Source of the DNA: Tachypleus tridentatus
Taxonomy: Eukaryota > Arthropoda > Merostomata > Xiphosura > Limulidae
DNA length: 64,000 bases
Assembly (NCBI RefSeq): GCF_004210375.1
Contig: NC_134825.1
Span: 62,001-126,000 of the forward strand
Direction of reading: 5' to 3'
Below the pieces are notes generated by a model. That model was not told the origin of the DNA and did no database searches. It worked only from the letters and a program-made list of their open reading frames with translations. Of this stretch, positions 1-64,000 are shown piece after piece. How positions within the stretch are numbered: the stretch's first letter is position 1; every line of letters begins with the position of its first letter. A program made the translations under genes and the position numbers.

Positions 1-745
1 AGTTGCCTCAAGATTCTAGCATAAGAAGTCAAGATGTAGTAGTTTACATCTTTTAAATGGACAAACTATTGATAATCAGTGTAAGGGTAAAAAATAACTT
101 AGGTTAAGAATCCAGATTGGCTTCTTAAAATGACATCTGCAGGTACATCTGCAGAAAGTTCAGGTTTGATTCCCACCAGCAAGCAAAACTCGTAGCTTTG
201 AATTTTAACTAGAATTTATTAGCCCCCTGGTGTGTGTGTGTAAATTGTAACACTGAAACACATATAGCCTATAGTGTAGTTTTATTTTCAGTATTGTTGA
301 AAATGCCCTCAGTAAGTCTGATGGTTTATACAGCTAATACTTTCATTTTAATGCACATAGTGGAGACTAGACTTGCAGACTTTAACAACAATTTATTCTT
401 ACACAATGAATAAATTTAGTAAGTTTTACAGGTATCCAGTTCCAGATGGTATACAGAAAATAGCTGAACTATTCTTATATCTTAAGTAAATTAGAACTTT
501 TAGTTTTCACCTTTGGAGAAAGCTGGGATGTTAGGTGCATTTGTACATCCTAGTGTGTATACATGTCAGAAAATGTATTTCTGGCAAACAACATTTTTAA
601 AATTTGTTGGGCGTGAAAACACTATGTCACTCAATGCACTTAATTCTTGAATAAGATGGGCATATAATCCTAGGAAGTAACAAATTCTTAATAAGATTTG
701 GTGAACTTTCCAAGCTGCTATTTATGCTTGAAACTTTGTTTACAG
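1..745 (+). other. Mitoferrin intron 2, partial (left copy)
   Basis: This is non-coding AT-rich sequence ending in the acceptor TTTACAG at 739-745. It pairs with right-arm intron sequence 47556-48295. In the right arm exon 2 begins only about 40 bases beyond the point that pairs with base 1, so the left copy of exon 2 should lie immediately outside the window if the repeat continues. No gene is seen inside. Confidence 0.75.
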
Positions 746-802
746 GAGCTGCTGGTTGTTTAGCAACATTGGTCCATGATGCAGTGATGACTCCAACAGA
801 TG
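746..802 (+). CDS. Mitoferrin exon 3, left copy
   Basis: This 57-bp exon has acceptor TTTACAG before it and donor GTAAGATG after it. It enters and leaves in phase 1. It encodes AAGCLATLVHDAVMTPTD, and with the next exon it completes PTDVIK, the second of the three mitochondrial-carrier signatures (PX[DE]XX[KR]). It is identical to 47499-47555 on the other strand. Exons 1 and 2 of this copy are not in the window. The family assignment (SLC25A28/SLC25A37, inner-membrane iron importer) rests on exon 4 and on the right-hand copy. Confidence 0.85.
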
Positions 803-1066
803 GTAAGATGACTATCTTTGTGTGAGAACGTAACTGATGTGCGTAACCCTAATTATGTTGATTCTGTTATGGTAATAACAGTTAATTTATATCAGAATTT
901 TTACAAAAGGTGCTACCAGTAGAAAGTTATAGATGTTCTAGGATAGGAGTATATGTTTTAGTGGCATGTATACTTTTTCTAATACGTATACGCTTAAGCC
1001 TTTTGTGTGTGTGTGTGATTCATAGTTATATGTTTGGATTAATGATGAACTAACTTCAATTTTCAG

Positions 1067-1669
1067 TTATCAAGCAAAGAATGCAGATGTTCTCTAGCCC
1101 ATACAGAAACACCATTGATTGTGTGAGAAGAATATGGCAGAGAGAAGGTGTAAGAGCATTCTATCGCAGTTACTCCACCCAATTGTCCATGAACATCCCC
1201 TTCCAGAGTATTCACTTTATGACCTATGAGTTTATGCAAAACGTAACAAATGAAAAACGGACGTACAGTCCCACGGCTCACATGGTGTCGGGGGCTGTAG
1301 CTGGAGCATTTGCCGCTGCCGCGACTACCCCACTGGACGTGTGTAAGACTTTACTAAACACCCAAGAACGTGAAACTCTTCATGTGATAAAAAAATCCCA
1401 CGCTAATGGCTTATTTAATGCAGCAGTGACCGTGGTACAAGTTCAAAGGTTTGAAAGGCTATTTCCAAGGCTTACAAGCACGCAGTAGTTTCACAGGTGC
1501 CCTCAACGGCAGTGGCATGGTCAGTTTATGAATTTTTCAAATACGCGTTTCAGTGTAGACACACTTTAAATGACCAAACTGTTGATCAATCAAGCCCAAC
1601 ACCATTGCAGGAAGATCTCTACCAACAGCAGCTACGGGTACTATTGGTGTAGCTCCAACACCCATGTGA
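1067..1669 (+). CDS. Mitoferrin last exon, left copy (frame broken)
   Basis: This exon encodes the last half of a mitoferrin, a six-helix carrier of the inner mitochondrial membrane that brings iron into the matrix for haem and Fe-S cluster synthesis. It opens after acceptor TTTTCAG with [16 protein letters not shown], and carries the third carrier signature PLDVCK at about 1333-1350. The frame is open to about 1432, where an extra G (GTGGTAC against GTGTAC in the right copy) breaks it. A further extra C near 1482 and a missing T near 1620 follow. Restoring those three differences gives 602 bp and ends at TGA 1667-1669. Against the right copy it also has A for V just before the third signature and AF for VL near 1548-1553; the right copy matches family usage better. 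The breaks look like consensus errors rather than decay, because the right copy is intact at each of them. Confidence 0.88.
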
Positions 1670-4600
1670 AAGGGTAGGCATAAATTGTTCTAATATGATT
1701 ATAGTTTATTGGTGGTCATGGATTGCGCTGTTTGCTACATCATTCTTGTTTTCTTAATTAGTGAACATATGTTGTCATTATGAGATATATGCTATTGTAT
1801 TCTAATCAGAACTTTAATATTGCCATGATACAATAAACATTAGAATATTGTCATTACGCTGTTATAATACAATGAATACTAGAATATTACTCTATTTAAG
1901 ACCTCAATAATTTGATTTAGATTACATGAAATACAAAGTTTACTGTTCTTGATTTGACAGTATTGTTAAACAGTTCTGTTGTGTTTCTAAATGTTTCACT
2001 GACATCTTTTATCAGGTTGAAGTTATGAACTAGCTTGATAAACCACAGTGCAGTTTTTTTAGTCAGATAATATTTATAACATGTCTCTCTTAGCATTTCT
2101 AGTTCTATGTCACAGTTCCTGGTGGGCTGCTGCTCAGTTCAGTTCTGCCTTTGCTGTTTTATATGATTCTTAACACACTGTGTAAACATCCTTCTCAAGC
2201 CTGGCTCTGAAGGTGGAGCAACTTAAGAATTGTGTTAAGAAACATCTCTTAATTTTGTACTTATAAATTTTAATGATGAATTGGTGGTAGACTATAATAT
2301 TAGTTTTCCTACTTTTATGTGTAAAATATTGTCTGCTTGATATAAAAGTTACTATTGAATTTTGAAGTTAAACTGTCTAAAGCAATGGGATAAAGAGAGA
2401 GATAAGTACTGTAACTAAACGTCATAAGTTTTAACATATTTGTAACTTACAGATTCCTATCCTCCAGCTAAGCTCTATAAGGATTATTAGTATCATTATC
2501 TCTGTGATCACTGCCTAGTAAAAGGATCACTTTGCAGTGAAACTGAGGTGAACTTATAAAACCAGCTCAAGAATTATGTTATGTGCCTTCAGTTTAGTGG
2601 TTAAGTCACAGTATATGTATTGTTCATTGATTTACTTCTAGTATCAGTGTTTAATCCATGGTAAAATGACAGAACTTCTCACTATCGATTGGTATACTTG
2701 TTAACAACAATCTTTTTTCTTTTCAGTTACTGAAGTCAAAAGAAGTGGAATGTCTAAGGGGGAATCGAGATATTTTTTAAACATCTTACAAAGCATTTTC
2801 TTTTCTAATTCAGCAATGTGTTAATTTTTTTTAAACACGATAACTTGTCAAAGGTTATTTTTCAAATATACAATATTTTAATTGTCCCTTCAGTTTCTTT
2901 CTGTTGTTTTGATTTAGAACTGAAACAAGAATAGCTAAAGTTTTCTAAAGATGTGTGCCTTTCTCAAGAACATCTGCCAAAAGAGTAAGGTTTTTACAGT
3001 TCTGAAGCTTGCTAGATAACAAGATAATAAACCACATGTAAGTTGTAAGAAGTAATTTCCATTAATAGGGTAAAGCCAGAAAAGATATGAGCTGTACATA
3101 GGAACAAGCAATAATCAGTGGAGCTAATTGTTTAATTATGATTACCTTTTCCAAGGCATCATAAATTACATTGATAGTACATAATAAGACCTGAAATTTT
3201 CCTTTACTGGCAAACTTTAGGAGATACTTTTCTACAACATGAAACCATCATTTTGTCGACACCTCTGTAGTGGTCACAGATTAAGTCAATTTACCAACAG
3301 GATTGCTTTCAGTAATTTTCAAGAACTGGTTGTTTGAGTTACTCAGAATTATATGTTTAGTTATTAGCTTCTATAAGCACATGGCATTGATTAGTAGAAA
3401 TTTTCTTGGTTCCTTAAAAAAAGAACATTCCTTTATTTTAAAAGTCATTTATTAGCAAAAAGATGAAATTTGCCTATAAGAGAAATGTTTGTACTTTATC
3501 TGATGTGTTAATTCTTTATAAATAAATAAACGTATATTTAATGTTTGTTTTGGATGTGTGCTAACATGCAGAAGGTGGTAAAACATGACCTATTACTATT
3601 CTATACCCAAAACTTCCACCTAGTGATGTTTTCTGTAAATGTATTTGAGTCACAGAATTACTTTTTATGGTTCAAAGTGCTCTCTTGTATCTTTAAAAAT
3701 ATTAAATACCCTAAACGTCAAAACGTTGAGTAAACTACTGAATAAATCTTCTGCTGCTTCAAAATGTAAGAATTTTGATTTAAAAAAATAATTACGCTTT
3801 GCCAAAACATAGAAAGCAGACTACAGTCTGAAGTAGAAAATTTGGTTTACAAAACTGGCTGCATTTCTTCGTCGAAAAAAACATTTTAATTTCTCAACTT
3901 TTTCTATCAGAAATACAGTTGACCTTGTCTTTGACTTCAATAAGGTCACATCTATTGAGTTGAATTTGCTGGTAAACCTTGATACCCAATTTTAGAAACA
4001 TCCCAATAGCTGATTGGTCAATACTTAACAGTTCTGGTTGGAAAGTATACCAGGTTCTCTAGCATGGGTCTGGCACACACATAGCTCCAACTTCTTGTCA
4101 ACATATACTTTTGAAAAGTTTCATTGTACCGTACATTAATTTCTAGAACCATAAGATCACACATAAAACATTCCAAGAGTTCAAATGTTGTGACAGTTTT
4201 CTTTACATTCACTTATTTAAACCAACCATAACTACAGCTGAAGAACTGAGCTATTAGTTCATACAACTAATTTCCAACAGACAGTTATTAGTGTCACAAA
4301 ACTTAATCAATAGATCATATACTCAAAATATTACTATCATTATTATTAATTCATTAGTGACATGACTCACCAAAATTAGAGTTTAATTATTACTTAATAT
4401 TATTCCAAATCTTATGTTATTAAGTAATGAGCTCATGTAGTCACCCAGCTCGTGTTGTTTGATAAAAAAAAAGAAAAAGTTACATTTTAAAAAGTCCTTT
4501 CAAACAACCTAACAGGTTCAATACCACAATGTACCACATCCATGTTGTTCCGTGGCCAACCTGATAAAACTCATCTTCATGCCATCAGTGATGCATCTTT

Positions 4601-4881
4601 TTAGTGTAACATGAATATTTTGCTAATTTCTGTATACCTAGTTGTATTAAAATTACTGAAAACAAAGTAAATGTGACTGTTGGAAGACTTCAATTTCTTG
4701 TTCAAGAGCAAAACAGTCCCACAAAGTTTCAATAAATAGTCATAATAGTCTCTGATAAAGAGAGGATTTCTTACTAAAATTCTGAACATTTTATCAAAAC
4801 AGGTGTACTTTTTACAATAATTTATCTAATGGATGTACAATCCACCTAAAAAACATGAAACTGAAAGAAAGAAAGAACAAG
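1670..4881. other. Intergenic stretch between convergent genes, left copy
   Basis: About 3.2 kb of AT-rich sequence lies between the mitoferrin stop and the stop of the coiled-coil exon, so it should hold both 3' UTRs. It is matched almost base for base by 43416-46635 on the other strand. Short open frames (for example 3545-3733 and 4601-4789) have no recognisable domain, splice context or compositional signal, and I do not call them genes. Confidence 0.7.
1832..1837 (+). promoter_or_regulatory. Candidate polyadenylation signal of mitoferrin (left copy)
   Basis: AATAAA lies about 163 bases after the mitoferrin stop codon, and is conserved in the right arm at 46468-46473. It is the first canonical signal downstream of the stop. 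In DNA this AT-rich, chance occurrences are common, so the assignment is tentative. Confidence 0.35.
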
Positions 4882-5194
4882 TTACTCCGAGTCATTATTT
4901 AACTGTTCTGTAAATTCATCTAACTTACAACATATCTTCTGTTCGAAGTCATCCATCTGCTGTCTAAACTTGATAGACAGCTGGTTCTCCAGGGCCTGAA
5001 GTTGGCCCTCTAGAAGTTCTTTGATTTGTAAGTTCAGCTGTTGCTGACACGTTTGGAAACATTCTCGTAGACTGGCTTGGAGCTCTGCTGTCATTCTTTG
5101 AGAGTGTTCATCAAGCTGCTTTTCTATCAATTCCACAAACTTCTGCTCCAATTTCTGGATAGTTTCATGGAAGTTTTTATTGGAAATTTGATCC
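4882..5194 (-). CDS. Last exon of an unidentified coiled-coil protein, left copy
   Basis: The exon is read on the minus strand from an acceptor ending TTTTGTAG (just above 5194) to TAA at 4882-4884. It is 313 bp: one leading base plus 103 codons and the stop. The peptide begins DQISNKNFHETIQKLEQKF and ends DEFTEQLNNDSE. It is rich in Q, E, L and K with heptad-like spacing of L, I and F throughout, so one long coiled coil is predicted. There is no membrane segment and no recognisable catalytic motif. Cysteines cluster in a CFQTCQQQ stretch. The whole peptide is identical to the right-arm copy. Its 5' exons should lie beyond the satellite (higher coordinates) but none is seen before the gap. 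I do not recognise the family. Confidence 0.75.
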
Positions 5195-8100
5195 CTACAA
5201 AACACAGGAACAAGTTATATCATAAAGTAGTTCTTCAAACATAAACAGCAAAGCTCAGAAATAAAATGCGCAATTCTTATCAACCTTATTTTTTCACCTA
5301 GCTAAGTAATTATCAACCTTCTATCCTCACCTAGCTGTAATTATCACCCATCCATCCTCACTCCAGCTAATTATCAACCATCCATCCTCACCTAGCCAAG
5401 TAATTATCAACCTTCTATCCTCACCTCACCAAGTAATTATCAACCTTCTATCTCACCTCACCAAGTAATTATCAACCTTCTAACCTCACCTAGCTGGTAA
5501 TTATCAACCTTCTAACTCACCTAGCTAAGTAATTTATCAACCTTCTATCCTCACTCTAGCTAAGTAATCAACTTTCTATCCTCACCTAGCTAAGTAATTC
5601 AACCTTACTATCTCACTTAGCTGGGTAATCAAACCTTTCTATCTCACCTTGCTGGTAATCAACTTTCTATCCTCACTCGCCACTTAATTATCAAACTTCA
5701 GTCACTACCTAACCAAGTAATTATCAACCTTCTATCCTCACCTAGCCAAGTAATTATCAACCTTCTATCCTCACCTAGCCAAGTAATCAACCTTCTATCC
5801 TCACCTAGCCAAGTAATCAAACCTTCTATCCTCACCTTGCCAAGTAATCAACCTTCTATCCTCACCTAGCCAAGTAATTATCAAACTTCAGTCACTAATG
5901 AGTAGAGTGCTTTTCAATATTCAGTCACTACCTAGCAGAGTTATTATGAAAAGTCAGTCACTACCTAGCACAGTTCTTATCAAATTTCAATCATTACCTA
6001 GCCAAGTAATCATCAACCTTCTATCCTCACCTTGCTAAGTAATCATCAACCTTCTATCCTCACCTTGCTAAGTAATCATCAACCTTCTATCCTCACCTTG
6101 CTAAGTAATCAACCTTCTATCCTCACCTGCTGCATCAACCTTCTATCTCACCTAGCTGTAATTATCAACCTTCTATCCTCACCAACTGCTGTAATTATCA
6201 ACCTCTTATCTCACCTAGCTGAGTAATCAACGATTTCCAGCTGGTAATAATCAACCTTCTATCCTCACCTAGCCAAGTAATTATCAACCTTCTATCCTCA
6301 CCTAGCTGAGTAATCATCAACCTTCATTCTCACCGAGCCAAGAAATTATTCAACTTTCTATCCTTACCTAGTAGAGTACTTATCAAACTTCAGTCATCAC
6401 CAAGCCAAGTAATTATCAACCTTCTATCATCACCTAGCAGAGTTCTTACCAAACTTCAGTCATTACCCAGCTGCAATCATCAACCTTCTATCCTCACCTC
6501 GCAGTAATTATCAAACTTCAGTCACTACCAAGAAGAGTTCTTATCAAACTTAATTCACTACTGAAGCAGAGTTCTTATCAAACTTCAGTCACTACCTAGC
6601 TAAGAAATTATCAACCTTCTATCCTCACCTAGCAGAGTTCTTTCCAAACTTCACTCATAACCTAGCTAAGTACTTACAACCTTCTAACCTCACCTGGCCA
6701 AGTAATTATCTATCTTCTATCCTCACCTATCCAAGTAATTATCAACCTTCTATCCTCACCTAGCTAAGTAATCATCAACCATGTATCCTCACCTAGCTAA
6801 GTATTAATCAACCTCCTTCTCTCACCTAGAAGAGTTCTACTCAACTTCTCACTCTATAACCTAGCTAAGAAATTATCAACCTTCTATCTCACCTAGTAGA
6901 GTTCTTCCAAACTTCACTCAAAACCTAGCTGGTAATTATCAACCTTCTAACCTCACCTGGCGAGTAATTATCTACCTTCTATCTCACCTATCCAAGTAAT
7001 CATCAACCATGTATCTCACCTAGCTGAGTAATTATCAATTCTATCCTCACCCCTGCCAAATATTCATCAACCATCTATTTTCACCTAGCAGAGTTCTTAT
7101 CAAACTTCAATCATTACCTAGCTAAGTAATTATCAACCTTATTTCCTCACCGAGCCATGTAATTATAAACCTTCTATCATCACCTCAGAGTTCTTACCAA
7201 ACTTCAGTCATTACTTAGCCAAGTAATTATCAACCTTCTATCCCCACCTAGCCAAGTAATTATCAAACTTCATTCACTACAGAGCAGAGATCTTATCAAA
7301 CTTCAGTCACTACCTAGCCAAGTAATTATCAACCTTCTATCCTCACCTAGCCAAGTATTCAAGCATATATCCTCACCTGGCCAAGTAATAATCAACCTTC
7401 TATCCCTACCTAGTAGAGTTATTACCAAAACTTCATTCATCACTAAGCCAAGTAATTATCAACCTTCTATCATCACCTAGCAGAGTTCTTATCAAAATTT
7501 AGTCACTACCAGCAGAGTTCTTATCAAACCTCAATCCTCACCTAACCAAGAAATTATCAACCTTCATTCTCACCGAGCCAAGTAATCATCAACCATGTAT
7601 CCTCACCTAGCCAAGTAATTATCAACCTCCTATCCTCACCCTGCCAAATATTCATCAACCGCTATTTTCACCTAGCAGAGTTCTTATCAAAATTCAGTCA
7701 CTACCGAGCAGAGTTCTTATCAAATTTCAGCCACAACCTAGCTAAGAAATTATCAACCTTCTCTCCTCACCTAGAAGAGTTCTACCAAACTTCACTCATA
7801 ACCTAGCTAAGAAATTATCAAACTTATATCTCACCTAGCTAGTAATTACTAAACTTCTATCCTCACTATGCTGTAATTATGAACCTTCTATCCTCACCGA
7901 GCTAGTAATTATCAACCTTCTATCCTCACCGAGCTAATTATCAACCTTTCTATCTCACCGAAGCCGTAATTATCAACCTTCTATCGTCACTGCTGTAATT
8001 ATCAACGTTTTATCCTTCACTGAGCTAAATACTTATCAACCTTTCTAACCTCTACCTAATTGCAATATCAACCTTCTATCCTCACCTAGCTAAGTAATTA

Positions 8101-11100
8101 TCGACCATCTATCTCACTCTATCTAAGTAACTATCAACCTTCTATCCTCACCTAGCTAAGTAATCATCAACCTTCTATCCTCACTGAGCCACGTAATTAT
8201 CAATCTTCTATCCTCACCGAGCCACGTAATTATCAATCTTCTAACCTAACCTAGCAGAGTTATTATCAGACTGCAGTCACTACCTAACCAAGTAATTATC
8301 AACCTTCTAATCTTAACTAGCCAAGTATTTATCAACCTCCTATCCTCACCTACCCAAGTATTCAACCATCTATCCCCACCTGACCAAGTATCAATTATCA
8401 ACCTTCTTTCATCATCTAGTGGAGTTCTTACCAAACTTCAGTCACTACCTAGCGAAGAAATTATCAACCTTCTATCCTCACCTAATAGAGTTCTTACCAA
8501 ATTCTCACACATAACCTAGCTAAGAAATTATAAAATTTCTATCCTCACCGCCAAGTAATTATCAACCTTCTATCCTCACCAAAACAAGTAATTATAAACC
8601 TTCTATCCTCACCCAAACAAGTAATTATGAACCTTCTATCCTCAACGAGCTGGTAATTATCAACCTTCTATCTCTCAACGAGCCAAGTAATTATCAACCT
8701 TCCATCCTCACCTAGACAAGTAATTATGAACCTTCTATCCTCACCTCCTCAAGTAATTATTAACCTTCTATCCTCACCTAGCTGAATAATCATGAACCAT
8801 CAAGCAGAGTTCTTATCAAACTTCAGTCACAACCTAGACAAATAATTATCAACCTTCTATCCTCACCTAGCTAAGTATTCAAGCATATATCCTCACCTGC
8901 TAAGTAATAATCAACATTCTATCCCTACCTAGCAGAGTTATTAAAACTTCAGTCATCACCAAGCCAAGTAATTATCAACCTTCTATCATCACCTAGCAGA
9001 GTTCTTAACAAACTTCAGTCACTACCTAGCTAAGAAATTATCAACCTTCTATCCTCACCTAGCAGAGGTCTTTCCAAACTTCACTCATAACCTAGCCAAG
9101 TAATTATCAACCTTCTAACCGCACCTGGCAAAGTAATTATCTACCTTCTATCCTCACCTATCCAAGTAATCATCAACCTTCTATCCTCACCTAGCTAGTA
9201 ATCATCAACTATGTATCCTCACCCAGCTAAGTAATCATCAACCATGTATCCTCACCTAGCTAAGTAATCATCAACCTCCTATCCTCACTCTAGCCAAATA
9301 TTCATCAACCATCTATTTTCACCTAGTAGAGTTCTTATCAAATTCAGTCACTACTGAGCAGAGTTCTATCACCTCAGCCACAACCTAGCTAAGAAATTAT
9401 CAACCTTCTCTCCTCACCTAGAAGAGTTCTTACCAAACTTCACTCATAACCTAGCCAAGAAATTATCAACCTTCTATCCTCACCTAGCCAAGTAATTATC
9501 AAACTTCTATCCTCACCATGCTAAGTAATTATCAACCTTCTATCCTCACTGAGCTGGTAATTATCAACCTTCTATCTCACCGAGCAGTAATTATCAACGT
9601 TTCTATCCTCACTGAGCTTACTATCAACCTTCAACCCCACCTAATCAAGTAATATCAACCTTTTCTATACTTCACCTAGCTGGTAATCATCGACCATCTA
9701 TCCTCACCTGGCAAGTAATTATCAACCTTCTATCCTCACCTATCCAAGTAATTATCAACCTTCTATCCTCACCTAGCTAAGTGGTATCATCCTCTTTTCT
9801 ATCCTCACTGAGCTAAGTAATTATCAATTCTATCCTCACCTGAGCTAAGTAATTATCAACCTTCTATCCTCACCGAGACAAGTAATTATCAACCTTCTAT
9901 CCTCACTGAGCCAAGTAATTATCAACCTTCTATCATCACCTAGCTGAGTAATCATGAACCATCAAGCAGAGTTCTTATCAAACTTCAGTCACAACCTAGA
10001 CAAATAATTATCAACCTTCTATCCTCACCTAGCAGAGTTCTTGCCAAACTTCAGTCATTACCTAGCCTAGTAATTATCAACCTTCTATCATCACCTCGCA
10101 GAGTTCTTACCAAACTTCAGTCATTACTTAGCTGGCATTATCAACCTTCTATAAACACCTAGCCAAGTAATTATCAAACTTCATTCACTACAGAGCAGAG
10201 ATCTTATCAAACTTCAGTCAGTACCGAGCCAAGTAATTATCAACCTTCTATCCTCACCTAGCCAAGTATTCAAGCATATATCCTCACCTGGCCAAGTAAT
10301 AATCAACATTCTATCCCTACCTAGCAGAGTTATTACCAAAACTTCAGTCATCACCAAGCCAAGTAATTATCAACCTTCTATCATCACCTAGCAGAGTTCT
10401 TAACAAACTTCAGTCACTACCTAGCAGAGTTCATACCAAACTTAAACTCATAACATACCCAATGAATTATCAAACTTCTATCCTCACCAAGCCAAGTAAT
10501 TATCAAACTTATATCCTCACCTAGCCAAGTAATTATCAACCTTCTATCCTCACACCCAGCTGAGTAATATCAACCTTCAATCTCACCTAGCTGAGTAATC
10601 ATCAACCTTCTATCCTCACTTAGCTGAGTAATTATCAACCTTCTATCTCACCTAGCTGAGTAATCATCAACCTTCTAACCCTACCTAATCAAGTGCTCTA
10701 ATATCAACCTTCTATACTCACTCTAGCTGTAATTATCAACCATCTATCTCACCTAGCTAAGTAATTATCAACCTTCTATCCTCACCTATCCAAGTAATTA
10801 TCAACCTTTCTATCCTCACTGAGCTACGGTATCAACTTTCTATCCTCACTGAGCTTTTGGTACTATCAACGTTCTATCTCACTGAGCTACCACTATCAAC
10901 CTTTCTAACCTTCTACTCTAATTGTAATATCAACCTTCTATACTCACCTAGCTAAGTAATTATCAACCATCTATCCTCACTACCAAGTAATTATCAACCT
11001 TTCTATCTCACCTATTCAAGTAATCATCAACCTTCTATCTCACTCTAGCTAAGTAATTATCAACCTTTCTATCTCTCACTGAGCTACGTAGTATCAATTT

Positions 11101-14100
11101 CTATCCTCACTGAGCTAAGTAATTACAACTTTCTATCTCACCTAGCTAAGTAATTATCAACCTTCTATCCTCACTGAGCTACTGTAATTATCAACCTTTA
11201 TCATCACTCTAGTTGAGTAATTATCAACCTTCTATCCTCTACCTAGCTGCAGTACTATCAACCTTTCAATCTCACCTAGCTGAGTAATTATCAACCTTTC
11301 TATCTCACTTAGCTGAGTAATTATCAACCTTCTATCTCACCTAGCTGAGTAATTATCAACCTTCTATCTCACCTAGCTGAGTAATTATCAACCTTCTATC
11401 TCTCACCTAGCTGAGTAATCAACAACTTTCTATCCTCACCTAGTTGAGTAATTATCAACCTTCTATCTCACCTAGCTGAGTAATTATCAACCTTCTATCC
11501 TCACCTAGTTGAGTAATTATCAACCTTCTATCTCACCTAGCTGAGTAATCATCAACTTTCTATCCTCACCTAGCTGAGTAATTATCAACCTTTCTATCCT
11601 CACCTAGCTGAGTAATTATCAACCTACTATCCTCACCTAGTTGAGTAATCATCAACCTTCTATCCTCACCTTGCTGAGTAATCATCAACCATCTACACTC
11701 ACCTGACCAAGTAATTATAAACATCCTATCCTCACCTAGACAAGTAATCATCAACCATCTATCCTCACCCAGCAGAGTTCTTATCAAAATTCAGTCACTA
11801 CCAGCAGAGTTCTTATCAAACTCAATCCTCACTCTAACCAAGAAATTATCAACCTTCATTCTCACCGAGGCAAGTAATTATCAACCTTCTATCCTCACCG
11901 AGCCAAGTAATTATCAACTTTCTATCCTCACCTAATAGAGTACTTATCAAACTTCAGTCATCACGAAGCTAAGTAATTATCAACCTTCTATCATCACCTA
12001 GTAGAGTTTTACCAAACTTCAGTCATTACCTAGCTGGTAATTATCAACCTTCTATCCTCACCTCGCCAAGTAATTATCAAACTTCAGTCACTACCAAGAA
12101 GAGTTCTTATCAAACTTAATTCACTACAAAGCAGAGTTCTTATCAAACTTCAGTCACTACCTAGCTAAGAAATTATCAACCTTCTATCCTCACCTAGTAG
12201 AGGTCTTTTCCAAACTTCACTCATAACCTAGCTAAGTAATTATCAACCTTCTAACTCACCTGGCAAAGTAATTATCAACCTTCTATCCTCACCTATCTGG
12301 TAATCATCAACCTTCTATCCTCACCTAGCTAGGTAATCATCAACCATGTATCCTCACCTAGCTAAGTAATCATCAACCATGTATCCTCACCTAGCTGGGT
12401 ATTATCAACCTCCTATCTCACTCCAAGCCAAATATTCATCAACCATCTATTTTCACCTAGCAGAGTTCTTATCAAATTCAGTCACTACTGAGCAGAGTTC
12501 TTATCACCTCAGCTACAACCTAGCTAAGAAATTATCAACCTTTCTCCTCACCTAGAAGAGTTCTACAAACTTCACTATAACCTAGCTAAGAAATTATCAA
12601 ACTTCTATCCTCACCTAGCTAGCATTTATCAAACTTCTTATCCTCACCATGCTAAGTAATTATCAACCTTCTATCCTCACTATGCTAAGTAATATCAACC
12701 TTCTATCCTCACTGAGCTGGGTAATTATCAACCTTCTATCTCACCGAGCTGGCATTATTATCAACTTTCTATCTCACTGAAGCCAAGTAATTATCAACCT
12801 TTATCGTCACTGAGAGCTATTATCAACCTTTCTATCCTCACTGAGCTACTAATTATCAACCTTTCTAACTCCTACCTAATCAAGACAATATCAACCTTCT
12901 ATACTCACTCTAGCTAAGTAATCATCAACCATCTATCCTCACCTGCTGGTAATTATCTTACCTTTCTATCCTCACCTATCCAAGTAATCATCAACCTTCT
13001 ATCCTCACCTAACTGCAATTATCAACCTTCTATCTCACTGAAGCCAATGTATTATCACCTTTCTATCCTCACCTGAAGCACGTAATTATCAATTTCTAAC
13101 TCTAACCTAGTAGAGTATATTATCAGACTGCAGTCACTACCTAAATCAAGTAATATCAACCTTTCTAATCTTAATCTAGCTAAGTAATTATCAACCTCCT
13201 ATCTCACCTACCCAAGTATTCAACCATCTATCCCTACCTGACTAAGTATCACTATCAACCTTCTTCTATCATCTAGCTGAGTAATCATCAACCTTCTATC
13301 TCACCTAGTTGAGTAATCATCAACCTTCTATCCTCACCTAGCTGAGTAGTTATCAACCTTCTATCCTCACCTTGCTGAGTAATCATCAACCATCTATCTC
13401 ACCTAGCAGAGTTCTTATCAAAACCCAAATCACTACCAGCAGAGTTCTTATCAAACCTCAATCTCACCTAACTAAGAAATTATCACCTTCTATTCTCACC
13501 GAGCCAGGTATTACATCAAACTTCTATCCTCACTATGCTAAGTAATTATCAACCTTTATCTCACTGAGCAGTATTTATCAACTTTCTATCTCTCACTGAG
13601 CTGGTAATTATCAACGTTCTATCTCACTGAGCTGGCCACTATCAACCTTCTAACCTCACCTAATAAGTAAATATCAACCTTCTATACTTCACTCTAGCTG
13701 GTAATTATCGACTATCTATCTCACCTGGCTGGTAATTATCAACCTTCTATCTCTCACCTAGCTGGTAATTATCAACCTTCTATCTCACTCTAGCTAGTAA
13801 TCATCAACTTTTATCCCTCACTGAGCTAAGTAAGTATCAATCTTCTATCCTCACCGAGCCACGTAATTATCAATCTTCTATCCTCACCTAGCTAAGTAAT
13901 CATCAACCTTCTATCCTCACTGAGCCAAGTATTATCAACCTTCTATCATCACCTAGCTGAGTAATCATCAACCATCAAGCAGAGTTCTTATCAAACTTCA
14001 GTCACAACCTAGACAAATAATTATCAACCTTCTATCCTCACCTAGCAGAGTTCTTGCCAAACTTCAGTCATTACCTAGCCTAGTAATTATCAACCTTCTA

Positions 14101-16526
14101 TCATCACCTCGCAGAGTTCTTACTAAATCTCAGTCATTACTTAGCCAAGTAATTATCAACCTTCTATAAACACCCAGCTAAGTAATTATCAAACTTCATT
14201 CACTACAGAGCAGAGATCTTATCAAACTTCAGTCACTACCAGCCAAGTAATTATCAACCTTCTATCCTCACCTAGCCAAGTATTCAAGCATATATCCTCA
14301 CCTGGCTGGTAATAATCAACATTCTATCCCTACCTAGCAGAGTTCATACTAAACTTCAGTCATCACCAAGCCAAGTAATTATCAACCTTCTATCATCACC
14401 TAGCAGAGTTCTTAATAAACTTCAGTCACTACCTAGCAGAGTTCATACCAAACTTAAAACTCATAAATATACCCAATGAATTATCAAACTTATCCTCACC
14501 AAGCTGGAGTAATTATCAAACCTTATATCCTCACTGAGCTAAGTAATTATCAACCTTCTATCCCTCACCTAGCTAAGTACTTATCAACCTTCAATCTCAC
14601 CTAGTTGAGTAATCATCAACCTTCTATCTCTCACTTAGCTGAGTAATCATCAACCTTCTATCCTCACCTAGCTGAGTAATTATCAACCTTCTAACTCCTA
14701 CTCTAATCAAGTAATATCAACCTTCTATACTCACCTAGCTGGTAATTATCAACTATCTATCCTCACCTGCTGGTACTTATTCAACCTTTCTATCTCACCT
14801 ATCTAAGTAATTATCACCTTCTATCTCACTGAGCTAATGGTATCAACCTTCTATCCTCACTGAGCTGGTAATTATCAACCTTCTATCTCACTGAGCTGGG
14901 TACTATCAACCTTCTAACCTCTACCTAATTGGTAATATCAACCTTCTATACTCACCTAGCTGTAATTATCGACCATCTATCTCACCTAGCTAAGTAATTA
15001 TCTACCTTCTATCCTCACTCTATCTGCAAGTATCAACCTTCTATCCTCACCTAGCAAGTAATTATCAACCTTCTATCCTCACTGAGCTAAGTAATATCAA
15101 CCTTCTATCCTCACCTGAAGCCAAGTAATTATCAATCTTTCTATCCTCACCTAGCTAAGTAATTATCAACCTTCTATCCTCACTGAGCTAAGTAATTATC
15201 AACCTTCTATCATCACCTAGCTGAGTAATCATCAACCATCAAGCAGAGTTCTTATCAAACTTCAGTCACAACCTAGACAAATAATTATCAACCTTCTATC
15301 CTCACCTAGCAGAGTTATTACCAAAACTTCAGTCATCACCAAGCCAAGTAATTATCAACCTTCTATCATCACCTAGCAGAGTTCTTAACAAACTTCAGTC
15401 ACTACCTAGCAGAGTTCATACCAAACTTAAACTCATAACATACCCAATGAATTATCAAACTTCTATCCTCACCAAGCCAAGTAATTATCAAACTTATATC
15501 CTCACCGAGCCAAGTAATTATCAACCTTCTATCCCCACCTAGCCAAGTAATTATCAACCTTCTATCCCCACCTAGCCAAGTAATTATCAACCTTCAATCC
15601 TCACCTAGCTGAGTAATCATCAACCTTCTATCCTCACTTAGCTGAGTAATCATCAACCTTCTATCCTCACCTAGCTGAGTAATCATCAACCTTCTATCCT
15701 CACCTAGCTGAGTAATTATCAACCTTTCTATCTCACCTAGCTGAGTAATCATCAACCTTCTATCCTCACCTAGCTGAGTAATCATCAACCTTCTATCCTC
15801 ACCTAGCTGAGTAATCATCAACCTTCTATCCTCACCTAGCTGAGTAATCATCAACCTTCTATCCTCACCTAGCTGAGTAATCATCAACCTTCTATCCTCA
15901 CCTAGCTGAGTAATTATCAACCTTCTATCCTCACTCTAGCTGAGTAATTATCAAACTACTATCCTCACCTAGCTGAGTAATCATCAACCTTCTATCCTCA
16001 CCTTGCTGAGTAATCATCAACCATCTACACTCACCTGACCAAGTAATTATAAACATCCTATCCTCACCTAGACAAGTAATCATCAACCATCTATCCTCAC
16101 CCAGCAGAGTTCTTATCAAAATTCAGTCACTACCAGCAGAGTTCTTATCAAACCTCAATCCTCACCTAACCAAGAAATTATCAACCTTCATTCCCCACCA
16201 GGTGTAATTATCAACCTTCTATCCTCACTGAGCCAAGTAATTATCAACTTTCTATCCTCACCTAATAGAGTACTTATCAAACTTCAGTCATCACGAAGCC
16301 AAGTAATTATCAACCTTCTATCATCACCTAGCAGAGTTCTTACCAAACTTCTAGTCATTACTTCAGCTGGTAATTATCAACCTTCTATCCTCACCTCGCC
16401 AAGTAATTATCAAACTTCAGTCACTACCAAGAAGAGTTCTTATCAAACTTAATTCACTACAAAGCAGAGTTCTTATCAAACTTCAGTCACTACCTAGCCA
16501 AGAAATTATCAACCTTCTATCCTCAC

Positions 16527-19500
16527 CTAGCAGAGGTCTTTCCAAACTTCACTCATAACCTAGCTAAGTAATTATCAACCTTCTAACTCACCTGGCAAAG
16601 TAATTATCTACCTTCTATCCTCACCTATCCAAGTAATCATCAACCTTCTATCCTCACCTAGCCAAGTAATCATCAACCATGTATCCTCACCTAGCCAAGT
16701 AATCATCAACCATGTATCCTCACCTAGCCAAGTAATTATCAACCTCCTATCCTCACTCCTGCCAAATTATTCATCAACTATCTATTTTCACCTAGCAGAG
16801 TTCTATCAAATTCAGTCACTACTGAGCAGAGTTCTTATCAAATTTCAGCCACAACCTAGCTAAGAAATTATCAACCTTTCTCCTCACCTAGAAGAGTTCT
16901 TACTAAACTTCACTCATAACCTAGCTAAGAAATTATCAAACTTATCCTCACCTAGCTAAATAATTATCAAACTTCTATCCTCACCATGCCAAGTAATTAT
17001 CAACCTTCTATCCTCACCATGCCAAGTAATTATCAACCTTCTATCCTCACCGAGCCAAGTAATTATCAACCTTCTATCCTCACCGAGCCAAGTAATTATC
17101 AACCTTCTATCCTCACCGAAGCCAAGTAATTATCAACCTTCTATCCTCACCGAGCCAAGTAATTATCAACGTTCTATCCTCACTGAGCCAAATAATTATC
17201 AACCTTCTAACCCCACCTAATCAAGTAAATATCAACCTTCTATACTCACCTAGCCAAGTAATCATCGACCATCTATCCTCACCTGGCCAAGTAATTATCT
17301 ACCTTCTATCCTCACCTATCCAAGTAATCATCAACCTTCTATCCTCACCTAACCAAGTAATCATCAACCTTCTATCCTCACCGAGCCACGTAATTATCAA
17401 CCTTCTATCTCACCTAAGCAAGTAATTATCAATTTCTAACCTAACCTAGTAGAGTATATCAGACTGTAGTCACTACCTAAATCTAAGTAATTATCAACCT
17501 TCTAATCTTAATTCAGCTAAGTATTTATCAACCTCCTATCTCACCTACCCAAGTATTCAACCATCTATCCCCACCTGACCAAGTATCAATTATCAACCTT
17601 CTTTCATCATCTAGCTGAGTAATCATCAACCTTCTATCCTCACCTAGCTGAGTAATCATCAACCTTCTATCCTCACCTAGCTGAGTAGTCATCAACCTTC
17701 TATCCTCACCTTGCTGAGTAATCATCAACCATCTATCCTCACCTAGCAGAGTTCTTATCAAAATTCAGTCACTACCAGCAGAGTTCTTATCAAACCTCAA
17801 TCCTCACCCTACCAAGAAATTATCAACCTCTATTCCTCACTGAAAGGTAATTATCAAACTTCTATCTCACCGAAGCCAGTAATTCATCAACCTTCTATCC
17901 TCACCTAAGCTGAGTAATTATCAACCTTCTATCTCACCTAGCTGAGTAATTATCAACCTTCTATCTCACCTAGCTGAGTAATCATCAACCTTCTATCCTC
18001 ACCTAGCTGAGTAATCATCAACCTTCTATCCTCACCTAGCTGAGTAATCATCAACCTTCTATCCTCACCTTGCTGAGTAATCATCAACCATCTATACTCA
18101 CCTGACCAAGTAATTATAAACATCCTATCCTCACCTAGCCGAGTAATCATCAACCATCTATCCTCACCTAGCAGAGTTCTTATCAAAATTCAGTCACTAC
18201 CAACCTTGTTATTATTATATAATCAATCCTCACCTAACCAAGAAATTATCAACCTTCATTCTCACCGAGCCAAGTAATTATCAAACTTCTATCCTCACCA
18301 AGCCAAGTAATTATCAACCTTCTATCCTCACCTAGCCAAGTAATTATCAACCTTCTATCATCACCTCGCAGAGTTCTTACCAAACTTCAGTCATTACTAG
18401 CCAAGTAATTATCAACCTTCTATAAACACCTAGCAGAGTTCTTACCAAACGTTAGTCATCACCAAGCCAAGTAATTATTAATTTTCTCTCCCCACCTAGC
18501 TAAGTAATTATCAAACTTCATTCACTACAGAGCAGAGATCTTATCAAACTTCAGTCACTACCTAGCCAAGTAATTATCAACCTTCTATCCTCACCTAGCC
18601 AAGTATTCAAGCATATATCCTCACCTGGCCAAGTAATAATCAACCTTCTATCATCACCTAGCAGAGTTCTTATCAAAATTCAGTCACTACCAGCAGAGTT
18701 CTTATCAAACCTCAATCCTCACCAAACCAAGAAATTATCAACCTTCATTCTCACCGAGCCAAGTAATTATCAACCTTCTATCCTCACCGAGCCACGTAAT
18801 TATCAATCTTCTAATCTAACCTAGCAGAGTTATTATCAGACTGCAGTCACTACCTAACCAAGTAATTATCAACCTTCTAATCTTAACTAGCCAAGTAATT
18901 ATCAACCTCCTATACTCACCTACCCAAGTATTCAACCATCTATCCCCACCTGGCCAAGTATCAATTATCAACCTTCTTTCATCATCTAGTGGAGTTCTTA
19001 CCAAACTTCAGTCACTAGCGAAGAAATTATCAACCTTCTATCCTCACCTAACAGAGTGCTTACCAAATTTCACACATAACCTAGCCAAGAAATTATAAAA
19101 TTTCTATCCTCACCGAGCCAAGTAATTATCAACCTTCTATCATCACCGAAACAAGTAATTATGAACCTTCTATCCTCACCGAGACAAGTAATTATCAACC
19201 TTCTATCCTCAACGAGCCAAGTAATTATCAACCTTCTATCCTCAACGAGCCAAGTAATTATCAACCTTCTATCCTCACCGAGCCAAGTAATTATGAACCT
19301 TCTATCCTCACCGAGCCAAGTAATTATGAACCTTCTATCCTCACCGAGACAAGTAATTATCAACCTTCTATCCTCACCTCGCGAAGTAATTATTAACCGT
19401 CTATCCTCACCTAGCTGAGTAATCATGAACCATCAAGCAGAGTTCTTATCAAACTTCAGTCACAACCTAGACAAATACTATCAACCTTCTATCCTCACCT

Positions 19501-22500
19501 AGCAGAGTTCTTGCCAAACTTCAGTCATTACCTAGCCTAGTAATTATCAACCTTCTATCATCACCTAGCTGAGTAATCATGAACCATCAAGCAGAGTTCT
19601 TATCAAACTTCAGTCACAACCTAGACAAATAATTATCAACCTTCTATCCTCACCTAGCAGAGTTCTTGCCAAACTTCAGTCATTACCTAGCCTAGTAATT
19701 ATCAACCTTCTATCATCACCTAGCTGAGAAATCATGAACCATCAAGCAGAGTTCTTATCAAACTTCAGTCACAACCTAGACAAATAATTATCAACCTTCT
19801 ATCCTCACCTAGCAGAGTTCTTGCCAAACTTCAGTCATTACCTAGCCTAGTAATTATCAACCTTCTATCATCACCTCGCAGAGTTATTACCAAACTTTAG
19901 TCATTACTTAGCCAAGTAATTATCAACCTTCTATAAACACCTAGCCAAGTAATTATCAAACTTCATTCACTACAGAGCAGAGATCTTATCAAACTTCAGT
20001 CAGTACCTAGCCAAGTAATTATCAACCTTCTATCCTCACCTAGCCAAGTATTCAAGCATATATCCTCACCTGGCCAAGTAATAATCAACATTCTATCCCT
20101 ACCTAGCAGAGTTATTACCAAAACTTCAGTCATCACCAAGCCAAGTAATTATCAACCTTCTATCATCACCGAGCCAAGTAATTATCAACGTTCTATCCTC
20201 ACCGAGCCAAGTAATTATCAACCTCCTATCCTCACCTAGCTAAGTAATCATCAACCATCTATCCTCACGCAGCAGAGTTCTTATCAAACCTCAATCATTA
20301 CCTCACCAAGTAATTATGAATCTTCTCTCCTCACCTAGCCACGTAATTATCAACCTACTATCCTCACCGAGCCATGTAATTATCAATCTTCTATCCTCAC
20401 CTCGTCAAGCAATTATCAACCTTCTATCCTAACCCACCCAAGAAATTATCAACCTTCTATCCTCACTTAGCAAAGAAATTATCAACCTTCTATTCCCACC
20501 TAGCTAAGTAATTATCAACCTTCTATCCTCACTCAGCAAAGAAATTATCAACCTTCTATTCCCACCTAATCGAGTAATTATCAACCTTCTATCCTCACCT
20601 ATCCAAGTAATCATCAACCTTCTATCCTCGCCTAGCCAAGTAATTATCAACCTCCTATCCTCACCTACCCAAGTATTCAACCATCTATCCCCACCTGGCC
20701 AAGTATCAATTATCAACCTTCTTTCATCATCTAGTGGAGTTCTTACCAAACTTCAGTCACTAGCGAAGAAATTATCAACCTTCTATCCTCATCTAACAGA
20801 GTTCTTACCAAATTTCAGACATAACCTAGCCAAGAAATTATAAAATTTCTATCCTCACCGAGCCGAGTAATTATTATCAACCTTCTATCCTCACCGAAAC
20901 AAGTAATTATGAACCTTCTATCCTCACCGAGCCAAGTAATTATCAACCTTCTATCCTCAACGAGCCAAGTAATTATCAACCTTCTATCCTCACCGAGCCA
21001 AGTAATTATCAACCTTCTATCCTCACCTAGCTGAGTAATCATCAACCTTCTATCCTCACCTAGCTGAGTGATCATCAACCTTCTATCCTCACCTAGCTGA
21101 GTAATCATGAACCATCAAGCAGAGTTCTTATCAAACTTCAGTCACAACCTAGACAAATAATTATCAACCTTCTATCCTCACTGTGCAGAGTTCTTGCCAA
21201 ACTTCAGTCATTACCTAGCCTAGTAATTATCAACCTTCTATCATCAGCTCGCAGAGTTCTTACCAAACTTCATTCATTACTTAGCCAAGTAATTATCAAC
21301 CTTCTATAAACACTCCAGCTGGTAATTATCAAACTTCATTCACTACAGAGCAGATATCTTATCAAACTTCAGTCAGTACCTAGCCAAGTAATTATCAACC
21401 TTTTATCCTCACCTAGCCAAGTATTCAAGCATATATCCTCACCTAGCCAAGTAATTATCAACCTTCTATCATCACCTAGCAGAGTTCTTAACAAACTTCA
21501 GTCACTACCTAGCAGAGTTCATACCAAACTTAAACTCATAACATACCCAATGAATTATCAAACTTCTATCCTCACCAAGCCAAATAATTATCAACCTTCT
21601 ATCCCCACCTAGCCGAGTAATTATCAACCTTCAATCCTCACCTAGCTGAGTAATCATCAACCTTCTATCCCCACCTAGCTGAGTAATCATCAACCTTCTA
21701 TCCTCACCTAGCTAAGTAATCACCAACCTTCTATCCTCACCTAGCTGAGTAATCATCAACCTTTTATCCTCACCTAGCTGAGTAATCATCAACCTTCTAT
21801 CCTCACCTAGCTGAGTAATCATCAACCTTCTATCCTCACCTAGCTGAGTAATCATCAACCTTCTATCCTCACCTAGCTGAGTAATCATCAATCATCTATA
21901 CTCACCTGACCAAGTAATTATAAACATCGTATCCTCACCTAGCTAAGTAATCATCAACCATCTATCCTCACCTAGCAGAGTTCTTATCAAAATTCAGTCA
22001 CTACCAGCAGAGTTCTTATCAAACCTGAATCCTCACCTAACCAAGAAATTATCAACCTTCATTCTCACCGAGCCAAGTAGTTATCAACCTTCTATCCTCA
22101 CCGAGCCAAGTAATTATTCAACTTTCTATCCTCACCTAATAGAGTACTTATCAAACTTCAGTCATCACCAAGCCAAGTAATTATCAACCTTCTATCATCA
22201 CCTAGCAGAGTTCTTACCAAACTTCAGTCATTACCTAGCGAAGTAATTATCAAACTTCAGTCACTACCAAGAAAAGTTCTTATCAAGATTCAGTCACTAC
22301 CGAGCAGAGTTCTTATCAAATTTAAGCCACAACCTAGCCAAGAAATTATCAACCTTCTCTCCTCACCTAGAAGAGTTCTTTCCAAACTTCACTCAAAACC
22401 TAGCCAAGTAATTATCAACCTTCTAACCTCACCTGGCCAAGTAATTATCTACCTTCTATCCTCACCTAGCCGAGTAATCATCAACCTTCTATCCTCACCT

Positions 22501-25500
22501 AGCCAAGTAATCATCAACCTTCTATCCTCACCTAGCCAAGTAATCATCAACCATGTATCCTCACCTAGCCAAGTAATTATCACTCTCCTATCCTCACCCT
22601 GCCAAATATTCATCAACCATCTATTTTCACGCAGCAGAGTTCTTATCAAACTTCAGTTACCTAGCGAAGTAATTATCAACCTTATATCCTCACCTCACCA
22701 AGTAATTATCAATCTTCTCTCCTCACCTAGCCACGTAATTATCAACCTTCTATCCTCACCGAGCCATGTAATTATAAACCTTCTATCATCACCTCACAGA
22801 GTTCTTACCAAACTTCAGTCATTACTTAGCCGAGTAATTATCAACCTTCTATAAACACCTAGCAGAGTTCTTACCAAACGTTAGTCATCACCAAGCCTAG
22901 TAATTATTAACCTTCTATCCTCACCTCGCCAAGTAATTATCAAACTTCAGTCACTACCAAGAAGAGTTCTTATCAAACTTAATTCACTACAAAGCAGAGT
23001 TCTTATCAAATTTCAGTCACTACCTAGCCAAGAAATTATCAACCTTCTATCCTCACCTAGCAGAGTTCTTTTCCAAATCCTCACTCATAACTCCAGCTAA
23101 GTAATTATCAACCTTCTAACCTCACCTGGCCAAGTAATTATCTACCTTCTATCCTCACATATCCAAGTAATCATCAACCTTCTATCCTCACCTAGCCAAG
23201 TAATTATCAAACTTCATTCACTACAGAGCAGATATCTTATCAAACTTCAGTCACTACCTAGCCAAGTAATTATCAACCTTCTATCCTCACCTAGCCAAGT
23301 AATCATCAACCATCTATCCTCACCTAGCCAAGTAATCATCAACCATCTATCCTCACCTAGCCAAGTAATTATCAAACTTTTATCCACACCTAGCCGAGTA
23401 ATTATCAAACTTCAGTCACTAACGAGTAGAGTTCTTTTCAATATTCAGTCACTACCTAGCCAAGAAATTATCAACCTTCTATCCTTACCTAGCAGAGTTC
23501 TTATCAAAATTCAGTCATTACCAGCAGTTTTATCAAACTTCAGTCACTGCCTAGCCAAGTAATTATCAACCTTCTATCCTTACCTAGCCGAGTAATAATC
23601 AACCCTCTATCCCTACCAAGCAGAGTTCTTATCAAACTTCAGTCATCACCAAGCCAAGTAATTATCAACCTTCTATCCTCACCGAGCCAAGTAATTATTC
23701 AACTTTCTATCCTCACCTAATAGAGTACTTATCAAACTTCAGTCATCACCTAGCAGAGTTCTTACCAAACTTCAGACATTACCTAGCCAAGTAATTATCA
23801 ACCTTCTATCCTCACCTCGCCAAGTAATTATCAAACTTCAGTCACTACCAAGAAGAGTTCTTATCAAACTTAATTCACTACCGAGCAGAGTTCTTATCAA
23901 ACTTCAGTCACAACCTAGCCAAGAAATTATCAACCTTCTATCCTCGCCTAGCAGAATTCTTACCAAACTTCACTCATAACCTAGCCAAGTAATTATCAAC
24001 CTTCTAACCTCACCTGGCCAAGTAATTATCTACCTTCTATCCTCACATATCCAAGTAATCATCAACCTTCTATTCTCACCTATCCAAGTAATCATCAACC
24101 TTCTATCCTCACCTAGCCAAGTAATTATCAACCTCCTATCCTCACCCTGCCAAATATTCATCAACCATCTATTTTCACCTAGCAGAGTTCTTATCAAAAT
24201 TCAGTCACTACCGAGCAGAGTTCTTATCACCTCAGCTACAACCTAGCTAAGAAATTATCAAACTTCTATCCTCACCTAGCTAAGTAATTATCAAACTTAT
24301 CTCACCTAAGCAAGTAATTATTATCAACCTCTATCCTCACCGAGCCAAGTACTTATCAACCTTCTATCCTCACCGAGCCAAGTAATTATCAACCTTCTAT
24401 CCTCACCTAGCTGCAGTACTTATGAACGTTTATCCTCACCCGCTAAGTAATTATCAACGTTTCTATCTCACCTAGCTGAAGTAATTATCAACGTTCTATC
24501 TCTCACTGAGCTAAGTAATTATCAACCTCCTATCTCACTTCCAGCTGTAATATCAACTATTCTATCTCACGCAGTAGAGTTCTTATCAAACCTCAATCAT
24601 TACCTCACCAAGTAATTATGAATCTTCTCTCCTCACCTAGCCACGTAATTATCAACCTACTATCCTCACCGAGCCATGTAATTATCAATCTTCTATCCTC
24701 ACCTCGTCAAGCAATTATCAACCTTCTATCCTCACTTAGCAAAGAAATTATCAACCTTCTATTCCCACCTAGCCAAGTAATATCAACCTTCTATCCTCAC
24801 TCAGCAAAGAAATTATCAACCTTCTATTCCCACCTAATCAAGTAATTATCAACCTTCTATCCTCACCTATCCAAGTAATCATCAACCTTCTATCCTCGCC
24901 TAGCCAAGTAATCATCAACCTTCTATCCAGACTAGCTGTACTATCAACCTTCTATCCTCACCCTGCCAAATAATCATCAACCATCTATTTTCACCTAGCA
25001 GAGTTCCTATCAAAATTCAGTCACTACCAGCAGAGTTCTTATCAAACTTCAGTCACTACCTAGCCAAGTAATTATCAACCTTCTAACCCCACCTAATCTA
25101 GTAAATATCAACCTTCTATACTCACCTAGCCAAGTAATTATCGACCATCTATCTTCACCGGGCCAAGTAATTATCTACCTTCTATCCTCACCTAGCCAAG
25201 TAATCATCAACCATGTATCCTCACCTGGCCAAGTAATTATCAACCTCCTATCCTCACCCTGCGAAATAATCATCAACCATCTATTTTCACCTAGCAGAGT
25301 TCTTATCAAAATTCAGTCACTACCGAGCAGAGTTCTTATCAAACTTCAGCCACTACCTAGCCAAGAAATTATCAACCTTCTCTCCTCACCTAGAAGAGTT
25401 CTTACCAAACTTCACTCATAAACTAGCCAAGAAATTATCAAACTTATATCCTCACCTAGCCAAGTAATTATCAAACTTCTATCCTCACCGAGCCAAATAA

Positions 25501-28500
25501 TTATCAACCTTCTAACCTCACCGAGCCAAGTAATTATCAACGTTCTATCCCCACCAAGAAAAGTAATTATCAACCTTCTATCCTCACCTCGCCAAGTAAT
25601 TATCAACCTTCCATCCTCACCTAGCCAAGTAATTATCAACCTCCTATCCTCACCTAGCTGTAATTCATCAACCTTCTATCTCATTCTAGCTAAGTAATTA
25701 TCAACGTTCTATCTCACTGAGCTAAGTAATTATCAACGCCAAGTTTATCATCTCACACAGCGAAGTAATTATCAACGTTCTATCCTCACCGAGCCAAGTA
25801 ATTATCAACCATCTATCCTCTCGGAGCCAAGAAATTATCAACCTTCTATCCTCACCTCACCAAGTAATTATCAACCTTCTATCCTCACATCACCAAGTAA
25901 TTATCAACCTTCTAACCTCACTCTAATTGGTAATTATCAACCTTCTACACTCACCTAGCTAAGTAACTATCAACCATCTATCCCTCACTCTGGTAGTAAT
26001 TATCAACCTTCTATTTTACTCTATCTAAGTAATTATCAACCTTCTATCTCACCTAGCAAGTAATTACAACAATGTATCCTCACCTAGCCAGTGTAATTAT
26101 CAACCTACCAAACGTACCCGGCCAAGTAATCATCAACCATCTATTTTCACCTAGCAGAGTTCTTATCAAAATTCAGTCACTACCAGCAGAGTTCTTATCA
26201 AACTTGAGTCACTAATCTTCGCTAAGAAATTATCAACCTTCTATCTCACCTAGCAGAGTTCTTACTCAAACTTCACCCATAACCTAGCCTAAGAAATTAT
26301 CAAACTTCTATCCTCACCTAGCTAAGTAATTATTAACCTTCTATCCTCACCTGCTTGGTAATTATCAACCTTCTATCCTCACCGAGCTGAGTAATTATCA
26401 ACGTTCTATCGTCACACAGCTGCAATTATCAACGTTCTATCTCCTACCAAGCTAAGTAATTATCAACCTTCTATCCTACTTCCTCTCCAGCTAAGTAATC
26501 ATCAACCATCTATCCTCACGCAGCAGAGTTCTATGAAACTTCAGTCATTACCTAGCTGGTAATTATCAACCTTTTATCCTCACCTAGCAGAGAGATCTTA
26601 CCAACTTCAGTCATTACTTAGCCAAGTAATTATCAAACTTATCCTCACCTAGCCAAATAATTATCAAACTTCTCCACACACCAAGACAAGTATCAAACCT
26701 TCTATCCTCACCACCAGCTGGGTAATTATCAACCATCTATCCTCTCGGGAGCTGTAATTATCAACCTTCTATCCTCACCTCACCTAAGTAATTATCAACC
26801 TTCTATCCTCACCTCACCAAGTAATTATCAACCTTCTAACTCCTACCTAATCAAGTAATTATCAACCTTTCTACACTCACCTAGCTGGTAATTATCAACC
26901 ATCTATCTCACTCCTGCAAAGTAATTATCAACCTTCTATCTTTACTCTATCCAAGTAATTATCAACCTTTCTATCTTCACCTATCTAAGTAATCATCAAC
27001 CTTCTATCCTCACCTAGCTAAGTAATCATCAACTTTCTATCCTTCTCTAGCCAAGTTAACATCAACCTTCTATCTCACTCTAGCTAAGTAATCATCAACC
27101 TTCTATCCTCTCCTGGCGAAGTACTCATCAACCTACCAAACTACCTCCTGCTAAGTAATTATCAATAATCTATCTTCACCTAGCAGAGTTCTTATCAAAA
27201 TTCAGTCACTACCAGCAGAGTTCTTATCAAACTTCAGTCACAACCCAGCTGGTACTTATCAACTTTCTATCATCACCTAGCAGAGTTCTTACTAACTTCA
27301 GTCACTACCTGCTGCAGTAATACATCATCCTTTCTCATCACCTAGCAGAGTTCTCTACCAAACTTCTTAGTCATTTCCCAGCTAAGTATTATCAACCTTC
27401 TATCTCACCGAGCCAAGTAATTATCAACCTTCTATCCTCACCAACCATGTAATTATCAACGCTCTATCCTCACCAAGCCAAATATTTATCAACCTTCTAT
27501 CCTCACCTAGCCATAATAATTATCAAACCTTCTATCCTCACCTAGCCAAGTAATTATCAACCTTCTATCCTCACTGAGCTACGTAATTATTAATCTTTCT
27601 AACCTAACCTAGTAGAGTCCTTGCTAAACTTCGTCATTACCTAGACTAGTACTTAACAACCTTCTATCCCCACCTAGCTAAGTAATTATCAAACTTTATT
27701 CACTACAGAGCAGAGATCTTATCAAACTTCAGTCACTACCTAGCTAAGAAATTATCAACCTTATCCTCACCTAGTAGAGTTTTTCCAAACTTCACTCATA
27801 ACCTAGCTGTAATTATCAACCTCTAACTCACCTAGCAAAGTAATTATCAACCTTCTATCCTCACCCTATCCAAGTAATCATCAACCTTTCTATCTCACCC
27901 AGCTGAGTAATTATCAACCATCTATCCTCACTCCCAGCTGGTAATTATCAACCATCTATCTCACTCTAGCTAAGTAATTATCAACCTCTCCTATCCTCAC
28001 TCCTGCCAAGTATTCATCAACCATCTATCCTCACCCAGCAGAGTTCTTATCAAAATTCAGTCACTACTGAGTAGAGTTCTATCAAATTCTCAGCCACAAC
28101 CAGCCAAGAAATTATCAACCTTCTCTCCTCACCTAGAAGAGAGTTCTACCAAACTCACTCATAACCTAGCCAAGAAATTATCAAACTTCTATCCTCACCT
28201 AGCTGGTACGCATCAAATCTCTATCCTCACCCTACAAGTAATTATCAACCTTCTATCTCACCATGCTGAGTAATTATCAACCTTCTATCCTCACCGGAGC
28301 AAGTATTATCACCTTCTATCTTCACCGAAGCAGTAATTATCAACCTTCTATCCTCACTGAAGCCAAGTAATAATCAACCTTCTCATCTCACCTAGCTAAG
28401 TAATTATCAACCTTCTATCTCTCACTGAGCTGGGCCACTATCAACCTTTCTATCCTCACCTAATCAAGTAAATATCAACCTTCTATACTCACTCTTAGCT

Positions 28501-31174
28501 AAGTAATCATCAACCATCTATCTCACTCTGCCAAGTAACTATCAACCTTCTATCCTCACTCATCTGTAATTCATCAACCTTCTATCTCACTCTAACCAAG
28601 TAATCATCAACCTTTATCACTCACCTAAGCAAGTAATGTATTTCATTACCTTATCTCACCTAGTTACTATCACATCAATTCTATCCTCAATCTAGTAGAG
28701 TATATTATCAAACTGCAGTTACTACTCTAAACTGCATTAATTATCAACCTTCTAATCTTCACCTAGCAAGTAATTACAACTCTTCCTATCCTCACCTACC
28801 AAGTATTCAAACCATCTATCCCTACCTGAATAAGTATAATTATCAACCTTTCTTTCCTCACTCATAGCTGAGTAATTATCAACCTTCTATCTCACCTAGC
28901 TGGAGTAATTATCAACCTTCTATCCTCACCTTTGCTGAGTAATTATCAACCATCTATCCTCACCTAGTAGAGTTCTTATCAAAATTCAGTCACTACCAGC
29001 AGAGTTCTTATCAAACTCAATCTCACCTAACCAAGAAATTATCAACCTTCATTTCACCTAGCCAAGTAATTATCAAATTCTATCTCACCAAGCCGTGTAA
29101 TCATCAACCTTCTATCCTCACCTCGCTGAGTAATTATCAAACCTTCTATCTCACCTAGTTGGAGTAATCATCAACCTTCTATCTCACTCTAGCAGAGTAA
29201 TCATCAACCTTCTATCTCACCTAGTTGGAGTAATCATCAACCTTTCTATCTCCCTCACCTAGCTGAGTAATCATCAACTCTTCTATCTCACCTTGTTGAG
29301 TAATCATCAACCATCTATACTCACCTGACCAAGTAATTATAAACATCCCATTCTCCTACCCAGCTGGCAATTCATCAACCATCTATCCTCACCTAGCAGA
29401 GTTCTTATCAAAATTCAGTCACTACCAGCAGAGTTCTTATTAAACCTCAATCTCTCACCTCCCAACCAAGAAATTATCAACCTTCATTCTCACCAGCCAA
29501 GTAATTATCAAACTTCTATCCTCACCAAGCCAAGTAATTATCAACCTTCTATCCTCACCCAGCCAAGTAATTATCAACCTTCTATCCTCACCTCAGCAGA
29601 GTTCTTACTTTCAAACTCAGTCATCATTTTAGCTAAGTATTATCAACCTTCTATATCATCACCTAGCAGAGTTCTTACCAAACGTTAGTCATCACCAAGC
29701 CAAGTCATTATCATTCTTTTCTCTCTCCCCACCTAGCTAAGTACTTATCAAACCTTCATTCACTACAGAGCAGAGTTCTTATCAAACTTCAGTCACTACC
29801 TCAGCCAGTAATTATCAACCTTTCTATCCTCACTCCAGCCAAGTATCAACCATCTATCCCTACCTAGCTAAGTAATTATCAACCTCTATCATCACCTAGC
29901 AGAGTTCTTATCAAAATTCAGTTACTACCAAAGCAGAGTTCTTATCAAACCTCAAATCCTCACCAAACCAAGAAATTATCAACCTTTCTATTCTCACCTC
30001 CAGCTGGTAATTATCAACCTTCTATCCTCACCGAGCCAATTAACAATCAACCTTCTAATCTAACCTAGCAGAGTAATTATCAACTTCAGTCACTACCTCA
30101 CCAAGTAATTATCAACCTTCTAATCTCAACCAGCCAAGTAATTATCAACCTCCTATACTCACCTACCTGAATGGTATCTAACCATCTATCCCCACCTAGC
30201 CAAGTATCAACTATCAACCTTTCTATCACTGGGTCTAGTAGAGTTCTTACAAACACCAAGTCACATTAGCCAAGAGCTCATTATCAACCTTCTATCCTCA
30301 CCTAACAGAGTTCTTACCACCCCACACACATAACCTAGCTAAGAAATTATCAAACTTTCTATCCTCACCTAGCTAAGTAAACCATCAACCTTCTATCATC
30401 ACCAAATAAGTAATTATCAACCTTCTATCCTCACCGACAAGTAATTATCAACCTTCTATCCTCACCGAGCCAAGTAATTATCAACCTTCTATCTTCAACG
30501 AGCAAGTAATTATCAACCTTCTATCCTCACCAGCTGCAGTAATTATCAACCTTCTATCTCACCTAGACAAGTAATTATCAACCTTCTATCTCACCGAGCC
30601 AAGTAATTATCAACCTTCTATCTCACCTCATGGCAATTATTAACCTGCCTTCATCCTCACCTAGCTGAGTAATTCTTCATGAACCATCAAGCAGAGTTCT
30701 TATCAAACTCTCTCTCAGTCACAACTCCTAGACAATAATTATCAACCTCTATCCTCTCACCTAGTAGAGTTCTTATCAAACTTCAGTCATTACCTAGCCT
30801 AGTAATTATCAACCTTCTATCATCACCTAGCTAAGTAATTATCAACCACATCCAGAGTTCTTATCAAACTTCAGTCACAAATCCTAGCAAATAATTATCA
30901 ACCTTCTATCCTCACCTAGCAGAGTTCTTATCAACTTCAGTCATTACCTAGCTCTGGTACTAATTATCAACCTCTATCATCACCTAGCTGTAGAGAAATC
31001 ATGAACCATCAAGCAGAGTTCTTATCAAACTTTAGCCTCACCTAGACAAATAATTATCAACCCTATCCTCACCTAGCAGAGTTCTTGCCAAACCTCAGTC
31101 ATTACCTCCAGCCTAGTAATTATCAACCTCTCTATCCTCACCTCGCAGAGTTATTACTAAACTTAGCTACATTT
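16527..31174 (+). repeat. Deep part of the left array, without a partner in the right arm
   Basis: The right array ends at the gap at a place that matches left ~16526, so these last 14.6 kb of satellite exist only in the left arm. They have the same monomer classes and repeated blocks, including the clean 18230-23600 section and a noisy final 6 kb up to the gap. No non-satellite sequence or exon is seen inside. Confidence 0.75.
19411..19875 (+). repeat. Three tandem copies of a ~155-bp higher-order unit
   Basis: The phrase CTAGCTGAGTAATCATGAAC (GAGAA in the third copy) starts at 19411, 19565 and 19720, each followed by the same series: CATCAAGCAGAG, a TCACAACCTAGACAAATAA monomer, a CTTGCC monomer, and a CCTAGCCTAGTAATT monomer. 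The period of 154-155 bp is one shortened monomer of about 23 bp plus four full ones of 33 bp. Single copies of the block recur near 9943, 13963, 15220 and 21100, and in opposite orientation in the right array. Confidence 0.85.
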
Positions 31175-31674
31175 NNNNNNNNNNNNNNNNNNNNNNNNNN
31201 NNNNNNNNNNNNNNNNNNNNNNNNNNNNNNNNNNNNNNNNNNNNNNNNNNNNNNNNNNNNNNNNNNNNNNNNNNNNNNNNNNNNNNNNNNNNNNNNNNNN
31301 NNNNNNNNNNNNNNNNNNNNNNNNNNNNNNNNNNNNNNNNNNNNNNNNNNNNNNNNNNNNNNNNNNNNNNNNNNNNNNNNNNNNNNNNNNNNNNNNNNNN
31401 NNNNNNNNNNNNNNNNNNNNNNNNNNNNNNNNNNNNNNNNNNNNNNNNNNNNNNNNNNNNNNNNNNNNNNNNNNNNNNNNNNNNNNNNNNNNNNNNNNNN
31501 NNNNNNNNNNNNNNNNNNNNNNNNNNNNNNNNNNNNNNNNNNNNNNNNNNNNNNNNNNNNNNNNNNNNNNNNNNNNNNNNNNNNNNNNNNNNNNNNNNNN
31601 NNNNNNNNNNNNNNNNNNNNNNNNNNNNNNNNNNNNNNNNNNNNNNNNNNNNNNNNNNNNNNNNNNNNNNNNNN
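31175..31674. other. Assembly gap of exactly 500 N
   Basis: The gap is a round 500-base run of N, a placeholder size inserted by scaffolding software rather than a measured distance. The satellite unit has one orientation before it and the opposite orientation after it. The join is therefore not supported by sequence. Confidence 0.99.
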
Positions 31675-34600
31675 GTGAGATAGAAGGTTGATAATTACTT
31701 GGCTAGGTAGTGACTGAAGTTTGATAAGAACTCTGCTGGTAGTGAATTAGGATTTTGATAAGAACTCTTCTTGGTAGTGACTGAAGTTTGATAATTACTT
31801 CGCTAGGTGGGGATAGAAGGTTGATAATTACTTAGCTAGGTAATGACTGAAGTTTGGTAAGAACTCTGCTAGGTGATGATAGAAGGTTGATAATTACTTG
31901 GCTTGGTGATGACTGAAGTTTGATAAGTACTCTAATAGGTGAGGATAGAAAGTTGATAATTACTCAGCTGGGTGAGATAAGAAGTTGATAATTACACAGC
32001 AGTGAAATGAAAGTTGATAATTTCTTGGTTAGAGTGAGATTGAGGATTTTGATAAGAACTCTACTGGTAGTAACTGAATTTTTATTAAGGAACTCTGCTG
32101 GGTGAGGATAGATAGTTGATGATTACTTGCTAGGTGAGGATAGGATGTTTATAATTACTTGGTGGAGTGAGTGTAGATGGTTGATGATTACTCAGCAAGG
32201 TGAGATAGAAAGGTTGATAATTACTCAGCTAGGTGAGGATAGAAGGTTGATAATTACTCCAGCTAGAGTGAGATAGAAGTTGATAATTACTCAACTAGGT
32301 GAGAGATAGAAAATTGATAAATTACTCAGCTGAGTGAGATAGAAGGTTATTAATTACTCAGCTAGAGTGAGATAAATTAATAATTACTCAGCTAGGTGAG
32401 ATAGAAGGTTGATAATTACTCAGCTAGGTGAGATAGAAAGGATGTTGATTGCTCAACTAGAGTGAGGATAGAAGGTTGATTAATTACTCAGCTAGGTGAG
32501 ATAGAAAAGGATGATGATTACTCAGCTAGAGTGAGGATAGAAGTTGATGATTACTTAGCTAAGTGAGATGAGGTTGATGATTACTCAACTAGGTGAGATT
32601 GAAAGTTGATAGTACTTGGCTAGGTAGGAGATAGAAAGTTGATAGTACTTGGCTAGGTAGGGGATAGAAAGGTTGATAATTACTTAGCTCAGTGAGAGAT
32701 ATAAGTTTGATAATTACTTAGCTAGGTGAGATAGAAGGTTGATAATTCATTGGGTATGTTATGAGTTTAAGTTTGATATGAACTCTGCTAGGTAGTATTG
32801 AATTTATTAGAACTCTGCTAGGTGATGATAGAAGGTTGATAATACTCAGCAGTGATGACTGAGAGTTTTAGTAATACTCTACTAGAGTGAGATAGAAAGT
32901 TATTAATTATTTATCTAGAATTTGCTTGACTGAGATTTGATAGAACTCTGCTTGATAGTTCCGCAGAATTACTCAACTAGGTGATGATAGAAGGTTGATA
33001 ATTACTTAGCTCAGTGAGATAGAAGGTTGATAATTACTTGGCTAGAGTGAGATGAAAGATTGATAATTCTTGGCTTCAGTGAGGATAGAAATTGATACCT
33101 TAGCTCAGTGAGATGAAGGTTGATGATGCCAGCTAGGTGAGGGATAGAAGGTTGATAATTACTTGGCTAGGTGAGGATAGAAGGTTGATAATTACTTGCC
33201 AGGTGAGGATAGATGGTTGATAATTACTTAGCTGAGTGGTATAGAAGAGTTGATATTGCAATTAGAGTGGGGATAGAAGGTTGATAATTACTTGGCTCAG
33301 TGAGAGGATAGAACGTTGATAATGCAGCTCAGTGAGATGAAAGGTGATACCTTAGCTCAGTGAGATAGAAAGGTTAATTACTTGAATGAGTGAGATGAGG
33401 TTGATAATTACCAGCTAGGTGAGGATAGATAGTTAGTAATTGCAGCTAGGTGAGTATAGAAGTTGATATTACAATTAGGGAGTTAGAAGGTTGATGATTA
33501 CTCAGCTAGGTGAGATAGAAGTTGATAATTACTCAGCTAAGTGAGGATAGAAGGTTGATGATTACTCAACTAGGTGAGGATTGAAGGTTGATAATTACTT
33601 AGCTAGGTGAGGATAGAAAGATTGATAGTAACCCAGCTAGGTGAGATATAAGTTTGATAATTACTTAGCTGTGGTGAGGATAGAAGTTTGATAATTCATT
33701 GGGTATATTATGAGTTTAAGTTTGAGTATGAACTCTGCTGGGTAGTGACTGAAGTTTGATAAGAACTCTGCTAGGTGAGGATAGAAGGTTGATAATTACT
33801 TGGCTTGGTGATGACTGAAGTTTGAGTAATAACTCTGCTAGGTAGGGATAGAAGGTTGATTATTACTTGGCTGTGAGGTGAGGATAGATGCTTGAATACT
33901 TGGCTAGGTGAGGATAGAAGGTTGATAATTACTTGGCCAGGTGTAGTGACTGAAGTTTGATAAGATCTCTGCCTAGTGGATGAAGGTTGATAATTACTTG
34001 GCAGGTGAGGATAGAAGGTTGATAATTACTTGGCTGGTAATGACTGAAGTTTGGTAAGAACTCTGCAGTGATGATAGAAGGTTGATAATTACTTGGCTAG
34101 GTAATGACCGAAGCTCTTGGCAAGAACTCTGCTAGGTGAGGATAGAAGGTTGATAATTATTTGTCTAGGTTGTGACTGGAAGTTTGATAAGAACTCTGCT
34201 TGATGGTTGATGATTACTCAGCTAGTGATGATAGAAGGTTGATAATTACTAGCCAGTGAGGATAGAAGGCTGATGATTACTTGGCCAGGTGAGGATAGAA
34301 GGTTGATAATTACTTGGCTAGGTGAGGATAGAAGGTTGATAATTACTAGCTCAGTGAGGATAGAAGGCTGATGATTACTTGGCTGGGTGAGGATAGAAGG
34401 TTGATGATTACTTGCCAGTAGGTGAGGATAGAAGGTTGATAATTACTTGGCCAGGTGAGGATAGAAGGTTGATAATTACTTGGCTCAGGTGAGTATAGAA
34501 GGCTGATAATTACTGCAGTGGCTAGGTGAGGATAGAAGGTTGATAATTACTTGGCCCAGTGAGGATAGAAGGTTGATAATTACTTGGCTCAGGTGAGATA

Positions 34601-37600
34601 GAAGGTTGATAATTACTTTGCCTCAGTGAGGATAGAAGGTTGATAATTACTCTGGCATGGTGAGGATAGAAGTTTGATAATTACTTGGCCCGGTGAGGAT
34701 GAAGGCTGATAATTTCTTGGCTAGGTGAGGACTGAAGTTTGATAAGAACCTGCTGGTAGTGACCGAATTTCTTGATAAGAACCTGCCAGGTGAGGATAGA
34801 TGGTTGATGATTAATTCAAGCAAGGTGAGGATAGAAGGTTGATGATTACTCAGCTAGGTGAGGATAGAAGGTTAAATGATTACTCAGCTAGGTGAGGATA
34901 GAAGGTTGATGATTACTCAGCTAGATGATGAAAGAAGGTTGATAATTGATACTTGGTCAGGTGGGGATAGATGGTTGAATACTTGGGTAGGTGAGGATAG
35001 GAGGTTGATAAATACTTGGCTAGGTAAGATTAGAAGGTTGATAGTACTTGATTTAGAGTAGTGACCGCAGTCTGATAACACTCTGCTAGGTTGAGGTTAG
35101 AAGACTTGATAATACACGTGGCTTCAGTGAGGATAGAAGGTTGATAATTACGTGGCTCGGTGAGGATAGAAGGTTGATGATTACTTGGTTAGGTGAGGAT
35201 AGAAGGTTGATGATTACTTGGATAGGTGAGGATAGAAGGTTGATAATTACTTCAGCCAGGTGAGGATAGATGGTTGATGATTACTTAGCTAGAGTGAGTA
35301 TAGAAGGCTGATATTACTTGGGAGTGAGGTTAGAAGGCTGATAATTACTGGCTCTGAAAGTGAGGATAGAATTGTTGATAATTACAGCTCGCAGTGAGGA
35401 TAGAAGGTTGATAATTACTCTGAAACTCGGTGAGGATAGAAAGGTTGATAATTACTTACTGCTCAGGTGAGGATAGAAGGTTGATAATTACTTAGCTCAG
35501 TGAGGATAGAAGGTTGATAATTACTTGGCATGGTGAGATAGAAGGTTGATAATTGCAGGGCATGGTGAGGATAGAAGTTGATAATTATTTAGCTAGGTGA
35601 GGATAGAAGTTTGATAATTTCTTAGCTAGGTTATAGAGTGAAGTTTGGTAAAGAACTCTTCTAGGTGAGGAGAGAAGGTTGATAATTTCTTGGCTAGGGT
35701 TGTAGCTGAAATTTGATAAGAACTCTGCTCAGTAGTGACTGAATTTGATAAGAACTCTGCTAGGTGAAAATAGATGGTTGATGAATATTTGGCAGGGTGA
35801 GGATAGGAGGTTGATAATTACTCGGCTAGGTGAGGATACATGGTTGATGATTACTTGGCTAGGTGAGGATACATGGTTGATGATTACCAGCTAGAGTGAG
35901 GATAGAAGGTTGATGATTACTTGGCTAGGTGAGGATAGAAGGTAGATAATTACTTTGCCAGGTGAGGTTAGAAGGTTGATAATTACTTGGCTAGGTTATG
36001 AGTGAAGTTTGGAAAGACCTCTGCTAGGTGAGGATAGAAGGTTGATAATTTCTTGGCTAGGTAGTGACTGAAGTTTGATAAGAACTCTGCTTTGTAGTGA
36101 ATTAAGTTTGATAAGAACTCTTCTTGGTAGTGACTGAAGTTTGATAATTACTTGGCGAGGTGAGGATAGAAGGTTGATAATTACTTGGCTAGGTAATGAC
36201 TGAAGTTTGGTAAGAACTCTGCTAGGTGATGATAGAAGGTTGATAATTACTTGGCTTCGTGATGACTGAAGTTTGATAAGTACTCTATTAGGTGAGGATA
36301 GAAAGTTGAATAATTACTTGGCTCGGTGAGGATAGAAGGTTGATAATTACTTGCCTCGGTGAGAATGAAGGTTGATAATTTCTTGGTTAGGTGAGGATTG
36401 AGGTTTGATAAGAACTCTGCTGGTAGTGACTGAATTTTGATAAGAACTCTGCTGGGTGAGGATAGATGGTTGATGATTACTTGTCTAGGTGAGGATAGGA
36501 TGTTTATAATTACTTGGTCAGGTGAGTGTAGATGGTTGATGATTACTCAGCAAGGTGAGGATAGAAGGTTGATGATTACTCAGCTAGGTGAGGATAGAAG
36601 GTTGATGATTACTCAGCTAGGTGAGGATAGAAGGTTGATGATTACTCAGCTAGGTGAGGATAGAAGGTTGATGATTACTCAGCTAGGTGAGGATAGAAGG
36701 TTGATGATTACTCAGCTAGGTGAGGATAGAAGGTTGATGATTACTCAGCTAGGTGAGGATAGAAGGTTGATGATTACTCAACTAGGTGATGATAGAAGGT
36801 TGATGATTACTCCAACTAGGTGAGGATAGAAGGTTGATGATTACTCAGCTAGGTGAGGATAGAAGGTTGATGATTACTCAGCTAGGTGAGGATAGAAGGT
36901 TGATGATTACTCAGCTAAGTGAGGATAGAAGGTTGATGATTACTCAGCTAGGTGAGGATTGAAGGTTGATAATTACTTGGCTAGGTGGGGATAGAAGGTT
37001 GATAATTACTCAGCTAGGTGATGATAGAAGGTTGATAATTACGTGGCTCAGTGAGGATAGAAGGTTGATGATTACTTGGCTAGGTGAGGATAGAAGGTTG
37101 ATAATTACTTGGCTCAGTGAGGATAGAAGATTGATAATGACACTTAGCTCAGTGAGGATAGAAGGTTGATGATTACAGCTAGAGTGAGGATAGAAGGTTG
37201 ATGATTACTTGGATAGTGAGAGATAGAAAGGTAGATAATTACTCAGCCAGGTGAGAGATAGATGGTTGATGATTACCAGCTAGGTGAGTATAGAAGGTTG
37301 ATATTACTTGATTAGGTAGGGTTAGAAGGTTGATAATTAGTGGCCCAGCTCAGTGAGATAGAACGTTGATAATGTACCAGCTCAGTGAGATAGAAAGTTG
37401 ATAATACGCGTTCTTACTGAGTGAGATAGAAAGGTTGATAATTACTTGGACAGGTGAGGATAGAAGGCTGATAATTACTCAGCAGGTGAGAGATAGATGG
37501 TTGATGATTACTTGGCTAGGTGAGTATAGAAGGTTGATATTTACTTGATTAGGTGGGGTTAGAAGGTTGATGATTACTCAGCTAGGTGAGGATAGAAGGT

Positions 37601-40600
37601 TGATGATTACTCAGCTAAGTGAGGATAGAAGGTTGATGATTACTCAGCTAGGTGAGGATTGAAGGTTGATAATTACTTGGCTAGGTGGGGATAGAAGGTT
37701 GATAATTACTTGGCTCGGTGAGGATATAAGTTTGATAATTACTTGGCTTGGTGAGGATAGAAGTTTGATAATTCATTGGGTATGTTATGAGTTTAAGTTT
37801 GGTATGAACTCTGCTAGGTAGTGACTGAAGTTTGTTAAGAACTCTGCTAGGTGATGATAGAAGGTTGATAATTACTTGGCTTGGTGATGACTGAAGTTTT
37901 GGTAATAACTCTGCTAGGTAGGGATAGAATGTTGATTATTACTTGGCCAGGTGAGGATATATGCTTGAATACTTGGCTAGTGAGGATAGAAGGTTGATAA
38001 TTACTTGGCTCGGTACTGACTGAAGTTTGATAAGATCTCTGCTCTGTAGTGAATGAAGTTTGATAATTACTTGGCTAGGTGTTTATAGAAGGTTGATAAT
38101 TACTTGGCTAAGTAATGACTGAAGTTTGGTAAGAACTCTGCGAGGTGATGATAGAAGGTTGATAATTACTAGGCTAGGTAATGACTGAAGTTTGGCAAGA
38201 ACTCTGCTAGGTGAGGATAGAAGGTTGATAATTATTTGTCTAGGTTGTGACTGAAGTTTGATAAGAACTCTGCTTGATGGTTCATGATTACTCAGCTAGG
38301 TGATGATAGAAGGTTGATAATTACGTGGCTCAGTGAGGATAGAAGGTTGATGATTACTTGGCTAGGTGAGGATAGAAGATTGATAATTACGTGGCTCGGT
38401 GAGGATAGAAGATTGATACTTACGTGGCTCAGTGAGGATAGAAGGTTGATGATTACTTGGCTAGGTGAGGATAGAAGGTTGATGATTACTTGGATAGGTG
38501 AGGATAGAAGGTAGATAATTACTTGGCCAGGTGAGGATAGATGGTCGATGATTACTTGGCTAGGTGAGTATAGAAGGTTGATATTTACTTAATTAGGTGG
38601 GGTTAGAAGGTTGATAATTATTTGGCTCAGTGAGGATAGAACGTTGATAATTACTTGGCTCGGTGAGGATAGAAGGTTGATAATTACTTGGCTCGGTGAG
38701 GATAGAAGGTTGATAATTACTTGGCATGGTGAGGATAGAAGTTTGATAATTACTTGGCTAGATGAGGATAGAAGTTTGATAATTTCTTGGCTAGGTTATG
38801 AGTGAAGTTTGGTAAGAACTCTTCTAGGTGAGGAGAGAAGGTTGATAATTTCTTGGCTAGGTTGTGGCTGAAATTTGATAAGAACTCTGCTCGGTAGTGA
38901 CTGAATTTTGATAAGAACTCTGCTAGGTGAAAATAGATGGTTGATGAATATTTGGCTAGGTGAGGATAGGAGGTTGATGATTACTTGGCTAGGTGAGGAT
39001 ACATGGTTGATGATTACTTGGCTAGGTGAGGATACATGGTTGATGATTACTTAGCTAGGTGAGGATAGAAGGTTGATGATTACTTGGATAGGTGAGGATA
39101 GAAGGTAGATAATTACTTTGCCAGGTGCGGTTAGAAGGTTGATAATTACTTGGCTAGGTTATGAGTGAAGTTTGGAAAGACCTCTGCTAGGTGAGGATAG
39201 AAGGTTGATAATTTCTTGGCTAGGTAGTGACTGAAGTTTGTTAAGAACTCTGCTAGGTGATGATAGAAGGTTGATAATTACTTGGCTTGGTGATGACTGA
39301 AGTTTTGGTAATAACTCTGCTAGGTAGGGATAGAATGTTGATTATTACTTGGCCAGGTGAGGATATATGCTTGAATACTTGGCTAGGTGAGGATAGAAGG
39401 TTGATAATTATTTGTCTAGGTTGTGACTGAAGTTTGATAAGAACTCTGCTTGATGGTTCATGATTATTCAGCTAGGTGAGGATAGAAGGTTAATAATTAC
39501 TTCGCGAGGTGAGGATAGAAGGTTCATAATTACTTGTCTCGGTGAGGATGGAAGGTTGATAATTACTTGGCTCGTTGAGGATAGAAGGTTGATAATTACT
39601 TGGCTCGTTGAGGATAGAAGGTTCATAATTACTTGTTTCGGTGAGGATAGAAGGTTTATAATTACTTGTTTCGGTGAGGATAGAAGGTTGATAATTACTT
39701 GGCTCGGTGAGGATAGAAATTTTATAATTTCTTGGCTAGGTTATGTGTGAAATTTGGTAAGAACTCTATTAGGTGAGGATAGAAGGTTGATAATTTCTTC
39801 GCTAGGTAGTGACTGAAGTTTGGTAAGAACTCCACTAGATGATGAAAGAAGGTTGATAGTGATACTTGGTCAGGTGGGGATAGATGGTTGAATACTTGGG
39901 TAGGTGAGGATAGGAGGTTGATAAATACTTGGCTAGTTAAGATTAGAAGGTTGATAATTACTTGGTTAGGTAGTGACTGCAGTCTGATAATAACTCTGCT
40001 AGGTTAGGTTAGAAGATTGATATTACATTAGCTTCGGTGAGGATAGAAGATTGATAATTACGTGGCTCAGTGAGGATAGAAGGTTGATGATTACTTGGCT
40101 AGGTGAGGATAGAAGGTTGATGGTTACTTGGATAGGTGAGGATAGATGGTCGATGATTACTTGGCTAGGTGAGTATAGAAGGTTGATATTTACTTGATTA
40201 GGTGGGGTTAGAAGGTTGATAATTATTTGGCTCAGTGAGGATAGAACGTTGATAATTACTTGGCTCGGTGACGATAGAAGGTTGATAATTACTTGACTCG
40301 GTGAGGATAGAAGGTTGATAATTACTTGGCTCGGTGAGGATAGAAGGTTGATAATTACTTACTCAGCTCGGTGAGGATAGAAGGTTGATAATTACCAGCA
40401 TGGTGAGGATAGAAGTTTGGTAATTACTTGGCTAGGTGAGGATAGAAGTTTGATAATTTCTTGGCTAGGTTATGAGTGAAGTTTGGTAAGAACTCTTCTA
40501 GGTGAGGAGAGAAGGTTGATAATTTCTTGGCTAGGTTGTGGCTGAAATTTGATAAGAACTCTGCTCGGTAGTGACTGAATTTTGATAAGAACTCTGCTAG

Positions 40601-43021
40601 GTGAAAATAGACGGTTGATGAATATTTGGCAGGGTGAGGATAGGAGGTTGATAATTACTTGGCTAGGTGAGGATACATGGTTGATGATTACTTGGCTCGG
40701 TGAGAATGAAGGTTGATAATTTCTTGGTTAGGTGAGGATTGAGGTTTGATAAGAACTCTGCTGGTAGTGACTAAATTTTGATAAGAACTCTGCTAGGTGA
40801 TGATAGAAGGTTGATAATTACTTGGCTTGGTGATGAATGAAGTTTTGGTAATAACTCTGCTAGGTAGGGATAGAAGGTTGATTATTACTTGGCCAGGTGA
40901 GGATATATGCTTGAATACTTGGCTAGGTGAGGATAGAAGGTTGATAATTACTTGGCTAGGTAGTGACTGAAGTTTGATAAGATCTCTGCTCTGTAGTGAA
41001 TGAAGTTTGATAATTACTTGGCTAGGTGGGGATAGAAGGTTGATAATTACTTGGCTAAGTAATGACTGAAGTTTGGTAAGAACTCTGCGAGGTGATGATA
41101 GAAGGTTTATAATTACATGGCTCGGTGAGGAAATAAGGTTGATAATTACTTCGCTAGGTAATGATTGAAGTTTGATAAGAACTCTGCTGCGTGAAAATAG
41201 ATGGTTGATGAATATTTGGCAGGGTGAGGATAGGAGATTGATAATTACTTGGCTAGGTGAGGATACATGGTTGATGATTACTTGGATAGGTGAGGATAGA
41301 AGGTAGATAATTACTCGGCCAGGTGAGGTTAGAAGGTTGATAATTACTTGGCTAGGTTTTGAGTGAAGTTTGGAAAGAACTCTGCTAGGTGAGGATAGAA
41401 GGTTGATAATTTCTTGGCTAGGTTATGAGTGAAGTTTGGTAAGAACTCTTCTAGGTGAGGAGAGGAGGTTGATTATTACTTGGCTAGGTGAGGATACATG
41501 GTTGATGATTACTTGGCTAGGTGAGGATAGAAGGTTGATGATTACTTGGATAGGTGAGGATAGAAGATAGATAATTACTTGGCCAGGTGAGGTTAGAAGG
41601 TTGATAATTACTTAGCTAGGTTATGAGTGAAGTTTGGAAAGAACTCTGCTAGGTGAGGATAGAAGGTTGATAATTTCTTGGCTAGGTAGTGACTGAAGTT
41701 TGATAAGAACTCTGCTCGGTAGTGAATTAAGTTTGATAAGAACTCTTCTTGGTAGTGACTGAAGTTTGATAATTACTTTGCGAGGTGAGGATAGAAGGTT
41801 GATAATTACTTGGCTAGGTAATGACTGAAGTTTGGTAAGAACTCTGCTAGGTGATGATAGAAGGTTGATAATTACTTGGCTTGGTGATGACTGAAGTTTG
41901 ATAAGTACTCTATTAGGTAAGGATAGAAAGTTGAATAATTTCTTGGCTCGGTGAGAATGAAGGTTGATGATTACTCAGCTAGGTGAGGATAGAAGGTTGA
42001 TAATTACTTGGCTAGGTGAGGATAGAAGGTTGATTATTACTTGGCTAGATCGTTGATTACTCAGCTAGGTGAGGATAAGAGGTTGATAATTACTTGGTTC
42101 GGTGAGGATAGAAGGTTGATAATTACTTGGCTAGGTGAGGATAGAAGGTTGATTACTTGGCAAGGTGAGGATAGAAGGTTGATTACTTGGCAAGGTGAGG
42201 ATAGAAGGTTGATGATTACTTGGCAAGGTGAGGATAGAAGGTTGATGATTACTTGGCAAGGTGAGGATAGAAGGTTGATGATTACTTGGCTAGGTAATGA
42301 TTGAAATTTGATAAGAACTGTGCTAGGTAGTGACTGACTTTTCATAATAACTCTGCTAGGTAGTGACTGAATATTGAAAAGCACTCTACTCATTAGTGAC
42401 TGAAGTTTGATAATTACTTGGCTAGGTGAGGATAGAAGGTTGATTACTTGGCAAGGTGAGGATAGAAGGTTTGATTACTTGGCTAGGTGAGGATAGAAGG
42501 TTGATTACTTGGCTAGGTGAGGATAGAAGGTTGATAATTACTTGGCTAGGTGAGGATAGAAGGTTGATAATTACTTGGTTAGGTAGTGACTGAAGTTTGA
42601 TAATTAGTATGGAGAGTGAGTGATAGAAGGTTGATTACCAGCAAGGTGAGATAGAAAGGTTTGATTACCAGCTAAAGTGAGGATAGAAGGTTGATTACTT
42701 GGCTAGGTGAGGTAGAAGGTTGATTACTTGGCTAGGTGAGGATAGAAGGTTGATAATTACTTGGCTAGGTGAGGTTAGAAGGTTGATAATTACTCGGCTA
42801 GGTGAGGTTAGAAGGTTGATAATTACTTGGTGAGGTGAGGATAGAAGGTTGATAATTACTTGGTGAGGTGAGGATAGAAGGTTGATAATTACTTGGCTAG
42901 GTGAGGATGGATGGTTGATAATTACTTGGCTAGGTGAGGATGGATGGGTGATAATTACTTGGCTAGGTGAGGATAGAAGGTTGATAATTACTTAGCTAGG
43001 TGAAAAAATAAGGTTGATAAG
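31675..43021 (-). repeat. 33-bp satellite array, right (about 11.3 kb, inverted)
   Basis: This is the same 33-bp satellite read on the minus strand, about 344 units. The visible strand shows GGTGAGGATAGAAGGTTGAT and TAATTACTTGGCTA. It is collinear with left 5276 to ~16526 in reverse, monomer class by monomer class at every place checked. The gap-proximal part 31675-35700 is indel-rich; 35700-43021 is mostly clean. Left counterparts of the clean section are noisy, and the clean left section 15280-16526 pairs with noisy right sequence. It ends against the intron just upstream of the coiled-coil exon. Confidence 0.95.
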
Positions 43022-43102
43022 AATTGCGCATTTTATTTCTGAGCTTTGCTGTTTATGTTTGAAGAACTACTTTATGATATAACTTGTTCCTGTGTTTTGT
43101 AG

Positions 43103-43415
43103 GGATCAAATTTCCAATAAAAACTTCCATGAAACTATCCAGAAATTGGAGCAGAAGTTTGTGGAATTGATAGAAAAGCAGCTTGATGAACACTCTCAAA
43201 GAATGACAGCAGAGCTCCAAGCCAGTCTACGAGAATGTTTCCAAACGTGTCAGCAACAGCTGAACTTACAAATCAAAGAACTTCTAGAGGGCCAACTTCA
43301 GGCCCTGGAGAACCAGCTGTCTATCAAGTTTAGACAGCAGATGGATGACTTCGAACAGAAGATATGTTGTAAGTTAGATGAATTTACAGAACAGTTAAAT
43401 AATGACTCGGAGTAA
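43103..43415 (+). CDS. Last exon of an unidentified coiled-coil protein, right copy
   Basis: The exon starts after acceptor TTTTGTAG at 43095-43102 and ends at TAA 43413-43415: one leading base, 103 codons and the stop. The peptide is identical to the left copy: a Q/E/L-rich coiled coil, including the stretch IKELLEGQLQALENQLSIKF, with an acidic tail ending NNDSE. It is a C-terminal fragment only; an apparent start a few codons upstream would be a GTG inside the intron, so it is not a complete small gene. The gene runs toward mitoferrin, tail to tail, with stops about 3.2 kb apart. Upstream lies about 80 bp of unique intron and then the satellite. I cannot name the family. Confidence 0.78.
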
Positions 43416-46400
43416 CTTGTTCTTTCTTTCTTTCAGTTTCATGTTTTTTAGGTGGATTGTACATCCATTAGATAAATTATTGTAAAAAGTACACCTGTTT
43501 TGATAAAATGTTCAGAATTTTAGTAAGAAATCCTCTCTTTATCAGAGACTATTATGACTATTTATTGAAACTTTGTGGGACTGTTTTGCTCTTGAACAAG
43601 GAAATTGAAGTCTTCCAACAGTCACATTTACTTTGTTTTCAGTAATTTTTAATACAACTAGGTATACAGAAATTAGCAAAATATTCATGTTACACTAAAA
43701 GATGCATCACTGATGGCATGACGATGAGTTTTATCAGGTTGGCCACGGAACAACATGGATGTGGTACATTGTGGTATTGAACCTGTTAGGTTGTTTGAAA
43801 GGACTTTTTAAAATGTAACTTTTTCTTTTTTTTTATCAAACAACACGAGCTGGGTGACTACATGAGCTCATTACTTAATAACATAAGATTTGGAATAATA
43901 TTAAGTAATAATTAAACTCTAATTTTGGTGAGTCATGTCACTAATGAATTAATAATAATGATAGTAATATTTTGAGTATATGATCTATTGATTAAGTTTT
44001 GTGACACTAATAACTGTCTGTTGGAAATTAGTTGTATGAACTAATAGCTCAGTTCTTCAGCTGTAGTTATGGTTGGTTTAAATAAGTGAATGTAAAGAAA
44101 ACTGTCACAACATTTGAACTCTTGGAATGTTTTATGTGTGATCTTATGGTTCTAGAAATTAATGTACCGGTACAATGAAACTTTTTCAAAAGTATATGTT
44201 GACAAGAAGTTGGAGCTATGTGTGTGCCAGACCCATGCTAGAGAACCTGGTATACTTTCCAACCAGAACTGTTAAGTATTGACCAATCAGCTATTGGGAT
44301 GTTTCTAAAATTGGGTATCAAGGTTTACCAGCAAATTCAACTCAATAGATGTGACCTTATTGAAGTCCAAAGACAAGGTCAACTGTATTTCTGATAGAAA
44401 AAAGTTGAGAAATTAAAATGTTTTTTTACGAGAAGAAATGCAGCCAGTTTTTGTAAACCAAATTTTCTACTTCAGACTGTAGTCTGCTTTCTATGTTTTG
44501 GCAAAGCGTAATTATTTTTTTAAATCAAAATTCTTACATTTTGAAGCAGCAGAAGATTTATTCAGTAGTTTACTCAACGTTTTGACGTTTAGGGTATTTA
44601 ATATTTTTAAAGATACAAGAGAGCACTTTGAACCATAAAAAGTAATTCTGTGACTCAAATACATTTACAGAAAACATCACTAGGTGGAAGTTTTGGGTAT
44701 AGAATAGTAATAGGTCATGTTTTACCACCTTCTGCATGTTAGCACACATCCAAAACAAACATTAAATATACGTTTATTTATTTATAAAGAATTAACACAT
44801 CAGATAAAGTACAAACATTTCTCTTATAGGCAAATTTCATCTTTTTGCTAATAAATGACTTTTAAAATAAAGGAATGTTCTTTTTTTAAGGAACCAAGAA
44901 AATTTCTACTAATCAATGCCATGTGCTTATAGAAGCTAATAACTAAACATATAATTCTGAGTAACTCAAACAACCAGTTCTTGAAAATTACTGAAAGCAA
45001 TCCTGTTGGTAAATTGACTTAATCTGTGACCACTACAGAGGTGTCGACAAAATGATGGTTTCATGTTGTAGAAAAGTATCTCCTAAAGTTTGCCAGTAAA
45101 GGAAAATTTCAGGTCTTATTATGTACTATCAATGTAATTTATGATGCCTTGGAAAAGGTAATCATAATTAAACAATTAGCTCCACTGATTATTGCTTGTT
45201 CCTATGTACAGCTCATATCTTTTCTGGCTTTACCCTATTAATGGAAATTACTTCTTACAACTTACATGTGGTTTATTATCTTGTTATCTAGCAAGCTTCA
45301 GAACTGTAAAAACCTTACTCTTTTGGCAGATGTTCTTGAGAAAGGCACACATCTTTAGAAAACTTTAGCTATTCTTGTTTCAGTTCTAAATCAAAACAAC
45401 AGAAAGAAACTGAAGGGACAATTAAAATATTGTATATTTGAAAAATAACCTTTGACAAGTTATCGTGTTTAAAAAAAATTAACACATTGCTGAATTAGGA
45501 AAGAAAATGCTTTGTAAGATGTTTAAAAAATATCTCGATTCCCCCTTAGACATTCCACTTCTTTTGACTTCAGTAACTGAAAAGAAAAAGATTGTTGTTA
45601 ACAAGTATACCAATCGATAGTGAGAAGTTCTGTCATTTTTACCATGGATTAAACACTGATACTAGAAGTAAATCAATGAACAATACATATACTGTGACTT
45701 AACCACTAAACTGAAGGCACATAACATAATTGCGAGCTGGTTTTATAAGTTCACCTCAGTTTCACTGCAAAGTGATCCTTTTACTAGGCAGTGATCACAG
45801 AGATAATGATACTAATAATCCTTATAGAGCTTAGCTGGAGGATAGGAATCTGTAAGTTACAAATATGTTAAAACTTATGACGTTTAGTTACAGTACTTAT
45901 CTCTCTCTTTATCCCATTGCTTTAGACAGTTTAACTTCAAAATTCAATAGTAACTTTTATATCAAGCAGACAATATTTTACACATAAAAGTAGGAAAACT
46001 AATATTATAGTCTACCACCAATTCATCATTAAAATTTATAAGTACAAAATTAAGAGATGTTTCTTAACACAATTCTTAAGTTGCTCCACCTTCAGAGCCA
46101 GGCTTGGAGAAGGATGTTTACACAGTGTGTTAAGAATCATATAAAACAGCAAAGGCAGAACTGAACTGAGCAGCAGCCCACCAGGAACTGTGACGTAGAA
46201 CTAGAAATGCTAAGAGAAGACATGTTATAAATATTATCTGACTAAAAAAACTGCACTGTGGTTTATCAAGCTAGTTCATAACTTCAACCTGATAAAAGAT
46301 GTCAGTGAAACATTTAGAAACACAACAGAACTGTTTAACAATACTGTCAAATCAAAGAACAGTAAACTTTGTATTTCATGTAATCTAAATCAAATTATTG

Positions 46401-46635
46401 AGGTCTTAAATAGAGTAATATTCTAGTATTCATTGTATTATAACAACGTAATGACAATATTCTAATGTTTATTGTATCATGGCAATATTAAAGTTCTGAT
46501 TAGAATACAATAGCATATATCTCATAATGACAACATATGTTCACTAATTAAGAAAACAAGAATGATGTAGCAAACAGCGCAATCCATGACCACCAATAAA
46601 CTATAATCATATTAGAACAATTTATGCCTACCCTT
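43416..46635. other. Intergenic stretch between convergent genes, right copy
   Basis: This AT-rich DNA is nearly identical to the reverse complement of 1670-4881 and holds the two converging 3' UTRs. Small differences from the left copy are scattered: a CCGG at 44168 where the left copy lacks one G, extra or missing T/A bases in homopolymer runs, and occasional substitutions. No gene, SINE or RNA structure is recognised. Confidence 0.7.
46468..46473 (-). promoter_or_regulatory. Candidate polyadenylation signal of mitoferrin (right copy)
   Basis: AATAAA on the minus strand, about 163 bases past the mitoferrin stop, corresponds to 1832-1837 in the left arm. It is tentative for the same reason: the sequence is very AT-rich. 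Confidence 0.35.
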
Positions 46636-47234
46636 TCACATGGGTGTTGGAGCTACACCAATAGTACCCGTAGCTGCTGTTGGTAAGAGATCTTCCTGCA
46701 ATGGTGTTGGGCTTGACTGATCAACAGTTTGGTCATTTAAAGTGTGTCTACACTGAAGCACGTATTTGAAAAATTCATAAACTGACCATGCCACTGCCGT
46801 CGAGGGCACCTGTGAAACTACTCGTGCTTGTAAGCCTTGGAAATAGCCTTTCAAACCTTTGAACTTGTACACGGTCACTGCTGCATTAAATAAGCCATTA
46901 GCGTGGGATTTTTTATCACATGAAGAGTTTCACGTTCTTGGGTGTTTAGTAAAGTCTTACACACGTCCAGTGGGGTAGTCACGGCAGCTGCAAATGCTCC
47001 AGCTACAGCCCCGACACCATGTGAGCCGTGGGACTGTGCGTCCGTTTTCATTTGTTACGTTTTGCATAAACTCATAGGTCATAAAGTGAATACTCTGGAA
47101 GGGGATGTTCATGGACAATTGGGTGGAGTAACTGCGATAGAATGCTCTTACACCTTCTCTCTGCCATATTCTTCTCACACAATCAATGGTGTTTCTGTAT
47201 GGGCTAGAGAACATCTGCATTCTTTGCTTGATAA
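46636..47234 (-). CDS. Mitoferrin last exon (exon 4), right copy
   Basis: On the minus strand this exon starts after acceptor TTTTCAG, completes PTDVIK across the splice, carries the third signature PLDVCK, and ends ...[11 protein letters not shown] and TGA at 46636-46638. The C-terminal part includes [20 protein letters not shown] and [10 protein letters not shown], typical of the last mitoferrin repeat. It is 599 bp, three short of the 602 expected. Each missing base lies in a homopolymer: A at 47044-47047, G at 47009-47012, A at 46909-46914. The frame is therefore wrong for about 130 bp between the first and last of these and then recovers. The left copy is intact at all three, so I read them as consensus errors and the gene as functional. 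Confidence 0.92.
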
Positions 47235-47498
47235 CTGAAAATTGAAGTTAGTTCATCATTAATCCAAACATATAACTATGAATCACACACACACACAAAA
47301 GGCTTAAGCGTATACATTATTAGAAAAAGTATACATGCCACTAAAACATATACTCTATCCTAGAACATCTATAACTTTCTACTGGTAGCACCTTTTGTAA
47401 AAATTCTGATATAAATTAACTGTTATTACCATAACAGAATCAACATAATTAGGGTTACGCACATCAGTTACGTTCTCACACAAAGATAGTCATCTTAC

Positions 47499-47555
47499 CA
47501 TCTGTTGGAGTCATCACTGCATCATGGACCAATGTTGCTAAACAACCAGCAGCTC
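47499..47555 (-). CDS. Mitoferrin exon 3, right copy
   Basis: This 57-bp exon has acceptor TTTACAG and donor GTAAGATG on the minus strand, and is identical to left 746-802. It follows exon 2 in phase 1 and leads into exon 4 in phase 1. It encodes the start of the fourth transmembrane helix region of the carrier, including HDAVMTPTD, which ends in the first part of the second carrier signature. The intron to exon 4 is 264 bp and the intron from exon 2 is 781 bp. Confidence 0.9.
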
Positions 47556-48336
47556 CTGTAAACAAAGTTTCAAGCATAAATAGCAGCTTGGAAAGTTCAC
47601 CAAATCTTATTAAGAATTTGTTACTTCCTAGGATTACGCCCATCTTATTCAAGAATTAAGTGCATTGAGTGACATAGTGTTTTCACGCCCAACAAATTTT
47701 AAAAATGTTGTTTGCCAGAAATACATTTTCTGACATGTATACACACTAGGATGTACAAATGCACCTAACATCCCAGCTTTCTCCAAAGGTGAAAACTAAA
47801 AGTTCTAATTTACTTAAGATATAAGAATAGTTCAGCTATTTTCTGTATACCATCTGGAACTGGATACCTGTAAAACTTACTAAATTTATTCATTGTGTAA
47901 GAATAAATTGTTGTTAAATGCAAGTCTAGTCTCCACTATGTGCATTAAAATGAAAGTATTAGCTGTATAAACCCTCAGACTTACTGAGGGCATTTTCAAC
48001 AATACTGAAAATAAAACTACACTATAGGCTATATGTGTTTCAGTGTTACAATTTACACACACACACCAGGGGGCTAATAAATTCTAGTGTAAATTCAAAG
48101 CTACGAGTTTTGCTTGCTGGTGGGAATCAAACCTGAACTTTCTGCAGATGTACCTGCAGATGTCATTTTAAGAAGCCAATCTGGATTCTTAACCTAAGTT
48201 ATTTTTTACCCTTACACTGATTATCAATAGTTTGTCCATTTAAAAGATGTAAACTACTACATCTTGACTTCTTATGCTAGAATCTTGAGGCAACTGGAAA
48301 AAATTTAGACAATTTGACACAGTAACAAATTTTTAC

Positions 48337-48562
48337 CTTGAGAAACTGGACTATGGGCTCCAGTTTCAGTACCACTGAAAACTCGCTTCATTTTTTCGTA
48401 ACAAGAAAAGTATAGTGCATGTGCGGGCCCTGCTCCGCAAACTACAGCACTCATTCCTCGGACAGGTCGAAAAACTCCTTCAAACCTGACCATTTTGTAC
48501 AAACCTTCTGATAGTGAATGGTAGGTGGCCTTAGGATTTGGTTGAAGACTCTGCATCCTTGT
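48337..48562 (-). CDS. Mitoferrin exon 2
   Basis: On the minus strand the exon begins after acceptor CTCTCCAG and ends at donor GTAAAAAT: 226 bp, 75 codons plus one base. It encodes TRMQSLQPNP, then the matrix loop with FEGVFRPVRG, and then GAGPAHALYFSCYEKMKR, the highly conserved helix-2 region that distinguishes mitoferrins (GAGPAHA-YF-YE) from other carriers. It joins exon 1 so that PLDSVK is followed directly by TRMQSL, as in known mitoferrins. It lies just outside the inverted repeat, so it is present once in the window. Confidence 0.93.
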
Positions 48563-49057
48563 CTGGAGAGAAACAGTGAAAATAAAACCTAGAGTTTCAC
48601 CTTGATTTTTGTAACTCCTGCCCTTACAGCTCTTTTACATGTGACACAGTATCACCTTAACACAGTTTTGTAAGGTTAGTGATATCCAAGCCAATTATTT
48701 TAACAGATACTTACTGAATCACAAACATGGCAATGTGCATTACTTATAGTATACATTAGTATATTAATGAGGCCCTTAGAATACACAATATATTACACCT
48801 CTTACATTATCAGTGCCTAGAATTAAATACAGAATAAACAAAAACACGACATAAAGAATTGGAAATAAAACCACATGTAGAGAGCAAGATAATAAAATAA
48901 TTTGTAACGTTAAAAACTTAAAAATAGAACAATTTTACTAAGAAAATAAATGTAATATAATCAGTAAACTTTATAGAGAAATACAAGATAGAAAGAATGA
49001 GTGTATATTAACAATCTAGACAAGGCAAGGGTTAAACAGATATAAATAAAATCGTAC

Positions 49058-49177
49058 CTTCACTGAGTCTAATGGATAAATAATGCAGTGTTCCATAATA
49101 CCTGCTGCAGCTCCTGCAATCATGTGGATCACAGAGTTATTGGAAGGTAAATATTCATAATCGTCAGTATTCCATTC
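49058..49177 (-). CDS. Mitoferrin exon 1 (or first conserved coding exon)
   Basis: On the minus strand the open part encodes [16 protein letters not shown] and then [20 protein letters not shown], completing the first carrier signature PLDSVK before donor GTACGATT at 49057. DDYE-LP followed by H-M-AGA-AGI-EH is the usual mitoferrin N-terminus. From here the four exons give about 334 residues, close to the family's usual 340-380. The start is unsettled: an in-frame TGA (49178-49180) directly precedes the first codon, and the nearest ATG on that side is out of frame. Either a short upstream exon supplies the start and splices at CTGAG near 49177, or a small consensus error hides it. Confidence 0.85.
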
Positions 49178-51289
49178 TCAGAATTGTCCTGGTACAGTCA
49201 GCAGGTCGAATACTGTGTGTAAACATATAAGGTTAGACTGTCTCCAATACAACCAAAACTATAGCTCATCATACGAGACAACCTTTCTTGTGTGAACATT
49301 TGATTACTGTTGTATTTCCCATTAATAAACAAATAAATATTCCTGAACTTTGTGATTTTCAAGTAAACATACATAAAATTGTGTATTAAGTGTACAATCA
49401 GTGAAGTTTATCTTTTCTTTCAATTACTGTCATTAATTATCAGTGTGATGTTAAAACAGGTAAAATGCAAATTGTAATGGAATAAGATATAATTTTAAAT
49501 ATAAACCTAAATTTTCAATTATATTTCATACTTCAAGTCATTTCTATTTATTTTAAAAATAATGAAGCCTTTTCTGGCATAAAAAAGTTTAACTATAATG
49601 TTAAAAGTTATAATTTTCCAAAATGAAAATAATTCTGACAGGTACTTCCATAACTGCCTTACTAAATAAACTGTTGGGATAGAATTAAAATCTGTTATGG
49701 TTTATGTGGGAATATTCTGTAAGTTTTTGTGAAATTCCATGAACCTGTAAGATGATTCTGACTGATCAGCAATGATCTACGACTGAGAAATGCTAACACT
49801 ACACTTCTATTCCAATACTAAGTACTCTAGACGAGACAAAAACTTTTCCCTACAGCTGTTGGGTCTTGTTCAAGTTATAACACACATTACAGATGGTTTT
49901 GCATTAGCAGTAGTTCTGAATATGTTTTAAATTTGTTTAGTGTGTTATTTATGAACTTAAAATGGTGAGTTTTTTTAAATTTCTTAAAAACAATGTGTTG
50001 TAACTTTTAGGAACCTCGACATTTAGGAAAACAAAATTTATTTTTAAGTATGGCAACACAGATAATTGTCTTTTAAAAAGTCAAGAACAACCCAGTGAGT
50101 GTGACAAGATGAGGCTGAAATTTAACCTTTATTAATTTTATTTTAACAATCCGTGAAATAAGATGTAGTTAGAAGGTAAATAACAACATCTTGTGATGTG
50201 TAAAATCACATTATATGTGCATGATTCAGTGTTAACAAGGCCAGGACTCATCAAACCAGTTACAATATGATAGACATAATACAGGTACAGGTGCCATATA
50301 TATATAATATTCCTTTCTAATTACATAAGGCAGTTTTCATAAAGTAAAAAAAAGTCCACACAGAAGTATTATTTCAGTAATTAAAACCTAATTAAGTGTT
50401 GCATTTGTACACAAACATAAAATATTAAACACATTTGATCCTGGTTATTAAGGAGAAACAAATAGTAACAACAAATGATAACTAACAGTTATTTGTAACT
50501 GGAACATCAGAGTTGATTAATCCCATATATAGTTTCATTACTGACTCAAAAAAAAACTAAATAATCTTTCTGAAGTTTGACAACATACAGAATATCACAG
50601 ACATCCACATTTGACCTATTTCAGCAAATGTAAGTATCAAAAGAAAAACAACTAGGACAACCATCCATACGTGAACTAATGATTAATATAGCAAATGTTG
50701 ATTTATGCACACACAATGTTTATACAGATTATTTATTTATACACAGTTAATCAGAATACTCTTAATTTTTTTTTTATGGAGAACAATAAATCAAAACTTA
50801 TAGTTCACCTTGTGGATGCAATTTAATGATACCAATATTATTAGATCTTCATGTTAAAAATGTTTTATATAATTAAACTGCTCACAGCTACCCTAACAGG
50901 TGATTTTTTTAACATATTTAAGAATCAACACATGACCAGACCAGGATTACTTGCCAATGACAATCACCCACCAGACTTCCATCAATACTCTCCAACCTTA
51001 CCTAAAGAAGTACATAACATCGTAATTATTATAAAATAGTACAACATGAATATAATTAGGCTCCCAAATGAAATGTTCCTGTGTCAAAAGTTAAACCATT
51101 TGTCAGTCTAAGCTTGTTGGTTTGTTCATGTTTCTACAGAAAAAAATAAAATCCAGATATTCAGTAACCAGTTTTAACACAGTTTTCATTGCTCGTACTT
51201 CGACGATACAAATAAATTACACAGAATTTAAAACAAACAGATTAAAATATATTTAAGAAATTTGTTTTTGTCTACTTTTCACTTACTTC

Positions 51290-51381
51290 CTATATTCTTG
51301 TCTCACAACAAGCAAGGTCGGTTACCTCTACCGTAGAAAATGGGAACACGCTACATGTACTGTCCACATGAAAGCAAACAC
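51290..51381 (-). other. Doubtful exon-like segment upstream of mitoferrin
   Basis: On the minus strand an acceptor-like CATTTACAG is followed by an open stretch of about 30 codons (including VEVTDLACCETRI) ending in TAG at 51290-51292; a strong donor-like GTAAGTG follows three bases later. It could be a non-coding first exon of mitoferrin, a terminal exon of an unknown gene, or chance. No similarity is recognised. Confidence 0.2.
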
Positions 51382-51825
51382 CTGTAAATGAAGAGAAATG
51401 AAAGAAACTGTTTCACAGCTGAGAACACTTCTGTACACTAACTACACATATTGTGCACTATGGACACGCAATAACCTACATAACTGTTATTTAGTTTTTA
51501 CATATTTCACATAAAACATGTTAAAACAATATACAACGTAAATATTCAATAATTAAATGAGGCAAACTTGCACAAACTGAAAACATCAACCAGTGCAACA
51601 AGGTCTGCCTTCAAAACTGAACAAGATGTTATCATGATACTTGGACAAGTAGTGCAATGGTAGAACAATGGAACAGACTGGCTCGGTTACTGCACTTAGT
51701 GGTAACATACACAATATTTGGTTGGTCTAAACTTGTTCTTTTGATTCATTTGTACAAAAAACATTTTACTCTTCTAAACAGCTATTTTTACAAATCTCTC
51801 CAGTAAAGTCTCAATAATGAAAAAA

Positions 51826-51848
51826 CATATATATATATATACATATAT
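51826..51848. repeat. (TA)n microsatellite
   Basis: A short alternating AT run interrupted once by C. A similar one is at 53658-53674. Confidence 0.85.
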
Positions 51849-52071
51849 CGTTAAACTGAAGTTTAATGACACTTAGCAAACCCTTGAGATGTACCCTCAC
51901 CATTTTCATTTGTTATAAGATTTTAACAGGAACCTCACAGAAAAGTCTAATTAGTTAAACTAGATCTTTCAAGAGGTTGAGGAGATGTGTACACCATTTA
52001 TAGTTGTGGTTAATGTGTTATTATGTTTTATTTAGACAAATTAAGGAGACTTCTTATACACTAAATTTGTG

Positions 52072-52130
52072 TTATGCACAATGAGCTATCCATACTGTGC
52101 CCACTACAGGGAACTTAGTGTTATTAGCCC
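52072..52130 (+). mobile_element. Degraded SINE fragment
   Basis: The segment around GAGCTATCCATACTGTGCCC and ACTACAGG aligns loosely with the element at 55081-55185 (CGAGCTATTCGTG..., CACCACAGG). Both resemble a short interspersed element I associate with chelicerate genomes. It is heavily diverged, and the open frame across it is not a gene. Confidence 0.4.
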
Positions 52131-53657
52131 TAAAACCAGAAGGGGGCCTTTCCAAATGAAAATGTACACATACTATAAAGTAAACATAACACAAATAAAA
52201 ATAACACTATTTAAAAAAACCTGTAATGATGATTTGTCTTCTATTTACCATGAAAATGCTTCAACCAACTACTTCAGTTGTGCCACATTTTACCTCAGCA
52301 GTTACAGATAAGTGAAAATGTACAAACACCCGTTGCATTACAGCTACAACAATCATCTTTTGTAACACTGAGTACTGTAAATATATTTTACTAGTGAGTC
52401 TCAAACACTGGTGGTTCAACTGAGCTTCAAAATATTTAACTATGACAATTTTGTTTTTTTTAACCAGTTAATAATTTTGTTAAGATTATTATGTACTAAT
52501 AAATAATGACTGCCACTTGATAGTGATGTAATACAATTATCACTTATGTATACATATTAAAAGCAGTGTCTACAATGAAAGATCATACTGATAAACAACA
52601 CAATTCAAACAATTAAAAAGAAATTATACAAGCTTAGTCCCCAAAAAGCCTTCATTGATTAAAATAAACAAATACATAACAGTGGTAAGAAATTATGTTC
52701 AGTTTTTTCCTTGTAACTGTCTTGAAAACAATTGATTCTCATTAGAAGCTTCTATAATTCTTCAAATTTTACTGTATATTGATAACAATACTAATAATAA
52801 ATACATAAATATAAATACATTCACTGTTGAATAATTATAAATTCTAATCTAACACAAAAGTGCCTTTGTTTTTAAGAATGAAAGTTTTCTCAAACAATGA
52901 ATCTATATTCTTTTCATTACTCGTAACAATCTAAAATTTATCAAATGGATTTAGATTACATGAAATATTATTGTTAAGTTGTTTATGCTAAACAATTATA
53001 TTCTTAACATGTTTAAATTTAAACTGAAAGATTTTTAATGTAACTAACGTAATATAATATTTATATAATAAAACGTTTTGACAAAAATATATAAAACAGA
53101 TACAGTGTAAAATACTGTGTAACGTTTCTAAAAAAGTTCCTACTTGGAATTGCTATATAAAATATGAATGTTGCAGGAACGATGAATTTTTCAACTTTTT
53201 AGTCCAGCCACTTCAATATCCAATATAAATTCACACTTGTCCAGCACTGACATTAAACTTCAAGCTGAGGTAGTACTAATCCAGCGACACGTGCAAGTTA
53301 ATAACTTGTCTTACACTGCACTCGTACATTCTAAAAAGTTCATAATGTGATAGGCCTAAAAATAGTAGCACTACAACTAATAATTTGTGTGATATTTATT
53401 TAAATAAATTATTTTTACACATTTTCTTAATTTCTCAATTATGTGCCCCTTCTCTGAAATACATCGTCATTATTGCAAAAGTATGTCGAAATCATACCAT
53501 AACATAACACGTCAATTCTACTATATCAAAGGTGTCCTTGCGACCACCGAGTCCTCACTCGATCTACACGTGCTTATCTTCTACGGAATAATCTAGGACT
53601 GATAAGTTTGAATTATGAAAGTGAAACTTGTCAGTATACGTATATATTTGTTATTTG

Positions 53658-53674
53658 ATATATATATATATATA
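53658..53674. repeat. (TA)n microsatellite
   Basis: An uninterrupted run of alternating T and A. Confidence 0.85.
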
Positions 53675-54440
53675 CAATTAAATTGATTAAAACATTGCTT
53701 GTGAAAACTTAAAAAAAGACGTGAAAACGTTTAAACAATTAAGTGATTAAACTGCTACTGATACTTTTAAAATAACCTCTAAATAAATGAAAGTTAACTT
53801 TATAGATCTGAATAAAAACTAAACGAGGTGAATAATTACTATACATTTGGTTCCAGACAAATTATTACGGATATAATTAAAATACGTTTAATTAGTGACT
53901 ATTTCAGATTAATAGTGAAAAATTAAACTATAATCTAAATGAAATAACTATATATAGTCACATCCTACACAATGTTATTTATATAAATTAGGAGTTATAT
54001 TGGAATTTATGAGAGACTGAAATATAGCTCACTTTAAAAATATACAGTTTAAGTTATATTGAGTAATGTTCAATATCACGAATGTTTCAACACGTACCGC
54101 TGAGAAAGATATTGGTTTTTGTTTTATCATGTTAAAAATCAAAGTATTTACATTTGCCTTTAACTTGTGGTTTAAATTAATTAAAAAGCGTGTAGTTATC
54201 ATACAAACTGATAGAGAACAAATCGGCACTTGGAGACAGATGGATCTCGGAAATCACCGAGTGCCCATTCGTGACGTACAGAAATAATACTTTTTACGTT
54301 CAAACCTTTATGACAAATGGAGTTTCGCCAAATATTATTTTCTTTTACAATCATTTTAAAACTACGATATGTTACTTTGGAAAAATCCGTATGTAACTTT
54401 AAAATTATTTCTATTATTGTCAGCGATCCTTAAAATGCTC

Positions 54441-54695
54441 GTTTGTTTTTGAAGTTCGCGCAAAGCTACTCGAGGACTATCTGCGCTAGCCGTCCCTAAT
54501 TTAGCAGTGTAAGATAAGAGGAAAGGCAGCTTGTCGTCACCACCCATCGCCAACTATTTTACCAACGAATAGTGGGATTGACCGTCAAAATATAACGCCC
54601 TCACGGCTGAAAAGGCGAGCATGTTTGATGCGACAGGGATGTGAACCCTCAGATTACGAGTCGCACGCCTTAACTCACCTGGCCATGCCGGACCC
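54441..54695 (-). mobile_element. tRNA-derived SINE, nearly complete
   Basis: On the minus strand the element begins with a tRNA-like head: a GGCCAGGTGAGTTAAGGC box-A region (about 54669-54686) and a GGTTCACATCC box B (54636-54646), with CTCGTAA where a threonine-type anticodon loop would be. The tRNA-unrelated body follows and ends in a run of A (TTTGTTTTT on the plus strand, 54441 onward). It matches 58553-58809 along its whole length and the older copy at 60853-61115 more weakly. The open frames across it (54362-54553 and 54625-54816) are not genes. Confidence 0.85.
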
Positions 54696-55080
54696 ATTGA
54701 AATGCAACATGGTGTCTCAAAGTTATTTCCAATCAGGCCTTGAAATTATCTGCTCAATCTTACGATCACACCCTGAAAAAAAGGGCTGTTCCTTTAATTT
54801 CACAAAATCAGTATAACAATATGGAGAAGTCAGTTGACTTTGACGATTATACGTTTCTGAACACAAATTGCCATATTTTAGTGCAGATTTACACGATAGG
54901 CTCTGTCTGCAGCAATATTACAATCTCAAAATTTAAACATCTTCCACTTTACTACCTAATCACCAGAGACAACAGTTTTCTCAATGTTCTCCAAATCAGG
55001 AAAATGTGTGTGAAATCCGGAAAAGCTAAGTGTTAAGGCTATGCCGGTGCTACATGATTTAATACTAGTTTGTGTATTTC

Positions 55081-55185
55081 TTTTGTTGAAAGCTCCGCAA
55101 CGAGCTATTCGTGTTGAGCTCACCACAGGAATCGAAGCGCATTTTTTTTAGCATTGTAAGTCTTCAAACTGAGCCACTAATGACA
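55081..55185 (-). mobile_element. SINE remnant of a second family
   Basis: TTTTGTTGAAAGCTCCGCAA opens the segment, followed by CGAGCTATTCG, CACCACAGGAATCGAAGC, a T-run with AGCATTGTAAGTC, and GAGCCACTAATGAC. ATCGAA preceded by CAGG resembles a box B, and CTGAGCCACT resembles the tRNA-like end, on the minus strand. The family is recalled as abundant in chelicerates rather than shown here. Confidence 0.55.
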
Positions 55186-56200
55186 AGAAACGTATTGAAG
55201 GTTCTTACGTAATTATTATTATTGGATAAAGTAAGAAATCGTGTTTTATCTATCAAAACCATTTCTTGCACCTATCAAAATGAAGTAACTTTAAATCTTT
55301 CAAAGTTGTAAATAATAAAAGTTGAAGGGTTCCTACACACTGTTTTACTTAAAATTGTATAGAAAAAAATCTATGAATAAATTTACCAATCTTTTAAATA
55401 TATCTGTGAATTCATTACTAGATAATCTGTATGTAAATATATACTTTTTTATCACAGATGCTCCTTTTAGAAACAAATCAAATTTCTAGAATAGTTCATT
55501 TGTATGTTACATTCATATTAAACTTCACATTTAATTTGGTAAAATTTCGTTTGAAAACCACTATTTATTTATTTAATTGGTAAATTAAAGTATTTAATGA
55601 TGTACCATTCTTACTGACCAAATCAGTCCCTTCCTCCCAATGGTCAAGTGTTATTTTCCTTTTTTTTCAATTTGAAATAATTTTTGACTTGAACGTTTAA
55701 AAACACTTACACACACTAAGCAAGTACGTTTTATTTGTCAAATATGAGTCTACAAAATACTGTGTGAAAACTTTACAATATCTGGGAATCTGATGAACTC
55801 ATTCCACTTTTAAATAAAACATATGAAGGTTGAATTACGTTCACTATTCCTTACAAAGTGATATATAAAAATTACTAATAAATTCATTACAAGTCAGTAA
55901 AAGGTAGCTGTTTTCAATCATTTCTTATTACTTTCAAGTGATGTAAAATGGTTCAAATCTGAAATTTCACTTGATTATTCTTATCAATACTTAATATTAC
56001 CCAAAAATATGAGGAATGATGACACTTGCAAACCACCTTTACAGTGGTAGTATTTTATTTAAAAAGTGATGTAAAAATAAACTAACACTAATATTCCTGT
56101 AAAGCTACAAACAAGAGCTATATTTCTGCAATAGTCATCCCAATTTTTAATTGACAGACTAGATGAAAGACATGCAGTCAACAATACTCACACTTACAGA

Positions 56201-56250
56201 ATTCACAGTCTGACATGTCAGCCACCAGGGTATGTCCAAGTAATGATTAA
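56201..56250. repeat. Single copy of a dispersed repeat related to 57621-57860
   Basis: CAGCCACCAGGGTATGTCC resembles CCACTGACCACTAGGTTATGTCC within the tandem repeats at 57621-57860. It is short and diverged. Confidence 0.35.
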
Positions 56251-57057
56251 AGGTAGAAATATAAGACTGTTATATAAGTGGACGACTTCTATAGTTTATA
56301 AATATTTTTTTTCCAAAGAATTTCACTAAATAAAATACATTTAAAAAGAAAAATAATCCTACTTAAAAAAAAAGATTCTAAATGTGATTTAATATACAGT
56401 TTCAGGTCACACCTTTGATAAAAAGAAAAGTCTTACAAACTTAATCAAACATAGCATTCAAATACACCTAAATTTCCAGACATAGATTGTTCATAAAGAA
56501 AAAAAACTTTCATAATCATTACCATATTACAAGCAGTTATCAGACTACTGTAACAGGCATACAAAATAAACTTACATTTATAAATACTATCTAACGTAAG
56601 CAGTCTTTAAAACATTCAACCACTGCAAATTTCTTTACAAGTTCTACTACATTAGACATTTCCTTATGACACTTGCATATATTCATATAGGAAGCTTAAA
56701 TAATTTTTTTGAAATTACTGTCAAAAAGAAGAAATATAAAGTAAGAAGACTCATTGTTTTATTATTTTGCCAGGTTCAACTCATATACTTGATCAAAAAA
56801 TCACAGAAACAAACATTTCCTTGGGTCATTTATTGAAAAATTATGACCAAAATATCTAAGACTGCACTTTGACATGATATAATTTATATTTTTGTTAATA
56901 TGAGGTTGTATGAATATCATATACAGATAAATAGGCACAAGGAAATAAAACCAGAAAAATAGTTTTCCTTGAAGGGTCTGTTAACTAATTAGTAACAGAT
57001 CACAAAATTGTCTTGAGAATAAAATTACTGGATTTCTTAAAACTGACTCAAAATACC

Positions 57058-57063
57058 TTTATT
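57058..57063 (-). promoter_or_regulatory. Candidate polyadenylation signal of the R3HCC1-like gene
   Basis: AATAAA on the minus strand, about 89 bases past the stop at 57152, is the first canonical signal downstream of the gene. Confidence 0.45.
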
Positions 57064-57151
57064 TTTTACATTCTCTGTTGTTACATGCTTAAGTATAAAT
57101 TTTTCAAGTTTAAAAACATTAATATGTTGTTCTCTATACATCTAATTCAGT

Positions 57152-57210
57152 CTAATCTACTTTCCCTTCCCAAATGTCCACACGTTGTTTGGCAGCTTTT
57201 CTTTTCTTTT
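57152..57210 (-). CDS. R3HCC1/R3HCC1L-like, last exon
   Basis: On the minus strand, acceptor TTCTTCAACAG is followed by two bases that complete a split codon, then KKRKAAKQRVDIWEGKVD and TAG at 57152-57154 (59 bp). The basic KRKAAKQR run followed by a tryptophan and acidic end is how R3HCC1-type proteins finish, after their C-terminal coiled coil. The phase matches the donor of the exon at 57948-58088 exactly. It is too short for an ORF scan and was found from the splice phase. Confidence 0.82.
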
Positions 57211-57947
57211 CTGTTGAAGAAATAACAAAACCTTTAGAACAAAGCAGTAATAAGTAGTAGTTATTTATCTAAGTAATATTTAAATACATGAAATAAAACA
57301 ATTAGGTACTACTTGCAAGGATTGGATCTTAAAATAGTACTACAGTGCTACTTCCTAAACTAGGTGCCATAAGTAAGTACACAATACTTCTACTCATTCT
57401 ACAGATTTGTACAGGGTTCTCAGTCCAAATGTCAATTATTTTTTTTTTTTTTTGGTGGGGGGACTTTTATGCTGAGAAAATCTAGAAACACTACATTAAG
57501 GTATTCAGATACATATATGAAATAATGATAAATCACATAATCCTAGATGCTCTCATTTCATTAGTTATTTTACTTCTAAATTTTGAAATCCTTACTGACC
57601 TACTTACATGCAACAAAATTGTACTGGCACATTGCAGCTTACCCACTGACCACTAGGTTATGTCCAGTCCAACATAAATGATACATTTTACTGGCACATT
57701 GCAGCTCAACCACTGATCACTATGCTATATCCAATCAAACAAGAAAATAAATACTAGGCTATGCCAAGATCAACAGTATAGTTAAAGAAAAAATTACTGC
57801 CACATTACAGCTCAACCTAGCAAGCTTACCATTAAGATATGCCAAGACCAATAGTTAGATAAGGGAAATTTTAATGAAGGTTGACTACAATATTATTCTA
57901 TTGATTAACAACACAATACTATCTATAAATAATTATTATTTTATTAC
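57211..57947 (-). other. Intron of the R3HCC1-like gene
   Basis: AT-rich intron between the last two exons. It contains a 15-base T run (57439-57453) next to a G-rich tract, and the degenerate tandem repeat listed at 57621-57860. Confidence 0.75.
57621..57860. repeat. Degenerate tandem repeat, three copies of about 70-100 bp
   Basis: Each copy opens with CTGGCACATTGCAGCT or a close variant (about 57624, 57692 and 57799) and later has a TATGTCCA or TATGCCAAGA motif preceded by CCACT or its remnant. Spacing is uneven. A related single copy lies near 56201. It may be derived from SINE tails. Confidence 0.6.
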
Positions 57948-58088
57948 CTTTGGCTTCTTGTAACTTTGCCTTCTCTAGTTTTTGTTGTTCTCTTGAGACC
58001 TGGACCTTCAAACCCAAGGCACCGGACACAAGACGACGAGCCAGAGCAGCTGACGTAGCTGGTCGTGGTTTTGGGGGTTGCAAGAACT
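57948..58088 (-). CDS. R3HCC1/R3HCC1L-like, penultimate exon
   Basis: This 141-bp exon on the minus strand has acceptor TTTATCTTTCAG and donor GTAATAAA. It encodes FLQPPKPRPATSAALARRLV, then SGALGLKVQVSREQQKLEKA, then KLQEAK. The RP-TS-ALARRLV-GALG motif followed by a charged helix is the conserved C-terminal signature of the R3H and coiled-coil protein family. The function of these proteins is poorly known; the R3H domain (not in this window) suggests binding of single-stranded nucleic acid. The exon enters with two bases completing a split codon and leaves with one base over, matching both neighbours. Confidence 0.88.
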
Positions 58089-58552
58089 CTGAAAGATAAA
58101 TCCCCTCCTTTTAATAGTCCACGTGGGTTGTATTATCCATGTCTATAGTCTTTACATATAAACATTTGTATAACATTCTTTGAAACATACATACAAAGAG
58201 AAATCTTCATTTGTTTAGTCCTAGATGCTGTTGTTTTTTACGCAAAACATTTTTGTACTTGCTAGGCGACAAATAGCATATACAATTATATATATATAAA
58301 ACAAAGACACAAGTTATGCTGCTTAAAAGACCCCAGAAGATATTGCCAACTCCAGTAATAAGCTATCAGCTAATGATAATAACAAGAGGTAAAGAGAACT
58401 ACATGCAAACAGGTAATAATGCTGGTATCTCCCAGGAATTTCAAACATGTTAACAGAATGTAAACACAAAAAACAGTCCTTCTTGTAACAATATTCAAGG
58501 TATTCTATCTCAATGGCCAAGGGTGCTAAAATATTGATAACAGCAAGAAAAG

Positions 58553-58809
58553 TTTTGTTTTTGAATTTGAGGCAAAGCTACACAAGGGCTATCTGCACTA
58601 GCCATTCCCAATTTAGCAGTGTAAAACTAGAAGGAAGGCAGCTAGTCATCACCACCCACTGCCAACTCTTCGGCTACTCAAATAGTGGAATGACTGTCAC
58701 ATTATAACCCCAAGGCTAAAAGAGTAAGTACATTTGATGTGACTGGAATTCAAACCCATGACCCTCAGATTACAATTCAAGCCCCTTAACCAGCTGGAAT
58801 GCCGGGCCC
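58553..58809 (-). mobile_element. tRNA-derived SINE, nearly complete
   Basis: This is the same family as 54441-54695, with the tRNA-like head at the right end (GGGCCCGGCATTCCAGCTGG on the minus strand, then box B near 58745-58757) and the A-rich tail at the left (GTTTTGTTTTTG on plus). CpG positions of the other copy are mostly TG or CA here, suggesting an older copy. It sits inside an intron of the R3HCC1-like gene, in the same orientation as the gene. Confidence 0.85.
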
Positions 58810-60137
58810 AAGAAAAGTTTATTTTCAAATGTTAGACAAAATTCATTCATTTGTTCATCATATTACTATTCAAGTTATTCTTGTTTCATAAGACTAAAGG
58901 CAAAAAACTGCTAATGAATATTGTATTCAAACCTGGTCTAACCTACTAAAAAAAACTACTGTGCAGGTCAAAGGGCTAATTGTGTTGTTGATTCTTCAAA
59001 TAAAAGGAGAAATTTTATCAGTTTTGTCATCACTACTGGACAAGTTTTTCTTCAAAGTCATGATTTAAGCATCAAAGCCTACAGCAAAAACAGTTAGGTA
59101 TATTGTGCCAAAATCTATGCACAGCTACTAAACAAATTCCTGCATAGGTTGTAGGGCTGCTTTTTTCTAAGGTCTTCTTTGTTACAAACATAAGCCATTC
59201 AACCATCACAGAAATGTAGAAGTCACTACAACACTGTCAAAATATTCAGAAATGTTCCATTTTATGCTAGTCGGAAATGCTTTGTTTTATGAACGTGTTG
59301 ATTTATAAGTGTCTCCAGCCTTACTATTAATGATTATACTTTTACAATCTGCTACAGAACAAATGGCTATGAATATCTTACTGAAAAATGGATAATAATA
59401 ATAATGAATGCAGTAATGAGTACATCATAGGATAGTTTTAAGGTAATTCATGAGCCTTTGTTCTTTTAGCCTGGAAGAATTTCTGCCATAAAACAAATCT
59501 GTTTTGCTAATGTGCATCACTTGGAAAATAATTTGTGCTGCTCACAGTGAATTAAATGGAAACACCATGACAAGAATTCATAATTTCTTGAGTTAGTCAT
59601 TCTTCACTGTCTCTACGTAGTTTTCTGTGACTATTTAAGTCAGTTTTTTAACACAAGACAACTACTGTAGTATACTTTCCTGTGTTTTATTCTACTGATT
59701 TTTGTAATTCCCCGAAACTGTGAGTGTGTATTTTAGTATTAATTCGTTATTGTTATTAATATTTGTTTCACAAGCCTACAACAAAATGGGTTGGGTATTT
59801 TACACAAAAACCTAAACAGATATATAATATATGAAACTCTGTAAACATCCATGACCTATTTAAATGTTAATTTCTTTTCACTGGAAGTTGATTTATGTCG
59901 CTATACATGCACAACTTATGCAATGTTGCTGTGAGTTTAAACTTGGTGCTTGTTAAACTCATTTTCAAATAAAACCTCAGACATAAAACCATCTGGCACA
60001 GAAAATAATGGATGGTTAATAAAAATAACGCCAATGTAGAAATAAACTGCTGAAGAACGTGTAACGTTCATCTGAAAATATACGTACGTACATAGCTCAA
60101 AATGTATTCTCCATAAATGGACATAAAAACTTATGAT

Positions 60138-60414
60138 AATTAAAAACTGTTAATTTAAAAAGGGGAATAGAGATTGTCAAAAAAAGTACAGAAGCAAGCT
60201 GAATTCAAATACAAAGATTATATTTCCAGACCTAAAGCTAGAGACTCTAAGAAAAATAAGCACACTAATCTGGAAATATGTCCATATTATTTCCAACTGG
60301 TGATACTATTTTTATAATCCATAATTGTAAGTTTGGAAATATAATTTTGATTCAACTTGTTTGTGTAATTCTATTAATTCCTGCCCCCCTGTTTATAAAT
60401 TAACAATTTTTAAT
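60138..60414. mobile_element. Foldback (MITE-like) element with ~85-95-bp inverted arms
   Basis: The reverse complement of 60138-60230 aligns with 60332-60414: both contain TGGAAATATAAT near the inner end, a T/C-rich middle, a C-rich patch (ATTCCCC against CTGCCCCCC), and AAATTAACA followed by a T run at the outer end. The arms are imperfect, with several small gaps. The 100-bp centre has its own small palindrome, GGAAATATGTCC followed by ATATTATTTCC. No transposase is present. Confidence 0.55.
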
Positions 60415-60639
60415 TATATTGTCTTACTGGAAATATATAATTTATTAATTTAACACAATACAATTTCAAGTAATGTTCATTTAAATATGCAGATTTTTTA
60501 AGTAAAGGCTTAGGTTATAAATTTAAAAATCTATTTCATCTCGCACTCTACGTTCCAAAAATAGTTGCTATGAAAAACAAGTCAAAATTTTGCCTCACAT
60601 TTGGTAAGAATTCAGTAAACCTTCGTACTTTCAGTTTAC

Positions 60640-60735
60640 CTGATAATCTATATGCCTTATGTTTTGATTCCCTTGTTGCTTCTGATAAGGGTCGCACTTT
60701 CAGTAACGGGTTGTGGATGGTAAGGACATCTGATG
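60640..60735 (-). CDS. R3HCC1/R3HCC1L-like, middle exon
   Basis: This 96-bp exon on the minus strand has acceptor TTTCCTATAG and donor GTAAACTG. It encodes SDVLTIHNPLLKVRPLSEAT, then RESKHKAYRLS. The HPL(L/M)K-RPLSEAT---SK pattern is typical of the segment between the RRM-like fold and the C-terminal coiled coil in R3HCC1-type proteins. It enters and leaves in phase 1, so SPLV is followed by ASDV, and RLS by EFLQPP. Confidence 0.88.
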
Positions 60736-60852
60736 CTATAGGAAACATGCCACAAAATGTATTAAAGAAAATGCTGTCACCTAACTATTTGAAAAGCAGA
60801 AAAAAAATTAAAGTTATACAATCAACAATAACCTCATATAACAATTGACCTA

Positions 60853-61115
60853 CTGCTTGTTTAATTGTTAATTTTACACAGAGCTTGTCAAGGACTATAT
60901 GCTCTAACTGCCCAAATTTTGAGGTAACAGAATAGAGGAAAGACAGGTAGTCAATACCACCCAATGGCAATCCTCGGGCTTCTCTTTACCATCAAATAAT
61001 GAAATTGACCATCACATTAAAAAGCACCCAAGGCTAAAAGTGTACATATATATGGTGACAAGAGTTCAATTGCATAGCCCACATATTGTCAATCAAGTAC
61101 CCTAACCACCACATC
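60853..61115 (-). mobile_element. Old, diverged copy of the tRNA-derived SINE
   Basis: It follows the order of the copies at 54441 and 58553: AGCTTGTCAAGGACTATATG, then AGGTAGTCAATACCACCCA, then AATTGACCATCACATTA, then AAGGCTAAAAGTGTACATAT, then a worn tRNA-like end (GTCAATCAAGTACCCTAACC). Many substitutions mark it as much older. Confidence 0.65.
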
Positions 61116-61577
61116 TTTTATCTACTATGTAAAAAATAACAACTCTCTCTTCAAAACAACACTAACCATGTAAAAAATAGATATATTAGTTTAAAATAAT
61201 TCAAATATTACTGAAAGGAATTTTTTTTATTTTAAACAAAATTGTAAATTATAAACTGTAAAGAAAATGTTCCAGAGAAATTTTTCTATAAATATTTTTA
61301 AATAAATAAATTAAACATAATTAACTAATTACCATCTTCTGTTTTTTATACTAGACATTAACAGTGTGAATTCATATTGAATCACTATGTTTTCATCTGT
61401 TAATAAACAAAAAGAACTAGTGAAGCCATTCATTATCTCAATATAATACCAGTAAAACACAATAATTCATAATACTAATATGTTATTGATATGTTATTAA
61501 TTAAAGATCATATAACACACAAAGTCATGGACCTATACAGTTTGGTGCATAAAAGGGGTAGAAAGATGTGTTGTAAA

Positions 61578-62394
61578 GAAGGGTGTGTAATGATAGTAAG
61601 ACATTAGTATTAGATTTAGAATTAGTATGGTGTGTAACAACAGTAAGACATTACTATTAAGTTTAGAACTAGAAGGGTGTGTAACAATGGTAAGACATTA
61701 CTATTAGGTTTAGAACTAGAAGGGTGTGTAACAACAGTAAGACATTAGTATTAGATAAAGAACTAGAAGGGTGTGTAACAATATTAAGACATTACTATTA
61801 GATTTGAACCAGAAGGTTGTGTAAAAATAGTAATACATTACTATTAGGTTTAGAACTGTAAGGGTGTGTAACAACAGTAGGACATTACTATTAGGTTTAG
61901 AACTAGAAGGGTGTGTAATGATAGTAAGACATTACTATTAGGTTTAGAACTAGAAGGGTGTGTAACGATAGTAAGACATTACTATTAGGTTTAGAACTAG
62001 AAGGGTGTGTAATGATAGTAAGACATTACTATTAGGTTTAGAACTAGAAGGGTGTGTAATGATAGTAAGACATTACTATTAGGTTTAGAACTAGAAGGGT
62101 GTGTAACGATAGTAAGACATTACTATTAGGTTTAGAACTAGAAGGGTGTGTAATGATAGTAAGTCATTACTATTAGGTTTAATGTTAGAAGAGTGCATAA
62201 CAATAGTAAGACATTAGTATAAGGTGGAGAATTAGAAAAGTGTGTCACAATAGTAATACATTAATATTAGGTTTAGAACTAGAAAGGTGTGAAACAATAA
62301 CAACGTATTATTATTAGGTTTAAAGTTAAAAGGGCGTGTAACAATAGTAAGACATTATCAGGTTTAAAGACATTACTATTAGGTTTAGAACTAG
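61578..62394 (+). repeat. 47-bp minisatellite, about 17 copies
   Basis: The unit contains AGAAGGGTGTGTAATGATAG, then TAAGACATTACTATTAGG, then TTTAGAACT. The central copies (about 61860-62160) are near identical and alternate between AACGATAG and AATGATAG; copies at both ends are diverged and the last is shortened. It lies in an intron of the R3HCC1-like gene. Confidence 0.95.
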
Positions 62395-62599
62395 GTCTTG
62401 GAATAATAGAATTCAAACCACACTATATTCACCATATCCACTGTTCATGACCCCATTTGTTTAATCCAGAGTTCTTCAGACCAGTAAGGTATTGAGTTCC
62501 TCCATCACTTATTTGTCCAATATGGCTTGTTTGAGAAATGTATCCCATATGTGTAAGGAGAGCTCATTCTACTTGCAGGTGTGATTCTACAAGTCTACT

Positions 62600-64000
<1,401 letters not shown>

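Follow-up and report, generated by a model that had tools for sequence, protein, structure and literature searches.

Does the giant inverted repeat seen near the start of NC_134825.1 (C1) in the Tachypleus tridentatus assembly exist in the animal, or did it arise when contigs were assembled and joined? The window, i.e., the whole stretch of 64,000 nucleotides that was analysed, corresponds to C1:62001-126000 in an assembly of 2,167,478,450 bases in 205 sequences (2.17 Gb). The inverted repeat is present in the assembled letters, whereas the animal itself very probably lacks it.

Layout and extent of the inverted repeat

The two arms belong to two contigs (b and c), whose limits were taken from the 500-N gaps, and the window is organised as follows:

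1 to 31174, forward strand: in-window part of contig b (left arm); the whole contig is C1:47032-93174 (46143 bp)
31175 to 31674, no strand: scaffold gap of 500 N between b and c (C1:93175-93674), the sole N run in the window
31675 to 64000, reverse strand: in-window part of contig c (right arm); the whole contig is C1:93675-138720 (45046 bp)
43021 to 63281, reverse strand: full non-satellite right arm, whose segment 48296-63281 pairs with C1:47032-62000, outside the window

As proposed in a reading made earlier from the letters of the window (the sequence-only reading), positions 1-16526 match the opposite strand of 48295-31675 with the order of their parts kept (94.1% over 16830 columns), and these arms meet only at the placeholder of exactly 500 N. 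The point given for the end of the right array, equivalent to left ~16526, was also recovered, the match beginning at the first base after the gap with 16526 as its left counterpart; among the 60 best matches listed, the next-best array register reached 78.7%. Most of the inter-arm differences fell in the satellite (359 of 375 substitutions and 415 of 442 indels), and the unique arm within the window (1-5276) held 16 substitutions and 27 indels between the arms, 24 of these indels being of one base.

The outer limits proposed earlier (1 and 48295) did not hold, since they reflect the window edge only and the right arm continues to window position 63281. Indeed, with the arrays masked, the non-satellite arms aligned by blastn over 20.3 kb (C1 47032-67276 against 125281-105021, 99.34%, 31 mismatches and 91 gap openings), and the outer end of the inverted copy is the first base of contig b (C1 47032). 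The duplication is larger than the window and extends past both these limits and the region 49000-64000, which had been put forward as a depth control and falls within the duplicated stretch. Searching with window positions 49000-52000 gave 22 matches, namely four near-full copies (99-100%) and 18 short ones.

The duplicated arms reach contig ends at C1 47032, on the 93174 side and at 93675. No contiguous sequence runs through the inverted join, where the 500-N placeholder lies, and no arm passes into sequence private to C1, as b ends inside the arm and c matches a locus on C6 throughout, except for the satellite and 12 junction bases. We rejected a genuine palindrome, since the repeat has contig ends at both of its own ends and no contig links it to C1-private sequence. 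A real inverted duplication on C1, either very recent or gene-converted and with the satellite at its centre, would fit the 99.3% identity of the arms, which extends over 20.3 kb, and their in-register satellite. However, we consider it extremely improbable, since its outer and inner ends would coincide exactly with contig ends, the join is not crossed by any sequence, quality drops toward it from both sides (see the satellite arrays below) and neither contig has a C1-private flank.

The surroundings of the window are built in the same manner. In C1:1-160000, 500-N gaps were found at 46532-47031, 93175-93674 and 138721-139220; all four N runs in C1:1-230000 are exactly 500 long, the b/c gap included, as is the single N run of C6:139940001-140030000. 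The accessible part of one report mentions 500 N between the contigs of a 3D-DNA assembly (PMC8926247), and the spacers here fit that usage, which does not by itself prove the tool. The first four contigs of C1 shrink in order (46531, 46143, 45046 and 41689 bp) and the fifth exceeds 48.5 kb. Leftover contigs sorted by size would give such a falling order, but with the longer fifth contig the order is only suggestive. A 3-kb sample of the first contig (contig a, C1:20001-23000) copies C6:122547544-122550458 (98-100%), so that the three contigs looked at near the C1 start (a by this one sample, b and c) duplicate C6 loci. The position of the window near the start of C1 also raised a subtelomeric duplication, which was discarded, as no run of at least three TTAGGG, CCCTAA, TTAGG or TTTAGGG units occurred in C1:1-160000 or in C6:139940001-140030000.

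A third copy on C6 and the mitoferrin-like gene

The C6 locus (C6:139978428-140004547) is collinear with C1:105021-131151 over 26.2 kb (99.01%, 76 mismatches), and the arm of contig b (C1 47032-67276) aligns to C6 139998678-139978428. It carries the same satellite on the same side (139948907-139978427), likewise reaching a 500-N gap, and it covers all of the non-satellite sequence of b, as well as that of c save 12 junction bases. Note that the last part of contig c (131164-138720) repeats 110156-117730 in direct orientation (99.5%, 7.6 kb) and aligns to C6 too. This 7.6-kb direct self-copy is not explained by a simple contig duplication, and the tandem-like tail that it forms is missing from the C6 stretch examined.

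Both arms carry pieces of one gene:

1054 to 1640 (approximate ends), forward strand: mitoferrin-like last coding exon, left; Mito_carr 3.7e-26 in frame 1054-1488; one-base breaks at 1434, 1483 and 1620
46636 to 47247, reverse strand: mitoferrin-like last coding exon, right; Mito_carr 5.4e-9 in frame 46636-46929; one-base breaks at the left-equivalents 1253, 1290 and 1389
48305 to 48634, reverse strand: upstream mitoferrin-like exon; Mito_carr 1.6e-10; mirror copy at C1:61656-61996, immediately before the window

Pfam places these pieces in the mitochondrial carrier family, and a solved-structure search with the piece 1054-1488 returned nine sequences, every one of another mitochondrial carrier. 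The gene is presumably a mitoferrin, a name that comes from the sequence-only reading and from the sequence of the family; NCBIfam gave no match for any of the three pieces. Three open frames of the right flank (of the eight proteins tried) had no Pfam match, and Rfam and tRNA scans of the whole window gave none. The upstream exon occurs genome-wide in four copies at 100%, with two further matches at 80-81% on C13 and C7. Three one-base differences break the frame of the last exon in b, and another three, at other positions, break it in c; the same exon on C6 (139982001-139982612) is a single open frame of 204 codons. Two arms broken at different places, together with an open third copy, form the pattern expected of independent consensus errors.

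A MAFFT alignment of 20,366 columns, which had the tail of c as a fourth row, was then used to compare the three copies along the unique arm that they share. Differences private to C6 amounted to 48 substitutions and 29 indels (21 of one base, four of 2-9 and four of at least 10 bp), those private to b to 26 substitutions and 61 indels (54 of one base and seven of 2-9), and those private to c to 19 substitutions and 17 indels (16 of one base and one of 2-9), with no indel of at least 10 bp private to b or c. Seven further indel sites differed in all three copies, one of them by at least 10 bp. Pairwise substitutions in this alignment were 45 for b-c (0.22%), 74 for b-C6 (0.37%) and 67 for c-C6 (0.33%), and the corresponding blastn mismatches were 31, 65 and 76. 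Private substitutions lying within three bases of another were 16 of 26 in b, four of 19 in c and two of 48 in C6. Many of the b-private substitutions therefore look like misplaced small indels, and most of the c-private ones do not; the 15 isolated ones among the latter could be real variants. One-base private indels fell in homopolymer runs, which hold ~50% of the bases, in 46 of 54 cases for b, 16 of 16 for c and 18 of 21 for C6. Since the C6-private indels are equally rich in homopolymers, this signature alone cannot separate error from variation, and the large indels (none private to b or c, four to C6) give the cleaner sign. In our reading, b and c are probably the same haplotype, each with errors of its own, and C6 would carry real variants, although the isolated substitutions of c leave some doubt.

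This doubt bears on the possibility that the arms are two true alleles of one locus (a heterotype duplication), with C6 as a close paralogue. Such a reading would account for the 45 substitutions between b and c over 20.2 kb, as 0.22% lies in the usual range of heterozygosity and the count is not far under the 74 and 67 found against C6, and also for the isolation of 15 of the 19 c-private substitutions. Nevertheless, it appears quite unlikely, given the large private indels (zero in b or c against four in C6), a last-exon reading frame broken in both arms, and arrays that are in register between b and c but not with C6, though the C6 flank is only 0.33-0.37% diverged.

Alternatively, b and c may form a false palindrome of one haplotype that represents a true second locus, i.e., a recent segmental duplicate and not the allele of C6. 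The 48 substitutions and four indels of at least 10 bp private to C6, as well as its different array, are what a recent paralogue would show, and the fifth indel site of at least 10 bp (differing in all three copies) and the tail of c point the same way. This second locus remains unlikely, however, because nothing is private to C1 outside the satellite and the 12-base junction, the divergence from C6 stays at the allelic level, and the sole sample of contig a that was searched, on the same scaffold, also copies C6. It is very unlikely that one haplotype has a truly rearranged C6 locus (an inverted, partly tandem duplication around the satellite that the other haplotype lacks), of which b, c and the tail of c would be fragments.

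The 33-bp satellite on both sides of the gap

The satellite occupies the inner part of both arms, up to the gap:

5277 to 31174, forward strand: 33-bp satellite array, left (25.9 kb, up to the gap); TRF 33-bp row to 30847 and other tandem rows to 31164
31675 to 43020, reverse strand: 33-bp satellite array, right (11.3 kb, truncated by the gap; TRF); its register matches left 16526-5277

The ~11 kb of satellite announced for both arms was found, as 11.3 kb aligned between b and c with 359 substitutions and 415 indels, the largest indel not exceeding 8 bp, which means that no 33-bp unit was gained or lost. Unique 25-mers common to the b and c arrays numbered 1037, of which 596 lay at offsets 0-100. 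As a control for the array register, C6 shared 272 unique 25-mers with b, at scattered offsets, and 175 with c; the register of the C6 array agrees with neither. The final 500 bases of c count against this register argument, as their on-register match to b (91.2%) is no better than their match to c itself 4.35 kb away (91.8%). Transitions made up 251 of the 359 satellite substitutions between the arms, a majority that counts against the error reading, since real variation would give this pattern.

Differences between the arms were unevenly spread. In bins of 500 bases, the substitution rate was 0-1% in the unique part. It was mostly 1-5% between left 5.5 and 12.5 kb, where a single bin had 0, and 3-7% from there to left 16.5 kb. 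Typicality, measured with 13-mers, fell gapward from ~0.90 to 0.39 over the last 5 kb of contig c and from ~0.86 to 0.56-0.59 over the last ~5-8 kb of contig b, with dips elsewhere too in both, and the C6 array ranged from 0.75 to 0.99 without such a fall. Both contigs are poor near the gap, which is unexpected under a real palindrome, as the latter gives no reason for decay. The stretch equivalent to left 15-16.5 kb lies in the interior of the b array; of its 81 difference clusters, the right copy was atypical in 62 and the left copy in six (13 ties). Over the whole array, the right copy was more typical in 184 of 429 difference clusters and the left copy in 126 (119 ties), a count that leaves out the clusters before 5300. 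The left copy was usually the atypical one from 5 to 14 kb, except in the 10-11 kb bin, and errors would therefore not be confined to contig ends.

Probably one haplotype assembled twice, and known duplications

Altogether, with a probability of roughly 0.84, the palindrome would be an assembly artefact in which one haplotype was assembled twice (b and c) and joined head to head, C6 representing the other haplotype. A locus joined to itself by scaffolding, as first suggested, is favoured, both contigs being redundant with C6 and the repeat ends being contig ends. The sequence-only reading had left open whether haplotype or duplicate contigs were joined; duplicates of the same haplotype are preferred here, since b and c share 48 substitutions and four indels of at least 10 bp against C6 and their arrays are in register. 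The haplotype variant seems less likely, although the 45 substitutions between b and c leave some room for it. As for the mechanism, a single locus, with a mitoferrin-like gene beside the 33-bp satellite, would have been assembled twice from one haplotype as b and c, presumably out of error-rich long reads, and both contigs would have broken within the satellite. A scaffolder, probably based on Hi-C, may then have placed these redundant contigs facing each other across a spacer of 500 N, within the group of small contigs at the start of C1. Contigs b and c would come from the same haplotype, and C6:139978428-140004547 would be the other haplotype, embedded in its scaffold, as an allele and not a paralogue; that the C6 copy is the second haplotype appears most likely.

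This is very probably an ordinary assembly artefact, settled largely from the assembly itself, and not a real feature, and its value lies mainly in quality control. The assembly has four copies of one mitoferrin-like exon, of which there is probably one per haplotype in reality, and the locus would inflate any gene count, survey of inverted repeats or satellite map made from this genome. In addition, the comparison with C6 suggests that the register of this satellite can be lost between alleles, or close paralogues, that differ by only 0.33-0.37% in their flanks.

True large palindromes, such as those of mammalian Y chromosomes, have long, inverted arms of high identity. The arms of b and c are also long, near-identical and inverted but, unlike true palindromes, they lack a contiguous centre, end at contig ends and have satellite flanking a 500-N gap. 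A search of the literature by titles found no direct account of head-to-head haplotigs.

The closest known systems are the false duplications. In the accessible parts of the sources, heterotype duplications are those in which both haplotypes are kept, homotype duplications lie near contig boundaries or consist of under-collapsed sequence from read errors (PMC8081667), and gaps between the pairs and low depth are given as marks of false duplication (PMC9516828). As far as these parts go, contigs b and c are best read as a homotype (under-collapsed) false duplication of each other, and b/c against C6 as a heterotype one (PMC8081667, PMC9516828). Indeed, b and c hold the same sequence twice, with small changes that resemble sequencing errors, at contig boundaries and with a gap between, as homotype duplications do in these accounts (PMC8081667, PMC9516828). 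The positional marks are present, with 500 N between b and c on one scaffold and the copies at contig boundaries, and the b/c differences may well be sequencing errors alone, which would be a further homotype mark. The contig-overlap type of homotype duplication, as described there, consists of tandem copies with a gap, whereas b and c are inverted (PMC8081667, PMC9516828). Finally, b/c against C6 resembles the heterotype duplications of the same sources in its allelic-level divergence, its separate scaffolds and its redundant contigs in the primary assembly (PMC8081667, PMC9516828), and variants at the haplotype level are present, namely the 48 substitutions and four indels of at least 10 bp private to C6.

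Repeats in the contigs neighbouring the apparent palindrome

At the start of the chromosome (C1, NC_134825.1), contig a contains an 11-kb stretch in direct copies (C1:3454-14585 and 36524-46160, 32-33 kb apart), which are 97-99% identical in their first part and about 89% over the remainder, together with an 84-bp tandem repeat whose translation, judged by eye, looks like C2H2 zinc fingers. Contig d and the start of contig e (C1:139221-190000) are densely packed with differing tandem arrays (periods of 25, 66, 27, 85, 32, 33, 34, 39 and 37 bp, plus others), and contig d carries one at either end. Minisatellites of about 25-85 bp thus abound in this region.

A direct copy at the end of contig c

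Beyond the window, contig c, to which the right arm belongs, closes at C1:131152-138720 with a 7.6-kb direct copy of its own C1:110156-117730 (99.5%, 4 mismatches), preceded by 12 bases which, by eye, match neither side. The duplicate is absent from the stretch of C6, the other chromosome with an unbroken copy of the locus, and could stem from a chimeric read or a loop made by the assembler, or be a genuine tandem duplication in one haplotype.

The 33-bp satellite and its surroundings

An identical 110-aa open frame adjoins the satellite in both arms; its Pfam matches all fall under the curated cut-offs, and its product appears, by eye, coiled-coil-like.

Features in the window
4882-5214, minus strand: 110-aa open frame, left arm
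43083-43415, plus strand: 110-aa open frame, right arm
61577-62357: 47-bp unit repeated in tandem 16.6 times

Register is almost wholly lost between the C6 array of the same satellite (C6:139948907-139978427) and the arrays of contigs b (left arm) and c (window 5277-31174 compared), while the flanks diverge by just 0.33-0.37%. This combination hints that the array turns over rapidly between alleles, or between close paralogues, although the loss may look greater than it is through errors in the two contigs. In contrast to the satellite, which changed, the period-47 repeat kept its length, with equal copy number in the window, at C1:47949-48731 and at C6:139996976-139997756.
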